DNA of 64,000 bases, taken from assembly GCF_003852525.1 (NCBI RefSeq), contig NZ_QAJL01000003.1, forward strand, positions 1,340,134 through 1,404,133, in the 5' to 3' direction. Positions 1 through 64,000 of the stretch are shown in pieces. Both the position numbers and the translations under genes were made by a program. The notes beneath the pieces were generated by a model. It did not search any database, was not told the DNA's origin, and worked only from the letters and a program-made list of their open reading frames with translations. Source of the stretch: Pedobacter sp. KBW06 (lineage in GTDB: Bacteria > Bacteroidota > Bacteroidia > Sphingobacteriales > Sphingobacteriaceae). Numbering within the stretch: position 1 is the first letter of the stretch; each line of letters begins with the position of its first letter.

Positions 1-39
1 TTTCCTATAAATAACTTCCGGGTAGATCCAATCCGGCTT

Positions 40-465
40 CTACCCTTTTTTAACCATTTTAAAATGCTGGATTCCGGCCTCTTCAAACTGCGGTCCTTCT
101 GCTACAAAGCCAAACCGGGCGTATAAAGGCATCGCTGTTAACTGCGCATTCAAATAAATATAATGTGCATCCTCAGGAAGGTCAGACAATGCAGCTGCCA
201 CCAATGCCTGTCCAATTCTTTTCCCCCTGAATTCCTTCAGCACCGCAAACCTTTCCAGCTTATAACCATTGTCTGTTTTTCTCCAGCGACAAGCACCACA
301 AGGCTGATTATCGATCAGGGCAAGAAAATGAACAGATTCCTCTTCATGCTCCCATTCCAGTTCAGGTGGACAATTTTGCTCCTCTACAAAGACCGTCTTT
401 CTGATCGCGAATACCTTTTCCAGTTCTTCTTTATTCGTTGCTTTATTTACAAACAGTGTTTCCAT
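40..465 (-). CDS. GNAT family N-acetyltransferase
   Basis: This 141-residue protein is a single-domain GNAT acetyltransferase, a cytosolic enzyme that moves an acetyl group from acetyl-CoA to an amine. The acetyl-CoA loop is seen as RGKRIGQA at residues 80-87, fitting the R/QxxGxG/A motif, and the C-terminal part has the usual YARFGF segment near 115-120. The N-terminal half (RKTVFVEEQ near 22-30) is of the type found in the YitI/ElaA-like GNAT branch. The substrate cannot be told. The ATG start leaves no overlap with a neighbour. The gene stands alone, with about 290 bases between it and the divergent secreted-protein gene. Confidence 0.85.
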   Translation of the reverse strand: METLFVNKATNKEELEKVFAIRKTVFVEEQNCPPELEWEHEEESVHFLALIDNQPCGACRWRKTDNGYKLERFAVLKEFRGKRIGQALVAAALSDLPEDAHYIYLNAQLTAMPLYARFGFVAEGPQFEEAGIQHFKMVKKG

Positions 466-667
466 ATTGAATCGATTTATACAAATATGCTAAAAATCTA
501 ATGGATGACCTTTCAGGAATCAAAAACAAGATTATATATAAAATTTTGCAATAAAACACACAATAATGACAGACACACAATAGCACTGAAATAACCAACA
601 AATCATTGTCATTCAAATACTTGATTAACAGGTCACATCTGTTTAAATTAGAGAAATGTCTTTAATT

Positions 668-686
668 CAGAGGGGGGATACCTCTG
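668..686 (+). other. Small stem-loop in leader of secreted protein gene
   Basis: CAGAGG and CCTCTG pair around a seven-base loop, about 70 bases ahead of the start codon at 759. The roughly 290-base region from 466 to 758 is AT-rich and holds nothing else I can name. The stem is short and has no T-run, so it is not a convincing terminator. Confidence 0.25.
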
Positions 687-758
687 TATTCTTCGTTTTA
701 CAGGGCTAAAAACAGCACTGAAAAACAGGAATTATATAGGACTAAACTGAAACAAAAG

Positions 759-2669
759 ATGAATAAAACTATTCTCACAGCCTTTTTATGTTGTTTTTTA
801 GGCTTCATTAACAAAACATCTTCACAGACCTGTCAGGGTAGCCTCGGCGATCCGGTTGTACACATTGATTTTGGAAGGGGCAGCAATTTCTTCGGCCCTC
901 CCTTAGGAAGCAATACCACCTATAACTATGTAGCCTCCGGACAGCCTTCCGATGGTTCCTATACCATTGAAAAGAGTGTAAACAGTGGCGGAGCCTGGTA
1001 TTTACTCCCCAATCATACTCCTAATGATCCAGATGGTTACCTGATGATGATCAATGCCAGTGTTACCCCTGGCATCTTTTACGAAACAGATGTAGCTACA
1101 GATTTATGCCCGAATACAACCTATGAATTTGCGGCCTGGGTATCGAACCTGCTGGTGTTTTCCGGGATCAAACCGAATCTGACTTTTATGATCCTGGCCA
1201 TGGACAACCAGGTATTGAGTACCTATAGTACGGGTGATATTGCCGAAAGCTCCGGCCCTACATGGAAACAATATGGATTTCTATTTTCTACACCTGCTAA
1301 TGTGAACAGGGTTAAGATCAGAATCATCAATAATGCAGCAGGTGGGACCGGAAATGACCTTGCACTGGACGACATTACCTTCAGGGCCTGTGGACCCGCC
1401 ATTACGGTCGGTCTGGACAACACCGGACAGACAGAAAAAATGATTTGTGAAGAAGGTAGTTCGCCCACAACGATTTCCGCCCAGGTAACAGGATCTGCAA
1501 ACCTTCAATACCTGTGGCAAAGGGATAGTGGCAGCGGCTGGATCGACCTGAATAATGAGACTTCCACACAAATGACCATTGCCGCGCAATCCCTCCCACC
1601 AGGCATTTACCAGTACCGCATGGTGATTGCCCAGGCAGCGAACTTTAGTTCGCCCGCATGCAGAACAGCCTCCCCAATCGTCAAGGTACAGGTAAATCCT
1701 ACGCCAAAGCCCAGCTTAGCCAATCAGCAAAGGGTTTGCGTTGGAAATGTAATTACCCTGGAACTCAATGGTACAACAGGCACCTACTCCTGGACCGGGC
1801 CTAATAATTTCAGTTCAACGGAACGGTCACCGGTAATTGAAAAAGCGACATTGGCCCATTCCGGAGTTTACCAGGTAACTGTAACTTCTGCAGGTTGTTC
1901 TGCGACTGCTCAAACCTATATTGAAGTCTTTCCTCTAAAGATTGCAGCTGTTGATCAACAGGATGTCTCGATTTGTAAAGGCACTTCAGTTACCTTGCGC
2001 GCATCCGGCGGAACGACCTATAAATGGGCCCCGGCAGAAGGATTGTCCGCTACCGATGTAGCCAACCCAATTGCCTCCCCCGGCATTACCACGGTATACG
2101 GGGTCACCGTTTCCAATGGTGCCTGCGAAAGTACGGCTTATGTCGTTGTAAATGTCTTAAAAGAAGTAATGGCTGATGCAGGAAGCAACAGGGCGATAAT
2201 TGAAGGACAATCCATCACGCTGAATGGTAAAGTTTCCGGCGATCATGTCCGTTATTTCTGGACTCCTTCCAATTATCTGGATGATCCCTCAAAACTAAAC
2301 CCGATCGCCAGTCCGCCTGAAGACATCACCTATACCCTGAACGTCTGGTCTGAGGAGGGTTGTCCAGGCAGTACAGCTGATGTTTCGATTAAAGTATATA
2401 AGAAACTGGAAATCCCGAATACCATTACCCCCAACGGGGATGGTATCAATGACATCTGGAATATTGCCGCACTGGAATCCTACCCCGGGGCGGAGGTAAA
2501 GATTGTAAACCGTTACGGCGAACGGATTTTTAGTTCCGGATCTTCCGGTCCGAAAAGCTGGGATGGGAAACGCAAAGGAGTAAATGTCCCGGTAGGGACC
2601 TATTACTATATGATCGACCTGCACGACGGACAAAAAATCCTCACCGGGTCTATTACGATCTTAAGGTAA
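759..2669 (+). CDS. Secreted Ig-like repeat protein with T9SS C-terminal domain
   Basis: This 636-residue protein starts with a Sec signal peptide (about residues 1-22). A beta-rich N-terminal domain with cysteines (about 25-210) is followed by several Ig/PKD-like repeats (about 220-545), some containing the W/Y-tether pattern of cell-surface adhesins. The last 90 residues (from about 548) form a gliding-motility-associated domain of the CHU_C type: TPNGDGINDIW opens it, and WDGKRKGVNVPVGTYYY lies near the end. That domain is a known sorting signal for type IX secretion in Bacteroidota. The protein is therefore probably exported to the surface or medium as an adhesin or binding protein. No catalytic motif is seen. 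It converges on the aldolase gene, with a shared hairpin terminator between them. Confidence 0.85.
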   Translation: MNKTILTAFLCCFLGFINKTSSQTCQGSLGDPVVHIDFGRGSNFFGPPLGSNTTYNYVASGQPSDGSYTIEKSVNSGGAWYLLPNHTPNDPDGYLMMINASVTPGIFYETDVATDLCPNTTYEFAAWVSNLLVFSGIKPNLTFMILAMDNQVLSTYSTGDIAESSGPTWKQYGFLFSTPANVNRVKIRIINNAAGGTGNDLALDDITFRACGPAITVGLDNTGQTEKMICEEGSSPTTISAQVTGSANLQYLWQRDSGSGWIDLNNETSTQMTIAAQSLPPGIYQYRMVIAQAANFSSPACRTASPIVKVQVNPTPKPSLANQQRVCVGNVITLELNGTTGTYSWTGPNNFSSTERSPVIEKATLAHSGVYQVTVTSAGCSATAQTYIEVFPLKIAAVDQQDVSICKGTSVTLRASGGTTYKWAPAEGLSATDVANPIASPGITTVYGVTVSNGACESTAYVVVNVLKEVMADAGSNRAIIEGQSITLNGKVSGDHVRYFWTPSNYLDDPSKLNPIASPPEDITYTLNVWSEEGCPGSTADVSIKVYKKLEIPNTITPNGDGINDIWNIAALESYPGAEVKIVNRYGERIFSSGSSGPKSWDGKRKGVNVPVGTYYYMIDLHDGQKILTGSITILR

Positions 2670-2711
2670 ATACAACCCTGAAAAGTAAGATAACCGCTAA
2701 AAAGTCACTAC

Positions 2712-2747
2712 AAAAAAGCGCGCTGAAAACAAATTCAGCGCGCTTTT
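2712..2747. terminator. Bidirectional rho-independent terminator
   Basis: The stem GCGCGCTGAA/TTCAGCGCGC surrounds a six-base loop, with an A-run on the left and TTTT on the right. It can therefore end transcription of both the secreted-protein gene (plus strand) and the aldolase gene (minus strand). Confidence 0.85.
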
Positions 2748-2764
2748 AAACTCGTCAATAAAAC

Positions 2765-3844
2765 TTATAGTTTATCGCTTGCGTCTTTACAGTTTAAATC
2801 TTCAAAAGCCTGAGTTAAACGTTTAACAAAAGCTTCTTCACCTTTACGTAACCATACGCGTGGATCATAATATTTCTTATTTGGTTTATCTTCTCCATCA
2901 GGATTACCGATCTGGCCTTGAAGATAAGCTTCATTCGCTGTGTAATAATCTAAGATACCTTCCCAGAATGCCCATTGCATATCTGTATCGATATTCATTT
3001 TGATTGCTCCGTAAGAGATCGCTTCTCTGATTTCTTCCTGAGAAGAGCCTGATCCGCCATGGAATACAAAGTTGATAGGTTTTTCAGCAGTCAATCCGAA
3101 TTTTTCTTTGATAAAGTCCTGAGAGTTTTTAAGAATTACCGGTTGTAATTTTACATTACCTGGTTTATAAACTCCGTGAACATTACCAAAAGCAGCAGCT
3201 ACAGTGAATTTATCACTTACTTTACTCAATTCTTCGTAAGCATAAGCTACTTCTGAAGGCTGAGTATATAATTTAGAGCTATCTACATCACTGTTGTCTA
3301 CACCATCTTCTTCACCACCTGTTACACCAAGTTCGATTTCAATGGTCATTCCCATCTTGGCCATACGGGCAAGATATTTAGCCGAGATCTCCATGTTTTC
3401 TTCGATAGGCTCTTCAGATAAATCAAGCATATGAGAAGAGAACAATGGTTTGCCGTGCTCTGCGAAGAATTTTTCTCCATGGTCCAGCAATCCGTCGATC
3501 CATGGTAATAATTTCTTAGCCGCATGATCCGTATGTAATACGACTGCAACACCATAATGTTCCGCTAATAAATGAACGTGTTTAGCAGCAGATACCGCAC
3601 CCAATACACAGGCATTTAAGTTATCATTATTCAATGTCTTTCCTGCGTAAAACTGAGCACCGCCATTTGACAGCTGAATCATAACAGGTGAATTAACCGC
3701 CTTAGCCGTTTCCATTACCGCATTAATGGTATTGGTACCGGTAACATTAACTGCAGGTAATGCAAACTGATGTTTTTTAGCCTGTTCAAATAGTTCCTGA
3801 ACGGCATCTCCGTAAATTACGCCTTTATAGCCTTTTAAACTCAT
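2765..3844 (-). CDS. fbaA: Class II fructose-bisphosphate aldolase
   Basis: This cytosolic glycolytic and gluconeogenic enzyme splits fructose 1,6-bisphosphate into glyceraldehyde 3-phosphate and dihydroxyacetone phosphate using zinc. The 359 residues match the length of the E. coli FbaA type. The metal and catalytic segment LHTDHAAK lies at about 103-110. The class II motifs IEIELGVTGGEEDG and FHGGSGSS and the C-terminal NIDTDMQWAFWEG are all present. It starts at an ATG next to a likely promoter -7 box. The gene is monocistronic, with a bidirectional terminator just downstream. No odd residues are seen. Confidence 0.97.
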   Translation of the reverse strand: MSLKGYKGVIYGDAVQELFEQAKKHQFALPAVNVTGTNTINAVMETAKAVNSPVMIQLSNGGAQFYAGKTLNNDNLNACVLGAVSAAKHVHLLAEHYGVAVVLHTDHAAKKLLPWIDGLLDHGEKFFAEHGKPLFSSHMLDLSEEPIEENMEISAKYLARMAKMGMTIEIELGVTGGEEDGVDNSDVDSSKLYTQPSEVAYAYEELSKVSDKFTVAAAFGNVHGVYKPGNVKLQPVILKNSQDFIKEKFGLTAEKPINFVFHGGSGSSQEEIREAISYGAIKMNIDTDMQWAFWEGILDYYTANEAYLQGQIGNPDGEDKPNKKYYDPRVWLRKGEEAFVKRLTQAFEDLNCKDASDKL

Positions 3845-3892
3845 TTTTTATAATTTTTTATATGCCGAAGTTATGAAAAATATCACGCTGAC

Positions 3893-3900
3893 CAAATCTA
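3893..3900 (-). promoter_or_regulatory. Candidate -7 promoter box for fbaA
   Basis: Read on the minus strand the site is TAGATTTG, a full match to the Bacteroidota -7 consensus TAnnTTTG, about 50 bases upstream of the fbaA ATG. The -33 element is not clear. Confidence 0.5.
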
Positions 3901-3952
3901 AGGACAACAAAATCTAAACTTATTTAATAACTTTAACCCGACACATCTTATT

Positions 3953-4216
3953 ATGCTACAGACCTTATTCACTTGCATTGGCTGGCTTGGAGTCATATTC
4001 TGTACTTTGGGCTATTTCTTATTAAGCGTCAAGATCCTCACCGCAGAATCCCGGATTTTTCAATTACTGAACATTATTGGCGGGCTTTGCCTCGTGACCA
4101 TTGCACTGGAAAGTAATGACCTGCCAAATGCCGTAGCAAACCTGCTTTGGATGTTTATAGGTCTGTATGCACTTGGCCGTCAACTAAAAACTCAACGGAA
4201 TCCGTCGAAGAAATAG
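3953..4216 (+). CDS. Small membrane protein, CBU_0592-like
   Basis: This 87-residue protein is mostly hydrophobic, with three likely membrane helices (about 5-26, 36-53 and 58-76) and a basic tail. The pattern of a WxG start, GYFLLS near residue 20, an N-x3-G segment in the second helix and a W in the third resembles the CBU_0592 family of small inner-membrane proteins of unknown function. The 3' end overlaps the convergent TetR gene by 62 bases. Each gene's last codons are thus antisense to the other. I cannot assign a role. Confidence 0.6.
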   Translation: MLQTLFTCIGWLGVIFCTLGYFLLSVKILTAESRIFQLLNIIGGLCLVTIALESNDLPNAVANLLWMFIGLYALGRQLKTQRNPSKK

Positions 4217-4811
4217 CAGGTGCGATCCCTAAAACCTGATAAGCCTTATTTTTATAATAATCCAGCCGCTCCCCGTAAGCCTGCTTATCGCTCTCCAGAG
4301 AAAGGTAAAAATAAGCGCCGTCTACCAATACAAAAATTAAATCAGCAGTCCCCTGAGGATCTGAAATCTTTAACATATTCGCCTTATTGCATTGATCGAT
4401 GATTGTTGCCAGCGTAAACCGAAGCGAATCGAGAATCGCTTTATATTTGACCTTAATCTTCTTCTCCCGGAACGCCAGGGCATAAAAGGTATAGAAAAGC
4501 CCATCATCAAAAAGGAGGTTCCATTTTTTGGAGAAGAGCATTTCTATTGTTTTCTGCAGGTCCGCAATCGTAACCCCTTTCTTTTGTTCTACTGTAAAAA
4601 TCAGCAGATACCTTTCTAAGATGTAATCTATGAGTGCGTAAGTCAGGTCTTCCTTAGTCTCAAAATAATGGATCACAAGGCTTGGATTAATGTCCATCAC
4701 CTTCGCAATTTTTGCAATTGAGGTATTCTCGTACCCCTCTTTTTTGGCAACCTTATAAAACACTTTTATAATTTCCCGCTGTCTTTCTTCCTTAAGACTT
4801 TTTCTGCCCAT
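4155..4811 (-). CDS. TetR/AcrR family transcriptional regulator
   Basis: This 218-residue protein has an N-terminal TetR helix-turn-helix (about residues 10-56), including the recognition-helix stretch MDINPSLVIHYFETKEDL. A helical ligand-binding domain follows. TetR proteins usually repress neighbouring genes and let go on binding a small ligand. It is transcribed away from the SusC/SusD pair that starts at 5005. The 193-base divergent gap holds an inverted repeat (4880-4897) that may be its operator. The ligand is unknown. The 3' end overlaps the convergent small membrane protein gene. Confidence 0.9.
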   Translation of the reverse strand: MGRKSLKEERQREIIKVFYKVAKKEGYENTSIAKIAKVMDINPSLVIHYFETKEDLTYALIDYILERYLLIFTVEQKKGVTIADLQKTIEMLFSKKWNLLFDDGLFYTFYALAFREKKIKVKYKAILDSLRFTLATIIDQCNKANMLKISDPQGTADLIFVLVDGAYFYLSLESDKQAYGERLDYYKNKAYQVLGIAPAISSTDSVEFLVDGQVHTDL

Positions 4812-4879
4812 ACTGTTTAATAGTTCTGATACGGCAAACTACTCAAAAGTAATGTTATCACACAAATTTATTTTAATAG

Positions 4880-4897
4880 ATTGAATGAATGTTCAAT
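4880..4897. promoter_or_regulatory. Candidate TetR operator between divergent genes
   Basis: ATTGAA and TTCAAT flank a six-base centre (TGAATG), an imperfect palindrome typical in size for TetR sites. It lies 69 bases from the regulator start and 108 bases from the SusC start. Assignment to the TetR protein rests on position only. Confidence 0.4.
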
Positions 4898-5004
4898 TAA
4901 ATTATTAATTTGATCTTAACATTGAAATAACATGAGCACAAGAACTTAGCGCCGCCTTGAAGGGGATAAATTTCTAACCAAACAAACTTAATATTAATGT
5001 TATT

Positions 5005-8000
5005 ATGAAAAAAAAATTACCATTTTCTCCCGAATGGAGGAACAAGGTGTATCCATTATTTTGGACGATCTGCCTCCTGCTGAGCAGCACCATTAGCTTT
5101 GCACAGACCATCACTTTAAAGGGTGTAGTTAAAGATGCGGAAAGCAACGGTCCCATTCCTTCGGTCAATGTCAGTGTAAAAGGAAGTACGCTGCGGGCCA
5201 GTACAGATGTAAACGGAAATTACACCCTGAATCAGGTCCCTTCCGGATCAGTCATCCTTTTTACCTACATTGGATACAAACAGGAAGAAAGAAAACTTAG
5301 CGGACAAACCCAACTTAACATCAGCCTGAGTCCGGATTACGGTAAACTAGATGAAGTCGTTGTAGTCGGTTTCGGAAGCAAGAAAAAGATAAACATTGCA
5401 GGAGCAATAGACCAGATTTCAGGTAAAGCCCTGGAATCCCGCCCTGCAGCCAATGTCGTACAGGCACTTCAGGGGTTGAGCCCGGGCCTGAACATCACCT
5501 ATGGTGGCGGCGCACCGGGAACAGTACCTGTCATCAATATCAGGGGTTATACTTCCATTAACGGAGGATCTCCTTTAGTCGTTATTGATGGGATTCCTGC
5601 CACGAGTACCGATGATATGCTCCGCTTAAATCCTTCGGATATCTCTTCATTTACGGTATTGAGAGATGCGGCCTCAGCAGCGATTTATGGCGCCAGAGCA
5701 GCCTTTGGAGTGATTCTGATCACGACAAAACAAGGGGCCATTGGTAAACAAACCATCAGCTATAACACTTATGCCTCATGGGGGAAACCTACCCTCCTGC
5801 CTAAACCGGTAACCGATCCTTATATTTTTTCGAGGGTTTTGGAAACGGCCACAGACAATACCCCATGGGATTATGTAAATTATTCAGATGAGCATTACCG
5901 CTGGGCAAAGGAAAGATCTGAAAATCCTTCCATTGCAGATACCAGAATCAACCCCAATGACCCTACAAAATGGGCATATATGGGGAGCAACGACTGGTAT
6001 GATTACTTCTTTAATAAAGCCAGTTTCTCTCAAAACCATTCCCTTGCCTTTTCAGGTGGAGTGAGTATCAACGAGAAACCATTAAGCTATTACCTTTCTG
6101 CCGATTATACCAAAGAGAATGGATTAAATAAGCTGACAGACGATTTCTGGGATAGATACGGACTGCGTTCCAAGCTTGGTTTCTCTCCCTTAAACTGGCT
6201 TAAACTCGACAATAACCTGAACGTTTACGAGACAAAAAAGGCATTGCCAAATGCCAGCATCACCGACCTTTATTACTTACGTCCAACGGATGTCGCTAAA
6301 AATCCGGACGGAACCTGGGCAAATACTGCCGCAGGTACCCTGGCAGCCCGTTTAACAGATGGTGGAAAGAACGTAGAGAATATGATCGGATTCCAGAACA
6401 TCACCAGTGCAACCGCTACCTTTTTGAATGGCGACCTGCAGGTAAACGGAGACGCCTCTTTTAAAAGAGAACTTTGGAAATACCATTTCGATTCCAAGAA
6501 ATATAACATTGGCTACGGTCCGAATGATGTCAGACTGGAAGGCGGCAATGGCTTTGTGACAGAAAACAATGGTTATTTGTATACCAATGCGTTTAACTTA
6601 TACACCACCTACAAAAAGACCATCGGCGATCATTTCTTCAGTGCCATGGCCGGTTACAATAGTGAAAACTACCGCTACTCAACGGTTAACGCCTCAAGAC
6701 AAGGACTGATCTCTTCTTCATTGCCTTACCTGAGCTTAACCAATGGAGAAATGAGCGTTGGGGCAGGCTACCAGGCCTACGCCACAACAAGCGCATTTAG
6801 CCGTTTAAATTATACCTTCAAAGAACGTTATATCTTAGAGGCGACAGGAAGATATGATGGGTCCTCCCGCTTTCCGGTTTCCAGACGCTGGGGATTCTTT
6901 CCTTCGGTTTCCGGCGCATGGATTGCAAGCGCGGAAGAGTTCTTTCAACCACTTGCCAAAGTGCTTTCCACTTTCAAACTCCGGACCTCTTATGGAAATC
7001 TTGGAAATCAAAACCCCTCTTCTGATCCATACCTGAGAGATTTTGGATACATCCAGACTTTGCCTGCAGGCCTTTCACCATATCTGATCAATGGAAGTCA
7101 GCAACAGGTCATTACCAATGCCCCTGCCCTGGCGGTAGATCCGAACACCTATACCTGGGAAAAAGTATCAACATTGAACATGGGTACGGACATCGGACTG
7201 TTTAAAGACAAGTTCCTCATTGCATTTGATTATTTCATTCGTGATACTAAGGGGATGCTCACAGCAGCACAGGAATTACCCGGCGTCCTTGGAACAGCTG
7301 TGCCTAAGCAAAATGCAGCAAATTTGAGAACAAAAGGCTGGGAAATCTCTATCACTTACAGAGACCGCTTTGACCTGGGTTCCAAACCTTTCAGTTTCGA
7401 AACGAAGTTTACGCTTGCCGATTCCCGTGCGATGATCACCAAATTCAAAAATGATCAGATGCTCTTTTCTAATTACAGGGAAGGCCAATACATTGGCGAA
7501 ATCTGGGGATTACAGAATGATGGATTGTTTCAGAACAAAGAAGAAATTGCCGCTTTAAATCAAAAGAGCATTGTGCCATGGGGAGCCCTGGACATCGTTC
7601 CCGGCTGGCCTAAATATAAAGACCTGAACGGAGATCAAAAGATAGAAAAAGGCCTGAGCAGTAAAGACCCGAAAGACCTTAGAATTATTGGTAACAGTAC
7701 AGACCGCTATACGGTTGGTGCAAATCTGAATATGGACTGGAATGGTTTCGATTTGGGAATCTTCCTTCAGGGTGTTCTGAAAAGAGATTTCTACCCGCAT
7801 CATTACCTGTTCTGGGGACCTTATCAGCAGCCTTATGCCAACGTATACCCGTGGAACCTGAACTTTTACCGAGGCGCGGCTGATTCTCCGGAGCAAAGGG
7901 CAAAACACTCTGCTTCCTATATCGCTGCCGGTCTTGCCGATGCAAATCTTAATCCGGAATATCCGGTATTGCAATCCTGGCTGGCAGATGCCAACAATGG

Positions 8001-8268
8001 CCAGGGCTTAGACATCCCGCAAACAAAATACCTGTTGAATGGAGCTTACCTGAGAATTAAAAACATATCACTGGGTTATACCCTGCCTGCACAGCTCACC
8101 AAACGTCTTAAACTTGGCCGTCTTCGTGTGTATGTATCCGGAGAAAACCTTTATGAATTCTCTACAATCAAGAAATATGTAGATCCGGAAGCGGTAAACC
8201 AGGGTTCAAGTGCCTGGGCCTACCCTTTTCAGAGAAAGTATGCAGTTGGTCTGAATCTGGACTTTTAA
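5005..8268 (+). CDS. SusC/RagA-type TonB-dependent outer membrane transporter
   Basis: This 1087-residue outer-membrane beta-barrel transporter is powered by TonB. A signal peptide (about 1-35, ending near FAQ) is followed by a carboxypeptidase-regulatory-like domain (about 37-115, ending in the GYKQEE region), then the plug domain (about 125-245). The plug holds the SusC signature VVIDGIPA and the DAASAAIYGARAAFGVILITTK stretch. The rest is barrel, ending in a terminal phenylalanine. There is no STN domain, unlike the three SusC proteins near 31-54 kb, so no sigma-factor signalling is expected. It pairs with the SusD gene 34 bases downstream. No degradative enzyme follows, so the ligand cannot be guessed. 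The divergent TetR gene is the obvious candidate regulator. Confidence 0.95.
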   Translation: MKKKLPFSPEWRNKVYPLFWTICLLLSSTISFAQTITLKGVVKDAESNGPIPSVNVSVKGSTLRASTDVNGNYTLNQVPSGSVILFTYIGYKQEERKLSGQTQLNISLSPDYGKLDEVVVVGFGSKKKINIAGAIDQISGKALESRPAANVVQALQGLSPGLNITYGGGAPGTVPVINIRGYTSINGGSPLVVIDGIPATSTDDMLRLNPSDISSFTVLRDAASAAIYGARAAFGVILITTKQGAIGKQTISYNTYASWGKPTLLPKPVTDPYIFSRVLETATDNTPWDYVNYSDEHYRWAKERSENPSIADTRINPNDPTKWAYMGSNDWYDYFFNKASFSQNHSLAFSGGVSINEKPLSYYLSADYTKENGLNKLTDDFWDRYGLRSKLGFSPLNWLKLDNNLNVYETKKALPNASITDLYYLRPTDVAKNPDGTWANTAAGTLAARLTDGGKNVENMIGFQNITSATATFLNGDLQVNGDASFKRELWKYHFDSKKYNIGYGPNDVRLEGGNGFVTENNGYLYTNAFNLYTTYKKTIGDHFFSAMAGYNSENYRYSTVNASRQGLISSSLPYLSLTNGEMSVGAGYQAYATTSAFSRLNYTFKERYILEATGRYDGSSRFPVSRRWGFFPSVSGAWIASAEEFFQPLAKVLSTFKLRTSYGNLGNQNPSSDPYLRDFGYIQTLPAGLSPYLINGSQQQVITNAPALAVDPNTYTWEKVSTLNMGTDIGLFKDKFLIAFDYFIRDTKGMLTAAQELPGVLGTAVPKQNAANLRTKGWEISITYRDRFDLGSKPFSFETKFTLADSRAMITKFKNDQMLFSNYREGQYIGEIWGLQNDGLFQNKEEIAALNQKSIVPWGALDIVPGWPKYKDLNGDQKIEKGLSSKDPKDLRIIGNSTDRYTVGANLNMDWNGFDLGIFLQGVLKRDFYPHHYLFWGPYQQPYANVYPWNLNFYRGAADSPEQRAKHSASYIAAGLADANLNPEYPVLQSWLADANNGQGLDIPQTKYLLNGAYLRIKNISLGYTLPAQLTKRLKLGRLRVYVSGENLYEFSTIKKYVDPEAVNQGSSAWAYPFQRKYAVGLNLDF

Positions 8269-8302
8269 CCATCAGGTATTCATCATTATTAAAAAATCAG
8301 TC

Positions 8303-10093
8303 ATGAAGAAATATATATACATCGCAGTCATAGTGCTCACAAGCAGTCTGACGGCTTGCAAAAAAGGAGATCTGGACCGCTTTCCACAAACACAAATTGC
8401 CCCAAACCTCTTCTTCAATTCAGAAGAGGACCTGGCCTTATACGTTAACGGCCTGATCTCACAGCCAGACCGGAACAGCTACCTGAACGACCAGAGCAGT
8501 GATAACGTGGCAACCACTGCTGCGGTAGAAGTAAAAAGTGTGATGGGAGGAAATGCCAATGCACAAAACATCACCTCGGGATGGAGCTGGGGCAGGTTAC
8601 GTAACATCAATTACTTTTTAGAGAGCTACAATAAAGCCAAAGTAAGCGCCGAAATCAAAAACCATTATGCCGGACTGGCCAGGTATTACCGGGCAGAATT
8701 TTACCTGGACAAGGTGAAACGCTTTTCAGACGTTCCCTGGTATTCAAATACCCTGAACCCGGATGATCCCAAATTGCTCAACGCAAGGGATCCCCGCGCC
8801 CTGGTGATGGATAGTGTCATGGCCGACCTCGATTTCGCTTACAAAAACACAAGAGAAAAGGTCCTCAGCGGAACGCCTGGAAAATGGTCTGTAGCGGTCC
8901 TTTATGCCAGAGCTGCGCTTTATGAAGGTACCTACCGTAAATACCATGATGAGCTCAATCTAAAAAGCACCGCCAATACTTTCCTTGAAACTGCAGCAAG
9001 AGTGGCAGGAGAAATCATCGCTTCCAATAAATTCTCTATCTATAATACCGGCAAACCCCTACAGGATTATGCCGCTTTGTTTGGAAGTCAGGACCTGAGT
9101 ACAAACCCGGAAATGATCCTGGTAAATGCCTTTGACATGAGCAAAAACAGAAGCCAGAATGTCAATTCCGTTGTTTTTGGTGATTATGAACAGGCACCGG
9201 CAAAAGACCTGATTCAAAGTTACCTGATGAAGGACGGCAGCCGCTTCACCGACTTGCCGGACTATAATAAAATCAGCTTTGTTAAAGAATTCGAAAACCG
9301 CGATGCCCGCCTGATGCAAACCATAGCCTATCCCGGATGGATCAGGGTTCCGGATACCAAGCCTTATATCCAGAGTTTAAATAAAAACTTTACCGGCTAT
9401 CATCAGTTGAAAGGTTATGTAAACAGTACCGATGCCAGCATTCTGAATGGAGTAGATTTTCCGGTTTACCGCTATGCAGAAGTATTGCTAACCTATGCTG
9501 AGGCATTGGCAGAACTCGGTACCTTAAGCCAGGGGCAGCTGGACCAGTCGGTCAACCTGCTTAGAAAAAGAGCCGGACAACCCGACCTGAATATGGGAAT
9601 GGCCAATGCCAATCCAGATCCGCTGATGGTACAGCAATTTCCAAATGTAAGCTCAAATATTGGTGTCATTCTGGAAATCAGAAGAGAGCGCAGAATAGAG
9701 TTTGCCTTTGAAAATACCAGATATGATGACATCATGCGCTGGAAAGCAGGAAAACTGCTTACCAAAAGTCCTGAAGGAATGTACTTCCAGGGTTTAGGTA
9801 AATATGACCTCACCGGAGACGGTGTGGAAGACATCATTCTGATCGACCGGTCAATGACCATTCCTGCGGAAGAAAAAAAGGAATCCAATTCCTTAGGCGT
9901 AAAATTCATGTATTACCGCACCGGTACAATCGGTACTGACGCCACAGTTTACCTGAAAAACGGAACTGCAGGAGGCCTTATCGTGACGGAATCTGCAACC
10001 CGTAACTTTGAAGAACCTAAGTATTATTACCGTCCGGTTCCACAACAACAAGTACTTTTAAATCCTAATCTGAAACAAATATTTGGTTGGTAA
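8303..10093 (+). CDS. SusD/RagB family outer membrane lipoprotein
   Basis: This 596-residue lipoprotein has a lipobox ending at Cys19 (SLTACKKGD). SusD proteins are helical, TPR-like lids on the extracellular face of their SusC partner and capture the ligand. The N-terminal SusD-like part (about 20-220) includes the AxARYYRAEFY helix. The C-terminal RagB part contains VYRYAEVLLTYAEAL and the RRERRIEFAFENTRYDDIMRW region, a family hallmark. It lies 34 bases after SusC and surely shares its transcript. A hairpin at 10107-10136 follows the stop codon. Confidence 0.95.
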   Translation: MKKYIYIAVIVLTSSLTACKKGDLDRFPQTQIAPNLFFNSEEDLALYVNGLISQPDRNSYLNDQSSDNVATTAAVEVKSVMGGNANAQNITSGWSWGRLRNINYFLESYNKAKVSAEIKNHYAGLARYYRAEFYLDKVKRFSDVPWYSNTLNPDDPKLLNARDPRALVMDSVMADLDFAYKNTREKVLSGTPGKWSVAVLYARAALYEGTYRKYHDELNLKSTANTFLETAARVAGEIIASNKFSIYNTGKPLQDYAALFGSQDLSTNPEMILVNAFDMSKNRSQNVNSVVFGDYEQAPAKDLIQSYLMKDGSRFTDLPDYNKISFVKEFENRDARLMQTIAYPGWIRVPDTKPYIQSLNKNFTGYHQLKGYVNSTDASILNGVDFPVYRYAEVLLTYAEALAELGTLSQGQLDQSVNLLRKRAGQPDLNMGMANANPDPLMVQQFPNVSSNIGVILEIRRERRIEFAFENTRYDDIMRWKAGKLLTKSPEGMYFQGLGKYDLTGDGVEDIILIDRSMTIPAEEKKESNSLGVKFMYYRTGTIGTDATVYLKNGTAGGLIVTESATRNFEEPKYYYRPVPQQQVLLNPNLKQIFGW

Positions 10094-10106
10094 ACACCTG
10101 TTTCTT

Positions 10107-10136
10107 AACTGCCTCATCATAAAGTATGAGGCAGTT
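10107..10136 (+). terminator. Hairpin after the SusC/SusD operon
   Basis: AACTGCCTCAT pairs with ATGAGGCAGTT around an eight-base loop. It has no immediate T-run, but a T-rich stretch comes about 25 bases later. It fits an operon end ahead of accD. Confidence 0.55.
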
Positions 10137-10201
10137 ATAAACTAGGGCTTCTGTTCTAATTTTTTTTTGTTTCTTTGTACTCGCATTTTTCAACAAATAA
10201 C

Positions 10202-11047
10202 ATGGCTTGGTTTAAGAGAGAAAAAAAAGGTATCAGTACACTGACAGAAGAAAAAAAAGAAGCGCCAGACGGTTTATGGAACAAGTGTCCTAATTGTAAA
10301 AAAGCACTCCACAGTGCAGATCTGGTTGAAAATAAATACGTTTGCCAATATTGTGACTTTCATTTAAGGGTAGGATCAAAAGAATATTTTCAGGTATTAT
10401 TTGATAATGATGAGTTCAAAGAACTTTTCCCGAACCTGACTTCAGGTGACCCATTGAACTTTACAGACAGTAAACCTTATGTAGACCGCCTGGTAGAAAG
10501 TCAGGCTAAGACCGGCTTAAAAGACGCCATCAGGGCTGCACACGGTAAAATCGAAGGCCAGGACCTGGTAATTGCCTGTATGGACTTCAATTTCATTGGT
10601 GGTTCTATGGGATCAGTGGTAGGTGAAAAAATTGCCCGTTCTATTGATTATTCGATCAAACATAAAATCCCATTCCTGATGATCTCCAAATCCGGAGGTG
10701 CCAGAATGATGGAAGCCGCATTCTCTTTAATGCAAATGGCTAAAACTTCGGCTAAATTAGCGCTCCTAAGCCAGGCAAAAATTCCTTACATCTCTTTGCT
10801 CACCGATCCGACAACAGGTGGCGTAACGGCTTCCTATGCGATGCTGGGCGATATTAATATTGCTGAGCCTGGTGCATTAATCGGTTTTGCAGGCCCAAGG
10901 GTAATTAAAGAGACGATTAAGAAAGATCTTCCTAAAGGATTTCAAACTGCAGAATTTGTGCAGGAACATGGTTTCCTTGATTTTATTGTTGACCGCAGGG
11001 CGATGAAAGCTAAATTAGCTGCCTTCCTTAAAATGCTCAACAACTAA
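10202..11047 (+). CDS. accD: Acetyl-CoA carboxylase carboxyltransferase beta subunit
   Basis: AccD is the zinc-finger half of the carboxyltransferase that moves CO2 from biotin to acetyl-CoA, the first step of fatty acid synthesis. From the ATG at 10202 the protein has 281 residues and begins [10 protein letters not shown], as usual in Bacteroidota; an upstream in-frame TTG at 10175 is less likely. A four-cysteine zinc ribbon (CPNC and CQYC) lies in the first 55 residues. The carboxylase core has [11 protein letters not shown] and the glycine-rich [20 protein letters not shown] region. The AccA partner is not in the window. A strong terminator follows. Confidence 0.95.
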
Positions 11048-11063
11048 TAAAATTCTACTACAT

Positions 11064-11097
11064 AAAAAAAGCGGGAGTACATACTCCCGCTTTTTTT
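11064..11097. terminator. Bidirectional rho-independent terminator
   Basis: The nine-base stem GCGGGAGTA/TACTCCCGC has a two-base loop and is flanked by seven A on the left and seven T on the right. It serves accD on the plus strand and the GH92 gene on the minus strand. Confidence 0.9.
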
Positions 11098-11113
11098 GTG
11101 CCCTGTATTTCCG

Positions 11114-13411
11114 TTATTTATTCGGATCAGTAGAGAAAGAGTAAGGGAAATCTGTTTCCTTAGTTCCTCTTTGTTTATTCGGTGTTGCAGACATGTTAAA
11201 GTCCAGCGTTGCACCTTTGGTGAGCTCTGAATGGCTCAACCAGTTTTTAGGATAAGCAGTACCGTTGTATTTCAGTCCCTGTACATACCTGTTGTCTGCA
11301 CTGTTATTGGCGGCATTGATCGTTACCGTTTTACCATTTTCCAGGTTCAAAGTCACCTTTTTAAATAAAGGCGCACCCAATACATACTGGTCTGTGGCAG
11401 GTGTTACCGGATAAAAGCCCATCGCAGAGAACACATACCATGCAGAAGTCTGCCCGTTATCTTCATCTCCACAATAGCCATCAGGTGTCGCTTTGTACAT
11501 GCGGTCCATGGTTTCCCTTACCCAATATTGCGTTTTCCATGGCGCCCCTGCATAATTATACAGATAGATCATGTGCTGGATCGGCTGGTTGCCATGTGCA
11601 TACTGCCCCATATTGGCGATCTGCATTTCGCGGATCTCATGGATCACACTTCCATAATAGCTTTCGTCATAGATCGGAGGTAAGCTGAACACAGAATCCA
11701 GTTTGCTCACAAACTTCTCTTTACCACCCATTAATTTTGACAATCCGTCGATGTCCTGAAATACAGACCAGGAATAATGCCAGCTGTTTCCCTCTGTAAA
11801 TGCATCACCCCATTTGAAAGGATTAAACGGCGACTGGAAAGAACCATCTTTATTTTTACCTCTCATCAACCCACTCGAAGGATCGAACAGGTTTTTGTAG
11901 TTCATGCTTCGTTTCGCATATAAGTCAAGTTCTGCCTTTGGCTTTTTCAAAGCTTTACCCAATTGGTAAATTGTAAAATCATCATAAGCATATTCTAAAG
12001 TACGCGCCGCATTCTCATTGATTTTCACATCATAGGGCACATATCCCAATTCATTGTAATACTTCACTCCTGCCCTTCCAACAGCCTCTAAAGGACCTTC
12101 ATTATTGGCACCATGCGTCAACGCATCGTACAAGGTATTGATGTCGTAACCGCGAAGGCCTTTAATGTAGGCATCGGCCACTACTGAAGCAGAATTGTTT
12201 CCGACCATCACATTGGCATATCCCGGGCTCGACCATTCCGGCAACCATCCTCCTTCTTTATAATCATTGATCAGTCCTTCCTGCATTTCTTTATTGATCG
12301 AAGGATATACCAGGTTCAGGAAGGGATATAAGGCCCTGAAAGTATCCCAGAACCCTGTTCCGGCAAACATATAACCTGGCAGGATCTTTCCGTTATAAGG
12401 ACTCCAGTGTACGATTTTATTGCTGGCATCCAATTCATATAGTTTATTAGGAAAGAATAAAGTGCGGTAAAAACTGGAGTAGAAGGTCCTGGTCTGATCT
12501 ACCGTTCCGCCTTCTACGGCTACCCTGCTCAGGGTTTTATTCCAGATTGCTTTGGCTTTTGCTTTCGTTGCATCGAAAGAATCGTTCGCCAGTTCGCGTT
12601 TTAAGTTCAGTTCCGCCTGCTCAAAGCTGATGAAAGAGGAAGCCACTTTCATCGTTACCTTTTCTCCTTTTGCGGTTTTAAACCCGATAATCGCACCGGA
12701 ATGATCGGCTTTGATTTCCAGTTCATCCTTCAGCAATTCTTTTCCTTTCCAGGCATTTGCCGAGCTGAAGTCCTTGTCAAAGTACGCCACAAAATAATTC
12801 TTGAAGTTTTCCGGAGTCAGCTTATGACTATGTCTGGTGGTATAACCGATGATTTTTCTTTCTTTCGGGAAGATCTTGATGTAAGATCCTTTATCGAAAG
12901 CATCCAGTACGACAAAAGAGCTGTCGGATTTTGGAAAAGTAAACCTGAACTGGGCCGCTCTTTCGGTCGGCGTAATTTCCGTTGTTACATCTGCATCTGC
13001 AAGGTAGACGCTATAATAATAAGGTTTCGCCACTTCCGCCTTGTGAGAATACCAGCTGGCACGATCGTCCTGCTCAAACTTCTTCTTACCCGTCACCGGC
13101 ATAATAGAAAATTGTCCGTAATCGTTCATCCATGGAGATGGCTGATGGGTTTGCTTAAAACCACGGATTTTATCGGCATCGTAGGTATAAGCCCAGCCAT
13201 CGCCCATTTTGCCAGTCTGGGGAGTCCAGAAATTCATTCCCCATGGTAAAGCAATGGTGGGATAAGTATTTCCGTTTGACATGGAAGGCTTACTGGCTGT
13301 TCCCATTAAAGGATTGATCCATTCTACAGGATCGCTCAGCTTGCCCACTGTTTGCGCAAAGGCCGAAGAGCAGCCCGCAATTAATAATGCTGTTAGGTAT
13401 CGTTTCATCAT
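11114..13411 (-). CDS. GH92 family alpha-mannosidase
   Basis: This 765-residue secreted glycosidase of family GH92 comprises calcium-dependent exo-acting alpha-mannosidases, mostly alpha-1,2, that trim N-glycans or yeast mannan. A signal peptide ends near residue 19 (SSAFAQ). The N-terminal beta-sandwich opens with VEWINPLMGT and contains GFKQTHQPSPWMNDYG, a GH92 hallmark. The catalytic (alpha/alpha)6 domain has GTGFWDTFRALYPF, NEGPLEAVGRAG and, near the C-terminus, GDEDNGQTSAWYVFSAMGFY. The length is typical. It stands alone, without SusC/SusD next to it on the same strand. Two LacI-type palindromes lie upstream, suggesting sugar-controlled expression. Confidence 0.93.
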   Translation of the reverse strand: MMKRYLTALLIAGCSSAFAQTVGKLSDPVEWINPLMGTASKPSMSNGNTYPTIALPWGMNFWTPQTGKMGDGWAYTYDADKIRGFKQTHQPSPWMNDYGQFSIMPVTGKKKFEQDDRASWYSHKAEVAKPYYYSVYLADADVTTEITPTERAAQFRFTFPKSDSSFVVLDAFDKGSYIKIFPKERKIIGYTTRHSHKLTPENFKNYFVAYFDKDFSSANAWKGKELLKDELEIKADHSGAIIGFKTAKGEKVTMKVASSFISFEQAELNLKRELANDSFDATKAKAKAIWNKTLSRVAVEGGTVDQTRTFYSSFYRTLFFPNKLYELDASNKIVHWSPYNGKILPGYMFAGTGFWDTFRALYPFLNLVYPSINKEMQEGLINDYKEGGWLPEWSSPGYANVMVGNNSASVVADAYIKGLRGYDINTLYDALTHGANNEGPLEAVGRAGVKYYNELGYVPYDVKINENAARTLEYAYDDFTIYQLGKALKKPKAELDLYAKRSMNYKNLFDPSSGLMRGKNKDGSFQSPFNPFKWGDAFTEGNSWHYSWSVFQDIDGLSKLMGGKEKFVSKLDSVFSLPPIYDESYYGSVIHEIREMQIANMGQYAHGNQPIQHMIYLYNYAGAPWKTQYWVRETMDRMYKATPDGYCGDEDNGQTSAWYVFSAMGFYPVTPATDQYVLGAPLFKKVTLNLENGKTVTINAANNSADNRYVQGLKYNGTAYPKNWLSHSELTKGATLDFNMSATPNKQRGTKETDFPYSFSTDPNK

Positions 13412-13547
13412 TGTGGTCTTGGGTAAATAAAATTATAATATTTGGTTTAAAATCTTGCTTCTCACTTGTCAAATCGGCATAAAGCCTGAATTAAACATGA
13501 ATATGGAGGAATTCTTCTTTTCTAATTTTCATCATATTCCTACTTAA

Positions 13548-13557
13548 AAAACGTTTT
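13548..13557. promoter_or_regulatory. LacI-type operator-like palindrome, site 1
   Basis: AAAACGTTTT is a perfect palindrome with a central CG step, the usual shape of LacI/PurR/CcpA-family operators. It lies about 137 bases upstream of the GH92 start. Its twin is centred 92 bases further upstream. No LacI-family gene is in the window. Confidence 0.45.
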
Positions 13558-13638
13558 AGCTAAACTCTAAAGTAATAGATTTTTGTGGAATAACTAAATA
13601 AAAAGTATAACATTTTAGTTAAAGAGCCCTGGAGATAG

Positions 13639-13650
13639 TAAAACGTTTTA
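13639..13650. promoter_or_regulatory. LacI-type operator-like palindrome, site 2
   Basis: TAAAACGTTTTA is a perfect 12-base palindrome sharing its core with site 1. Two equal sites about 92 bases apart would allow looping by a dimer-of-dimers regulator or use by two promoters. The regulator is not identified. Confidence 0.45.
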
Positions 13651-13760
13651 TTTATTTTCAAATGAACCCTGAAAATCCAACCTGATCCTGGCCGGATTCA
13701 GCCCCGGACCGGCTAAAAATACAATGAAAAAAAGAAGCGATAAAGTGGATTAAAACCGGC

Positions 13761-14294
13761 TTAACGGACGGAAGCCAGGTAGACTTTATTTTTGATCTTT
13801 TCCGCCATCGAACTGGCTTCCTGATCGGACAATATCCTGTTACTCATCAGTAGAAAAGGAAAAGATGCATTCGGGTCAGCATAGGCCGGCTGCCGGTAAG
13901 GGAGAGACAGTATATGATAACCCAATCTTTCATAAAAAGCGATCCTTCTGATGGAAAAAGAATCTTCAGGATGTTCTACTTCCAGAATAATCGTTCCCGG
14001 TAGCTGTTCCTTATAATGGTTCAGTACGAGCGCGCCGTAATTCTGTCCGCGAAGTGCCGCATCAATTGCAAAATGTTCCACAAAAAAACAATCGTCAATT
14101 TCCCACCAGGTAATCAAACCAATGTTTTTATCCGCAGTATACACCAGGTCCAGGTGCATCTCTTTGGTATCCGGAATCAGCTGGAGCAGGGAAGCCCAGT
14201 CCCTCCGCTCATGCGGAGGGAAGGCATCCTCATATAATGTTCTGATAAAAGTCAGCGCCGGATCGTTTACCGACGTGATGCGTTGAAACTGCAT
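13761..14294 (-). CDS. GNAT family N-acetyltransferase
   Basis: This 177-residue protein has a GNAT fold. The central FAIDAALRGQNYGALVLNHY segment (about 95-114) contains the acetyl-CoA loop RGQNYGA, and FYERLGYHIL (about 138-147) is the usual C-terminal GNAT helix and strand. The charged start FPPHERRDW is common in Bacteroidota homologues of unknown substrate. It follows the cysteine desulfurase gene after 12 bases on the same strand, so co-transcription is likely. A functional link between the two is not obvious. Confidence 0.85.
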   Translation of the reverse strand: MQFQRITSVNDPALTFIRTLYEDAFPPHERRDWASLLQLIPDTKEMHLDLVYTADKNIGLITWWEIDDCFFVEHFAIDAALRGQNYGALVLNHYKEQLPGTIILEVEHPEDSFSIRRIAFYERLGYHILSLPYRQPAYADPNASFPFLLMSNRILSDQEASSMAEKIKNKVYLASVR

Positions 14295-14306
14295 AGAAAG
14301 ATGGTT

Positions 14307-15461
14307 TTACGCAGTAACGTTTTGACTTACAATATGTTTTACTTTATCAATCACGATATCCAGTTCTTCCTTAGTATTGTATTTACTGAAAGAGAACCTT
14401 ACCGAAGGCCGGTTTGGATCGGCGTTAATGCCAGTCAGTACATGTGAACCAATGTTGGACCCGGAAGAACAGGCACTGCCACCCGAAGCAGAGATGCCAT
14501 TGATATCCAGGTTAAACAACAACATGTCAGACATGTCCATCGCCGGGAAAGAAACATTCAATACGGTATATAAACTTTTATCCGCATCGGTTTCTCCGTT
14601 AAAATTTAGATCTGCAATCTCTGTGCTCAGCCTGTTTTTAAGGTAATCTTTCAGTTCCTGAATATGCTGCTGATGACTTTCCATTTCTGAATAGGCGATC
14701 TCCAGGGCTTTCGCCAAACCGATGATGCCATATACATTTTCTGTTCCACCGCGCATATTGCGTTCCTGAGCACCACCATGAATGAATGGTCCGATCTTGA
14801 TGTTATGGTTTACAAAAAGGAAACCTACCCCTTTCGGTCCATGTAATTTATGTGCTGCGCAAACGATGAAATGTGCTTTTAATTTCCTTACATCATGTAC
14901 ATAATGGCCCATGGTCTGAACCGTATCACAATGATAGATTGCCTCATACTGCTCACAGAGCTCTCCTACACGTTCAATGTCTGTTAGCGTACCCAGTTCG
15001 TTATTGGCATGCATCAGGGATACAAAACTGCGTTCATTGTCTTTCAACAATTCTTCCAGATGTGCATAGTCTATATTCCCTTTGTCGTCAATATTCACAA
15101 AGCTCAGCTTTTCGATCACCCCTTGCTTCAACAGCATCGTTAAGGTGTGCTCCACTGCATGGTGCTCTATTTTCGAAGTAATGGCATGTTTAATATTATA
15201 GGCTGCGATACCACAACGAATCGCGGTATTGTCGGCTTCCGTACCCCCGGAGGTAAAAAAGATCTCTGCAGGAGTCGCATTTAAAAGACCGGCAACTGTT
15301 TTTCTTGCTTTTTCCACCAATGTACGTACCTCCCTGCCCTGAGCATGAATTGCAGATGGATTTCCGTAATAATTAGTCATCACGTTCACCATCTCTGTGA
15401 TCACCTCTGCATCAAGAGGCGTCGTTGCCGCGTTATCCAAATAGATCCTGTTCGTCTGCAT
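14307..15461 (-). CDS. Cysteine desulfurase (NifS/IscS class V aminotransferase fold)
   Basis: This PLP enzyme takes sulfur from cysteine, leaving alanine, and delivers it as a persulfide for Fe-S clusters or tRNA thiolation. In 384 residues it has the start YLDNAATTPLD, the PLP-lysine in AAHKLHGPKG (Lys205), His/Asn contacts in HANNELGT, and the active-site cysteine in GGSACSSGS (Cys331) on the mobile loop. The length fits the IscS/NifS group rather than SufS. No IscU or SufU gene is adjacent. Its start shares one base with the end of the preceding phosphoglucosamine mutase gene, so the two are translationally coupled. Confidence 0.93.
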   Translation of the reverse strand: MQTNRIYLDNAATTPLDAEVITEMVNVMTNYYGNPSAIHAQGREVRTLVEKARKTVAGLLNATPAEIFFTSGGTEADNTAIRCGIAAYNIKHAITSKIEHHAVEHTLTMLLKQGVIEKLSFVNIDDKGNIDYAHLEELLKDNERSFVSLMHANNELGTLTDIERVGELCEQYEAIYHCDTVQTMGHYVHDVRKLKAHFIVCAAHKLHGPKGVGFLFVNHNIKIGPFIHGGAQERNMRGGTENVYGIIGLAKALEIAYSEMESHQQHIQELKDYLKNRLSTEIADLNFNGETDADKSLYTVLNVSFPAMDMSDMLLFNLDINGISASGGSACSSGSNIGSHVLTGINADPNRPSVRFSFSKYNTKEELDIVIDKVKHIVSQNVTA

Positions 15462-16849
15462 TAGTTCAATTTTAAAATTTCTTTAATATCTGATATGATT
15501 TTCGAAGCAAGGTTCTCCGCAACGGTTTCGCTGCCAGCCTCACTGTAAATACGAATGATCGGCTCTGTATTTGACCTGCGCAAATGAACCCATTCTTTAT
15601 CAAACTCTATTTTCAACCCATCAATTGTACTGATAGGCTGGTTTTTATATTTCTCCTGAACCTTCAGCAATAAAGCATCAATGTCCATTTCCGGAGTTAG
15701 GGTAATTTTATTCTTAGAAATGTAATAGGCAGGATAGCTACTTCTTAAAAGAGAAACAGACTTACCAAACTTTGCGAGGTGGGTCAGGAATAATCCGATT
15801 CCAACCAGTGCATCACGGCCGTAATGAGATTCCGGGTAGATGATTCCACCATTACCTTCACCACCAATGATTGCATTGGTCGCTTTCATTTGGTTTACTA
15901 CATTCACTTCTCCAACTGCGGAAGCGTGATACGCTCCTCCTGCCCTTTCCGTCACATCTCTCAATGCTCTGGTAGAAGACAGGTTGGAAACCGTATTTCC
16001 CGGGGTATTTTTAATCACATAATCCGCTACGGCTACCAGGGTATATTCTTCACCAAACATGCCGCCATCTTCGCATACAAAAGCCAAACGGTCTACATCC
16101 GGATCAACCACAATTCCTAAATCTGCATTTTTCTCTTTTACGAGTTTGGAAATTTCGGTCAGGTTTTCCGGCAATGGCTCCGGGTTATGAGGGAAATGTC
16201 CATCCGGAGTACAATACAGTTCATAAACTGTTTTTACCCCCAATGCTTTCAATAAAGCCGGTACAAAAATTCCTCCCGTAGAATTTACACAATCAATGGC
16301 AATCTTAAAATTGGCTGCTTTGATCGCTGCCACATCTACCAGTGGCAAGGCAAGAACGGCATCTATATGTTTCTGTAAATACGTATCGTTATGGGTTACC
16401 TTACCCAGATCATCAACATCAGCAAAACTGAATTCTGCTTTTTCAGCGATCTCCAAAAGTTCTTTTCCATCTGCATCGCTGATGAATTCCCCTTTTTCAT
16501 TGAGTAATTTTAAAGCATTCCATTGTTTAGGATTGTGACTTGCCGTTAAGATGATCCCGCCACCTGCTTTTTCCAGCGGAACAGCGATTTCTACAGTCGG
16601 CGTAGTGGATAAGCCAAGGTCAATGACCTCAATTCCCAAGCCCTGAAGTGTGCCAATCACGAGGTGGTTCACCATTTCTCCTGAGATCCTGGCGTCACGA
16701 CCGACAACAATTTTTTTAATGTTCGTTTTATTGATAATCCAGGAGCCGTAAGCTGCCGTAAATTTAACGATATCAATAGGAGTCAAACCATTACCGGCAA
16801 TTCCACCGATGGTTCCTCTTATTCCAGAGATAGATTTTATTAGTGTCAA
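15461..16849 (-). CDS. glmM: Phosphoglucosamine mutase
   Basis: This enzyme turns glucosamine 6-phosphate into glucosamine 1-phosphate for peptidoglycan and LPS precursors. Seen are the start IKSISGIRGTIGG, the phosphoserine loop TASHNPKQWNALKLL, the metal loop DPDVDRLAF, the sugar-binding GEGNGGIIYPESHYGRDAL, and the phosphate-binding RRSNTEPIIRIY near the end. I chose a TTG start at 16849, giving 462 residues: the family start aligns there, and a promoter-like TATTTTTG (minus strand, 16868-16875) sits inside the longer frame that reaches 16933. A phosphomannomutase role cannot be fully excluded by sequence. Confidence 0.88.
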   Translation of the reverse strand: MTLIKSISGIRGTIGGIAGNGLTPIDIVKFTAAYGSWIINKTNIKKIVVGRDARISGEMVNHLVIGTLQGLGIEVIDLGLSTTPTVEIAVPLEKAGGGIILTASHNPKQWNALKLLNEKGEFISDADGKELLEIAEKAEFSFADVDDLGKVTHNDTYLQKHIDAVLALPLVDVAAIKAANFKIAIDCVNSTGGIFVPALLKALGVKTVYELYCTPDGHFPHNPEPLPENLTEISKLVKEKNADLGIVVDPDVDRLAFVCEDGGMFGEEYTLVAVADYVIKNTPGNTVSNLSSTRALRDVTERAGGAYHASAVGEVNVVNQMKATNAIIGGEGNGGIIYPESHYGRDALVGIGLFLTHLAKFGKSVSLLRSSYPAYYISKNKITLTPEMDIDALLLKVQEKYKNQPISTIDGLKIEFDKEWVHLRRSNTEPIIRIYSEAGSETVAENLASKIISDIKEILKLN

Positions 16850-16867
16850 GTTATTCGGTTTTTTTTT

Positions 16868-16875
16868 CAAAAATA
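16868..16875 (-). promoter_or_regulatory. Candidate -7 promoter box for glmM
   Basis: The minus-strand reading TATTTTTG matches TAnnTTTG and would start transcription a dozen bases before the proposed TTG start codon. No clear -33 element was found. Confidence 0.4.
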
Positions 16876-16964
16876 GCAAAAAAAGAACAGAATGATTGAT
16901 TTTTAAGGCCCTCAATCGTAAAATTAACATCATTAAAATTGGCGATGAAGCTCAAATAATCCTC

Positions 16965-16992
16965 TTTGTTGCATTTCAAAATACTATATTTG
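16965..16992 (+). promoter_or_regulatory. Candidate promoter of methyltransferase operon
   Basis: TTTG at 16965-16968 and TATATTTG at 16985-16992 are spaced by 16 bases and match the Bacteroidota -33/-7 pattern. The expected start site lies about 25 bases before the ATG at 17025, which supports that start codon over the longer upstream frame. Confidence 0.5.
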
Positions 16993-17024
16993 TCTTTTTC
17001 CTAAACATCAAAAATTCCGGCTCT

Positions 17025-17756
17025 ATGCAGCGTAAATGGTTTCAATATTGGTTCAATTCCCCCTATTACCATATTTTATATAGTCAACGTAATGACGCTG
17101 AGGCAGAATTCTTAATCGATAACCTATCGGCTTATTTAAAACCTGCAGCAGATTCCAGGATTCTGGACATTGCCTGTGGCAGGGGACGTCATTCCATTTA
17201 CCTGAATAAAAAAGGCTATGATGTGACCGGAATAGACCTTTCAGAGCAAAGCATAAAATATGCGCAGCAGTTCGAGCAAAAACACCTTCATTTCTTTGTT
17301 CATGACATGCGCAAACTGGCCTTCATCAATTATTTTGACATCGCCATGAACCTGTTCACCAGCTTTGGGTATTTTGATACGGAAAAAGACCATGTCAATG
17401 CTTTAAAATCCTTCAGAAAGGGCATAAAGCCTGATGGAACGCTGGTTATCGACTATTTCAACACCCAGAAAATCATTAAAAACCTCACGCAGCAGGAAAC
17501 AAAAACTGTAGAAGGTATAGAATTCCACCTCCATAAATTTGTGTCGGAAGGAAAGATCATTAAACACATTAACTTTGAACACAGGAACAAAACCTTTGCT
17601 TTTGAAGAGCGGGTACAAGCCTTCCAGCTGGAAGATTTTGAAAGAATGTTCCTGAAGAGCGGCCTGCAGATCACCGAGACTTTCGGAAGCTATGGCCTGG
17701 AGCCATTTGACGAGACCAAGTCCGACCGCCTGATTTTAATCTGCAAAAAAATATGA
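17025..17756 (+). CDS. Class I SAM-dependent methyltransferase
   Basis: This 243-residue cytosolic methyltransferase has motif I of the Rossmann fold, ILDIACGRGRHS, followed by the acidic VTGIDLSE. Motif II/III regions include the FDIAMNLFTSFGYF stretch. The substrate is unknown. The frame is open from 16896, but the first 43 codons overlap promoter-like sequence and do not look like family sequence, so I place the start at MQRKWFQYWF. Its stop overlaps the start of the PAP2 gene (ATGA), and that gene overlaps the ZIP transporter gene, so the three form one tightly packed operon. Confidence 0.88.
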   Translation: MQRKWFQYWFNSPYYHILYSQRNDAEAEFLIDNLSAYLKPAADSRILDIACGRGRHSIYLNKKGYDVTGIDLSEQSIKYAQQFEQKHLHFFVHDMRKLAFINYFDIAMNLFTSFGYFDTEKDHVNALKSFRKGIKPDGTLVIDYFNTQKIIKNLTQQETKTVEGIEFHLHKFVSEGKIIKHINFEHRNKTFAFEERVQAFQLEDFERMFLKSGLQITETFGSYGLEPFDETKSDRLILICKKI

Positions 17757-18316
17757 TAGAAAGCCTGCAGCAGTTTGATGTCGAATTGTTTCTTAAAATC
17801 CACAGAGGCCTCGCAAATCCATTTTTCGATTGGCTGCTGCCTTTAATGAGGAACCGTTATTTTTGGGCACCCCTCTACCTGTTTATCGTCATTTTCTGTG
17901 TAAAAGAGTACAGGAAAAAAGGATGGTACATCATCGGAATGTTGCTTTTTACGGTAGCCGTAGGAGATTTATTGTCCTCCAGGGTCATCAAACCCCTGGT
18001 TGCTCGCATCAGGCCCTGCAATGACCTCAGCCTGGCAGATGAACTGATCCGTCGTGTGCCCTGCGGAAGCGGATATAGCTTTCCTTCGGCACATGCCACC
18101 AATCATTTTGCCATCGCCCTTTTTCTCATCTTTGTCTTTTACGACAAATGGAAACCTATTTTGCCCATTGCACTGATCTGGGCCTTTATCATTTCTTTTT
18201 CACAAATCTATGTTGGGGTACATTACCCGATTGATACCATGGCCGGCGCATTGCTCGGCAGCTCCATCGGAATCGCAACATCTTTTATCTACAAAAAAAT
18301 ACAACCGCAAGTATAA
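17753..18316 (+). CDS. PAP2 family phosphatase (membrane)
   Basis: This 187-residue integral membrane protein with about five helices belongs to the type 2 phosphatidic acid phosphatase superfamily, which removes phosphate from lipids such as undecaprenyl diphosphate or phosphatidate. The three family motifs are seen: KPLVARIRP (K-x6-RP), FPSAH (PSGH-type), and SQIYVGVHYPID (SR-x5-H-x3-D type). In the third motif the usual arginine is glutamine. The histidine that becomes phosphorylated and the acid that assists it are kept. The natural substrate cannot be told. It overlaps the methyltransferase gene by four bases and the ZIP gene by one. Confidence 0.88.
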   Translation: MIESLQQFDVELFLKIHRGLANPFFDWLLPLMRNRYFWAPLYLFIVIFCVKEYRKKGWYIIGMLLFTVAVGDLLSSRVIKPLVARIRPCNDLSLADELIRRVPCGSGYSFPSAHATNHFAIALFLIFVFYDKWKPILPIALIWAFIISFSQIYVGVHYPIDTMAGALLGSSIGIATSFIYKKIQPQV

Positions 18317-19044
18317 TGGAAGTCTGGAAGCTGTTTATTTTATTCTTTAGCGCCTTTTTAGGGGGCTCTGCCATCTTTCTGGTAAAGAGCGATAAGTCGC
18401 AGCTGCTAAAGCTCATCCTATCTTTTAGCGGGGCCTATTTATTTGCCATTACCGTATTACACCTGATCCCTGATGCCTACAGCGGTCCGGACCATGCAGA
18501 GATCGGCATCTTTATCCTGATTGGTTTCTTATTGCAGATTCTGCTGGAACAGTTCTCCGAAGGTGTAGAACATGGTCATATTCATAAACATGGGGATTCC
18601 AAAGCTTTTCCTTATGGCATCATGATCAGTTTATGCCTGCATGCCTTTCTGGAAGGAATGCCTCTGGCAAAAGACCAGCACAATGCTTTGATATTTGGAA
18701 TTTCATTGCACCATATCCCTGCGGCTTTTGCACTGGCCAGCATCCTGATGCAAAGTAAATTCAACAGAAACAGTGTGCTTTTTTACATCAGCATTTTTGC
18801 GGTTATGGCTCCGCTTGGGTTTTATGTGAGTTATGGCCTGAGCAATGGCACCATTGGAGGCGTAGAAAACTACTTCAACAAAATCATGGGAATTGTGATC
18901 GGAATCTTCCTTCACATCTCTACCACCATCCTGTTTGAATCCAGTGTAGACCATAAAGTGAGTAAGCGGAAAATGATTGCCGTGTTATGCGGTGTAGGAA
19001 TCGCCCTGATCGGTTATTTCTCTGCCGGCGGACATGCACATTAA
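18316..19044 (+). CDS. ZIP family metal transporter
   Basis: This 242-residue inner-membrane protein of the ZIP family usually imports zinc, iron or manganese. A His-rich cytosolic loop (VEHGHIHKHGD) lies near residues 88-98. The metal-binding helices contain SLCLHAFLEGMPLA and SLHHIPAAFALAS, matching the H-x-x-x-E and H-H pairs of the family. It is the third gene of the methyltransferase-PAP2-ZIP operon, starting at a TAATG overlap. The metal is not predictable. The convergent MarR gene begins only eight bases beyond the stop codon. Confidence 0.9.
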   Translation: MEVWKLFILFFSAFLGGSAIFLVKSDKSQLLKLILSFSGAYLFAITVLHLIPDAYSGPDHAEIGIFILIGFLLQILLEQFSEGVEHGHIHKHGDSKAFPYGIMISLCLHAFLEGMPLAKDQHNALIFGISLHHIPAAFALASILMQSKFNRNSVLFYISIFAVMAPLGFYVSYGLSNGTIGGVENYFNKIMGIVIGIFLHISTTILFESSVDHKVSKRKMIAVLCGVGIALIGYFSAGGHAH

Positions 19045-19052
19045 GCAGCCGG

Positions 19053-19517
19053 TTATCCCCGCATTTTATCCAGCAACTGATTGAGCAGCGTTGCTTCCTC
19101 TTCGGTCAGGTTTTCGGAAACCGGTGCAGAAAGGTCAAGCTCCTGGTCCATCCTTTTCAAAAGTGCAAGCCCTTTATCGCTGATCAGGATATCTACCGCC
19201 CGTTTATCGTTTGGATTGATCTTTTTGGCAACCAACTCTTTCTGAACCAGGCGTTCTGTGATCCTGGAAGCATCACACATTTTATCCAGCATCCGCTCTT
19301 TCAGGAGGTTGATGGTAGAAGGCGCAGGATATTGCCCCCTCAGAATCCTCAGGATATTGAATTGCTGTGGCGTGATCTCATAAGGCTGAATCAGCTGTCT
19401 GAAATGTTCATTACACCAGCTATAGGTAAATACCACATTCACAATAGCCTGCTGGTAAATATTTTCAAATTTTGACGTTTTTGTTTCTTTCTGCAACTGC
19501 ATCTCCAATCTTTTCAT
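19053..19517 (-). CDS. MarR family transcriptional regulator
   Basis: This 154-residue winged-helix regulator has the DNA-binding core with ITPQQFNILRILRG, then MLDKMCDASRITERL as recognition helix and KRAVDILISDKG as wing (about residues 48-120). Helical dimerisation ends flank it. MarR proteins commonly sense phenolics or oxidants. Its start overlaps the stop of the DUF5522 gene by one base (TAATG), so it belongs to an operon with that gene and the MBL protein gene. No palindromic operator was recognised in the region. Confidence 0.9.
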   Translation of the reverse strand: MKRLEMQLQKETKTSKFENIYQQAIVNVVFTYSWCNEHFRQLIQPYEITPQQFNILRILRGQYPAPSTINLLKERMLDKMCDASRITERLVQKELVAKKINPNDKRAVDILISDKGLALLKRMDQELDLSAPVSENLTEEEATLLNQLLDKMRG

Positions 19518-19678
19518 TAAGTATCGTTCTCTTCTTTTGGTTTGGTTTTCTTTTTACCAAATCCCCAGGGGCAATGTCTGCATTTATTCTTACAACAATA
19601 GCCTCTTTTCAAATGATAAGCTTCGGTGAAAACCATCAGCCCATCCTCATTTAGATAATAGTCTATCCCCTCTTCCAT
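19517..19678 (-). CDS. DUF5522 family small cysteine-rich protein
   Basis: This 53-residue gene is too short for usual cutoffs. Its features are YYLNEDGLMVFTEAYHLKRG in the N-terminal half, then CC, CRHC and a PWGFG segment, followed by a lysine-rich tail. The CC...CxxC arrangement and YHLxRGYCC are the hallmark of the DUF5522 family of Bacteroidota and Proteobacteria, whose function is unknown; four cysteines could bind zinc or an Fe-S cluster. It begins one base after the stop of the MBL gene and shares one base with the MarR gene, so the three are co-transcribed and likely translationally coupled. Confidence 0.85.
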   Translation of the reverse strand: MEEGIDYYLNEDGLMVFTEAYHLKRGYCCKNKCRHCPWGFGKKKTKPKEENDT

Positions 19679-19679
19679 T

Positions 19680-20621
19680 TTAAGTCAGCAATTTAACTAC
19701 CAAACTATCCGCATAATGTTTTTTTAATTGTACGCCATCTCCGTGATTGGTCCATACCTGCGTAGGTTTCACCTGCTCTATCGTATAAATGATGTCTTCC
19801 CAATCGGCATGGTCAGAAACATACAACTGGATTTCATTGTTGTTTTGCAGGTGTTTCCACCCGGTTGCAAAGACCCTGATCACATTGATCGCGCGGAAAT
19901 AACTCCTGAACACCATCGGCGGCACAAGATAGACCATATTCGTATGGTTGTTCTTCATCACCTTCCTGTCGTACATCTCATATTTCCCCATGTCTATCCC
20001 ATTCTGCTCATAAATCTTCACAAAAGGCATCATGCTATGGTGTACCAATATCCGTTTTTCCGGACAATATTTATTCATCAGACTGATCAGACGCTGGCAT
20101 TTACCTAATGCATAAGCACCCAGCATGATGTTGCTCTGTGTCGCATTCAGTTTCAGAATTTCCTCTTCCGCTGCGGGATGCCTGGTATTGGGATCTGCAA
20201 AAGTCGTCTCTGTGATCAGCACATCTGCCTCACGGTATTCAATAGGCTCACAGGTATCATCAGGCTGAAGTTTATAATCTCCCGTATACAGGTACTTAAC
20301 CCCCTCATACTCCATCAGAATCATCGCAGAGCCCAGGATATGCCCGGCAGGAATAAAACTGATTTTCACACCATTTAAAACAAATGTTTCCTCATAAGCT
20401 TTAAGGTGAAATTCTCCCCCGGCAAATTTCTTGTACCGGTGTTTCATAAAAAGTGCCGTAGCTTCTGTGCAGTATACGTTCAGGTTTCCGCCTATGGCAT
20501 GGTCGCCATGGGCATGGGAAATCACTGCGTATTTTACGATTTCCTTAGGATCCAGATAAAAATCACCATACCTACAAAATAAACCTGTTTTTGTAGCAAC
20601 TATAAAATCATCTAATATCAT
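19680..20621 (-). CDS. MBL-fold exonuclease-like hydrolase
   Basis: This 313-residue metallo-beta-lactamase-fold protein resembles the exonuclease-like group that includes ligase-associated nucleases and mRNA 3'-processing factor homologues. The metal motif is SHAHGDH near residues 35-41, followed by GHILGSAM and the YTGDYK strand with its metal-bridging aspartate. The opening FCRYGDFYLDP is typical of this group. The beta-CASP half is shorter than in classical members. No DNA ligase gene is adjacent. It comes one base after CoaE's stop region and one base before DUF5522, so the whole run is a tight operon. Nuclease activity is inferred from family only. Confidence 0.75.
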   Translation of the reverse strand: MILDDFIVATKTGLFCRYGDFYLDPKEIVKYAVISHAHGDHAIGGNLNVYCTEATALFMKHRYKKFAGGEFHLKAYEETFVLNGVKISFIPAGHILGSAMILMEYEGVKYLYTGDYKLQPDDTCEPIEYREADVLITETTFADPNTRHPAAEEEILKLNATQSNIMLGAYALGKCQRLISLMNKYCPEKRILVHHSMMPFVKIYEQNGIDMGKYEMYDRKVMKNNHTNMVYLVPPMVFRSYFRAINVIRVFATGWKHLQNNNEIQLYVSDHADWEDIIYTIEQVKPTQVWTNHGDGVQLKKHYADSLVVKLLT

Positions 20622-21217
20622 TAAGGGAGTATATTTAAAAATTGATGGTGAAGATCCATCAATTGTATAATTAAAGAATCTGTTTCATTATTGCGGACCA
20701 GCATATCCGCCATTTTTGCTTTCTCCTCATCGGAGAGCTGTTTATCCATCCTGGCCTGAACCTGTGCCTCAGTGACCCCGTCGCGCTGCATCACGCGTTG
20801 TAATTTGAGCGCTAAAGGGGCAACAACCAATACATTCCTATCGCACATCTGATAAGAACCGCTTTCAAAAAGCAGGGCTGCTTCTTTCAGCACATAAGGG
20901 ACACTTGCCGGAATATCTTTTACCCAGTGTTCAAATGCCCGGAATACGGCAGGATGTACCAATGCATTTAATTTAGCAAGTTCTTCGGCCTGATTAAAGA
21001 CGATACCTGCAATGTGTTTATTATTCAAGCTGCCGTCAGGAGCATAGCTTTCTGCGCCAAAAGCTGCTTTAACGCCTGCAACCAGGATCGGATCGCTGAC
21101 CATGATCTGCTTCGCCACTGTATCTGCATAGAATACCGGAATGCCCAGGCTCTCAAACACCTTACACACGGTGGTTTTCCCACTTCCTATACCTCCTGTT
21201 ATTCCTATTTTTAACAT
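20621..21217 (-). CDS. coaE: Dephospho-CoA kinase
   Basis: The last enzyme of coenzyme A synthesis phosphorylates the 3' hydroxyl of dephospho-CoA. The P-loop GGIGSGKTT is at residues 8-16, followed by VFYADTVAKQ (substrate-binding DAD-like segment) and LKEAALLFES with the conserved catalytic region. The lid contains QRVMQRDGVTEAQVQAR. The length of 198 is usual. The gene sits between YbbR and the MBL gene with one-base overlaps, the conserved Bacteroidota order yajC-ybbR-coaE. Confidence 0.95.
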   Translation of the reverse strand: MLKIGITGGIGSGKTTVCKVFESLGIPVFYADTVAKQIMVSDPILVAGVKAAFGAESYAPDGSLNNKHIAGIVFNQAEELAKLNALVHPAVFRAFEHWVKDIPASVPYVLKEAALLFESGSYQMCDRNVLVVAPLALKLQRVMQRDGVTEAQVQARMDKQLSDEEKAKMADMLVRNNETDSLIIQLMDLHHQFLNILP

Positions 21218-22164
21218 TATTTTTCTATGATAAAATCAATTTTTGCCGGTTGTGACTGTACCAGCTTACAATAATCGGGAAAGCGGATCAGCTTTACCCT
21301 CAGCTCATTGTGCTGAAAAATCTTCCACTCATTCATATCTACGACCGCCTCGATAAATTCCTCATTTACCTGCGGATATTTAGAAAGGGCAACCAGCAGG
21401 GTAATCTTCACCTTTTTAGGGTAAAGTTTAACATTGTAATACTCCTTGTTATTGATAACCTTAACGGGAACCTCTATTACTTTTTCCGTAAACTCGTCGA
21501 CCGGCAGTTTGACATCTACACTTGTCGGAAAGATGTTCACGTTCTTCATCTTATTTTGCATCATCGCAATCCTGGCTACCGTTGTCGCCTGAATTTTCTC
21601 CATTTTCAGCGTATCTGTATTCCACTCGTTGATGTTTCGGATGTCCTGCTCAGGACCGGAGATCGTCACATAACTGGGATTGATCTGGATCTCGTTCGAA
21701 ACGCCGTACTGTGGCATATAATGCAGGTTAGAAACCAGGTTTACAGGTACCCGTTTCACCCTTCTTTCAGAAAAATCGAAGTAAAGGGTATCGGGTTTTA
21801 CAGAAATGATCTTTTGGGAAGTCTCCAGTTGCCGGTTCACATTGAACAGCTGCTCAGAAAAGAGCACAAAATTCCTGTTGTTTAGTTTTTCCAGGCTGAT
21901 GGAGATCGATTGAGGTTTAATCCTCAGTCGGGCAAACAGGAGCTGCCATCCGGTTCCTTCCACCTGTAAATCTACCGTGTCCGACTGTAAAGGATGAAAA
22001 GCTTTCTTCTGAGGGAAATTTCGGTAGTCCAGAACCGTCTTTGCAGTATAGACATATTTATTGTTCAAAGCCATGAACAGCCATGCACCAACTGCCAGGA
22101 ACAGGCAGGTGACCAGCGCCAGAAAACGCTTTTGCTCTACTTTTGTGAGTTTGATGATTGGCAT
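21217..22164 (-). CDS. YbbR/CdaR domain protein, membrane anchored
   Basis: This 315-residue protein has an N-terminal membrane helix (about 14-32) and an extracytoplasmic region with YbbR-type repeats, rich in short beta strands such as VPVNLVSNL and VTISGPEQDI. YbbR proteins in Firmicutes (CdaR) regulate the cyclic-di-AMP synthase; in Bacteroidota the role is unknown. I place the start at the ATG at 22164, because the longer frame up to 22209 would run into the terminator hairpin of yajC. No DisA/CdaA gene is next to it. Confidence 0.82.
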   Translation of the reverse strand: MPIIKLTKVEQKRFLALVTCLFLAVGAWLFMALNNKYVYTAKTVLDYRNFPQKKAFHPLQSDTVDLQVEGTGWQLLFARLRIKPQSISISLEKLNNRNFVLFSEQLFNVNRQLETSQKIISVKPDTLYFDFSERRVKRVPVNLVSNLHYMPQYGVSNEIQINPSYVTISGPEQDIRNINEWNTDTLKMEKIQATTVARIAMMQNKMKNVNIFPTSVDVKLPVDEFTEKVIEVPVKVINNKEYYNVKLYPKKVKITLLVALSKYPQVNEEFIEAVVDMNEWKIFQHNELRVKLIRFPDYCKLVQSQPAKIDFIIEK

Positions 22165-22195
22165 GGTGGTAAAGTAAACAAATATACTGAAATGC

Positions 22196-22226
22196 AAAAG
22201 CCGCACCAAACAAGGATGCGGCTTTT
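22196..22226 (-). terminator. Rho-independent terminator after yajC
   Basis: AAAAGCCGCA and TGCGGCTTTT form a stem with an 11-base loop. On the minus strand it ends in TTTT, 20 bases after the yajC stop codon. It would separate yajC from ybbR, or attenuate read-through. Confidence 0.75.
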
Positions 22227-22245
22227 ACCAGTATAGCTGAAAAAC

Positions 22246-22587
22246 CTATGCTTTAGGAGCGTCAGTTTTTGCAAGATCAACTTTAGGAACTGCAGCTTTC
22301 GTTGCATCCACAGAGACTGCGGTTTTATCAAAACGGATTTTAGCACCGCTTTCTACTTCGATTACAAACGTAGTATCGTTCATATCAACGATCCTTCCGT
22401 GAATTCCGGCAGTAGTTACGACTTTATCGCCTTTTTTCAAGTCTTCAACCAGTTTTTTATGGTCTTTTGCTTTTTTAACCTGTGGTCTGATCATAAAGAA
22501 ATAAAATACGACCATGATTAAAACCATCGGTACCAGGGTACCTAGCATATTGCTGCCACCTGCTTGTAAGATTACTGTTGATATCAT
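22246..22587 (-). CDS. yajC: Preprotein translocase accessory subunit YajC
   Basis: This 113-residue protein has one membrane helix (about 14-33) followed by FMIRPQVKKAKDHKKL, the family hallmark, then a small beta-rich cytosolic part (GDKVVTTAGIHGRIVDM). YajC associates with SecDF at the Sec translocon. The C-terminal tail rich in Lys, Ala and Asp is longer than in E. coli. It follows the DUF1573 gene after 28 bases on the same strand. Confidence 0.95.
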   Translation of the reverse strand: MISTVILQAGGSNMLGTLVPMVLIMVVFYFFMIRPQVKKAKDHKKLVEDLKKGDKVVTTAGIHGRIVDMNDTTFVIEVESGAKIRFDKTAVSVDATKAAVPKVDLAKTDAPKA

Positions 22588-22615
22588 ATTGTTGTTTATA
22601 AAATTTTTGTATTGC

Positions 22616-23080
22616 CTATTTTACTTCTTTGATCTCTCCTGTCAGGTGCAATTCTGCAACTGCCGGATTTGCATTGGAAGTCACTGTGATCACTTTATCC
22701 TGCATCCCAAATTTACCATGGCTATCAAAAACTACTTTAATCACGCCTTCTCCACCCGGTGGAATTGGTTCTTTCGGAGGTTCAGGAATAGTGCAACCAC
22801 AAGTTGCTGTAGCATTGCTGATGATCAGCGGGCTTTTACCCGTGTTTTTGAATTTGTAACTGTAGTTTACTTTCTCTCCCGGAGCTATTTTACCGAAGTT
22901 ATAGATTCCGCTATCGAAGGTAATTACAGGTGCATCGGCTGCTGCAACAGGATTTGCTGAAGCTTCAGTTGTTGCTGTTGTACCTGCCGCTGCAGTACTT
23001 TCTGCAGGAGTTTTTGCTGTGTTTTGCTGGCATGATGCAAATGTCATCGCTGCAATTGCCAATAACAAGATTTGTTTCAT
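22616..23080 (-). CDS. DUF1573 lipoprotein
   Basis: This 154-residue secreted lipoprotein has a lipobox ending at Cys17 (MTFASCQQN), an Ala/Thr/Glu-rich linker (about 20-50), and one DUF1573 Ig-like domain. That domain has YNFGKIAPGEKVNYSYKF, the conserved CGCT and the EPIPPGGEG turn. These domains look like ASH/MSP beta-sandwiches. The function is unknown. It lies five bases after nusB and 28 before yajC, an order conserved in Bacteroidota. Confidence 0.9.
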   Translation of the reverse strand: MKQILLLAIAAMTFASCQQNTAKTPAESTAAAGTTATTEASANPVAAADAPVITFDSGIYNFGKIAPGEKVNYSYKFKNTGKSPLIISNATATCGCTIPEPPKEPIPPGGEGVIKVVFDSHGKFGMQDKVITVTSNANPAVAELHLTGEIKEVK

Positions 23081-23085
23081 AATCG

Positions 23086-24036
23086 TTATTCTTCTATAAG
23101 TCCGCGACCGATTTTATGGATGCTGTCTGTCCGCTTCAGGTCACCTAAAATTTTGTCCAAGATACCGTTAATAAATGAATTACTTTTCGGAGTACTGTAA
23201 TCTTTTGATAGATCCAGGTATTCATTAATCGTCACCTTAACTGGTATAGAGGGGAAGTTTAACAATTCACAGATCGCCATTTTCATCAAAATGGTATCCA
23301 TTAAAGCAATCCTTTCCGATTCCCAGTTCTTGGTACGCTCTGCGATCAGGTCCTGATATTCCTTGTTGTTTTTCAAGGTATAAACAAAAAGATCTTCGAC
23401 AAACTTTTTATCTTCATCCCAATCCTGACTGATCGGGGTCAGTTTATTTTTACGGGGATCTTCAGAGGTGAAATTTTTCAAAGTCTTGGCCACCATTCCC
23501 TGCATCACTTCTTTATCTACAGACCAGTTGATAAACTTGTCCTCAAAAGCCTGAATGATGTTGTGGCTTTTCAAAATAATCTTTCTGAAAATGTATTTGA
23601 TAATGGTTTTGGATTCCTCCAGGCTGTTGTCCTCATCGGCAAGATAAGCCAGGTATTCAGGAGTAGTTTTCAGGGTATTGAAAATACCTTTTACAAATTC
23701 CGGGTCAGACAACCAGTTGATCTGGTATTTGTTGACCATATCAATAAAGGCTGGGTTCTCTTTCAGAGTTACCGCAAACTTATTGTGGAGCAGTTTCATG
23801 TTTGGATTGAGATCCTCTGCTGTAGGCAAATGTTTATTTGACCTTTCTGTAGCATCCGTGCTAGTGTATTCCGTGACCTCAACAAGGAGCGAAAGCATCC
23901 AGATGTACATTTCGTACACGCTGTCAATACTCTGCAATAATGCCTTCTTCGAAGAAGCTAAATCTCTCTTGTCTGTCATTTGCCATGCAAAAATATTCTG
24001 CAAAGCTTTAATTCTTAAGTGCCTTCTGTTTAACAT
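23086..24036 (-). CDS. nusB: Transcription antitermination factor NusB (long form)
   Basis: This 316-residue NusB is about twice the size of E. coli NusB, as usual in Bacteroidota. The start RRHLRIKALQNIFAWQM matches the family N-terminus. The C-terminal part carries the helical core, with ALMDTILMKMAICELLNFPSIPVKVTINEYLDLSKDYS split across residues about 245-285 and the ending SFINGILDKI. NusB with NusE helps rRNA antitermination. The middle (about 60-200) is lineage-specific. It heads the nusB-DUF1573-yajC run. Confidence 0.93.
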   Translation of the reverse strand: MLNRRHLRIKALQNIFAWQMTDKRDLASSKKALLQSIDSVYEMYIWMLSLLVEVTEYTSTDATERSNKHLPTAEDLNPNMKLLHNKFAVTLKENPAFIDMVNKYQINWLSDPEFVKGIFNTLKTTPEYLAYLADEDNSLEESKTIIKYIFRKIILKSHNIIQAFEDKFINWSVDKEVMQGMVAKTLKNFTSEDPRKNKLTPISQDWDEDKKFVEDLFVYTLKNNKEYQDLIAERTKNWESERIALMDTILMKMAICELLNFPSIPVKVTINEYLDLSKDYSTPKSNSFINGILDKILGDLKRTDSIHKIGRGLIEE

Positions 24037-24082
24037 GAATGTAAGAACGAGTGGTAAATTACCGGTTTATTAAAATTGTTTA

Positions 24083-25171
24083 TTAAAATGATGATTTTAT
24101 TTTTTTGATGTCGATGATTCTTTGTTCTGCAATGCGGTTCGCGGCCCATATTGTTGGGATGTTGTCTTTCTTAGACATTTTTATCACATCGCGCGTGGCA
24201 TTGTAAATGTTTTCTGTAAGCTGTATCGTCCGTTTCTTTCCGAAACCGGTTAATTCTGAATAGCAACTGATCAATCCGCCTGCGTTGATCAGGTAATCTG
24301 GTGCAAATAAGATCCCTTTATCCAATAACAGTTTGCCATGTGTCTGCTCATCTGCCAATTGATTATTTGCAGAACCCGCGATAATCGCAAATTTCATTTT
24401 AGGAATGGTCTTGTCATTTACGGTAGCTCCCAAGGCACATGGTGCATAAATATCTGCATCAATTCCAAAGATTTTATCCGCAGCAATAGGTTTCGCTTTA
24501 TAAGTACGTGCTACATGTTGTAAACGTTCTTCGTTGATGTCACTGATGTATACTTCTACATTCTCAGCCCTCAATAACTCTACCAGGTGCTCTCCTACAT
24601 TTCCTATCCCCTGCACTACTACCGAGCGTCCTGCCAGCATATCTGTTCCAAACACCTCTTTTACGCAGGCTTTGATGCCAAGGAAAACGCCTTTTGCGGT
24701 ATGTGGTGCCGGATTACCTGCCCCACCTAAAGATTCAGGAACTCCGGTAACATGACCTGTTTCCATACGGATATACTCCATATCTTTTGTGGTCGTACCC
24801 AAATCTTCTGCGGTAATGAACTCTCCGTTCAGGTTTTTGATGAACCTTCCGTAGCTGCGCATCATCGCTTCCGACTTTCCTTTTCTGGAATCCCCGATAA
24901 TTACTGCTTTACCACCACCAATATTCAGGCCGGTAATCGCAGCTTTATAGGTCATTCCCCTCGATAATCTGAGTACATCTTCCAATGCTTCAGCCTCTGT
25001 AACGTAATTCCACATGCGTGTTCCGCCTAAAGCCGGACCAAGCGTGGTATCATGAATGGCTATAATTGCCTTCAAGCCAGTATCGGGATCATTGCAAAAA
25101 ACAACCTTTTTATGCCCTGCGGCACTTAATTGGTCTAAAACTGAATTCACAAGAGAACTATTATCAGGCAT
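24083..25171 (-). CDS. Leucine (Glu/Leu/Phe/Val) dehydrogenase
   Basis: This 362-residue NAD-dependent amino acid dehydrogenase reversibly deaminates branched-chain amino acids. It has the substrate-binding GPALGGTRMW and GLNIGGGKAVI with its conserved lysine, TAEDLGTTTKDM, and the nucleotide-binding VVQGIGNVGEHL Rossmann motif. The length and the GGxR region fit leucine dehydrogenase better than glutamate dehydrogenase (about 450 residues). It is monocistronic, divergent from the ABC exporter, with a good -7 promoter box 26 bases before its ATG. Confidence 0.9.
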   Translation of the reverse strand: MPDNSSLVNSVLDQLSAAGHKKVVFCNDPDTGLKAIIAIHDTTLGPALGGTRMWNYVTEAEALEDVLRLSRGMTYKAAITGLNIGGGKAVIIGDSRKGKSEAMMRSYGRFIKNLNGEFITAEDLGTTTKDMEYIRMETGHVTGVPESLGGAGNPAPHTAKGVFLGIKACVKEVFGTDMLAGRSVVVQGIGNVGEHLVELLRAENVEVYISDINEERLQHVARTYKAKPIAADKIFGIDADIYAPCALGATVNDKTIPKMKFAIIAGSANNQLADEQTHGKLLLDKGILFAPDYLINAGGLISCYSELTGFGKKRTIQLTENIYNATRDVIKMSKKDNIPTIWAANRIAEQRIIDIKKIKSSF

Positions 25172-25196
25172 ATAATTTTGTTTATCAGATATGTCG

Positions 25197-25204
25197 CAAA
25201 ACTA
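25197..25204 (-). promoter_or_regulatory. Candidate -7 promoter box for leucine dehydrogenase
   Basis: The minus-strand reading TAGTTTTG matches TAnnTTTG and lies 26 bases upstream of the ATG, giving a short leader. The -33 element is not clear. Confidence 0.45.
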
Positions 25205-25284
25205 GCATAAAAAAAACATTATTTACACTGTTTTAACCAAAGTCTTAAAAAAAATTACCTTCATTTGGCTAACTTTACCAACTC

Positions 25285-27087
25285 ATGAAACACCTTAGAT
25301 TCTTAAACAAATACTTCTATAAATATAAATGGTGGATTATTCCGGGGGTATTTTTTGTAATCATCTCCAATATCTTTGGTGTAATCCCCGCTCAGGTCAT
25401 TGGGCATGCTTTTAATCTAATTACAGAAAATATACAGATCTATGGTTTGTTCGAAGGTTTCGAACGCCGCAGCATCATCTATGATATCTTTAGTACCAGC
25501 CTGTTTTATTTCGGTTTATTGGTATTGGTACTTTATTTAATGAGGGGTCTTTTTCTGTTTTTCATGCGTCAGACCATTATTCTAATGTCAAGACATATAG
25601 AATATGACATGAAAAACGAGATCTATGCCCATTATCAGGAACTGAGCCTCGGTTTTTACCGGAGAAACAATACCGGCGATTTGATGAACCGTGCAACGGA
25701 GGATGTCAACAGGGTCCGCATGTATGTAGGTCCGGCCATCATGTATACCATCAATACGGCGGTACTGTTTGTACTGGTGATTTATGCCATGTTCTCGGTG
25801 AACAGTACACTCGCAATTTTCTCCTTACTTCCTTTACCCGTTCTGGTGGTCATCATTTATTTTGTCAACACCCTGATCAATAAAAGAAGTGAACAGATCC
25901 AGGAACAGCTTTCCAGACTGAGTAGCTTTGTTCAGGAAAGATTCTCCGGAATCCGTGTCATTAAGTCTTACGTAAGGGAAGGCCATACCAAAGATGTATT
26001 TGCCGCGGAAAGCCAGGGTTATAAAGACAATGCCATGGGGCTGGTTAAAGTCCAGGCTTTATTTTATCCGACCATGCTGCTGCTCGTTGGACTGAGCACC
26101 ATCCTTACCGTTTATATTGGCGGGAAGCAGGTGATCGAAGGGTCAATCAGCGCGGGAAACATTGCCGAGTTTATTGTATATGTGAATCAGCTCACCTTCC
26201 CGGTATCGATGCTGGGATGGGTAACCACCCTCATCCAACGCGCTTCCGCTTCTCAGAAAAGGATCAATGAATTTCTGCAGCTGCAGCCCGACATTGTTTC
26301 AGGCAGCAGTGAAACTGTTCCGTTAAACGGAAACATCAGTTTTGAAAACGTTAGCTTTACCTATCCGGACACCGGAATCCAGGCTTTAAAAGACATTAGC
26401 TTTGAGATCGAGCAAGGTCAGTTTGTGGCCATCATCGGGCGTACAGGCTCCGGAAAATCAACACTTGCCAACCTGCTGATGCGCATGTATGATGTGGATC
26501 AGGGGAAAATAAAAATGGATGGCACAGCCATTGCCCAGCTGAACCTGCAGCATTACCGCAGTCAGTTTGGTTTCGTGCCTCAGGAGGTTTTCCTCTTCTC
26601 TGATACGATCCGAAATAACATCGCCTTCGGACTGGACCAGGTAACAGAGGAAGAAGTGACAGATGCCGCTAAAAACGCCGCTGTATATCAAAACATCATC
26701 AATTTCGACCTTAAATTTGAAACCATGCTTGGGGAAAGAGGAATCACCCTTTCCGGCGGACAAAAACAACGTGTGTCTATCGCCCGTGCCTTAATTAAGG
26801 AACCTAAGGTCCTGATCTTCGACGATTGTCTTTCCGCAGTAGATACCCGCACAGAAGAAGAGATTCTGAATAACCTTGGAAGAGTGATGAAAGGAAAAAC
26901 TAGTATTCTCATTGCCCACCGGATTTCAACGATTAAAAATGCGAACAAAATTCTTGTTTTAGACGATGGCAGGATCATTGAACAAGGTACACATGCTGAT
27001 TTACTCCAATTGGGAGGCGCTTATGCTGAAATGTATCAAAATCAATTACTGGAAGAGGAAAGTTCTGGTGATTCTCCGCTTGCATAA
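25285..27087 (+). CDS. ABC transporter, fused permease and ATPase (exporter type)
   Basis: This 600-residue half-transporter has six membrane helices in the first 320 residues and an ATPase domain after it. Walker A is GRTGSGKST, the Q-loop PQEVFLF, the signature LSGGQKQR, Walker B VLIFDDCLSAVD, and the switch His AHRIS. The residue after Walker B, normally the catalytic glutamate, is aspartate. This is known in one half of heterodimeric exporters such as MdlA or BmrC/YheI types, so a partner subunit elsewhere may be needed. No second ABC gene is adjacent. Substrates are probably lipids or drugs. Confidence 0.92.
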   Translation: MKHLRFLNKYFYKYKWWIIPGVFFVIISNIFGVIPAQVIGHAFNLITENIQIYGLFEGFERRSIIYDIFSTSLFYFGLLVLVLYLMRGLFLFFMRQTIILMSRHIEYDMKNEIYAHYQELSLGFYRRNNTGDLMNRATEDVNRVRMYVGPAIMYTINTAVLFVLVIYAMFSVNSTLAIFSLLPLPVLVVIIYFVNTLINKRSEQIQEQLSRLSSFVQERFSGIRVIKSYVREGHTKDVFAAESQGYKDNAMGLVKVQALFYPTMLLLVGLSTILTVYIGGKQVIEGSISAGNIAEFIVYVNQLTFPVSMLGWVTTLIQRASASQKRINEFLQLQPDIVSGSSETVPLNGNISFENVSFTYPDTGIQALKDISFEIEQGQFVAIIGRTGSGKSTLANLLMRMYDVDQGKIKMDGTAIAQLNLQHYRSQFGFVPQEVFLFSDTIRNNIAFGLDQVTEEEVTDAAKNAAVYQNIINFDLKFETMLGERGITLSGGQKQRVSIARALIKEPKVLIFDDCLSAVDTRTEEEILNNLGRVMKGKTSILIAHRISTIKNANKILVLDDGRIIEQGTHADLLQLGGAYAEMYQNQLLEEESSGDSPLA

Positions 27088-27202
27088 GGACTAAAAAAAA
27101 TGAAAACATGCATTTTAGAGGTCTAAGTACCACAAAAAGCAATAAAATAACGATAAATTAACAATTTTGCACTGAGGAAAGGCATTCCGTGTAATTTTCT
27201 AT

Positions 27203-27234
27203 TTTGAAGTTTAATAATTATTGCTTTATATTTA
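27203..27234 (+). promoter_or_regulatory. Candidate promoter of PUR-family gene
   Basis: TTTG at 27203-27206 and TATATTTA at 27227-27234 are spaced by 20 bases, one base off the TAnnTTTG consensus. It would give a leader of about 25 bases before the ATG at 27266. Confidence 0.5.
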
Positions 27235-27265
27235 CCCGAACCAAAAACCAAGATCAATACCAACC

Positions 27266-27595
27266 ATGGGAGAATTTGACAACAAAGAGAGAGAAGAGGT
27301 TTTTTCGAAGAAAGTAAGGGCCGGTAAAAGAACGTACTTTTTCGACGTAAAAGCAACAAGATCAGGAGACTATTACCTAACTTTAACTGAGAGTAAAAAA
27401 AGACTGGAAGACGGTGTTTTTGTAAAGCATAAAATCTTCCTATATAAAGAAGACTTTGAGAAATTTGCAGAAGGATTAAATGAGACTGTTGACTATATTA
27501 AAAGCCACCAGGATGTTGTAGAAAAACGCTACGAGTATTCTGAGAACCACGAAGGCGCAGGAAACAAGAATCACAATGATGATTTTTCTTTCTAA
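27266..27595 (+). CDS. PUR family DNA/RNA-binding protein (DUF3276)
   Basis: This 109-residue protein is the small bacterial PUR-alpha-like type. KRTYFFDVKATRSGDYYLTL and the later FLYKEDFEKFAEGL give the beta-sheet-plus-helix PUR repeat. Such proteins bind single-stranded DNA or RNA as dimers; they are common in Bacteroidota and Borrelia. The tail is rich in His, Asn and Glu. I use the ATG at 27266 (MGEFDNKE), not the upstream in-frame start at 27221, because the promoter-like box ends at 27234. A strong terminator follows. Confidence 0.88.
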   Translation: MGEFDNKEREEVFSKKVRAGKRTYFFDVKATRSGDYYLTLTESKKRLEDGVFVKHKIFLYKEDFEKFAEGLNETVDYIKSHQDVVEKRYEYSENHEGAGNKNHNDDFSF

Positions 27596-27614
27596 CATAT
27601 AAAGAAAGGACAAT

Positions 27615-27640
27615 GCCCCTCATGAAACAGGGGCTTTTTT
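27615..27640 (+). terminator. Rho-independent terminator after PUR gene
   Basis: The stem GCCCCT/AGGGGC has an eight-base loop and is followed by six T, 20 bases after the stop codon. Confidence 0.88.
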
Positions 27641-27651
27641 ATGCCCTAAAA

Positions 27652-27683
27652 AAAACGGCCATATTAAATATATGACCGTTTTG
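27652..27683 (-). terminator. Terminator of module 1
   Basis: AAAACGGCCATAT pairs with ATATGACCGTTTT with one G-T wobble. On the minus strand it ends in TTTT, about 25 bases after the stop codon of the TlpA pseudogene at 27708. Confidence 0.65.
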
Positions 27684-27707
27684 ATTTGCTAAGTTACCCA
27701 GGGGAAA

Positions 27708-28844
27708 TTATTTCAGCAATTCTTCCAGTTTATCATGTAGTGCTTTACCACGAAGATCTTTCGCTACAATGATGCCATTGGCATCCACCAACACAGAATG
27801 AGGAATCCCCCTGATGGCATATAACTTCACCATTGGGCTTTCCCAGTACTTTAAATCTGAGATCTGATACCAGGTCAGTTGATCAGCAGCAATCGCTTTT
27901 TTCCATGCGGCAGCTCCTTCTGTTTTATCCAGTGAAACCCCCAAAATATTCAGTCCTTTCTCATGAAATTTAGCATAAGCCGCAACGACATTCGGGTTCT
28001 CCTATCTGCATGGCCCACACCAGGAAGCCCAGAAATCAATCAGGGTATACTTTCCTTTTTTAACCACCTCATTTAAGGAAAGTGTTGTTCCTTCAGGGGT
28101 TAATGCACTAAAATCAGGTGCCTTAATTCCTACAGCCACCCTGGAAAGATCAGCCAGGCGTTCTTTCAGCTTAATTCCATAAGTACTTGCCTTTACCGCT
28201 TTGGAAAGTCCGTTATAAACAGATTCCGTAACTGAAGGTTCAATATCTCCGTTAAAAATCAGATAAGGGGTATAGTAAGACTGGGGATTTTTAAGGATAA
28301 AATCATTCGTCAGCTTTGCCTGTTCTCCTTCCAGCTCGTCGAATTGTTTGCTGATATTTTTAACCAGCGCTTCGTTTTTTGCGGTACTTGCATCACGGTA
28401 TTCCTTATTCAGACTTCTGATCTTCGCTGTTGTTGGCGCCATCATCGCTGTAAACCTTTGGTAATCCTCATGAGCCGGAGAACCTGAAAGCGTGACTTTG
28501 GAAAGGTCTTCAGCATCCCCTTTCAGGACCATTGAAGAATTGTCTAAAAAGGCATTGTACCTGATGCGCTTATTTTCGACCCTTAAACTGTAAAAATCAG
28601 CCCCGTTTTTCACTTGTCCTTTCAGTTCAAATCTGTTGTTTTTTACAATTTGAAAAACAGTATCCATTTTACGCTGGTCGATGCTATGAATCAGCATCAC
28701 TTTATCACCGTCTTTTAAGCCGGTCAATTCCCCTTTAATGGTAAAACCCTTGGTATTTTGTGCATGGACTCCAGCAATACCAACCAATGAAACTATGGTT
28801 AAGGAAAGCATGGAGACTTTTAATGTCTTTTTCATCTGTTGCAT
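27708..28844 (-). pseudogene. TlpA-like thioredoxin with DUF4369, amber-interrupted (module 1)
   Basis: The frame encodes a 378-codon secreted thiol-disulfide protein: signal peptide (about 1-28), DUF4369-type beta domain, helical linker, then a TlpA/ResA thioredoxin domain. Codon 281 is TAG (28002-28004 on the plus strand, read in reverse), directly after WCGPCR. The downstream frame continues without shift, with ENPNVVAAY, GVSLDKTEG and a GIPHSVLVD cis-proline loop, so this is a nonsense codon and not a frameshift. Intact paralogues at 37428 and 46705 have alanine here; CAG (Gln) to TAG is the simplest single change. The truncated product keeps both active-site cysteines but loses most of the thioredoxin fold. 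A sequencing error is possible. The Met at codon 4 may be the real start. Confidence 0.85.
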
Positions 28845-28853
28845 TTTATCAGC

Positions 28854-30044
28854 TTATAATGATTCAATCTTATCCAATAATTCCTGAGACAGCTTCTGAA
28901 TTTTGGAAGTCTCCGCATCCGCAAGCAATCTTGATTTTTTCGCTGCTTTTAATCCCTCCTCTTTCTTTTTCAGAGAGAGACATACTTTAGCAAACGTACT
29001 TTGAATGGAATATTCCTCAGGTGCCAGTTCTACGGATCGCTTTGCCAACAGGTAGGCCTGCGCTAAAATCTCAGGATTTGAAGCAGCTTTATAGTCTGCT
29101 CTTCTGGCCAGAAAGCTCAGTTTTTCAGCCTCCGACTTTAAAACTCCTTTCAATGCAGCATCGGTCACCTTTTTATAATCGGCGGTTCTATTTTGTTCCA
29201 GATAAAAATCAGCTTCCAGCATCGCCCCTTGTATTCTACGGTCTGCTTTATCAGAAGTATTGAAAAAAGCCAGTTTCTTCATGAAGGCAGCTTCATCTTT
29301 GGCATAAATATAACCGTACATACTGCTGCTGATCAGTCGGTCTGTCAGTTCTTCTCTTTCGGCTATTGTACTCCAGGCAGTATACCTTCCTGGATTTGCC
29401 ATGAAGTAAGCACCCAGACGATCCGTTTCTGATCTGGCCAGTGTCTTTACCGCTTTCCATCCCAATGCGGAGTTCAATTCCTGTTCTGTAATTTTTGTCA
29501 CAATGTCTTTCCCGATTTGATCCGCAGTTCCACGTTCTGATTTTTGTAAAGTCAGGTAATAATCCAGAACAAAGGGGATATCCCGTTGTCCGGATTCATA
29601 TTTCTTTTTCATAGAGGAGAAATTTTTACCTGGATCTGAGGCCATTTTCCCTTCCTCCAAAAATTCGGCAACGGGCATCCTGGAAGCCGTTCTATGGATC
29701 ACTTCCCCTTTATCATTTACAAACAGGAAAGTCGGAAAAGAGCGCACATTGTATTTTTTCGCCAGCGCAATCCCCTCCCCTTTTTCCATATCAATTTTAG
29801 CATTGATAAAATTCTTATTGAAGAAAGCCCCTACAGTTGGGTCTACAAAGACATTCTGATCCATCCATTTACAAGGCCCACACCAGGAGGTATAGCAATC
29901 TATGAAGATCAGTTTATTTTCGGCAGCAGCCTTTTCCGTAGTTTCCTTCCAGTTTGAAGTCTGGTTAAATTTAATGCCTTCCTGTGCTTTTATGCTTCCG
30001 CCAATTAGCAGAAACAGGAACATGGTTATATTTTTTATGGTCAT
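28854..30044 (-). CDS. Secreted thioredoxin-fold protein with helical C-terminus (module 1)
   Basis: This 396-residue protein has a signal peptide (about 1-20, ending at IKAQ). An N-terminal thioredoxin domain (about 25-140) contains CYTSWCGPCKWM and the cis-proline loop RSFPTFLFV. A long, mostly helical TPR-like region (about 150-396) follows. This architecture is common in Bacteroidota periplasmic oxidoreductases with no known substrate. It fills the variable slot of module 1, between SusD and TlpA; in modules 2 and 3 that place is taken by other families. The next gene starts nine bases after its stop. With the TlpA of this module broken, it may be the only working thiol protein of the module. 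Confidence 0.85.
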   Translation of the reverse strand: MTIKNITMFLFLLIGGSIKAQEGIKFNQTSNWKETTEKAAAENKLIFIDCYTSWCGPCKWMDQNVFVDPTVGAFFNKNFINAKIDMEKGEGIALAKKYNVRSFPTFLFVNDKGEVIHRTASRMPVAEFLEEGKMASDPGKNFSSMKKKYESGQRDIPFVLDYYLTLQKSERGTADQIGKDIVTKITEQELNSALGWKAVKTLARSETDRLGAYFMANPGRYTAWSTIAEREELTDRLISSSMYGYIYAKDEAAFMKKLAFFNTSDKADRRIQGAMLEADFYLEQNRTADYKKVTDAALKGVLKSEAEKLSFLARRADYKAASNPEILAQAYLLAKRSVELAPEEYSIQSTFAKVCLSLKKKEEGLKAAKKSRLLADAETSKIQKLSQELLDKIESL

Positions 30045-30074
30045 GTGTTCTTTTATAATATATAATAGGATTAA

Positions 30075-30126
30075 GAACCCGCATCAGCTTAGGCCTGTTT
30101 ACAAGGCGGCAACTGATTGCAGGTTC
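30075..30126 (-). other. Hairpin between SusD and thioredoxin gene (module 1)
   Basis: GAACC-GCATCAG pairs with CTGATTGC-GGTTC, with one bulge and an inner GCC/GGC stem. The tail on the minus strand is only weakly T-rich (TTCTTAATCC). It could be a partial terminator or a processing or stabilising structure within the operon. Confidence 0.35.
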
Positions 30127-30158
30127 CTTTATTTTATGGATTTGATCCAGCTGAGGAT

Positions 30159-31604
30159 TTAACGATCGTACACCGGTATCGAAGGATTAAACTCCAGGAC
30201 ATTTGGTGGCAAGGGAAGGATATACCGCTTATCATTTGCCGGTAAAGTATACGTTTCTGTTCCGTTTTTATGGGTCACTGTTTTTGCGAAACGGGGATCT
30301 TTATTCAATCTTTTCAAATCGATCAGACGTGTACTTCCCTGCAAAGGAATTTCTCTTCTTCTTTCTTCAAGTGCCATGCGCAATGCCTCATCTTTAGTTG
30401 CTGCCATCAATGGCTGATTACCAGCGATACGCATATCCCTCAATTTGTTCAAATGCTGCAAAGCGAGATCTTTACTTCCGACCCTCGCCTCGCATTCTGC
30501 TGCGATGAGGTAAAGCTCCGGTGTGCCGAATCCATAGTTAAACTCTATATAAGCTGCCCAAAGCTTTCTCCCCGGAAAAACAGTAATTGCCCCGCCAAAA
30601 TTAGCTTGTCCATCACAGAAGAGAAGTTTTAAACGCTGATCTGTAGCATTTGCCGGCAGATCCTTTTGATAAACATCCAATAAATCGGCACTGGCGTACA
30701 GTTCCGTAAATACATGTCCATTACTGGAAGAACCAAAGCGGCTCCAGATACTTTCTTTACTTTCATTTGGGCGAGGGAAGACCACCGTCTGATCTGCAAT
30801 GGAGCAAACCCTTCCCCAGGTTCCCTTTTTATTTGTATAAGTGCGGTAATCAATCAGATTGCTATTTAATTTCAAGGCCTCATTTGCATTCTGCAAGGCT
30901 TCTGCATATTTTCCCATATACAGGTACATCCGGCTTAAAAAGGCATAACCAACACTTTTTGTCGGGTGGAAATTATTAGGAACCTTCAGTGCTAAATGAG
31001 GAAGTGCTTCATCCAGATCCTTCCGTATCTGACTGTAAACCTCTTCTACCGTACCTCTCTTATACTTCGCGTTGATATCTTCCGTCAACACCAGCGGGAC
31101 TCCCAGATCCGTTCCTGCAGTGGCAGGATCGTAATGTGCAGCATAAGCATTGACAATGGTCAGGTATTCGAATGCTCGGCCAATTTGTGCTTCCGCTTTA
31201 AGCTGCATCCGGTCGGCCATTGTTCTGTCTTTTACATTTTCTATGTTATTGATAATGGTATTGTAAACAAAGATATGCTCATAGGCAGCTTCATAAAACC
31301 GGTCTGACTGCCCGGATTCAAAAACACGCCCGGGTTTAAACTCATATAAATTTCGTTTAAAGAGGTCATAACCTAGATAATCAGCAGATTTATTAGGGTC
31401 TTTTACTTCCCCGGATTGTGCATCATCGGTTAAGTAAACGGGATACGATGAAGAAACGCCATATAGTGCAGAATTATTTAATAACCTTTCGTAATCGTCA
31501 TAAAACTCCGGGATCGTATACCCTTTAGGTTTTATATCCAGGTATTTTTTACATCCTGATAGGGCAACTATAGTGATGAATAAAATGGTGAATATCTTTT
31601 TCAT
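30159..31604 (-). CDS. SusD/RagB family lipoprotein (module 1)
   Basis: This 481-residue outer-membrane lipoprotein has a lipobox ending at Cys18 (ALSGCKK). Family features are DIKPKGYTIPEFYDDYERLL near the start, LKAEAQIGRAFEYLTIVNAY, and the C-terminal ALEERRREIPLQGSTRLIDLKRLN that marks SusD proteins. It acts as surface lid and ligand catcher for the SusC encoded 12 bases upstream. It is at the short end of the SusD range, as in RagB-like members that take peptides. The ligand is unknown. Confidence 0.93.
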   Translation of the reverse strand: MKKIFTILFITIVALSGCKKYLDIKPKGYTIPEFYDDYERLLNNSALYGVSSSYPVYLTDDAQSGEVKDPNKSADYLGYDLFKRNLYEFKPGRVFESGQSDRFYEAAYEHIFVYNTIINNIENVKDRTMADRMQLKAEAQIGRAFEYLTIVNAYAAHYDPATAGTDLGVPLVLTEDINAKYKRGTVEEVYSQIRKDLDEALPHLALKVPNNFHPTKSVGYAFLSRMYLYMGKYAEALQNANEALKLNSNLIDYRTYTNKKGTWGRVCSIADQTVVFPRPNESKESIWSRFGSSSNGHVFTELYASADLLDVYQKDLPANATDQRLKLLFCDGQANFGGAITVFPGRKLWAAYIEFNYGFGTPELYLIAAECEARVGSKDLALQHLNKLRDMRIAGNQPLMAATKDEALRMALEERRREIPLQGSTRLIDLKRLNKDPRFAKTVTHKNGTETYTLPANDKRYILPLPPNVLEFNPSIPVYDR

Positions 31605-31616
31605 AATGGTTTAGAA

Positions 31617-34600
31617 TTAAAAATTAGCAGAAAGACCAAAGGTGTAAGTTGGCGGAAGCAGTATTCCTCTGGTAGGAGGAGAAAGCGGACTAAACGCAGA
31701 AGAATTGGTCGTTCCCAGCCATACTTCCGGATCCAGATTCTGTTTATTTGCCGACCAGCGCCATGCATTTTGTACCTGAAGGCTAAGCCTTAAACGCTGC
31801 ACATGGTTTCTTTTCAAGAATTCATTCGCCAGGTTATAGCTCAAAGTGATGTCACGCAATTTGATGTAATCCGCCCGTTGAATTCCCTGATTTCCCGCTT
31901 CCCATATATTGGTGATAACAGAACTTGCGGCCGAAGCAAAGCCCGGTGCTATTCCCGGAATCGACTCGTCACCAGTTTTTTTCCAATAATTCAACGCACT
32001 CCTATCCATATTAGTGGTATAGTTTAACTCCGCATATTTGGTTAAATAAGGGGAGTAGACATCACGCATCACATGACCTCCGTAATAGATGAACATAAAG
32101 AACAGGTCAAAATTCTTATAACTCATGCTGTTGGACAAAGAAACCGCATAAGGAGGAGTCGCAGTCCCTTCATGAATCAAATCTGATACTGTTAGCTGAT
32201 CAGTACTTTTAACTTCCTTTCCTTCTTTGGTTAAAGCAATCGGCTTTCCTTTATCATCCAGTCCTTTATAGCGAATGCTATAAATTGAATTCATCGGGAC
32301 CCCTACTCTATTCTGCCCCCTGTCAAGATAAGAATAGACGCTTTTCCCTTCATTTTCCAGTTTGGTCAGTACATTTTTATTGTAATTGAAATTCAATGTA
32401 GTATTCCACTTAAAATCATTTGTCGTTAAATTTGTACTGGTTAACGAGATATCTGTTCCACGGTTTCTCATGCTTCCATAATTCAGCATCACAGAACTCC
32501 AGCCGATCGTAGGATCGGTAGTCTGAAAGCCCAAAAGATCACTCGTAGATTTATTATAAAACTCAACAGATCCGGAGAAACGGTTCTTAAGGAGGCTAAA
32601 ATCAAAGGCAAGATTGGTTACATTCGTCTTTTCCCAACGCAGACCAGAATTTGGCGGACTTTGAACATAAGCCTGTGACTCATTCGTATTGGAATTAGGT
32701 CCTCCATCCTTGGTAATCATATAAGGACCATTCAATTTGGAGATGTTACCATTGATACCATAGGTACCCCGAACAATAAGACGGTCGAGCCAGTCGTTCT
32801 GATTTTCAGAAATCACATACATTAAACCTGCAGACCACAACGGTTTGTATTGGTATTTAGGATCTGTACCGAACAAATTTGACTGATCCATACGAATACT
32901 GGCGCTTGCAGTGATCTTATTGTCGTACGTATAAGAACCATTCCCGTAGAAAGAGACAAACCTGTTTTCTGTAGAACTGAATCCTTTCTCAAGTCTGGTT
33001 AATTGAAAACGATCATTGATAGACTCTGTGCCCAGTGTAGCTACCGCAAGTGCAGCTTCGTTGATCAATTTATAGCTCAGGTTATAATCATCGTATCCAT
33101 ATTTGTAGATGTTTGTCCCTGTGCTCAGAATCTTACGTTGCTCTGCACCAGCAATCATTTCCAGACGGTGTTTGCCAAATAACTTACTGAAATTAACCTG
33201 TGCCCTCAAAGTATGGGAGTTTTTATCACCGCGGATTTCACTCAGCTGTCCGCCAACAGGAATCAGATTCGTAACCGTTCCATCAGGTTTGATCAGCGTC
33301 GCATCATTGATCTGTGTTTTTACATTGTAGGCGTTTTTTGTATAATATTGCTTGAAATAATCATCGGTTCTTTCCTTTTGATAAAGCAGATTCAGTGACA
33401 GCCCATCTATGATTTTGATATTCGTTCCTATATTGATGTTCAGGTAATTGCTCTCATTATTTAAATGCTTGGTATTCATTTCATTTACAGGAGCAAAATT
33501 TTCGTCTTGTAAACGCAAACCATTCAGGCGGTTTATTTCAAACTGTGATTTGGAATTCAGCCAGTTTACCGGATTGCCCTGTGCATCTCTCAACATAAAA
33601 TAAGAAGCTTTACCAGTATTCAACATCCCCGTTCCACTGATCCCATTGTCATAATCCTCATTCTGTTTGCTGCCCAGTACGCCAATATTCAATTTCAACC
33701 ATTTGGTCAGATTGAGGGTATTGTTGAAATTGAATCCAATACGATTATTGCTTTGTACGCGATCATAGGGATTAGATCCCATATAATTACCACTAAAATT
33801 ATAGGTATAAAAATCTGAACCTCCGGATAAGGAAAGGTTATGTTGCTGATCTATCGCAGTCTTACGGATAAACTCACTGACCACCTGGTCATAGCGATCA
33901 TTGTTCCGGTAAACATCCAAAGCAGTCTGCAGCTCCGCTTCGGTCATGTGTCCTTCCCGCTGTTCGTAGAATAATTTATACACATCATTCATTGCCTTGC
34001 GCGGGTCTATCGCCGAATAAGAACCAGAGCGGTAATTGAACATTTCCCTTTGAAAATCTACCAGCTCGGCACTGCTCATTTTGTTGGCATAACCGCGGTC
34101 AGGAAGCGGGGTAAACTTGACCGTCCCGTCATAGCTGATCTTTAAAGGACCTTTCTTTCCTCTTTTGGTATTAATCACAATGACCCCGTTTGCAGATCTC
34201 GCACCATAAATAGAAGCCGCAGTCGCGTCTTTCAAAATAGTAACACTTTCCACATCAGCAGGGTTTATCGATTGTGGATCACCCTCAAAAGGCGCACCAT
34301 CGAGCACATATAACGGCGCTGTTTCTCCACTGATGGTGGAGATTCCACGAATCTGTGTTTTCCGTACGCCACCAACTTTGTAACTGGTTAATCCCGCAGA
34401 CATGCCCTCTATACGGTCCATGATATTGCCCTGTAATTTACCACTCAGGTCTTTATCCGCATTAATTACGCTGAAAGAGCCAGCCGCACGTTCTTTTGGA
34501 ATGTCCTGGTAGCCGGTAGAAACCACGGATATCTCCGACAATAAAGCAGAATTAATTTCCAATGTGATCGTCATCGGGTTTTCCTGGTTTGCAGGCACCT

Positions 34601-35237
34601 CTTTTGATTTATATCCGATATAGGAAACCACCAGGATCGCTTTGTCGTCTACCGCATGGAGTTCAAATGCGCCATCCGAATTGGTGATCGCCGTCTTTTT
34701 GGTGTTCTTGACCTGCACGGTCGCACCCGGTAAAGGCCCTCCTTTTTCATCAAGCACCTTCCCTTTCAGCTCAATAAAACTGATGTAATTTTTCATCTGA
34801 TCCAATACAGAGAAATCCTTTTTCTTGATTACGACCGTATTTTCAATGATCTTAAAGCTGAGGTCCTGCCCCTGAAAACAAGCCTCCAGCGCCTGCTCCA
34901 GTTTAACGTTCTCGAGATTCAGGTTTACTTTTTTTGCAGCTTTAATCAAATCACTATTGTACAGAAAAGTGAATTTTGTCTGTTTTCTGATCGATAATAA
35001 TACCCGCTGCAGACTGGCATTATTTTCATGCAGTGTCACACGCTGCCCAAAGGTGCTGGCCGCAGCCTGCAGCAACGATATGGCGATCATTATTGCTATC
35101 AAATTAATCCGCATAATAATTTGTCTTCTCGTTAAGGATTTGAGAGCCGAAATCCAGATATCAATGACATGAAATGGTTTAAAATATGGCGTAAGGCGTG
35201 GCCTGTCCATACTTGTTGAAGTATTAATAAAATACAT
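31617..35237 (-). CDS. STN-type SusC/RagA TonB-dependent transporter (module 1)
   Basis: This 1206-residue outer-membrane transporter has an N-terminal STN signalling domain (about 70-130, with LYNSDLIKAAKKVNLNLENV). A carboxypeptidase-like domain (about 150-235) and a plug with LYVLDGAPFEG and DATAASIYGARSANGVIVI follow, then the barrel. The STN domain contacts FecR in the periplasm and switches on the sigma factor when ligand is bound, as in FecA. The coding frame opens at 35237, but a signal peptide would begin at the internal Met at 35114 (MRINLIAIM), so the true start may be there. FecR and sigma genes lie directly upstream. Confidence 0.93.
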   Translation of the reverse strand: MYFINTSTSMDRPRLTPYFKPFHVIDIWISALKSLTRRQIIMRINLIAIMIAISLLQAAASTFGQRVTLHENNASLQRVLLSIRKQTKFTFLYNSDLIKAAKKVNLNLENVKLEQALEACFQGQDLSFKIIENTVVIKKKDFSVLDQMKNYISFIELKGKVLDEKGGPLPGATVQVKNTKKTAITNSDGAFELHAVDDKAILVVSYIGYKSKEVPANQENPMTITLEINSALLSEISVVSTGYQDIPKERAAGSFSVINADKDLSGKLQGNIMDRIEGMSAGLTSYKVGGVRKTQIRGISTISGETAPLYVLDGAPFEGDPQSINPADVESVTILKDATAASIYGARSANGVIVINTKRGKKGPLKISYDGTVKFTPLPDRGYANKMSSAELVDFQREMFNYRSGSYSAIDPRKAMNDVYKLFYEQREGHMTEAELQTALDVYRNNDRYDQVVSEFIRKTAIDQQHNLSLSGGSDFYTYNFSGNYMGSNPYDRVQSNNRIGFNFNNTLNLTKWLKLNIGVLGSKQNEDYDNGISGTGMLNTGKASYFMLRDAQGNPVNWLNSKSQFEINRLNGLRLQDENFAPVNEMNTKHLNNESNYLNINIGTNIKIIDGLSLNLLYQKERTDDYFKQYYTKNAYNVKTQINDATLIKPDGTVTNLIPVGGQLSEIRGDKNSHTLRAQVNFSKLFGKHRLEMIAGAEQRKILSTGTNIYKYGYDDYNLSYKLINEAALAVATLGTESINDRFQLTRLEKGFSSTENRFVSFYGNGSYTYDNKITASASIRMDQSNLFGTDPKYQYKPLWSAGLMYVISENQNDWLDRLIVRGTYGINGNISKLNGPYMITKDGGPNSNTNESQAYVQSPPNSGLRWEKTNVTNLAFDFSLLKNRFSGSVEFYNKSTSDLLGFQTTDPTIGWSSVMLNYGSMRNRGTDISLTSTNLTTNDFKWNTTLNFNYNKNVLTKLENEGKSVYSYLDRGQNRVGVPMNSIYSIRYKGLDDKGKPIALTKEGKEVKSTDQLTVSDLIHEGTATPPYAVSLSNSMSYKNFDLFFMFIYYGGHVMRDVYSPYLTKYAELNYTTNMDRSALNYWKKTGDESIPGIAPGFASAASSVITNIWEAGNQGIQRADYIKLRDITLSYNLANEFLKRNHVQRLRLSLQVQNAWRWSANKQNLDPEVWLGTTNSSAFSPLSPPTRGILLPPTYTFGLSANF

Positions 35238-35248
35238 ACATTTGTAAG

Positions 35249-35395
35249 GTTGGGTTAAATAAGTAAGGTCTATTGCTACGTGTTTTTCATCCCGATTTAT
35301 CGGAACAAATGGAAGAAATGGTTAGCCCAACATTGATCCTGGTATCAACAGGATTCCGACCGGGGAAGTGCTTCAACACTTTCCCGGTTATTTAT
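35249..35395 (+). ncRNA. Candidate cis-antisense small RNA, module 1
   Basis: On the plus strand TACATTTG (35237-35244) fits the -7 consensus TAnnTTTG, with TTG triplets 18-21 bases upstream. Three bases later come GGTT repeats at 35248-35251 and 35253-35256, an arrangement repeated in modules 2 and 3. A hairpin at 35359-35389 with a U-rich tail on the plus side could end a transcript of about 147 bases. It would be antisense to the fecR-susC junction. No expression data; alternatively the conserved block is part of an ECF-sigma promoter for susC on the other strand. Confidence 0.4.
35359..35395 (+). terminator. Hairpin between fecR and susC, module 1
   Basis: ACCGGGGAAGTG pairs with CACTTTCCCGGT (one wobble) around a six-base loop. 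TTATTTAT follows on the plus strand, while the minus-strand side is not T-rich, so it fits a plus-strand terminator. Confidence 0.5.
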
Positions 35396-35477
35396 AGGCC
35401 AACATTTCAAGCTTCCTACTCTTTGGCTGGTAAATTTCTATTCATCTTTTTTTAGTTTATGGTTTATGATCTGTTGA

Positions 35478-36641
35478 TTAAAGCGATACCACAATTTTAT
35501 TTCTGGTATTGGTTTGCTTTTCTATTTTAAATTTTACGTTCAGGTACCTCAGCATCTCCAGGAAAGCGGCAGCATTGACGCTTCTTGGCACCTCTCCTGT
35601 AAATAAGGTTGGCGGAATGTTGCCATCGTAAACGACGTCTACATTGTACCACCTGGAAGCCTGGCGCATCACGCTCTTTAAATCGGTATCGTTAAAAAGG
35701 AACAAGCCGTTTTTCCAGCTCATCACTTCTTCTGTGTTGACTTTGAGCACAGACAACCTGTCTTTCAGCACGGCCTGCTCTCCGGGTTTAAGCAACACGC
35801 CCTCTTTTACCTTTGCAGGTTCAGAGACTTTCACGCGGCCTTCCAGTAAGGTGGTCCTTACCGCTGGTTCATCGGTATAGGCATTGACGTTAAAATGTGT
35901 GCCCAGCACTTCGACTTCCTGTTTGTCTGTCATGACGATGAAAGGAACACGCTCCTGTTTTCCTTTTTCTTCTTTTAGCTGTTTGGCGACTTCAAAATAA
36001 GCCTCTCCTTTTAGTTCTACTTTACGCTCATTGAGGTGGTCAAAGGTCAGCGGGAACCTCAGGGAAGATCCTGAGTTTAACCAGACGTTGGTGCCATCCG
36101 GCAAGACAACCTGGTATTGCCCACCGTATGGTGTAGTGATGGTATTGTAGGAATTGGGTTTATTTACATTTGAAAGGTGATAAACCAACCGGCCATCCTT
36201 GGATTTGGAAATGTTTACTCCAGACTGACTGGCAAGGGATCCGTTCTTCGCGTCCGACAAGGAAATCTCCGTTCCATTGTCAAGTGTCAGGATCGCCCGG
36301 TTTCCACCAGGCACTATTGTTTTGGCAACGACCAGCTGTTCTGCATCGCTGTTTGCGGGTGTTTTCGATAAATAAAAAATGATTCCTGCAGAGAGACTAA
36401 GCAACAAAACTGCAGCAGCGGCCAGCTTTGGCCATAAAGAAATCCGGCGGGGACCTTCTTCCGGCAGCTCTAACCTTTCCCAAACCTCATCCAGATCATG
36501 ACTCCGGTCCTCCATGCTTAAATCTTCATTTAAACTGGCTGTCCTGCTCAGATGCCAGCTTTCTAACAGCGCCTGCTCTTCTTCAGTACAATTACCGGAT
36601 AGGTACCTGTCTAATAGTTCTTTTGCATCTGGTTTTTTCAT
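35478..36641 (-). CDS. FecR family anti-sigma factor (module 1)
   Basis: This 387-residue inner-membrane protein passes the signal from SusC to the sigma factor. A short cytosolic part (about 1-68) is followed by a membrane helix (about 72-92), then a periplasmic FecR domain (about 110-290) with GGQYQVVLPDGTNVWLNSGS and ELKGEAYFEV. A DUF4974 C-terminal domain (about 315-387) includes SVMRQASRWYNVDVVY; it binds the STN domain of SusC. Its sigma factor is encoded 103 bases upstream and SusC 240 bases downstream. A small stem-loop lies just before its start. Confidence 0.93.
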   Translation of the reverse strand: MKKPDAKELLDRYLSGNCTEEEQALLESWHLSRTASLNEDLSMEDRSHDLDEVWERLELPEEGPRRISLWPKLAAAAVLLLSLSAGIIFYLSKTPANSDAEQLVVAKTIVPGGNRAILTLDNGTEISLSDAKNGSLASQSGVNISKSKDGRLVYHLSNVNKPNSYNTITTPYGGQYQVVLPDGTNVWLNSGSSLRFPLTFDHLNERKVELKGEAYFEVAKQLKEEKGKQERVPFIVMTDKQEVEVLGTHFNVNAYTDEPAVRTTLLEGRVKVSEPAKVKEGVLLKPGEQAVLKDRLSVLKVNTEEVMSWKNGLFLFNDTDLKSVMRQASRWYNVDVVYDGNIPPTLFTGEVPRSVNAAAFLEMLRYLNVKFKIEKQTNTRNKIVVSL

Positions 36642-36648
36642 AATCAGA

Positions 36649-36667
36649 AAGGGCCATGGTTGCCCTT
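36649..36667 (-). other. Stem-loop just upstream of fecR start (module 1)
   Basis: AAGGGC and GCCCTT pair around seven bases, ending eight bases before the fecR ATG, where a ribosome would bind. It could dampen translation of fecR, but the stem is short and similar stems were not found in modules 2 and 3. Confidence 0.25.
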
Positions 36668-36744
36668 ATAAAACAACAGACAGGTAAGTTGGCCGGAGGG
36701 GGTAAATAAAAATGAAAAAAAATTTAGGGAGGCCGCTCTTAGAC

Positions 36745-37323
36745 TTAATAATGAGAAATTAAAAACAGGAACACCATCAAACCCAGCTTGATTCTCAATA
36801 TTTTCAAAGCATGTTGTACGTGTTTCCTTACCGTTTGCTCAGAAAGATCCAGCTGTTCTGCAATTTCCTTGTGGCTCAACTGGGATTTTCTGCTGAGCTC
36901 AAAAACTTCCCTCATCTTAGGAGGTAAAGCAGAGATTTCCTTTTCGATCAGGACCGTCATTTGTTTTTCCCTGACCAAATGATCCGTCACACAAGCTCCT
37001 TCATCGATAAAAGCCTGCAGAGAACTCAAGTATTGGGAAGCGATCTTCCGATGGGAAATCGCATTGAAGACACGGTTTCGAATCGCAGCATACAGATAAG
37101 CAGATAGATTTTCCGGGAAAGACAAGCTTTCACGTTTGGTCCATAAAGTGGTAAAAAGCTCATGAACAATGTCCTTCGCTTCCTCACGATCCTGCATCCA
37201 CTTATACGCATGGATGTGCAACAGCCATATATACCTGTTGTAAATTTCTGTATAGGCTTTTCTATCCCCCGACTTTAATAACCCGGCCAGTTCGTTGTCC
37301 GATATCGCCTGATAATTAAGCAT
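36745..37323 (-). CDS. ECF RNA polymerase sigma-70 factor (module 1)
   Basis: This 192-residue sigma factor is of the Bacteroidota FecI-like group. Region 2 (about 20-95) has FTTLWTKRESL and LSAYLYAAIRNRVFN. Region 4 (about 125-180) has LPPKMREVFELSRK and the DNA-contacting helix-turn-helix LSHKEIAEQLDLSEQTVRKH. A hydrophobic C-terminal tail (GLMVFLFLISHY) is usual in this group. It is held by the FecR encoded downstream and presumably drives the susC operon of module 1. Start by ATG at 37323. Confidence 0.93.
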   Translation of the reverse strand: MLNYQAISDNELAGLLKSGDRKAYTEIYNRYIWLLHIHAYKWMQDREEAKDIVHELFTTLWTKRESLSFPENLSAYLYAAIRNRVFNAISHRKIASQYLSSLQAFIDEGACVTDHLVREKQMTVLIEKEISALPPKMREVFELSRKSQLSHKEIAEQLDLSEQTVRKHVQHALKILRIKLGLMVFLFLISHY

Positions 37324-37342
37324 TTTTGTAATCTCCCCAGGG

Positions 37343-37371
37343 CGAATATAGTAATTATAGGCTTATTCAAA
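37343..37371 (-). promoter_or_regulatory. Candidate promoter of sigma factor gene (module 1)
   Basis: On the minus strand TTTG and TATATTCG lie 17 bases apart, one base off the -7 consensus, about 20 bases before the sigma ATG. The -33 part overlaps the T-run of the module 2 terminator. Confidence 0.4.
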
Positions 37372-37411
37372 AAAGAACTCCCATACCGGATAACCAATAT
37401 GGGAGTTCTTT
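37366..37411 (-). terminator. Terminator of module 2
   Basis: AAAGAACTCCCATA pairs fully with TATGGGAGTTCTTT around a 12-base loop, and on the minus strand a T-run follows. It ends module 2 and insulates the sigma gene of module 1. Confidence 0.85.
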
Positions 37412-37427
37412 GTCATGCTGTTATGGC

Positions 37428-38555
37428 TTATTTCATCAACTCTTCCAGCTTTTTATGCAGTTCCTCTCCTCTAAGGTTGGCGGCAACAATTTTTCCCGCA
37501 GGGTCAATCAGGTAATTCTGTGGAATCCCCTTTACACCATATAGTTTTGATGCCGCGTTGTTCCAGCCTTGAAGGTCACTCAACTGAGTCCAGGTCAGTC
37601 CATCTGTTTTAATCGCATTTAACCAGTTGTCCTTCTTTCCCGGCTGATCCAGAGAAACACCAAGAACGGTAAAGTTCTTCTCTTTATACTTGTTATAGGC
37701 AGCCACTACATTTGGATTTTCCGCACGACAAGGTCCGCACCATGATGCCCAGAAATCCAGCAACACATACTTTCCACGGAACTCAGAAAGCTTAACCGGC
37801 TTATCGTTCACATCATTCTGCGTGAAATCAGGCGCAAGCGCACCCACTGCAGTAGACTTCGCAATCTCGATTTGTTTAGCAAAATCTAATCCGGCCTTAC
37901 TTTCTCTCAGACGCTTGGTTAGCGCTAAAAACTTAGGCTCTACTTTAGCCACCTCCATATCATACTCCGAAGATTCCTTTAAAGCCACCAGACTAAAATA
38001 AGAATCCGGATGCTGCACGATAAAACCTTCCTGAATTTTCAACTTTTCGTCCGCCGCCGGCTTATGTCTGCTTTGCAAGCTCTTTACAAATTCTTCTTTT
38101 TGCTTTTGTTCATTGCTCGCCGCCGCCCATTCTGCATTCAGTCCGTTAATGATCTTTTCAGGCGCTGCAACTGCTTTTAAATATACTGCGTGCTCGGCAT
38201 TGATCGGAGATCCCGTGATCAGCGCATTTTTTACGGAATCTTTGGCTTTTAAAGCAATCTCTCCTTTATCCAGGTAAAATGACAGGACATCCGGATTTTT
38301 TGAAGCTACATTTGTTCCCGAATGATCAAAAGTAATTTTAGCAGAGGTGGGCCCGGAAACCTGCCCTTTGAAGTTAAAAGCGCCGTTTTTAAGGACAGCG
38401 GAATCCTTAACCATGGCCCCATCCTGACGATAGCTCAGGTAAGCTTTTGAACCAGCAGCGGCCTTTGCTACTGCTCCTTTTAAATTAAATGCGGCATTTT
38501 GCGCATTGGCCAATACCGGAACGGCACATATTAGTGTTAAAACTAACTTTTTCAT
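37428..38555 (-). CDS. TlpA-like thioredoxin with DUF4369 (module 2)
   Basis: This 375-residue secreted oxidoreductase has a signal peptide (1-19), a DUF4369-type beta domain (about 22-118) and a charged helical linker (about 125-235). The TlpA/ResA-type thioredoxin domain (about 236-375) has WCGPC, with Cys273 and Cys276, and a GIPQNYLID cis-proline loop. Such proteins usually reduce disulfides in the periplasm, being fed by a DsbD-type protein. It is closely similar along its whole length to the 46705 protein and is the intact counterpart of the broken 27708 gene. It is the last gene of module 2, 41 bases after the metallopeptidase-like gene. Confidence 0.9.
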   Translation of the reverse strand: MKKLVLTLICAVPVLANAQNAAFNLKGAVAKAAAGSKAYLSYRQDGAMVKDSAVLKNGAFNFKGQVSGPTSAKITFDHSGTNVASKNPDVLSFYLDKGEIALKAKDSVKNALITGSPINAEHAVYLKAVAAPEKIINGLNAEWAAASNEQKQKEEFVKSLQSRHKPAADEKLKIQEGFIVQHPDSYFSLVALKESSEYDMEVAKVEPKFLALTKRLRESKAGLDFAKQIEIAKSTAVGALAPDFTQNDVNDKPVKLSEFRGKYVLLDFWASWCGPCRAENPNVVAAYNKYKEKNFTVLGVSLDQPGKKDNWLNAIKTDGLTWTQLSDLQGWNNAASKLYGVKGIPQNYLIDPAGKIVAANLRGEELHKKLEELMK

Positions 38556-38596
38556 TTTGTTGATTGATTTGGTTGAATTATTAATTATTAATTTTC

Positions 38597-39517
38597 TTAC
38601 TTGTAAGCGTCGAACCGCTCCCTATAGGTATTGCCCATCGCCTGAATGTCCCAGCCCTCCGACAGAAGATAGGTGACAAAGGCTTCATACTTTTTAGCCC
38701 TGGCCGGACTATTATCAAGGTATTTTCTTTTGATGTTTTCTTTTGATTCCAATGCCAGCAACCTCAGCCAGGAAGAGAAATCGTTCTCAAAAGAACTGGA
38801 GCCTGAAGCTTCAATAAATCCTCCTGTCATGGCCAGCAACTCATATGCGGCATCTCTCTTTTCAACGTCTTTATCTTTATCATACTCTTTTCTGATCTTA
38901 TCCACAGCAGCACCACTATCATAGGCCTTTCCTGCATCTGCAAATGCTTTTACCGGTTCGGGAATGCGCAACGTAATCATCGAAGAGAGTTGTGCCCATA
39001 TGGCATTGCTCAACACAGAATCCTGATAATAATGTCGCTCGGGATTCAGCACAGGCAAAGCATTGGTCATTTGATTTGGCCAGCAGATCACAAGCCTGCT
39101 CCTGCCTATCTTTTTGATATTCTCCGCAAAATATCCCCTTCCATAGCTTTTCACAAAGAATAATTCGAGTGGAAAAAATGTTTTTGCATATTTCGGATTC
39201 ACACCAGACATCAATGCCTTCGTGTAAAGAATGGCGCTCTGTCGTTCCTGATCGGCGATTTTTTCCACGCCAAAGCGATTGTATGGATCGTTATCAAGAA
39301 TCGCATTCGTCACTTCTTTCCAATCCTTAAAGTCCATCCGCATCCAGACATTATAACTCTGGTACAATTCCTTCACCGCAGGATCTGCATCCGCCGCAGG
39401 CGAAAAGGCATTTTCAAATTTTAAATCTTCCGTAGAATTGAGCACTTCTTCCTTTTTGCAGGACCACAGCAACACTGCCAGACTAAAGGCTATAAAGTAT
39501 CTGTTTTTTAAGTTCAT
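38597..39517 (-). CDS. Mx1-metallopeptidase-like lipoprotein lacking HExxH (module 2)
   Basis: This 306-residue lipoprotein has a lipobox ending at Cys20 (LLWSCKKEE). The C-terminal GGFIEASGSSSFENDFSSWL, followed by a K-x-V-TYLLSEGWDI-type helix, resembles the end of the putative zinc metallopeptidases (Peptidase_Mx1) often found after SusC/SusD. Where that family has HEFxH, this protein reads NAIWAQLSSMI, with no zinc-binding histidines. It is thus a likely non-catalytic relative, perhaps a binding subunit. This family link is my inference from pattern only; it could be an unrelated lipoprotein. It fills the variable slot between SusD and TlpA of module 2. Confidence 0.6.
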   Translation of the reverse strand: MNLKNRYFIAFSLAVLLWSCKKEEVLNSTEDLKFENAFSPAADADPAVKELYQSYNVWMRMDFKDWKEVTNAILDNDPYNRFGVEKIADQERQSAILYTKALMSGVNPKYAKTFFPLELFFVKSYGRGYFAENIKKIGRSRLVICWPNQMTNALPVLNPERHYYQDSVLSNAIWAQLSSMITLRIPEPVKAFADAGKAYDSGAAVDKIRKEYDKDKDVEKRDAAYELLAMTGGFIEASGSSSFENDFSSWLRLLALESKENIKRKYLDNSPARAKKYEAFVTYLLSEGWDIQAMGNTYRERFDAYK

Positions 39518-39539
39518 GTCTTTTAAATTTAGGCTAAGC

Positions 39540-40997
39540 TTATCTCTTGTTTAATGGCATTTCCGGGCTATTGATTTGTTCCGATAAAGGGATCTGAAGG
39601 ACATAGCGGGGATCTTTCTCTTTTAAAGTATATACCTGTCCGTTTTTATAACTATGCGTTATAGAAGGCTTGCCCAATCTCCTCAGGTCAAACCACCTCA
39701 ACCCTCCTTCAAATGCCATTTCAATCCTACGCTCTTCATAAATGCGTTTTAGAAGCTGGTTCTTATCTGCAAAGTCGGCCAATTTCAAGGGTACAAACTC
39801 CTCTTTCTTAATCCTGTTGACCAACAGATGATTCAAATCTGTAACCGCCAGTTCCAAACGGCCCAATTTGGCATAAGCTTCAGCACGCATCACATAGGCC
39901 TCACTCACTTTGAGTCCGATATGATAACTGCCGTTTTCCTGCTTGGCAAACATGTTATAAATGGTAGGCCCCGTCTGAATGCCATCCGCAGTGCTCAGGT
40001 CAGCAAAAGAATCGAAAATAAACCTTCTGTAATCCTTAACACCGTTCCGACGACATAAGTCTAACAGCTCAACGGATGGCTTACTGGCGGCCCTGTCATG
40101 GTAAAAAATATTGTTATTTGCTTTTCCGGCCATAAAGAACAAGATCTCGTTCTTATAATCAGAATCAATCATTCCATAATTATTTGTAAAAGCTTCGCTT
40201 TCCCGATCCTTCCCATCAATATGTGCCTGGGTCTCATTCATATTAAATAAGCCCCTGGTATTCATCACAACAGTTGATGCGGCAATGGCACCTTCATGAT
40301 CTCCCATGAAAAGATTTACCCTCGCCTTGAACAATTGAAGCGAATTGTAATTGAAGCGAAACTTACTTTTCAGTGGTTTCCCCATCAGCAGTGCCGAGGC
40401 CTGATCAATGTCCGTCTGTATCTGAGCCCATACTTTCTCAATGGATGCCCTGACATTATTTTGTGTGTTTTGATGGATGTCGACAGCTGTTAAGGGCATA
40501 GGTACCCCCGGCTCTGCCAACGTTTCCGGCGCATAAACATCCGCATATAAGTTTACGAGATAGAAATAACTGAAGGCCCTCAATGCATATGCCTCTCCTT
40601 TTACCGTTTCAAAAAGCACCTTTTCCGAAGAAGAAGGAATGCGTTTGGAAAATTCATCCAACACCGTATTTGCATAGTACACGGATTTGTACAACTGCCC
40701 CCAATAAGGATCATCAGCCACTCCTGCCAACTGATGAGTTGATGCCCAGACAAACCAGGGTTCATCAGCGCGGTTCAGCGTATTACTTGTTTGCAGGTTG
40801 ACAAAAGCATTATCCGTCATGAGTTCTGTTTTAAAATAGAAATCCTGCTTCGGGTATCCTCCAAGTAATACAGATTCATAGTCGGCAATCGTTACCGGCA
40901 TCATGCTGTTGACCGGCTTGATGTCGAGCATTTTCTGGCAGCCGGAAGACAACAGAACCAGCATACCTATAAAATTCAAATAAAATATCTTTTTCAT
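39540..40997 (-). CDS. SusD/RagB family lipoprotein (module 2)
   Basis: This 485-residue outer-membrane lipoprotein has a lipobox ending at Cys20 (LLSSGCQKM). It opens with LDIKPVNSMMPVTIADYESVL and contains VKGEAYALRAFSYFYLVNLY. The C-terminal RIYEERRIEMAFEGGLRWFDL is the SusD hallmark. It forms the surface lid of the SusC encoded 11 bases upstream. The ligand is unknown; the module has no glycoside hydrolase. Confidence 0.93.
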   Translation of the reverse strand: MKKIFYLNFIGMLVLLSSGCQKMLDIKPVNSMMPVTIADYESVLLGGYPKQDFYFKTELMTDNAFVNLQTSNTLNRADEPWFVWASTHQLAGVADDPYWGQLYKSVYYANTVLDEFSKRIPSSSEKVLFETVKGEAYALRAFSYFYLVNLYADVYAPETLAEPGVPMPLTAVDIHQNTQNNVRASIEKVWAQIQTDIDQASALLMGKPLKSKFRFNYNSLQLFKARVNLFMGDHEGAIAASTVVMNTRGLFNMNETQAHIDGKDRESEAFTNNYGMIDSDYKNEILFFMAGKANNNIFYHDRAASKPSVELLDLCRRNGVKDYRRFIFDSFADLSTADGIQTGPTIYNMFAKQENGSYHIGLKVSEAYVMRAEAYAKLGRLELAVTDLNHLLVNRIKKEEFVPLKLADFADKNQLLKRIYEERRIEMAFEGGLRWFDLRRLGKPSITHSYKNGQVYTLKEKDPRYVLQIPLSEQINSPEMPLNKR

Positions 40998-41008
40998 AAT
41001 TTCAAGCT

Positions 41009-44000
41009 TTAAAACTGTACAGATAAAGAAACAGAGTAAGAACGGGGTAGCGGCAGGAAGGTATTTCCAAAGGAGACATTTGCACTTCGGGTATCATTGT
41101 AATTCATCAGCGAGCCGGTAGATTCCGGATCCTGCCCCTTTAGCGCCTTATTTTTCCATACATGAAGGTTATTTCCCTGAAGCATCAAACGGATGTTCTG
41201 AATTCCTTTTGCCCGCAGTGCAGGGGTAAAAAGGTCATAACTCAGCGAGAGGTTTTGCAAACGGACGAAATCTCCCTTTACGGTTCTCAAATCACTGTTG
41301 TCATACATATTTCCGTTATATGGACTTGTTCCGGTTACGGCAAGGTCCCATGGATCAGACTCCAGCTTTGGAACATTGGTATGCAGTTCATCCCCCGGTT
41401 GTCTCCATCTTTGCGCCCATTCTTTTGACATGTTCTGCGTGGCATCAGGAAAACCCAATGCATATCCCTGAGAAAGATTGCGCAAACGGATCACATTCCC
41501 GAAATTCCCAATCAATAAGGCAGAAAGGGTAAATTTCTTATAAGAAAAAGTATTGGTTAAACCACCCTGAATCATGGGCATGGTGGTCCCGGAATAGGTC
41601 AGTCCATCGACCTTGTTCATCCCATATAATACCTTTTCTCCTTCTTTAGTGGTATAGAATGATGCCCTTCCATCGGCATTAAGGCCTGCATAACGATACG
41701 ACCAAAGTCCATTTATAGGTTTCCCCACTACTGCTGAAGCCGCAAAATCGGTCCGTTGTGCGCTGGTCAGACTGCCTACCGTTGGTACGGAATAGACTTC
41801 CAGCACTTTGTTTTCATTGTAACCCAGGTTCACATTGGTAGACCATCGGAAATCTTTTCCATCGATATTAATGGAATTTAAAGACAACTCAAAGCCCTTA
41901 TTCCTCATCGAAGCCCAATTCACCTGTATAGAGTTGAATCCCGAAACCTGTGACACCTGCTTGGTTCCTAAAAGATCAGTCCCCCTTTTGTTGTAATATT
42001 CAATGGTACCACTCAATCTGCGCTTCCACAAACCAAACTCCAAAGCCAGGTTAGTGGTATAGTTCATCTCCCATTTCAGGTTTGGATTTTTAGGGGCAGA
42101 AATCACAAGGTAGCCCTCTTTATTGATCACATCCGTAGCCCCTATCCTGGCCACCAAATCAGAATAAGCCTGTGAGGCCACATTCCCCTGACTACCATAA
42201 GAACCTTTTAAGGTCAGATAGGTGAGCCAATCCTGATCCTTTAGGAAATTCTCTTCCTTCATCTGATAGTTTAATCCCAATGCCCATAATGGCTGAAAAA
42301 GCTTATTTGTCTTTATCCCAAAACGGTTTGATCCGTCCGTACGGGCATTCAAACTCATCGTATACCGGTTTTTATAGGTATAGCCGGCTACACCGAAATA
42401 GGATACCGCGGCAGTCTCGTTCAGGTTCTCTGTCCAATATGGAATCCCCATGGTCTCCATGAGTTCAAATTGAGGAACCTGCTGGTGCCCCCGGTTGTGT
42501 ACATATCCATAGATATCTGTACTCACCTCTTTATATTTAGAGGTCCTGATCTCCTGACCAGCCATCACATCAAAGCGATGGTCGTAGCCGATCACCGGCA
42601 TAAAGGAAAGCTGATTTCTAAAAGTCAGGGAGTTGTTGTTGTTTGACCTGTCCTGTCTGAAACCTCCGTCAAACCATATCGGAACGCCAATATAATCGAC
42701 CGTTTTAAACATGTCTCTTTTTCTTGCGCGGACAAAATAGCTGTCCTCGGTAGCAATATCCTCATCTACGGTATTCTGCTTCGAAAAAGAGAACAAACTG
42801 GTAAAAATCAAATCGGGGATTAATCTCCATTCGAGGTCTACTGTCCCCCGCATCCCGAAGTTTTTGGAGGTTCTCCAGCCTTGCTCCCTGTTTTCCAGGA
42901 AATTGTATTTAAGACTGTTATAGTACAAGTGGTTATATCCACCATTTTCATCAAATACATTTTGTGCCGGAGTGGTATATATTGCCCATTCGTAAGGATT
43001 TTCACGGGAATCGGTGGCAAAGAAACTATTGTTTTCTCTTGCATTGATGTCCAGCATTCCTCCGATCCGGATGTTGTCCCTTAATTTGGTATACACTTTA
43101 ACCGATCCGGTATACGTTTTCTGTCCGACTTTTTTTGCGGTAGCCTGGTCGTCCATCATGCTGCCCGACAAATAAAAAGTGGTTTGTTCCGTTCCCCCGG
43201 AAAAGTTCAGACTGTGTTTATGGGTAAAAGCATTCCTGAATAAATGTTTAAACCAATCTGTATTTACGGTTTCCAGCTGTTTTACTTTATCATCAAATTG
43301 CCCCCAGGTCAGCTTCCTATCGTGTACATCTATAAAATAGCGTTCAAAATCAGATACCGTTCCATATTCACCTGGTTTGGTCGTACTCGTGTTCAGGATC
43401 CCTCTGGAAATCATTTCCAGGTTTACATTGGTCCGCTCTTTGGAGTTCATCATATAGGCATCAGACATCTGAGGGCGCATGTTCACAGAAAGGTGACTGG
43501 AATAACTAATCCTGGTCTTCCCGGAAACTCCTTTTTTAGAGGTGATGACAATTACGCCGTTTGCCGCTTTTGTTCCATAAATGGCGGTTGCTGCGGCATC
43601 CTTTAACACATTGATCGACTCGATATCGTCCACATTGATCCCCCCGATTCCGGAAGCAATCAGGTTTCTGTTGTTCATAATGTCATCTACCGATACATTC
43701 AGGGGATCGTCCAGAATAATTCCATCGACCACCCAAAGTGGCTGAACATTACCGCTGATGGTAGAAGTCCCGCGGATCCTGATCTGAGGGATGGCTCCCG
43801 GTGCGCCTGAAGTACTCACAATCGTTAATCCGGGAACCTGTCCCTGTAACAGTTTATCGATATTGGGTTGATTGATGCTTTTCAAGACATTCATATCCAC
43901 GGTCGTAATGGAGGAAGTCAGCCTGCGTCTTTCGATTTTCTGATACCCGCTCACCACCACTTCAGAAAGGTCAGACATATCTGCTTTGAGCTTAATCAGG

Positions 44001-44584
44001 AGCTGATTTCTGCCTTTCAAAGGTTCTTCTTTACTGATATAACCGACACATGAAAAGAGCAGCACAGCCTCTCCGTTTGGAACAGTGATGGCAAAAGCGC
44101 CGGACTGATCTGTGGCCACGCCTAGCTTACTGTCTTTGAGGCGAACGCTGATCCCGGGTAAAGGAAGGCCATTTTCATCGGTCACCTTTCCCTTTACTTC
44201 AATGAACAATGGTTTTTGAACCTCTGGTTTCCGTTGTACGACGACCGTATTCTGCTGGATAACATAGGTGATGGGCTGATCCTCAAAACAGACCTCCAAT
44301 GCCTCTTTTAACGATACATTTTTCAGTTTAACATTTATTTTTTTTACGCCTTCCAGCGTTTGGGCGGTATATACAAAGTTGTAACCACTTTGGATCCGCA
44401 GTTCTTTAAAGATTTTATCCAGAGAAGCGTTTTGCTCAGAGATGGTAATGTTCTGGGCAACACTTTTTGCGGCGATCTGGAAGAAAATGGTCGTCATTAG
44501 AAGGATGGTTAACTTCATGATTCGCAGTATTTTATTTTGGGCATAAGCAGGCCGCTTAGACCTCAGGAGATCGTAAATATTCAT
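41009..44584 (-). CDS. STN-type SusC/RagA TonB-dependent transporter (module 2)
   Basis: This 1191-residue outer-membrane transporter has a signal peptide that would start at the internal Met at 44518 (MKLTILLMTT). An STN domain (about 50-115) contains FVYTAQTLEGVKKINVKL. A carboxypeptidase-like domain (about 130-205) and a plug with LWVVDGIILDDPLN and DAAATAIYGTKAANGVIVI follow, then the barrel. The first 22 residues may be an untranslated leader or a genuine extension; I keep the longer frame. It signals through FecR (44724) to the sigma factor (45988) and works with SusD 11 bases downstream. Confidence 0.93.
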   Translation of the reverse strand: MNIYDLLRSKRPAYAQNKILRIMKLTILLMTTIFFQIAAKSVAQNITISEQNASLDKIFKELRIQSGYNFVYTAQTLEGVKKINVKLKNVSLKEALEVCFEDQPITYVIQQNTVVVQRKPEVQKPLFIEVKGKVTDENGLPLPGISVRLKDSKLGVATDQSGAFAITVPNGEAVLLFSCVGYISKEEPLKGRNQLLIKLKADMSDLSEVVVSGYQKIERRRLTSSITTVDMNVLKSINQPNIDKLLQGQVPGLTIVSTSGAPGAIPQIRIRGTSTISGNVQPLWVVDGIILDDPLNVSVDDIMNNRNLIASGIGGINVDDIESINVLKDAAATAIYGTKAANGVIVITSKKGVSGKTRISYSSHLSVNMRPQMSDAYMMNSKERTNVNLEMISRGILNTSTTKPGEYGTVSDFERYFIDVHDRKLTWGQFDDKVKQLETVNTDWFKHLFRNAFTHKHSLNFSGGTEQTTFYLSGSMMDDQATAKKVGQKTYTGSVKVYTKLRDNIRIGGMLDINARENNSFFATDSRENPYEWAIYTTPAQNVFDENGGYNHLYYNSLKYNFLENREQGWRTSKNFGMRGTVDLEWRLIPDLIFTSLFSFSKQNTVDEDIATEDSYFVRARKRDMFKTVDYIGVPIWFDGGFRQDRSNNNNSLTFRNQLSFMPVIGYDHRFDVMAGQEIRTSKYKEVSTDIYGYVHNRGHQQVPQFELMETMGIPYWTENLNETAAVSYFGVAGYTYKNRYTMSLNARTDGSNRFGIKTNKLFQPLWALGLNYQMKEENFLKDQDWLTYLTLKGSYGSQGNVASQAYSDLVARIGATDVINKEGYLVISAPKNPNLKWEMNYTTNLALEFGLWKRRLSGTIEYYNKRGTDLLGTKQVSQVSGFNSIQVNWASMRNKGFELSLNSINIDGKDFRWSTNVNLGYNENKVLEVYSVPTVGSLTSAQRTDFAASAVVGKPINGLWSYRYAGLNADGRASFYTTKEGEKVLYGMNKVDGLTYSGTTMPMIQGGLTNTFSYKKFTLSALLIGNFGNVIRLRNLSQGYALGFPDATQNMSKEWAQRWRQPGDELHTNVPKLESDPWDLAVTGTSPYNGNMYDNSDLRTVKGDFVRLQNLSLSYDLFTPALRAKGIQNIRLMLQGNNLHVWKNKALKGQDPESTGSLMNYNDTRSANVSFGNTFLPLPRSYSVSLSVQF

Positions 44585-44596
44585 TACATTTGGGTG

Positions 44597-44689
44597 GTTT
44601 GGTTTGTTGATTGATTGTTTTCTGCAAAATATCGGGTAAGCCAGGCCAGTGTCAGACCACGATGGCAGTCGGGTCTGGCATGTTTATTT
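44597..44689 (+). ncRNA. Candidate cis-antisense small RNA, module 2
   Basis: On the plus strand TACATTTG (44585-44592) is followed after three bases by GGTT repeats (44596-44599 and 44601-44604), as in modules 1 and 3. A hairpin (44651-44679) with a U-rich tail ends a possible transcript of about 93 bases, antisense to the fecR-susC gap. A -33 element is not evident. An outer stem GTAAGC/GCTTAC (44636-44641 with 44700-44705) adds further structure. Expression is unproven. Confidence 0.35.
44651..44689 (+). terminator. Hairpin between fecR and susC, module 2
   Basis: GTCAGACC pairs with GGTCTGGC (one wobble) around a 13-base loop, and ATGTTTATTT follows on the plus strand. The minus side has no T-run. 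Confidence 0.4.
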
Positions 44690-44723
44690 GAACCAGGAAG
44701 CTTACCGTAGGTGTAAAGTAGAT

Positions 44724-45878
44724 TTATGGCATAACTATAATTTTCCTCCCTTCGATTTTAAAGTGTACTGTTCTTGTTAATTCTAAAATATTCAATACTT
44801 CAGATACCTCTTTAAATCGTGATACCGTCCCTATAAAAGTATTATCAGTTGTTTTTCCTTGATAAACGATCTCCAGATTATACCACCTGGAAATTTTCCG
44901 CATGATGCTGCGGAGGTCCTCGTTTGCAAACATGAAATAGCCGTTTTTCCAGGCCACCGCTTCTTCTGTGTCTGCCGGAACCACATGAAAATGGTCATAG
45001 GCAAAGATGGATTGCTGGTTCGGTTTCAAAGTCAGTCTGTTGTTCAGCCGGATACTGCCCTCCAGTAAAGTTGTTACGATGCTTTCCTCATCGGGATAAG
45101 CGTTGACATTAAAGTGTGTCCCCAGTACCTCTATGATTTGTTCCCGGCCTTCCTGGTCCGGGCGGACGGCAGTGATGACCTTAAATGGCTGATGCTTGTT
45201 CTTTGCGACTTCAAAGTAGGCTTCGCCGCTCAGCTCTACAGTACGGCTCTTCTGATCCGTAAAAGTCAGGGGAAACTTGAGAGCAGAAGCGGCGTTCAGC
45301 CATACTTTGGTGCCATCTGGCAAATTGACCTGATACTGGCCGCCCCTGGGAGTGGTAATGGTATTGCTCGCTTCAGAGGGAGATCCGGAAGCACTGGCAT
45401 CATAAACCAATTGCCCATCGGCCGTCTTTGTAATTTTAATTCCGGATTGTTTTGTCAAGGCCCCGTTTTCCGCATCGGTCAGGGAAATTTCAGAACCATC
45501 AGACAAAGTAAGAATTGCCTTATTTCCGCCAGGGAGAATCCTGGAAGCATGCTGCGAAGGATAAATTGCTTTTCCCGCCTCCCTGAAACCAGGGTAAAAA
45601 TACCAGCCAAAGGCGATTAAAACCATGGCCGCAGCAAGCCACCTGAAAACAGGCTGGAATTTCAGAGTTGGCGGGGATAGTTTTTCTACGATCTGCTGGT
45701 CAATCTGACCAAACAAACGCTGACTAAATACCGCACGCTCCCCTTCTTCCATCCGGGCTACATACCCCTCTTCCTGCTCAAATGAATCGTACCATTGATC
45801 CAATTCTTCTGCCTCTGCTGTAGTCGCCAGATCTTTTTCATATTTTTCTATAAGATCCAGCAGTTTCTGATACTCCAT
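44724..45878 (-). CDS. FecR family anti-sigma factor (module 2)
   Basis: This 384-residue anti-sigma factor has a cytosolic N-terminus (about 1-75), one membrane helix (about 77-94) and a periplasmic FecR domain with GGQYQVNLPDGTKVWLNAAS and ELSGEAYFEV. The C-terminal DUF4974 region contains SIMRKISRWYNLEIVY. I use the ATG at 45878 (MEYQKLLDLI), because the upstream GTG at 45917 would add 13 residues with no family likeness. It lies 109 bases after its sigma factor gene and 139 bases before susC. Confidence 0.92.
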   Translation of the reverse strand: MEYQKLLDLIEKYEKDLATTAEAEELDQWYDSFEQEEGYVARMEEGERAVFSQRLFGQIDQQIVEKLSPPTLKFQPVFRWLAAAMVLIAFGWYFYPGFREAGKAIYPSQHASRILPGGNKAILTLSDGSEISLTDAENGALTKQSGIKITKTADGQLVYDASASGSPSEASNTITTPRGGQYQVNLPDGTKVWLNAASALKFPLTFTDQKSRTVELSGEAYFEVAKNKHQPFKVITAVRPDQEGREQIIEVLGTHFNVNAYPDEESIVTTLLEGSIRLNNRLTLKPNQQSIFAYDHFHVVPADTEEAVAWKNGYFMFANEDLRSIMRKISRWYNLEIVYQGKTTDNTFIGTVSRFKEVSEVLNILELTRTVHFKIEGRKIIVMP

Positions 45879-45987
45879 AATTAATTCCCTAAGACCCCCC
45901 GTTCCTATAAGAGTCACCCGGACCTGAAAAATCCGCTACTCCCTTCTGGAACTATTTTATAAGAAATTGATTACCAGCTTAATAATT

Positions 45988-46587
45988 TTAAGATTGGAGG
46001 AGATAAAATGTAATGAGCAGTTCCAGTTTATAATCACCAAAATGCTCGTTCATGATTTTCATCGCTTTGCTGATGTGTTTCTCCACCGTGCTGACCGAAA
46101 TTCCCAGTCTAAGAGCAATGGCTTTATTGGACAGTTTTTCAAATCTGCTCAACATAAAAACCTCCCTGCACTTTTCGGGCAGTGCTGCCGTACTTTCTTT
46201 TATTTTTTGTGACAACTCCTTAGCCTGTAAGGTATGATGAGGAGTAATATCTTCGAAATGAAGCTCCTGCTTCATCTTCGTTTCAAAATTGTACTGAACC
46301 TGTTGTGTTCTGATATAGTTTAAGACTTTATATTTTACGGCCGTCTTCAGGTATCCGGCAAGTGAAATCTTTATTTCCACAGACTTTCTTTTCAGAAAAA
46401 GGCTTACAAAAATATCTTGCGTGATTTCTTCGGCCGCTTCAATGGATTTTAATCTACGATAAGCAGTATCCACCAGCAGTTGCCAGTAGCGATGATAAAT
46501 CTCTTCAAAAGCGACACGATTATCTTCATTCTGGATTAATTCCAGAAGTATCTCGTCTGTAAAGGTAGCTGATCGATAAGGATACAT
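45988..46587 (-). CDS. ECF RNA polymerase sigma-70 factor (module 2)
   Basis: This 199-residue sigma factor has region 2 with DIFVSLFLKRKSVEI and SLAGYLKTAVKYKVLNYI, and region 4 with LPEKCREVFMLSRF and the helix-turn-helix KLSNKAIALRLGISVSTVEKH. The C-terminus is hydrophobic. The ATG at 46587 is chosen over an in-frame TTG at 46599. It is paired with FecR at 44724. The promoter region is short, since the terminator of module 3 lies within 32 bases upstream. Confidence 0.92.
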   Translation of the reverse strand: MYPYRSATFTDEILLELIQNEDNRVAFEEIYHRYWQLLVDTAYRRLKSIEAAEEITQDIFVSLFLKRKSVEIKISLAGYLKTAVKYKVLNYIRTQQVQYNFETKMKQELHFEDITPHHTLQAKELSQKIKESTAALPEKCREVFMLSRFEKLSNKAIALRLGISVSTVEKHISKAMKIMNEHFGDYKLELLITFYLLQS

Positions 46588-46603
46588 GATTTCCCTCAAT
46601 GAT

Positions 46604-46660
46604 AAAAAAAAAATACCAAGCTACCAATAATCGCAGGGAGCGCTGCGATTATTGGTAGCT
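46604..46660 (-). terminator. Strong terminator of module 3
   Basis: AGCTACCAATAATCGCAG pairs perfectly over 18 bases around a six-base loop. On the minus strand TTGGTA and ten T follow. A further stem CTCAATGA/TCATTGAG (46595-46602 with 46662-46669) could close around it. Confidence 0.85.
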
Positions 46661-46704
46661 GTCATTGAGCATGTTCCATTAAGATGGAAAAGGGGTAGTA
46701 TCCC

Positions 46705-47832
46705 CTATTTGGAAAGTATGCTTTTCAACTTCTCCTGAAGCGCTTCGCCCCTCAGGTTCTTTGCAATAATTTTTCCATTTGGATCAATCAGGTAGTTTTG
46801 AGGGATGCCCTTGATGCCGTACATCTTTGATACCGCATTGTTCCACCCATTCAGATCACTCAATTGTGTCCAGGTCAGCGCATCTGCTTTGATGGCCTTT
46901 AACCAGGCTTCTTTTTCTCCAGGCTGATCCAGAGAAACGCCTAGCACCGTAAAGTTCTTATCTTTGTATTCCGTATAAGCCTTAACGACATTCGGGTTTT
47001 CCGCACGACAAGGGCCACACCAGGAAGCCCAGAAATCCAGCAATACATACTTTCCACGAAAATCAGAAAGCTTAACAGCCTTGTCATTGACATCATTTTG
47101 CGTGAAATCAGGTGCCACAACACCAACTGCCGTAGCTTTCTCAATTGCAATCTGTTTGGTAAAGTCCAGCCCTTCCTTACTTTCTCTCAGACCTTTAGAT
47201 AAACGCAGGAATAAAGATTCAGCTTTATCCACCTCCATCTCTCCGGACAATTCCTTTAAAGCCTGCAGACTAAAATAAGAATCAAGGTGCTGCCCGATAA
47301 AGGCCTCCTGAATCTTCGCCTTTTCTTCTGAGGCAGGCTTGTATCGATCCTGCAAACCCTTCATAAATTCCTCTTTTTCTTTCTGCTCCTTACTTGCTCC
47401 CGCCCAATCAGCATTGATTCCCGCAATTATTTTCTCCGGACCTGCAATCGCTTTCCGGTATAACGCATGAGCTGTATTGATCGGGGAACCCGAGATCACC
47501 GCATTCTTTACAGAATCCCTGCTTTTCAATTTCAGCATTCCTTTATCCAGATAAAGCGATAACACATCCTGATTTTTTACCGAGCGGCCAGCTTCCTGAT
47601 GTTCTAAGATAATTTTGGCTGAACTGGGGCCGGAAATCTCCCCCTTAAAAGTAAAGACTCCGTTTTTTAACACGGTCGAATCTTTTACCATGGCCCCATT
47701 TTGCCGGTAACTCAGGTAAACTCTTGATTTGGCTCCCGCCCCCGCTATTTCTCCCTGTACATGGAACGCCACATTTTGTGCATAAGACATTACCGGCAGG
47801 GCAGCTATTAATGTGAAGATTATTTTTTTCAT
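46705..47832 (-). CDS. TlpA-like thioredoxin with DUF4369 (module 3)
   Basis: This 375-residue secreted oxidoreductase has the same length and layout as the module 2 protein: signal peptide (1-19), DUF4369-type domain, helical linker, and a TlpA-type thioredoxin domain with WCGPC near residue 273 and a GIPQNYLID loop. The two proteins are alike over nearly every segment, so they arose by duplication. Differences gather in the linker (about 140-220). It is the last gene of module 3, with a strong terminator after it. Confidence 0.9.
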   Translation of the reverse strand: MKKIIFTLIAALPVMSYAQNVAFHVQGEIAGAGAKSRVYLSYRQNGAMVKDSTVLKNGVFTFKGEISGPSSAKIILEHQEAGRSVKNQDVLSLYLDKGMLKLKSRDSVKNAVISGSPINTAHALYRKAIAGPEKIIAGINADWAGASKEQKEKEEFMKGLQDRYKPASEEKAKIQEAFIGQHLDSYFSLQALKELSGEMEVDKAESLFLRLSKGLRESKEGLDFTKQIAIEKATAVGVVAPDFTQNDVNDKAVKLSDFRGKYVLLDFWASWCGPCRAENPNVVKAYTEYKDKNFTVLGVSLDQPGEKEAWLKAIKADALTWTQLSDLNGWNNAVSKMYGIKGIPQNYLIDPNGKIIAKNLRGEALQEKLKSILSK

Positions 47833-47943
47833 AACTATCGTTTGTTTTTTATTGTTTTAAGTGCTTTTTATTCATTTTAATTTCCTTCGGAACTTGTATT
47901 CCAAATTTGCCTACTATGACCAAGCTCATGATCCTTCCTTTTT

Positions 47944-48972
47944 TTATTTCCTGAGTCTGATCCCGTCCAGGCAGAAATAAGGAGGAACAGGTGTAGAAGA
48001 AGAAAGATGAAATACGAGTTTATCTACCGTTCCTAAAGTTGCCAATCCTACTTTGAACCAATCCTGCTGTACATAATTTAATTCCGGATTTGCAGGATCT
48101 ACTTTTGGCCGGATGGCCAGCCAATAATCCACATTTCCAGTGGGCGTTCCGGCCTTAAAGCCTTTCACCGTCAATTTCACGTACCCCTTTGAAATGCCTT
48201 CCGCAGCCTTAGTTGAATCCGCTTTTACTGCGGCTTCCGGTTTTCCGGCGAGTCTTGCAGACTCCGCTGCCGTATGTCCCGCCTGTGCCTTGGCCAGGTT
48301 TTCTTCCCCCGATAGCCGGATCACATTTGTCCCCCCGGGCCCCGGTAAACTAAAGCGGCCATAACGCGTGGTAGAAGTATTGGCAATGAGGATGTTTTTA
48401 ACCTTCCCTCCCGTCATCAGGTACGTCTGAGTCTTTGGATCCAGCGTTCCTGAATAAGCAGAACCATAAGATTCCAGCAATACATTGTAAGTCGTATTGG
48501 CCACCAGGATGTGTTCCACCACCCCTGGTTTTTCCAGGGTAATGGCTGCATCTTCATCCTTTACACTCGCCACCAGGTAACTTCCCGTCTGGTTTGGTTT
48601 GGAAGTAAATACACTAAATATCGTGGAATCTATGCTCGCCTGCTTTTGAGCAGCCGTTAAGCCTCCCACAGGCGCAAAATCAGGACTCAGGTTCCATGGA
48701 TAAGAACGCCAGTTCTTATTCGACAGCGCAAAGCCGCTGAACGTTCCATCCCCATTCTTTTTCACATTTACAGTAATTCTTCCGCTTCGATCATTTCCTA
48801 CCTGAAATGGAGCGTCTGGAATCCTGTACGAGAATTCAGGAAGACCTTGTTCTTCAAAAGTAATGTCATCCGGATAGGGAATCCGGATTTCCTTTTTCTC
48901 TTTTGAGCAGGAAAAGAAAGAGAGCATCGCTGCCGCAATCAGCAGCATTCTATAAGAAAAGTTCTTTTTCAT
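47944..48972 (-). CDS. DUF4465 surface lipoprotein (module 3)
   Basis: This 342-residue lipoprotein has a lipobox ending at Cys22 (SFFSCSKEK). DUF4465 features are GFALSNKNWRSYPWN, NTTYNVLLESYGSAYSG, and the C-terminal VQQDWFKVGLATLGTVDKL plus PPYFCLDGIRL, which form a beta-sandwich like carbohydrate-binding modules. Family members are surface ligand-binding proteins next to SusC/SusD. An Ala/Lys/Glu-rich stretch (about 225-262, with AAESARLAGKPEAAVKAD) interrupts the domain and looks like an inserted helix. It fills the variable slot of module 3. The ligand is unknown. Confidence 0.82.
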   Translation of the reverse strand: MKKNFSYRMLLIAAAMLSFFSCSKEKKEIRIPYPDDITFEEQGLPEFSYRIPDAPFQVGNDRSGRITVNVKKNGDGTFSGFALSNKNWRSYPWNLSPDFAPVGGLTAAQKQASIDSTIFSVFTSKPNQTGSYLVASVKDEDAAITLEKPGVVEHILVANTTYNVLLESYGSAYSGTLDPKTQTYLMTGGKVKNILIANTSTTRYGRFSLPGPGGTNVIRLSGEENLAKAQAGHTAAESARLAGKPEAAVKADSTKAAEGISKGYVKLTVKGFKAGTPTGNVDYWLAIRPKVDPANPELNYVQQDWFKVGLATLGTVDKLVFHLSSSTPVPPYFCLDGIRLRK

Positions 48973-48986
48973 ATGTTCAGTATTGT

Positions 48987-50480
48987 CTATTTTAAATCTG
49001 GGTTTTGTACCATCAAAGTATTGTTAACCATTTCCACACGCGGGATGGGCCAGCAGAGTTTATTCAGCTCAAAGGCTTTGTTCTCCTTAATGGCAACAAT
49101 CCAGGGTTGTCCATCTTTTTTGAAGCGGACAGTAGCAAACATTTCGCTTCCATTTTCCATAAAGAGCTCCATAAAAATTTCTTTAAAGATCAGGTCCATC
49201 AGTTCCTCCGAATTTTGCGGGTTTAAAGGCGCCAATACAGGATTCGTTCTTTTGGAACGCATCTCATTGATTGGAGCAATCGCCGTTGAAATTGCAGCTC
49301 CCGTTCTTGCCAGTAACTCCGCCTTCATCAGGTACAATTCTGAATACCTGAAATAATAGGCCGCATACTTTTCATCCTTCGGATTCGCTTGTGCCCCCGC
49401 ATACCTGCCCAACCTCGCCAGTTTTTTGAAGCAGTAACATTGTTTATCGTCCCAGGTTTCCGGTGCACGTACCGCTCCGGTAACTATTGGCCATCTGGGG
49501 TCTGCTTTAAACCAATCTGCGCCGTATTTCAGTCCGGCTGTTAAAGTTTTATCTATCGGTAAAGGCAGGCGGTCACCCCCATAAATAATTCCATAGGTAT
49601 AGGTAAAACCACCTTTGGAAGCCCTGGAACCATCATCTTCCAGATACCTTACAAAAAGATTCTCTTTGGAATCCCATGCATTGCTATACACCTCAGCTAG
49701 GTTAGATTCCATGGCAAAAGAAGCGGAAGGATTGGCCAGGATTTCGTTTACCAATGTCAAAGACAATTGAAGATCCGCAACCGTATTCCGGTATCCTCCA
49801 CGGTACAGCAATAATTTCGCCTTCAATGCTTTTGCAAATTGCTTTGACAGGTAACGCGGAGAACTGAACTCCCCTAAGTTTGCAATGGCATAATCCAGGT
49901 CCTCATAAATTTTCTGATAGCTTTCCCCTACAGTGGAGCGGGCTTTCAACACATTTTTAAGACTAATCACTTCATCCCTGTAAATGATGCCATACGCATC
50001 TGCATCTTCGGCCCACCAATGACCAAAATTCCAAAGCAAATTGGCATGAATCCAGGCCCTCAGACACCTGCCTTCCGCCAGCATAGCCGTCCTTTCCGGG
50101 AGGGGGACTGCAGCGTCTGATAATTTACCAATTCCCTGAATGGCAAAGTTTGCCGCATTCAGGCTCTTATAAAAACTCTGCCAGATCACAGGTATATTTG
50201 TTCCGGGATTCGACTCGTTATAAGTCAGGTCATAATCCGTCTGCGCCGTAATATTTACAAAGCCCGATTTTGTGGCCTGTGCCACATAAAGTGCTCCCGA
50301 CCAACTGTCGTTCTGAAAACTGGCATACACCCCTCCAAGGGCTGCTTTTGCAGTACTCAAATCTTTAATCGCATTATCGCCGGTAAGGGAATGCAAAGGT
50401 TGCTCATCCAGGAAATCTTTGCAGGATGGCAAAGCAGAACCAATGAACAGCAGGAGTATAAAATATAATTTCTTTTTCAT
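48987..50480 (-). CDS. SusD/RagB family lipoprotein (module 3)
   Basis: This 497-residue outer-membrane lipoprotein has a lipobox ending at Cys20 (SALPSCKDF). It contains DFLDEQPLHSLTG near the start and LAEGRCLRAWIHANLLWNF. The C-terminal RSKRTNPVLAPLNPQNSEEL and IFKEIFMELFMENGSEMFATV replace the usual ERRIEL helix in a slightly divergent form. It works with the SusC encoded 100 bases upstream and lies 14 bases before the DUF4465 gene. Confidence 0.9.
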   Translation of the reverse strand: MKKKLYFILLLFIGSALPSCKDFLDEQPLHSLTGDNAIKDLSTAKAALGGVYASFQNDSWSGALYVAQATKSGFVNITAQTDYDLTYNESNPGTNIPVIWQSFYKSLNAANFAIQGIGKLSDAAVPLPERTAMLAEGRCLRAWIHANLLWNFGHWWAEDADAYGIIYRDEVISLKNVLKARSTVGESYQKIYEDLDYAIANLGEFSSPRYLSKQFAKALKAKLLLYRGGYRNTVADLQLSLTLVNEILANPSASFAMESNLAEVYSNAWDSKENLFVRYLEDDGSRASKGGFTYTYGIIYGGDRLPLPIDKTLTAGLKYGADWFKADPRWPIVTGAVRAPETWDDKQCYCFKKLARLGRYAGAQANPKDEKYAAYYFRYSELYLMKAELLARTGAAISTAIAPINEMRSKRTNPVLAPLNPQNSEELMDLIFKEIFMELFMENGSEMFATVRFKKDGQPWIVAIKENKAFELNKLCWPIPRVEMVNNTLMVQNPDLK

Positions 50481-50580
50481 CAGTATATATTTGTTTTTTT
50501 ATCGGTGATGAAGCGATCATGATCCTGATATACAATTCGTTGTGTAATCTGTAAGATCATGATGGTTTCATCAGGATAGC

Positions 50581-53500
50581 CTATTTAAAAGTGAACTTAA
50601 TGCCTAGATTGTAATTTTTTGCCGATGGGTAATAGCTGCCATCAATCCCCATTCCCGTGCCTATAGCACTGGAGGACCAGTTTCCCTGAGGATCAAAGCC
50701 CGGATAACGCGTTAAAGTAAAGAGGTTACTCGCCTGGAAAGTCAGGTCAATTCCCTGAATGATTTTGTCTTTAAACATTTTTTCCGGCAAACGGTAGCTG
50801 ATGTTCAACGCACTAAGCCTTACATAAGAAGCATCATACAGCCAAAAATCGGAGAACTCTCCATTTTCACCCAGTCCATAAGGTGTGATCCTTGGCATGG
50901 AAGCCTCATAAGGACTTAATAAAGTAGCACTTCTACCAGCAATCAGGTTACTATGATTATAACTTCCCATATACCCGGCATCATCCATTGGCATGCTCCA
51001 AAGACGTTTATTGCCGTAAGCATAAGTGAACGTGCCATTGATCATAAAGCTTTTATAAAAAAAGGTCATCCCGAATCCCCCGAACAGCTTGGGATCTGAA
51101 CTTCCTAATTTCACCCGATCGTCTGCGTTGATGATTCCATCACCGTTCTGGTCTATAAAATAAAGATCTCCCGGATTTTCGGCCGCATCCCGGTAATATT
51201 GCTTTGTGCCCACAGACTTCCTTCCCTGAAGGGCGATGACCTCTTCAGCCGTCACAAATAAGCGGTTTGCCGTTTGATAACCAAACCATTGACCTGTCCT
51301 TTCTCCCTCTTTCACTTTCATATACGTCGTAACATCACTCGGGAAATTAAGCTCCCTCGTCACCCCGTTAATCTGCATAATCCGATTGTTGTTTCTTGCC
51401 GCATTAAAATCAAGCGTCAGGGTAAAATCTGTTCTTTTCAAAACATCAACACTGACATCGAACTCCATTCCGTTATTCTTCAATGAAGCAACATTAGAAC
51501 TGACGCTGTTAAAGGAAGTACTCGAAGGCAAAGGTTTGCTATAAATCAATTTGTCTGTTTTTTTCTGGTAAATACCGAAAGAGCCCCGAACCCGTTCATC
51601 CCAAAGCCCAAAGTCAAGCCCTAAATCTGTCATTTGGGTTTGCTCCCATTGCAAGTCATTATTTCCTATCGAGTTCGGTGCAATCGCAGGGTTTTCATTA
51701 TACCTGGACGAGCCAACCCGGGTCATCCAGTCGTAATCTCCAAGGTTTTGCGATCCCGCCTTTCCCGTTGAAGCCCTTAATTTCAAATAGGAAATGACTT
51801 TACGCAGCTTTTCATTTTTCATAAAATCTTCCTCTGTGATGAGCCAGGCTACCGCTGCAGAAGGAAAAATCCCCCAGCGCTTATCCGGTCCAAAACGGGA
51901 GGAACCATCACGGCGAACCGTTCCTGAAAGGATATACCGGTTGTTATACTTGTATTGCAACCTTGCAAACTGGGAGATCAGCCCGCTTGCTGTATAGCTC
52001 TCCCCAAGAGCTCCCCTCGTTGCTGCAGAGGGAAAGTCATTCAGGATGTCATCATCAGGAAAATTCGTGCCTTCCATACTATAGCCCAACGCAGTATTCT
52101 TCTCCATGGAGTAACCTGCCAGCCCCAATACGTCATGCTTTCCAAATGTCTTGGCATAGGTCAGCGTGTTTTCCCAGACACTCGTCTGGTTCTTGTTATT
52201 GCTCCAGGATCTGCTCCCTTCCGTATTAAAAGTACTGCCCCGGCGATCGTAATCCAATCGCTGTGTATTTGCATAATTGGCAGTATAAGCCGTTCTTAAC
52301 AGCAGTCCGTCCAGAATGCTATATTCCAGAAATCCAGTTCCATTAAACAATTGTCCCGATCCGGATCTGGTATTCAGAAGTGTGGTGTATGGATTTTCAG
52401 TATAGGCATCCTTAGTGAACAAAGTTCCATCAGGATTGTAAACAGGGATATCCGGTCTGATCTTTTTCAGCACATCCAACATATAATCCTTATTGTTGGT
52501 ATTTCTGGTAGAACCGCTTAGATTCAGGCCAAATTTAAAACCCTTTCTTAATTTAGCTTCCAGGTTAAGCCGACCACCATACAGCTTGCTTCCTCCCGTT
52601 TTTACAATACCATCCATATTGGTATTGTTCAGGGAAACATAGTATGCGATATTTTTAGTTCCGCCCCTTAGAGAGACATCATGCTGCTGTGTCAATGGAT
52701 TCCGGGTCATTTCCTTCATCCAATTGGTGTTTCCCTCATAATATGCACCCTTTAGTTTTTTAAGGTCACTGGCTTTGAACTCACTGGTATTCAAGCTAAA
52801 AAAAGCCTGCTCATCAAGGAACAATCTCGTAAAGTAGTCGAAACCTCCCTGATTCATCACCTCAGCCCTTGCCGCTATATCTGCAAAATGCTCATATTCC
52901 GGCCCCTCCATATATTTATAACCATTAAAATCCTGCCGCTGATAACCGAAGCGGGTAGAGACTTCAATCGTGGGATTCATCCCTTCTTTTCCTCTTTTAG
53001 TGCTGACAATCACCACTCCGTTTGCAGCTCTGGATCCATACAATGCCGTTGCAGAGGCATCTTTGAGGATGTCGATACTTTCTACATCATTCAGGTTCAG
53101 GTTATATAGAGAATTGGCAATGTTTCCGGAGGTAGCCGTAGAATAATCCGGAACGCCGTCAATAACCCATAACGGCTGGTTATTTCCGGAAAGGGAGGAG
53201 GCACCCCTGATCACTACACTGATCGGAGAAGTTGGTGAAGCCGACTGGATCGCCACGTTTACCCCGGAGGCCTTACCTTGTAATAAGCTTTGAATCGTGG
53301 AACCCATTGGGGCATTTTGCACTTCTTTTTGTCCAAGACTGGCAATAGATCCGGCGATGTCCTTCTTTTTTGCGGTACCATAGGCCATCACCACAATCTG
53401 TTCCAAAGAACCCAGATTTTCTTCCAGTACGATGTGCAGCTCGCTCGCCCCTTTCAGTGCAATTTCTTTTTGCTTATAACCAATGAAAGAAACGATCAAC

Positions 53501-54099
53501 ACCGCTTTATCGTCGACATTTTTCAGCTCAAATTCTCCCTGAGCATTGGTCATCACCGCCTTCCCGGTCTCCTTTACCTTTACAGTGGCTCCTGGTAAAG
53601 GTTGTCCTTTTGCATCGGTGACCCGGCCTTTCAGCTCTTTTGGAGGGAGCGCCGCGGTTGTTTTGGCTTCTTTCCCCGGGGAAATCCTCTGGGCAATCAC
53701 AATCGTTTTATTCTCTATGCTATAATCAAAAGGCTGGTCCCTGAAGCATAAAAGCAAAACTTCAGAAAGCTCAGCTTTCACCACATTCAGCGTAACTGGT
53801 TTTGCCGAACGCAACAGGCTAAAATTATAGAAGAACACATAACCGGTTTGTTTTTTGATGGAGGAAAAAACTTTTTCCAATGGCACATCTTTTCCGGTAT
53901 AGGTCACCGTTTGTGAATAGCTGCTGGCAAAAACGTTCATCACGACCAAGGTTGTCAGAAAAAAGGTGAGTTTCATAATCAGTCCTAGTTGAGCTGAAAA
54001 CTGCAGTTTTAGCATACGAGAAACCGGATGCCAAAATCTTTGTAAGTCATCATCATGGCGACCACTTTTCAGGCGGTCACCAGGTATAAAAAAAATCAT
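50581..54099 (-). CDS. STN-type SusC/RagA TonB-dependent transporter (module 3)
   Basis: This 1172-residue outer-membrane transporter has a signal peptide starting at the internal Met at 53976 (MKLTFFLTTL) and an STN domain (about 65-130) containing FFYNFSLLRSAKPVTLNV. A carboxypeptidase-like domain (about 155-235) and a plug with LWVIDGVPDY and DASATALYGSRAANGVVIV follow, then the barrel. The frame is open from 54099; the first 41 residues lack family likeness, so the real start may be internal. It partners SusD (48987) and signals through FecR (54250). Confidence 0.93.
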   Translation of the reverse strand: MIFFIPGDRLKSGRHDDDLQRFWHPVSRMLKLQFSAQLGLIMKLTFFLTTLVVMNVFASSYSQTVTYTGKDVPLEKVFSSIKKQTGYVFFYNFSLLRSAKPVTLNVVKAELSEVLLLCFRDQPFDYSIENKTIVIAQRISPGKEAKTTAALPPKELKGRVTDAKGQPLPGATVKVKETGKAVMTNAQGEFELKNVDDKAVLIVSFIGYKQKEIALKGASELHIVLEENLGSLEQIVVMAYGTAKKKDIAGSIASLGQKEVQNAPMGSTIQSLLQGKASGVNVAIQSASPTSPISVVIRGASSLSGNNQPLWVIDGVPDYSTATSGNIANSLYNLNLNDVESIDILKDASATALYGSRAANGVVIVSTKRGKEGMNPTIEVSTRFGYQRQDFNGYKYMEGPEYEHFADIAARAEVMNQGGFDYFTRLFLDEQAFFSLNTSEFKASDLKKLKGAYYEGNTNWMKEMTRNPLTQQHDVSLRGGTKNIAYYVSLNNTNMDGIVKTGGSKLYGGRLNLEAKLRKGFKFGLNLSGSTRNTNNKDYMLDVLKKIRPDIPVYNPDGTLFTKDAYTENPYTTLLNTRSGSGQLFNGTGFLEYSILDGLLLRTAYTANYANTQRLDYDRRGSTFNTEGSRSWSNNKNQTSVWENTLTYAKTFGKHDVLGLAGYSMEKNTALGYSMEGTNFPDDDILNDFPSAATRGALGESYTASGLISQFARLQYKYNNRYILSGTVRRDGSSRFGPDKRWGIFPSAAVAWLITEEDFMKNEKLRKVISYLKLRASTGKAGSQNLGDYDWMTRVGSSRYNENPAIAPNSIGNNDLQWEQTQMTDLGLDFGLWDERVRGSFGIYQKKTDKLIYSKPLPSSTSFNSVSSNVASLKNNGMEFDVSVDVLKRTDFTLTLDFNAARNNNRIMQINGVTRELNFPSDVTTYMKVKEGERTGQWFGYQTANRLFVTAEEVIALQGRKSVGTKQYYRDAAENPGDLYFIDQNGDGIINADDRVKLGSSDPKLFGGFGMTFFYKSFMINGTFTYAYGNKRLWSMPMDDAGYMGSYNHSNLIAGRSATLLSPYEASMPRITPYGLGENGEFSDFWLYDASYVRLSALNISYRLPEKMFKDKIIQGIDLTFQASNLFTLTRYPGFDPQGNWSSSAIGTGMGIDGSYYPSAKNYNLGIKFTFK

Positions 54100-54110
54100 A
54101 CATTTGTTAG

Positions 54111-54226
54111 GTTTAGGTTGAAGAATAAGGTTTGTTGAACATTTTTTATTGAATTAAACCTGGACAGGGGACCTTCTTAAAAAGATCCTTCGCCAGGAGT
54201 GTTGCAAGCGCTCCTGGCTTTCTTTT
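54111..54226 (+). ncRNA. Candidate cis-antisense small RNA, module 3
   Basis: On the plus strand TACATTTG (54099-54106) is followed after three bases by GGTT repeats at 54110-54113 and 54116-54119. A strong terminator at 54192-54226 closes a possible transcript of about 116 bases, antisense to the fecR-susC gap. This is the best of the three candidates because its terminator has a clear T-run on the plus strand only. No -33 element is evident. Confidence 0.45.
54192..54226 (+). terminator. Rho-independent terminator between fecR and susC, module 3
   Basis: GCCAGGAG pairs with CTCCTGGC around an 11-base loop, followed by TTTCTTTT on the plus strand. On the minus strand the tail begins GAAGG, so it points to a plus-strand transcript. 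Confidence 0.7.
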
Positions 54227-54249
54227 GGTTTAATTCTTTGCGGGTAACA

Positions 54250-55452
54250 TTAGGGCATAACGATTACCTCCCTTCCTTCAATTCTAAAATGAATCTGGCT
54301 CTTATTTAATATTTTGAGTGCCTGAACCAAGGTCAGGTCCTTCTGAATTGCCCCGCCGAATTCCAATGCCGGAACAGGACCTTCATAGCGGACCGTCACA
54401 TCATACCAACGGGAGATCTGCCGCATCACGGTTTTGATGTCAGCACGGGTAAACTGCAGGTAGCCCTCTTTCCAGGCCAGGCATTCCTCCGTATCGGCGG
54501 GAACAACCTTTATTTTATCCTGACTGAGTATAGCTTGCTGTCCTGGCCGAAGCAGGAAACTTCCCGTCCCGGGCATTACCCTCAGACTTCCTTCCAGTAA
54601 GGTCGTCTTCGTACTCTCCTCATCATCATAAGAATTCAGGTTAAAATGTGTTCCCAGTACCTCAATCACCTGGGCTTTTCCGGCTGTGCCGGAGCCGGTA
54701 CTCACCTTAAATGGCTGTTCTTTATTTTTCGCCACTTCAAAATAGGCTTCCCCCTTTAGTACGACATGACGTTCTTTGAGTTTACTGAAAGACTGCGGGA
54801 AAGTCAGAGCAGAAGCGGCATTGAGCCAAACCTTCGTTCCATCTGGCAAGTTGATCTGATATTGTCCACCTCGCGGTGTAGCAATGGTATTGAATTTTGG
54901 CTGCCCGTTGGAAGCTTCATTTTCCGCTCCTCCGGCAGCCCCGGTATCATAAATCACCTGCCCCTCTGCGGTCTTTCGGATGGTAATCCCTGCCTGCCTG
55001 GCAAGGGCGCCATTTTCGGCATCGGTCAATGAAATCTCTGATCCGTCGGCAAGGATCAAAATGGCTTTATTCCCTCCGGGAGCAATATCTGCCGTAACCT
55101 GTTCCGGAAAAACCCTTTTCGCTTCCGGAACCACTTGTTTATAAAAATAAAGGCCCACAGAAAGCGTTAACAATACCACCGCAGCAGCAAGCCATCGGAA
55201 CCTCGCAAGAAGCGGTTTCCTGGTGATGACCACAGGCTTATCTATTCCAACAATTTTTGTCAGCATCCCGGACCAAACCAAGTCTCCGGTCATTTTCGTG
55301 GAAGGTTCCTGCTCCTCCAGCATCATTTCCGAAATCCCTTCCACAACAGCTTCCGCTTCCATCCCCGTCAATTCCAGCAACTGCCGGCTTTCCTCCAGAC
55401 TGAGTGTCCCTTTTTCAAATTTTCCCAATAGCTGTTTTATCTGTTCCTTCAT
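54250..55452 (-). CDS. FecR family anti-sigma factor (module 3)
   Basis: This 400-residue anti-sigma factor has a cytosolic N-terminus (about 1-85), a membrane helix (about 88-106), and a periplasmic FecR domain with GGQYQINLPDGTKVWLNAAS and VLKGEAYFEV. The C-terminal DUF4974 region contains TVMRQISRWYDVTVRY. It pairs with the sigma factor encoded 64 bases upstream. It is close in sequence to the module 2 FecR through most of the periplasmic part, supporting duplication of the whole module. Confidence 0.93.
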   Translation of the reverse strand: MKEQIKQLLGKFEKGTLSLEESRQLLELTGMEAEAVVEGISEMMLEEQEPSTKMTGDLVWSGMLTKIVGIDKPVVITRKPLLARFRWLAAAVVLLTLSVGLYFYKQVVPEAKRVFPEQVTADIAPGGNKAILILADGSEISLTDAENGALARQAGITIRKTAEGQVIYDTGAAGGAENEASNGQPKFNTIATPRGGQYQINLPDGTKVWLNAASALTFPQSFSKLKERHVVLKGEAYFEVAKNKEQPFKVSTGSGTAGKAQVIEVLGTHFNLNSYDDEESTKTTLLEGSLRVMPGTGSFLLRPGQQAILSQDKIKVVPADTEECLAWKEGYLQFTRADIKTVMRQISRWYDVTVRYEGPVPALEFGGAIQKDLTLVQALKILNKSQIHFRIEGREVIVMP

Positions 55453-55516
55453 AGCTTCTGATACTAAGAAGCCGCAAAAGGAATTAAGGACTATCGGGAA
55501 TTAAAAAAAAATAAGA

Positions 55517-56110
55517 TTACTTCAATAAGGCCAGATAAGCCAATATACTGAGGGTCACGCCATGATGACGTAAATGTTCCCGAATAGACTTCAGAGAGAT
55601 CACTAATGCATTTTTTACGGTATTTGGAGAAAGTTGGAGGGAGGCTGCAATTTCAGGAATATTTAATCCCTCGCCCCTGCTCATCAGATAAATTTTTTTT
55701 CTTTGTGCCGGTAGGCGGTCAACAGCATCGGTAATCAGCTGATTGATTTCATTGAGCTGAATCGTATCAATCGTCGTATTGCTTTCATGGGCTTGATCTT
55801 GTCTGAGGTTGTCAATGGCCCTGGCTTGCTTCAGTACCTTTCTAAGGTGACCAAGACATTCGTTTGAAGCATACTTGTACAACCATGCTTTTACATTCTC
55901 TACCTCATCCAGCTTATCCCTGTTTAACCAAACCCTCAAAAAAGTATCCTGAATAATTTCCTCAGCCGCAGCAGCCGATTTTGTAAAGCGCAAAGCGAAC
56001 GCTTGTAATACAGGGAGATAATGATAGAACAAAACACCAAATGCCTGCTCGTCCCCTTCCGAAATTTGCTTCAACAACAGCCGTTCATTAAAAATTTGTT
56101 TTAATGTCAT
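55517..56110 (-). CDS. ECF RNA polymerase sigma-70 factor (module 3)
   Basis: This 197-residue sigma factor has region 2 with EEIIQDTFLRVWLNRDKL and VKAWLYKYASNECLGHL, and region 4 with LPAQRKKIYLMSRGEGL and the helix-turn-helix NIPEIAASLQLSPNTVKN. It ends with the hydrophobic LSILAYLALLK. It differs clearly from the other two sigma factors in the region 4 helix, so each probably reads its own promoter. FecR follows after 64 bases. Confidence 0.93.
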   Translation of the reverse strand: MTLKQIFNERLLLKQISEGDEQAFGVLFYHYLPVLQAFALRFTKSAAAAEEIIQDTFLRVWLNRDKLDEVENVKAWLYKYASNECLGHLRKVLKQARAIDNLRQDQAHESNTTIDTIQLNEINQLITDAVDRLPAQRKKIYLMSRGEGLNIPEIAASLQLSPNTVKNALVISLKSIREHLRHHGVTLSILAYLALLK

Positions 56111-56260
56111 ACCCTTAATTTCCCCCTACATATCCTGAAATGTCTTTTTAAGACCTGAAATACGTACCGTAATGTTAAATAATTATTTTGAAACCATTCG
56201 CATTGTAAAAAACAACCTCCAATGATCCCACAAAAATCCAACACTAAAAAAAGGGCTTCA

Positions 56261-56737
56261 CTAGCTGCCTGGCTCAGTCTTATTCCTGTTTCGGTTCAAT
56301 TTCAAGGTATCTGAAGGAGCATCTCCCAAATAAAAAACCACAGGAGGACCTGTCTTTGTTTGCTTTGGCCTGTCCCTGCATTCGCCTGAAAATTTGATGC
56401 TGTCGGTGAAGAAAACCACTTTCGAACTGTCCTCAAAATAATACCTTCCAAACACAGAAGTAAAGCAGTCATTTCCACACCAGGCAACGTAATTACTTAC
56501 AAAGTGTTCCTTGTCTACAAAATCAATGATATTTCCCACCCACATTCCAACACTATCGGCATGGGGTATCAGTACATAATTACCAGGGTCGCTGGATGTC
56601 CCAAACAATTCTTTGGTTTCAAATCTCTTTTTCGAAAGCGTGTTTTCAGTTGCAGTATACTTATGTTCTTCTGTGTGGCGGCTGTTACAGCTTAAGGTAA
56701 GCGTAAGCAGCATAAGGTATAAAATAGCAGGCTTCAT
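56261..56737 (-). CDS. Hypothetical lipoprotein
   Basis: I do not recognise this 158-residue protein. From the ATG at 56737 it has a lipoprotein signal ending at Cys17 (TLTLSCNSR), a short charged linker, then a mixed region with FVSNYVAWCGNDCFTSVFGRYYFE, which I read as a beta-rich domain with two close cysteines. The C-terminus is basic and polar. An in-frame start 33 bases earlier is less likely because no signal peptide would then be at the N-terminus. It lies alone between the module 3 sigma gene and the beta-glucan locus, with gaps of about 150 and 190 bases. Confidence 0.7.
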   Translation of the reverse strand: MKPAILYLMLLTLTLSCNSRHTEEHKYTATENTLSKKRFETKELFGTSSDPGNYVLIPHADSVGMWVGNIIDFVDKEHFVSNYVAWCGNDCFTSVFGRYYFEDSSKVVFFTDSIKFSGECRDRPKQTKTGPPVVFYLGDAPSDTLKLNRNRNKTEPGS

Positions 56738-56873
56738 ATGGTAATGACGCCAATATCCGCGCGATTCCATAAACTAACAACGTAAACTTTTTAAAGAGTT
56801 TCATTCTGAGCAGAAAACCAGTTTCATCCGCTAAAAACATCAATCTGTTACCTCTGCAGAAACAGCGATAAAC

Positions 56874-56900
56874 AAAAAAAGATGGCCTCTCCAGGCCATC
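56874..56900 (-). terminator. Terminator of the beta-glucan locus
   Basis: GATGGCCT/AGGCCATC has a four-base loop, and on the minus strand seven T follow. It lies about 30 bases after the GH5 stop codon. Confidence 0.88.
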
Positions 56901-56930
56901 TTATCAATTTACAATTAAACACGAGAGCGT

Positions 56931-58706
56931 TTACTTTTCAAAGCGGATGCTGCTAAAATTGAAGCCTCCGGTATTTATATAAACTCTTAATTTCTGTATG
57001 CCTTTTGTTAGTTTGATTCCTTTCAGCAACAGGGGCTTGAAAAGCTCCGGCCCACCGGTTTCCGGAATATTTTTATTGTTCAGCACTGTTTTTCCGTTCA
57101 CTAGTATGGAGATGTTTCCTTTATCATCCTTTGCAGCGACATTCAGTTTCAAATTATAAACTCCTGCCTCCTGTACATTGAGCGTATACTGCAGCCATTC
57201 CCCGGCTTCAGTATCACTTACAAAATATCCTGCTTTCGGGGCCTTTCTGATATCTACGCCATCATTCCGATAGGTTCTCCCCCGGTTTCCGATGGTTGTC
57301 TTTTGAGTGGAAACATGATAATCTGCCGTATCCTGGTCAAAATAAGCTTGTCCGTTGATCCCCAAATCATAATCTACCGCAGCAAGACTGGTTCCGGCTT
57401 TAATCACATTGGCTTTAAACGGTTTGGTTTCTGAAGAGAAAGGCTGGCGAAACATGGCATCTACCACATCAGCATGAAAGATATTGTGTTCTATTTTTAA
57501 ATCTTCAGCCAGTTGCATCAATCCTTTTTCCGCAACAGCAGCCGAAGGTCTTGGGCCTTCCCCATTCCAGTACTTCAGTACCGCATCGTATTCCAGATTG
57601 CTCTTTACCTGCAATGGATTGTTATGCCCCAGCTTTTTCAATGGCCACCAGGCCCAGCCGATGTTGTTCTTTTCGAAAAGCCGGATCGCTTCGGTGAACC
57701 AGACGTTAGAGTTTTCCCCGGTTTCTCCCAGCCAGACCGGTACATTCTGCGCTGTTCTTGCCTTTTCCATTCCTGCCACAGAAGCCTGATCATTAAATGC
57801 CCAATATTTATGAAAGCTGAGCGCCATATTCGGATCCCAGACCGGGAAAATTCCGTTATAGTTATTGCCCCAGCCATTTCCCTCAATGATCAGCAAGTGC
57901 TTTTGATCCACCTCTCTTATCGCTTTGGTAATCTCTACCATCAGCTTTCTCAACCCTGCATTTTTTTGTTCTTTTAATCCGTTCTTATCATTTTCCCGAT
58001 CTTCAAATCCCCAGTTCGGTTCATTGATCAGATCATAGGCAGCAACCCAGGGTTCATTTGCATATCGTTCTGCCAGCTTACGCCAGAGTGCTACTGTCTT
58101 TTGCTGGTTGGCTTCACTATCCCATAAAGAAGGAGTCTCCGGATTCCGGTCAGAAATGTTTAAGTCGTTCCCTTGTCCGCCGGGTGCAGCATGCAAGTCC
58201 AGGATGAGGTAGAGCTGGTATTCTTTACACCAGGCCAGCAAGCTGTCCGTCATCGCAAATCCCTGCTCAATCCAGGTATTTTGCCCGGGTACAGGCTCCT
58301 GATCTACCGGTAAAGTATACAAGTTAAAATGCATCGGAAGGCGGACAGAATTAAACCCCCAGTCTTTCATTGCCTTGATGTCTGCTTTACGCGTATGATT
58401 GGAAAGCCAGGCTTTATAAAACAATTTGGTTTTATCTTCCCCAATCAGGTCTTTTACCTTTTCCCGGATTTTAAACTGCTGGCCCCCGCCCTGCAGGCCT
58501 AACATGTAGCCCTCCTGAACCATCCATCCTCCGAAACCCATTCCTCTCAGCAGCACATTCTCCCCTTTTTCGTTTACGATCTTCTTTCCTTCTGCCCTTA
58601 GAAAACCCTGAGCAACAGCCTTTTTCAAATCGGAAAAAAGCAATATTATACACAACAGTGCAGTTAAAGGAATTACTTGTCTTATGTTCATATTTTTCAT
58701 CAGCAT
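56931..58706 (-). CDS. GH5 glycoside hydrolase with C-terminal CBM6-like module
   Basis: This 591-residue secreted enzyme has an N-terminal signal peptide (to about residue 33) and a GH5 (beta/alpha)8 domain (about 35-400). The acid/base glutamate is in DLINEPNW (Glu229) and the nucleophile in WLGETGEN (Glu328); LRGMGFGGWMVQEGYML is the N-terminal GH5 signature. A beta-sandwich of the CBM6 type follows (about 455-591), with GEWLQYTLNVQEAGVY. GH5 enzymes near laminarinases often cut beta-1,3- or mixed-linkage glucans, but the exact subfamily cannot be told. The start at 58706 could instead be the Met at residue 6. Confidence 0.88.
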   Translation of the reverse strand: MLMKNMNIRQVIPLTALLCIILLFSDLKKAVAQGFLRAEGKKIVNEKGENVLLRGMGFGGWMVQEGYMLGLQGGGQQFKIREKVKDLIGEDKTKLFYKAWLSNHTRKADIKAMKDWGFNSVRLPMHFNLYTLPVDQEPVPGQNTWIEQGFAMTDSLLAWCKEYQLYLILDLHAAPGGQGNDLNISDRNPETPSLWDSEANQQKTVALWRKLAERYANEPWVAAYDLINEPNWGFEDRENDKNGLKEQKNAGLRKLMVEITKAIREVDQKHLLIIEGNGWGNNYNGIFPVWDPNMALSFHKYWAFNDQASVAGMEKARTAQNVPVWLGETGENSNVWFTEAIRLFEKNNIGWAWWPLKKLGHNNPLQVKSNLEYDAVLKYWNGEGPRPSAAVAEKGLMQLAEDLKIEHNIFHADVVDAMFRQPFSSETKPFKANVIKAGTSLAAVDYDLGINGQAYFDQDTADYHVSTQKTTIGNRGRTYRNDGVDIRKAPKAGYFVSDTEAGEWLQYTLNVQEAGVYNLKLNVAAKDDKGNISILVNGKTVLNNKNIPETGGPELFKPLLLKGIKLTKGIQKLRVYINTGGFNFSSIRFEK

Positions 58707-58846
58707 ATCACTGTTTTTTTTCGTGTTGTTTATTGATTCTCAATGGTTCTCAAGAACTCGTAAACTCAGTTTAGCGGTTATGAAATGATCATCAGCAGGT
58801 TCATTGCTTTGTAAGCGATTGCCTGGGATGGCTTCATTTGCGCAGG

Positions 58847-59725
58847 CTATTTTTCAATCATTTTATAATACCTGACGTAATCCAGTTCAAATTTTTGCGG
58901 GAAGATGGTATCGTCGATTCCTTGTGCACCTCCCCAGTCGCCCCCTACTGCAATGTTTAACAACAGGTGGAATTTCTTATCAAATGGCCATACTTTATAG
59001 CCTGATCCTTCATTCACAAACTCAAAGACTTTCTGGTTATCAAAATATCCCCTGACCGCATAAGGCGTCCAGTCTACCCGATACAAATGGAAAGCCGAGC
59101 TTGCTCCGGGAATCTTCATTGTACTCGTTTTTTGGGTATTGATTTTAAAATAATAGGCTTCGGTATGTGTCGTGAAATGGACGTTATCCTGATCATATCC
59201 AACATGCTCCATGATGTCTATTTCTCCTGATTTCGGCCAGTCTCCATAGGCCCGATCTGTAGGCAACATCCATATTGCGGGCCAGGTTCCTTTACCTGAA
59301 GGCAATTTTGCCTTTACTTCAATCCGCCCGTAAAGGACATCAAGCTTATTGCGGGTCACCAGTCTTGCCGAAGAATAAGCCATTCCGGCACTGTTTTCTT
59401 TTCTTGCTGTAATCGTCAGCAGGCCATCGCCAACCTTACTGTTTTCCAGGTTATTCGTGTAGTTCTGCTTTTCGTTATTTCCCCAGCCGCTCCCACCGAG
59501 GTCATAATCCCATTTTGAAGAAGATGCCGGACCGGTATAATCAAATTCATCATACCAGAATGGAACAGTTTCAAAGCTCCAGTTTTTGTCGACAGGAACA
59601 TTGGTAACCGGGGGAAGGATAACTGGTCCCTCATCTTTGGAAGTGGAACAGGAAATTAAAGAAAATAAAGCTACAATTGAGGCAGTAAAGATGGTCATCA
59701 TTGCTATTCTTTTGTTGATATACAT
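58847..59725 (-). CDS. GH16 endo-beta-glucanase (laminarinase-like) lipoprotein
   Basis: This 292-residue lipoprotein has a lipobox ending at Cys26 (FSLISCSTS), followed by a Pro-rich linker and a GH16 jelly-roll. The active site is GEIDIMEHVG, with Glu168, Asp170 and Glu173 as nucleophile, helper and acid/base. WPAIWMLP and FHLLLNIAVGGDWGG are typical of laminarinase-like endo-beta-1,3-glucanases. The lipid anchor suggests it cuts glucan at the cell surface for uptake by the SusC/SusD pair. It lies between the PKD protein and the GH5 gene on the same strand. Confidence 0.92.
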   Translation of the reverse strand: MYINKRIAMMTIFTASIVALFSLISCSTSKDEGPVILPPVTNVPVDKNWSFETVPFWYDEFDYTGPASSSKWDYDLGGSGWGNNEKQNYTNNLENSKVGDGLLTITARKENSAGMAYSSARLVTRNKLDVLYGRIEVKAKLPSGKGTWPAIWMLPTDRAYGDWPKSGEIDIMEHVGYDQDNVHFTTHTEAYYFKINTQKTSTMKIPGASSAFHLYRVDWTPYAVRGYFDNQKVFEFVNEGSGYKVWPFDKKFHLLLNIAVGGDWGGAQGIDDTIFPQKFELDYVRYYKMIEK

Positions 59726-59741
59726 ACAAAGCTATTTTTAG

Positions 59742-59787
59742 AAAAAAGGAAGCCAGCCTGAATGCAAACGATTCAGCCTGGCCTTCC
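59742..59787 (-). terminator. Terminator-like hairpin inside the beta-glucan locus
   Basis: A long, slightly imperfect stem (GGAAGCCAGCCTGAAT against ATTCAGCCTGGCCTTCC) has a seven-base loop, and six T follow on the minus strand. It sits between the PKD protein stop and the GH16 start. It could stop or thin transcription before the enzyme genes. Confidence 0.75.
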
Positions 59788-59794
59788 GGATTCC

Positions 59795-61195
59795 TTATTT
59801 AAATTCAAAATCGTCAATGTAGAAAATTCCAGGATTTGGATGTCCTTCTCCTCCCAGCTGAACTACAATTCTGTCGTACACCTTGTCTGCTGCATAGGCA
59901 GAAAAATCAAATTCCAGTTCGACCCAGCTGTTAAAGACACTGATTACTTTTGCGACGTCTCTTTGTGTGGTCCATGCATCACCTCCAAGTAAAGAGTTTT
60001 GAAGTTTGACCGCCACTTTCGGGTTTACTTTGGCAAAATCATTATAAGAAGGCAGGAAGACCTTCATTCTCAGCTTATTTTTGGTACTCAGGTCCAGTCT
60101 GTGGGTTAAGGTAGCCTGTAAATTTCCGTACTGAAAATCCACCCCATCTTTTTTTGCATAAAAACCAACCTTGGCAGAGGTGTTGCCCGTCAGCGGTGCA
60201 GGATTATCATAAGCCCTTTTATAAGTGATATTTTCCGCCAGCCAGGTCACATTCCCCGCGGCATCAAAATCATCACTCAGGTTTGCTGCTTTCAGGGGTT
60301 TTTCCACCACAACAGGTGGTTCCGGGACAAAGCCCTTTCTCGACAGGCGCAGGTACCAGGCCTGATCACCTACCGCCTTACTCGTAGTCCTCAGGTACAT
60401 CTGATCATTGGTAATGGAAAGGATCTCATATTGAGAGGCCCCTGTATAATAGGCAATAAAACCATTGTCCGAAATATTGATAAACTTCTTACCCCCACTG
60501 AAGACCAGTTTCCAGGTCATATTAGCAGGCGGAGTATAATTGACCATTACATCTTCTGTAGCTCCGGTTACGCCCAGGTCTTTCGCATTGTCTTTATTGG
60601 CATAGGTTGTTCCGTTATTCGCATAAGTATATTTCCAGCCGTTTAGGTTGAACGTCATCTCATCATCGTAAATACCAAAAGCTTTCTTTTCTTCCGGTCC
60701 CGCTTTAAACCATTCATCCGTGCTCCCGGTGATCGGACCTAATCCAAGATGTCCTACCGTTCCCTTTTCTATCACCCAGGTCTTTCCGTTGACATTCGTT
60801 GCAGTACCTGTTAAGGCATCGTACTCAGGTCCCCTGAGCATATCAGTATTCGTTTGTGCAATCACCACCTGTTTGGTCACAGAAGCAAATCCTTCTTTTG
60901 TGAAGACGGTGAGTTTTACCGTATAGGTTCCTGCTTCCGGATAGGAACCACTAATGGTATTTCCTTCCCCTGAGGTGCCATTTCCAAGGTCCCAGATGGC
61001 CTTAAAGCCTCCGGATTCATTTTTAAAATCTACGATATTTGCGTTGGAGGCCTTAGGGCTTGCACTAAAACTTACAGCTCCGGGAGTGCCCCCCTTATCT
61101 ACAGGAAAATCTGTCCGTTTACAGGATGCCATCATTAAAATCAGCCCTGCCAGCAGGCAAGTCCAGGATTTAAGGCAGTTATATGGAGTTCTCAT
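59795..61195 (-). CDS. PKD-domain surface glycan-binding lipoprotein (SusE-position)
   Basis: This 466-residue lipoprotein has a lipobox ending at Cys25 (LMMASCKRT). A PKD domain (about 40-115) shows WDLGNGTSGEGNTI and YPEAGTYTVKL. A middle domain (about 130-290) has an aromatic-rich FNLNGWKYTYANNGTTYAN, and a C-terminal beta-sandwich (about 310-466) ends in GIFYIDDFEF. The gene sits where SusE/SusF glycan-binding proteins stand in utilisation loci, twelve bases after SusD. It probably helps capture beta-glucan at the surface; binding is inferred from context. Confidence 0.82.
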   Translation of the reverse strand: MRTPYNCLKSWTCLLAGLILMMASCKRTDFPVDKGGTPGAVSFSASPKASNANIVDFKNESGGFKAIWDLGNGTSGEGNTISGSYPEAGTYTVKLTVFTKEGFASVTKQVVIAQTNTDMLRGPEYDALTGTATNVNGKTWVIEKGTVGHLGLGPITGSTDEWFKAGPEEKKAFGIYDDEMTFNLNGWKYTYANNGTTYANKDNAKDLGVTGATEDVMVNYTPPANMTWKLVFSGGKKFINISDNGFIAYYTGASQYEILSITNDQMYLRTTSKAVGDQAWYLRLSRKGFVPEPPVVVEKPLKAANLSDDFDAAGNVTWLAENITYKRAYDNPAPLTGNTSAKVGFYAKKDGVDFQYGNLQATLTHRLDLSTKNKLRMKVFLPSYNDFAKVNPKVAVKLQNSLLGGDAWTTQRDVAKVISVFNSWVELEFDFSAYAADKVYDRIVVQLGGEGHPNPGIFYIDDFEFK

Positions 61196-61206
61196 CTTCT
61201 TTTTAA

Positions 61207-62700
61207 TTAATTATATCCAGGATTTTGTGTGATTCCGCCTTTAGTAAGGTCGATTTCTTCTTGAGGGATTGGCAGGTATTCGCTCCTTCCAACTGCAAAT
61301 CCAGTCAAAGCAGCTGCTGCTTTCTTCGTGCGTACCAGATCAAAGAAACGATGTCCCTCTGTAGCCAGTTCCATTCTCCGCTCGTTATAGATATTGTCGA
61401 GTGTAGCCGATACACTTGTCAAACCAACCCTTGCCCTCACCAGGTCCATTAAGGTCTGTGCCCTTCCCTGATCGCCACCGGAACGTACCAGAGCCTCAGC
61501 TTCCATCAGATAGGTATCGGCAAGCCTGATTTCTACTTCATTGATCGGCCAGTTTAGGTCAGCCGTACCGCTCGTTGCCCTTACGGCCGCCAGTGGCGCA
61601 TATTTTTTAATAAAATAATCCGTATTCTGATACCTTGCCCTGTAAGTTGCACCCTGTGTTTTTAATTCATTACCGTCAATAATGGTATAGGCAAACCGCG
61701 GGTCGTTCTTCATGAAATCCACCAGACTTTCAGTTACCGGACAGAAGCCCCATCCATTGGAATAAATTGGTCCGTTATAGCCGTCTGCCCCGATAAACTG
61801 AGGTGCAACATTACCTTCACCGCCGTTTATGAAACCCCAATCTCCCCATGCCGCGTTATTGGAATGTGGAATTTCGAGAATCGACTCTGCACTGAATTTA
61901 TTTCTCGGATCAAATACATCTCCGAAATTTGGAAGCAGCTGGTACCCATAATTGGTATTCACATCCTTTAAGATGCCTGCTGCTTCAGCCATTTTAGCAT
62001 TATCATTGGAGTACAACAAGACTTTTCCGAGTAAAGCTTTTGCCGCTCCCTGGGAGATTCTGCCTTTTTCTCCCGCTGCAACTGAAGCAGGTAAAGCAGG
62101 AAACGCTTCTCTCAGGTCTTTTTCAATCTGTGCATACACCGATGCGGGATCCACCTGTTTCTGTCCATAAAGTTCAGCCGTGCCCATTATCTTGGTGATC
62201 AAAGGAATCCGTCCAAAAAACCTCACCAGGTCAAAGTAAAAATAGGCCCTCAGGAATTTTGCCTCTGCTTCAACACGGGTTTTGAAGGCGGGAGTTAAAG
62301 AGGTATTGAGTTCCATCTTGGACAGCAAAATATTTACCCGGTAAACCCCGGTAAAGTTTTTACTCCACAAACCTACCTGAGGCCCTACCCTGGAATCCAT
62401 TTTAAAATTATCAAAGGCAACCCAGTTCGGCTGATCAGAAGGACTGCTTCCTCCGGCATAACAATCGTCTGAGGCAGCGCTCAGCAAAGGCATTTTCATC
62501 GTATAGCCGCCTGAGGTTCCCCATTGCATCACATCGTAGGCCGCAATCAGTCCCTGATATACTTCTTCATCGGTTTTATAAAAATTCCCTTCCAAAGCAG
62601 TCCCTCTGGGTGCCACTTCCAAAAAGTCTTTTTTGCAGGATGTTCCTGCTTGCATGACCACTACAATAGCGATCAGATATTTTATTTTATTGAATGTCAT
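61207..62700 (-). CDS. SusD/RagB family lipoprotein (beta-glucan locus)
   Basis: This 497-residue outer-membrane lipoprotein has a lipobox ending at Cys22 (QAGTSCKKD). It contains DFLEVAPRGTALEGNFYKTDEE near the start, VEAEAKFLRAYFYFDLVRFF and the C-terminal IYNERRMELATEGHRFFDLVR, all classic for glucan-type SusD. It forms the lid of the SusC encoded 16 bases upstream. With the GH16 and GH5 enzymes downstream, a beta-glucan ligand is likely. Confidence 0.93.
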   Translation of the reverse strand: MTFNKIKYLIAIVVVMQAGTSCKKDFLEVAPRGTALEGNFYKTDEEVYQGLIAAYDVMQWGTSGGYTMKMPLLSAASDDCYAGGSSPSDQPNWVAFDNFKMDSRVGPQVGLWSKNFTGVYRVNILLSKMELNTSLTPAFKTRVEAEAKFLRAYFYFDLVRFFGRIPLITKIMGTAELYGQKQVDPASVYAQIEKDLREAFPALPASVAAGEKGRISQGAAKALLGKVLLYSNDNAKMAEAAGILKDVNTNYGYQLLPNFGDVFDPRNKFSAESILEIPHSNNAAWGDWGFINGGEGNVAPQFIGADGYNGPIYSNGWGFCPVTESLVDFMKNDPRFAYTIIDGNELKTQGATYRARYQNTDYFIKKYAPLAAVRATSGTADLNWPINEVEIRLADTYLMEAEALVRSGGDQGRAQTLMDLVRARVGLTSVSATLDNIYNERRMELATEGHRFFDLVRTKKAAAALTGFAVGRSEYLPIPQEEIDLTKGGITQNPGYN

Positions 62701-62716
62701 AATTTCTCTTTTTAAG

Positions 62717-64000
62717 TTAGAAACCTAAGTTTAAGCCAATGAAAAAAGTTCTTGCCTGAGGGTAATAACCGCGGTCAATACCAAAACTCCCCCCTCCGAT
62801 CTCCGGATCATAGCCATTATACCTGGTCAGCGTTAACAGGTTATTTGCCATCGCATAGATCCTGACTTTATCCAGGCCAGCTTTCTTACTGATCGATTTC
62901 GAAAGGGTATAACCCAGCTGTACAGTCTTGATCCGGAAATAATCCCCATTTTCTATAAACATTTTAGACACCCTGCCGAAATTCTGATTGGCATCATCGG
63001 TGGTCAGCCTCGGAAAAGAATTGGTAGATCCTTCACCAGTCCACCTTCCTAAAGCTTCGGTAGTATAATTGGATGAAGGAAGGTCAAAGCGGCGTAAGCC
63101 ATTAAAAATCTGATTTCCCGCAACACCCTGTCCGAAGACCAGGAAGTCAAATCCTCTCCAGGCAGCAGACAGTGTCAAACCATAACTAAAGTCGGGCGTA
63201 GGATCTCCGAGAAATTCTCTGTCGGCATCGTTGATCTTTCCATCTCCATTGAGATCTGCAAAACGGATATCACCAGGTTTTGCATCCGGCTGAATGGGAT
63301 TTCCCGCAGCATTTTTATAATTTGCGATCTCTGAGGCATTCTGAAATAAACCTTCGGAACGGTATCCGTAAAAAGACCCGATGGCATGCCCAACTGCAGT
63401 CCTTGTCAGCTCCAGCTGTTGAGGAGTGATCCTGGCACCGGCAAGAAAATCTTTATCATCTCCAAGAAAATCAATCCTGTTTTTTATAAATGTCGCATTG
63501 GCATTGGCTTTAAAACTAACCTCTCCTATCGTTTTGGCGTAACCCAGCTCAAATTCAATCCCTTTATTGGTCAGGGTTGCTATATTTCCGATTGGTCCGT
63601 TGTTACCCACATAAAGCGGCACCCTTACATCCAGCAACATATCTGTTGTCTTTTTGGTAAATACGTCTGCAGTGAAAGTAAATGTCCCGAACAAAATGGC
63701 ATCCAATCCAATATTTGTAGAGGTTGTTTCTTCCCATTTGAGGTCTGGGTTTGACAAGGCATTAGGACTCACCCCATTTACCAGAACCGGGAGAAGACCA
63801 GTACCAAGACTATAATTTCTACCTCCGCTTACGGTAGACAGGTACCTGAAATCACCGATCCTGTCGTTCCCGGTTACCCCGTAAGAACCTCTGAATTTCA
63901 GCAGGCTGATCACTTTGTTTTCAGGAAAAAAGTCTTCTTTCGAAGCTACCCATCCAAGAGATACGGATGGAAAATAACCATATTTATTATTTGGGCCAAA
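62717..64000 (-). CDS. SusC/RagA TonB-dependent transporter, C-terminal part (cut by window edge)
   Basis: The frame runs off the right edge of the window without a start, so this is the last 427 codons of a SusC barrel. It begins within FGPNNKYGYFPSVSLGWVAS, continues through RGSYGVTGNDRIGDFRYLS and ends with IGLNLGF, a terminal phenylalanine as in other barrels. It pairs with the SusD gene 16 bases downstream and starts the beta-glucan locus seen here. Whether an STN domain or regulator precedes it cannot be judged from this window. Confidence 0.93.
   Translation of the reverse strand, partial: FGPNNKYGYFPSVSLGWVASKEDFFPENKVISLLKFRGSYGVTGNDRIGDFRYLSTVSGGRNYSLGTGLLPVLVNGVSPNALSNPDLKWEETTSTNIGLDAILFGTFTFTADVFTKKTTDMLLDVRVPLYVGNNGPIGNIATLTNKGIEFELGYAKTIGEVSFKANANATFIKNRIDFLGDDKDFLAGARITPQQLELTRTAVGHAIGSFYGYRSEGLFQNASEIANYKNAAGNPIQPDAKPGDIRFADLNGDGKINDADREFLGDPTPDFSYGLTLSAAWRGFDFLVFGQGVAGNQIFNGLRRFDLPSSNYTTEALGRWTGEGSTNSFPRLTTDDANQNFGRVSKMFIENGDYFRIKTVQLGYTLSKSISKKAGLDKVRIYAMANNLLTLTRYNGYDPEIGGGSFGIDRGYYPQARTFFIGLNLGF

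Follow-up and report, generated by a model that had tools for sequence, protein, structure and literature searches.

Organization of the three modules

The window analysed here, a stretch of 64,000 nucleotides, contains three sugar-uptake modules in which an ECF sigma factor gene, a fecR (anti-sigma) gene and a susC homologue all lie on the minus strand. In module 1 the sigma factor is at 36745-37323, fecR at 35478-36641 and susC, with STN, carboxypeptidase-regulatory and plug domains, at 31617-35237. The corresponding genes are found at 45988-46599, 44724-45917 and 41009-44584 in module 2, and at 55517-56110, 54250-55452 and 50581-54099 in module 3. On the plus strand, a promoter-like box (TACATTTG) lies on each susC start, at 35237-35244, 44585-44592 and 54099-54106, and is followed by a predicted antisense RNA of 148 nt (35249-35396, z -5.8), 93 nt (44597-44689, z -4.3) and 116 nt (54111-54226, z -3.9), respectively; these sizes agree with the range of 93-147 given in the initial annotation of this DNA. 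The predicted +1 was set 5 nt past the box, following the -12 to -5 spacing in the available text of PMC9723704. In all three cases the predicted RNA is encoded on the strand facing a susC homologue whose locus is linked to an ECF sigma/anti-sigma pair, and this susC is its presumed target. An Rfam scan of the window gave 0 matches.

The -7 box on the susC start codon

TAnnTTTG is the -7 box of the primary sigma factor of Bacteroidota. The initial annotation reported TACATTTG-N3-GGTT on the plus strand at 35237, 44585 and 54099, and the pattern is indeed present there. The same annotation placed a promoter and a terminator between fecR and susC; this layout holds, with the correction that the box overlaps the susC start codon. 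The start codons begin at 35237, 44584 and 54099 on the minus strand (ATG at 35237-35235, 44584-44582 and 54099-54097), and at all three sites the susC coding strand reads CAAANNTATG at the box. When up to one mismatch is allowed, TACATTTG-N3-GGTT has 5 matches in the window compared to 0.52 expected from shuffles. The exact pattern occurs seven times in the 8.1 Mb genome, while its reversed control does not occur; five of the seven are on fecR-linked susC starts (the three window sites, L096 and L098) and the remaining two (L095 and L097) are inside unrelated ORFs. Exact TACATTTG is too narrow for the true element, because its two middle bases vary (CAAANNTA), and the GGTT spacing alone is not specific, since the strict pattern CATANNTTTGN3GGTT gave 7 genome matches compared to 2 in the control.

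For a genome-wide comparison, 18 of 112 FecR_C matches that lay inside TBDR-length frames were dropped (hand-picked), as was L008, which has no adjoining TBDR frame. Control receptors were taken from 150 Plug matches listed of 237 candidates; 91 did not appear to be linked to fecR, 81 of these passed a distance filter, and the first 40 were used. Of the 75 fecR-TBDR pairs with gaps of at least 80 nt, 51 have CAAANNTA at precisely one of three offsets (-7, -3 or -8) from the first in-frame ATG; at these offsets it occurs in none of the 18 fecR-susC gaps below 80 nt in the same genome, none of 242 other ORF starts (at least 150 aa, same DNA) and none of the 40 TBDRs (TonB receptors) without fecR. 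There are two main registers relative to the susC ATG, -7 in 36 and -3 in 12 loci. In 17 of the 75 long-gap loci the box, even in a loose form, is absent at the fixed offsets. No -33 element (TTG) is visible in the 51 aligned promoters; the same is reported for Flavobacterium johnsoniae, as cited in the available text of PMC7366714. A generic sigma-70 scan of 35000-54999 gave 37 matches compared to 34.0 expected from shuffles. In codons 3-20 of susC, variation is spread evenly over first, second and third positions (32:31:32), so that the DNA, not the peptide, seems to be conserved there.

Terminators and strand bias

Hairpins with a U tail, described in the initial annotation as confined to the plus strand, were found there at 35358-35389 (U tail 35390-35396), 44649-44681 (U tail to 44689) and 54192-54218 (U tail 54219-54226). 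A generic terminator scan of 35000-54999 gave 22 matches compared to 21.8 from shuffles and picked up only the module 3 hairpin of the three. In the gaps themselves the strand bias is pronounced. After L022 (gap 526) was dropped from this count, hairpins of dG <= -14 with a T tail were present on the antisense strand of 59 of 74 gaps and on the sense strand of 3 (shuffles 0.6 and 0), and terminators of dG <= -10 in 65 and 7 of the 74 gaps, respectively. Within 200 nt upstream, antisense terminators of dG <= -10 occur at 65 of 75 fecR-linked receptors compared to 3 of 40 others, and sense terminators at 7 of 75 and 3 of 40. Base pairing points to the same strand. When hairpins are read as antisense RNA, the G.U:A.C ratio is 82:8 in 58 hairpins of this genome and 68:22 in 54 hairpins of its relatives, where shuffles give 64% and 63% G.U.

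The initial annotation also proposed to check whether box and terminator co-occur in fecR-susC gaps. This is so for 47 of the 51 loci with a box, a terminator of dG <= -10 missing in four; but an antisense terminator is also present in 18 of 23 long-gap loci without a box at the fixed offsets, and therefore the two are not strictly coupled there. Families f35, f15, f30, f37 and f21 have 0 boxes in 9 loci, with 3 antisense and 3 sense terminators. A U-turn (YUNR) motif is seen in the terminator loops of 19 of the 58 hairpins from this genome and 12 of the 54 from relatives.

Predicted RNA ends, closing helix and covariance model

The box-plus-terminator design gives 52 unique predictions in this genome, with a median RNA length of 104 (47 predictions). 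GGTT-n-GGTT, taken initially as part of the promoter, is better placed as the first transcribed bases, as predicted: in all three modules it pairs with the strand ahead of the terminator and closes the RNA at the predicted +1. In the predicted folds this closing helix, P1, joins 35249-35258 with 35322-35331, 44597-44605 with 44638-44646, and 54111-54119 with 54157-54165 (plus strand). Closing helix scores of at least 18 were obtained for 21 of the 52 predictions in this genome, compared to 254 of 2652 when partners were swapped and 2 of 52 for the sense strand; in relatives the figures are 21 of 64, 416 of 4032 and 1 of 64. The G.U bias of the closing helix is weak on its own (118:14 in 74 of 116 helices compared to 83% G.U expected, p 0.03). 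In an alignment (A1) of 14 loci, both sides have changed with the pair kept in some sequence for 13 of 19 consensus pairs, a count that partly reflects ancestry because the 14 leaders are related and from one receptor subfamily.

A covariance model, R1, was built from 14 other loci, with those of the window excluded. When the window was searched, the three sites were the top-ranked matches, at 35233-35395 (45.2 bits), 44580-44686 (25.3 bits) and 54095-54226 (39.6 bits). R1 also matches 37 of 66 further long-gap loci in this genome, all 37 on the antisense strand, and misses 29; of 40 control loci it matched one, weakly. L014 and L022 were absent from the first search of these loci, and their later addition gave no match. 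The initial proposal of a plus-strand unit antisense to the susC leader is thus supported by the position of the box, the terminator bias, the G.U to A.C ratio, the covariation and the covariance model search.

Recurrence in other Bacteroidota

Among the loci of relatives, L181 and L182 (no ATG), L217 (no downstream frame) and 34 loci with gaps below 80 or above 460 nt were dropped. The box-terminator design recurs in Mucilaginibacter, Chitinophaga, Niastella, Parabacteroides and Bacteroides, and both the box and the terminator of module 3 are also present in Pedobacter steynii (L198). The Bacteroidales set comprised 19 loci from 40 matches listed of 214 records, of which L287 (not adjacent), L294 (no frame) and six short-gap loci were dropped. 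Among these listed matches, a box at -7 and an antisense terminator are present in 6 of 11 long-gap loci (from Bacteroides, Parabacteroides, Phocaeicola and Segatella), with both features found in Bacteroides finegoldii and Parabacteroides distasonis. R1 matched two of the six (L301 and L288, Parabacteroides) and missed four, including both from Bacteroides. The Bacteroidota orders with this design number at least three: Bacteroidales, Sphingobacteriales (the Pedobacter relatives) and Chitinophagales (the Chitinophaga relatives). Recurrence in dozens of clusters of this Pedobacter genome and in other Bacteroidota suggests a widespread, little-studied switch of nutrient uptake.

Possible mechanism of susC silencing

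The promoter-like box, the terminator, their strand, the predicted structure and the conservation can be read directly from the DNA. From these we infer transcription, repression and the way in which repression may take place. The -7 box, joined to the susC start codon but lying on the other strand, would be read by the primary (housekeeping) sigma factor. Starting about 12 nt upstream of the susC ATG, transcription would cross the susC leader toward fecR until halted by the dedicated intrinsic terminator about 100 nt further on. The 5' end of the RNA (GGUUnGGUU) would pair just ahead of the terminator hairpin to give a closed form, in which both RNA ends would therefore be protected. As the predicted RNA is a full complement of the susC leader opposite it, the AACC-rich stretch next to the start codon included, it would most likely silence susC, and would do so while the cognate ECF sigma/FecR pair is off. 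Pairing with the leader may block ribosome entry or speed up decay, polymerases on the opposed promoter would assist, and induction of susC by the ECF sigma factor would outcompete the antisense RNA. A spaced-word search of the gaps for a sense ECF promoter of susC gave nothing clearly above shuffles, and thus the overlap of antisense RNA and susC mRNA is assumed. We consider it likely that a DonS-type gene for a cis-antisense small RNA is present in each module, where its product would most likely silence susC by these steps.

Other readings of the same features have been proposed or can be envisaged. The initial annotation offered the alternative that AACC-n-AACC-nnn-CAAATGTA, read on the minus strand, serves susC as its ECF sigma promoter, and the link of these susC genes to ECF/FecR, together with the lack of any other sense promoter motif found in the gaps, is in its favour. 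The motif fits this role poorly, however, as it ends on the in-frame susC start codon and not upstream of the gene, which would place the 5' end of the transcript within the gene. Among the 18 receptors with short gaps, all of them boxless at these offsets, 12 are also preceded by AACC, and the antisense terminators (65 of 74 gaps) and the strand bias of the pairs would be left unexplained; we regard a sense ECF promoter here as very improbable. The same low probability applies to CAAANNTATG as a translation-start context, with the hairpins as structure of the susC leader mRNA. CAAANNTATG does abut the start codon, and Shine-Dalgarno sites are missing from Bacteroidetes mRNAs according to the available text of PMC7366714, but it occurs at none of 242 other ORFs and none of 40 other TBDRs. 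The existence of two main registers (-7 in 36, -3 in 12), the U tails and G.U pairs favouring the antisense strand, and the even variation of codons 3-20, with DNA rather than peptide seemingly conserved, also argue against it.

It is also conceivable, but unlikely, that transcription itself is what matters, either through polymerase held at a promoter over the susC start or through collision, with the RNA a by-product or serving another role. This would account for a box over the start codon at fixed offsets, and some antisense RNA-PUL pairs correlate positively in the available accounts of B. thetaiotaomicron. If the RNA were a by-product, however, there would be no need for efficient termination about 100 nt downstream, nor for stems with a G.U bias, compensatory changes and a helix that closes the molecule.

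Relation to known small RNAs

DonS-type cis-antisense RNAs of susC have been reported in Bacteroides (PMC7366714, PMC10994844), and DonS and PUL-associated cis-antisense RNAs (Cao et al. 2016) are described in the citing papers PMC7366714, PMC10994844, PMC11697453 and PMC9723704. The repressor role proposed in the initial annotation rests on DonS of B. fragilis, as told by later papers. In B. thetaiotaomicron the reported correlations between antisense RNAs and PULs are both negative and positive, and the positive ones do not fit with simple repression. Like the DonS-type RNAs, those predicted here lie antisense to the susC homologue of a PUL; a candidate -7 element of the primary sigma factor (TAnnTTTG) is present at the three sites, as expected of a DonS-type promoter, and each RNA has a predicted intrinsic terminator. 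The reported sizes are 78-128 nt (passages of PMC7366714) compared to 93, 116 and 148 nt here, which places the module 1 RNA 20 nt above the range. With 52 predictions, this genome has more than B. thetaiotaomicron, where 32 are annotated, or B. fragilis, with 15 PULs, although predictions and annotations are different measures. The Bacteroides RNAs come from a different order and habitat than Pedobacter, and the likeness is drawn from descriptions of DonS and from other Bacteroidales loci. Judging by sequence features, the three predicted RNAs very probably belong to the DonS-type antisense RNAs as new members. No paper on antisense RNAs of susC outside Bacteroides was found among the matches listed in the open-licence literature; for Flavobacterium psychrophilum, 287 antisense transcripts are reported, with no PUL named among them in the available text of PMC9723704.

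According to the accessible part of a 2024 atlas paper, antisense RNAs of susC in gut Bacteroides need functional characterization. Defined by a start-codon box, a closing helix and a terminator, these RNAs have 5' and 3' ends that can be predicted from DNA alone, and the definition applies to dozens of loci in one genome. The role and mechanism of these RNAs thereby become testable in Pedobacter and against existing B. thetaiotaomicron 5'-end maps. We tentatively speculate, at somewhat less than even odds, that FecI/FecR-SusC systems throughout Bacteroidota have the antisense RNA as their third standard component, one structured RNA family and not chance transcripts, with a promoter welded to the susC start that imposes an N-terminal extension of the receptor conserved as DNA, not protein. 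If so, a sense/antisense switch would be built into every such locus, and dozens of them, each specific to its locus, would operate in parallel per cell.

FopS, GibS and MasB are also small RNAs of Bacteroides, and GibS and FopS feature in work on polysaccharide use. In the descriptions available, GibS and MasB are intergenic, unlike the antisense RNAs predicted here, while FopS members comprise nine intergenic, four antisense and one 3' UTR-derived RNA; all three are presented as genes in their own right rather than as companions of every fecR-susC pair.

A probable antisense promoter element on the susC start codon

Each of the three modules in the window contains an ECF sigma factor, a FecR and an STN-domain receptor of the SusC type; the FecR of module 3 has 89% identity to a FecR of P. 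steynii DSM 19110. The arrangement reported in the initial annotation, plus-strand TACATTTG-N3-GGTT-n-GGTT followed in the fecR-susC gap by a hairpin whose U tail is on the plus strand, is present exactly at all three (35237, 44585 and 54099), and the genes of all three modules lie on the opposite, minus strand, as described there. At up to one mismatch the motif has five matches in the window against 0.52 expected. The exact motif has seven matches in the genome, of which five are starts of fecR-linked susC genes and two lie within other ORFs, and its reversed control has none.

In the 8.1 Mb genome of the strain, a FecR_C search gave 112 matches, of which 94 were in FecR-sized frames and were taken with the downstream gene; the other 18 lie inside receptor-length frames. 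This left 93 analysable fecR-receptor pairs, of which 75 are separated by 80 nt or more (long-gap) and 18 by less (short-gap). On the coding strand, CAAANNTA lies at one of three exact offsets from the first in-frame ATG in 51/75 long-gap pairs (-7 in 36, -3 in 12 and -8 in 3), and a loose box, with C or T allowed as first base, is found in 58/75. At these fixed offsets the box was found in none of the 18 short-gap pairs (two carry it at another position close to the start), at none of 242 other ORF starts in the same DNA (at least 150 aa, first ATG), and at none of 40 TonB-dependent receptors that lack fecR, taken as the first 40 from a set of 81. On the opposite strand the box reads TAnnTTTG, which two reports (PMC7366714, PMC9723704) give as the -7 element of the Bacteroidota primary sigma factor; the second locates it from -12 to -5. 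As in the known element, the two central positions are variable, and the box has a constant form although the start codon occupies differing registers within it. The conserved thing therefore seems, from sequence, to be the box rather than the translation start.

Terminators and the strand predicted to fold

Of 74 gaps (80-330 nt), 59 have on the antisense strand, and three on the sense strand, a hairpin that ends in a T-rich tail and has a dG no higher than -14 kcal/mol, with 0.6 and 0 in shuffled sequences; at -10 or lower the counts were 65 and 7 (shuffles 13.0 and 0.4). Within 200 nt upstream of the receptor, the 40 genes without fecR have three antisense and three sense terminators, compared with 65 and 7 for the 75 linked to fecR. 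An antisense terminator (-10 or lower) is present in 47/51 loci that have the box at the fixed offsets and in 18/23 that do not. On visual inspection, several loci of the second group carry a box that is altered or displaced, so that mutual dependence of box and terminator cannot be demonstrated within this genome.

The hairpin finder scores G.T and A.C pairs equally, and its pairs were read on the antisense strand. On this reading G.T exceeds A.C by 82 to 8 in 58 hairpins of the genome (64% G.T in shuffles), a strong bias, and by 68 to 22 in 54 hairpins of relatives (63% in shuffles), a modest one; the p values, 4e-9 and 0.009, treat as separate pairs that share a stem and are not independent. 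This excess suggests that folding would take place on the antisense strand. A strong terminator-like hairpin of 18 pairs with a U tail also occurs on the minus (sense) strand at 46619-46660, immediately 5' to the sigma gene of module 2.

The predicted RNA

With +1 placed five bases past the box, the predicted RNAs of modules 1, 2 and 3 are 148, 93 and 116 nt long; across 47 predictions in the genome, lengths run from 56 to 149 nt with a median of 104 nt. For each of the three modules, the minimum-energy fold is predicted to open with a helix starting at +1, the closing helix P1, in which the GGUUnGGUU segment would pair with a strand that precedes the terminator hairpin. The three predicted RNAs have folding z-scores of -5.8, -4.3 and -3.9; their complementary strands score -2.6, -0.7 and -3.0. 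In a survey of 116 predictions, 52 from this genome (including the window's three) and 64 from relatives, the best P1 score was at least 18 in 21/52 and 21/64, in 254/2652 and 416/4032 when partners were swapped between loci, and in 2/52 and 1/64 on the sense strand. The modelled P1 thus stands out in many of the loci but not in every one.

P1 and the terminator stem can be seen when 14 related leaders are aligned, and 13/19 pairs have changes on both sides. A covariance model built from these leaders, which exclude the window's loci, ranks the three sites highest in the window, at 45.2, 39.6 and 25.3 bits for modules 1, 3 and 2; a fourth match, at 27645-27739 on the minus strand (15.0 bits, E 0.32), is probably due to chance. 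At E 0.1 it matches 37/66 further long-gap fecR loci of the genome, all on the antisense strand and 32 beginning no more than 12 nt from the called ATG, and 1/40 control receptors without fecR (E 0.048). It matches 14 of 24 selected loci of other taxa, comprising 12/13 outside Bacteroidales, 2/6 Bacteroidales loci with the box and 0/5 without. Box position, terminator strand, folding and model matches together back the earlier suggestion that the three modules carry putative antisense small RNAs.

Distribution and relation to known RNAs

The loose box and the antisense terminator (-10 or lower; sense terminators in brackets) occur in 17/20 and 18/20 (0) cases in the same genus, and in 3/6 and 6/6 (1) in another genus of the same family. 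For the named genomes, which include Pedobacter, Mucilaginibacter, Daejeonella, Niastella, Chitinophaga, Ferruginibacter and others, the counts are 36/45 and 40/45 (8). They are 9/9 and 9/9 (3) in family f20, 3/6 and 4/6 (0) in f18, 1/1 and 1/1 (0) in f28, and 0/9 and 3/9 (3) in f35, f15, f30, f37 and f21 combined. Eleven Bacteroidales loci from PLSDB have the receptor adjacent and a gap no shorter than 80 nt. In six of them (four in Parabacteroides distasonis, two in Bacteroides finegoldii) CAAANNTATG lies at -7, and every one of the six has an antisense terminator at or below -15; the remaining five lack both a box at -7 and any antisense terminator at the -10 threshold. The plasmid-labelled PLSDB records of Bacteroides finegoldii, Phocaeicola massiliensis and Parabacteroides distasonis TSDC17.2-1.1 (loci L284-L302) bear PULs, gpmA, cbiB and other genes, and resemble chromosome fragments.

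The closest known kind is the DonS family, cis-antisense RNAs of susC in Bacteroides, with which, compared by description rather than sequence, the predicted RNAs agree in size, place, orientation and gene partners; the box-terminator layout also recurs at loci of Bacteroides and Parabacteroides. Among the matches listed in the open-licence literature we found no report of such RNAs in Sphingobacteriales or Chitinophagales. We therefore class the window's candidates as probable additional members of the DonS kind, with an anatomy not met in that literature.

A primary-sigma promoter facing fecR would produce a stable closed RNA, fully complementary to its own susC mRNA leader, with its 5' end about 12 nt from the start codon. 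It would most likely act by blocking ribosome entry or by promoting decay of the leader; promoter occlusion or polymerase collision may be a helper, or a rival, to RNA pairing. DonS is reported to repress its PUL in B. fragilis by an unknown mechanism (PMC11697453), and 32 PUL antisense RNAs are annotated in B. thetaiotaomicron, where correlations with the PUL are both negative and positive (PMC10994844). Repression of susC is therefore likely, but not certain.

The susC leader and N-terminus

At least one AACC lies within 35 nt upstream of 51/75 long-gap, 12/18 short-gap and 44/242 other genes, and the AACC-rich leader (for example 35249-35262) is a feature separate from the box. Such leaders also precede susC where the antisense box is absent, as in the short-gap loci L071, L092 and L013, so they probably serve the mRNA itself. 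An ECF or other sense promoter motif for susC was looked for in the fecR-susC gaps of the genome and not found. Sense TAnnTTTG occurs in 1/75 of these gaps as against 11/40 within 200 nt upstream of receptors without fecR, a scarcity expected if fecR-linked genes use ECF promoters.

In codons 3-20 of fecR-linked receptors, variation is even across the codon positions, at 32:31:32 (144 alignment columns, eight groups of related loci), or 46:42:44 with a ninth, more diverse group added, and the reading frame is preserved; columns 61-200 have the usual third-position excess (289:210:708). On the simplest reading of these alignments, codons 3-20 are translated, but the constraint on them comes from their role as antisense-promoter DNA and not from the peptide. 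The SusC proteins of the window (starts 35237, 44584 and 54099) and of the genome's other long-gap loci have an N-terminal extension ahead of the signal peptide, in which variation is likewise even over the three codon positions, and most of the 40 receptors without fecR, judged by eye, start straight at the signal peptide.
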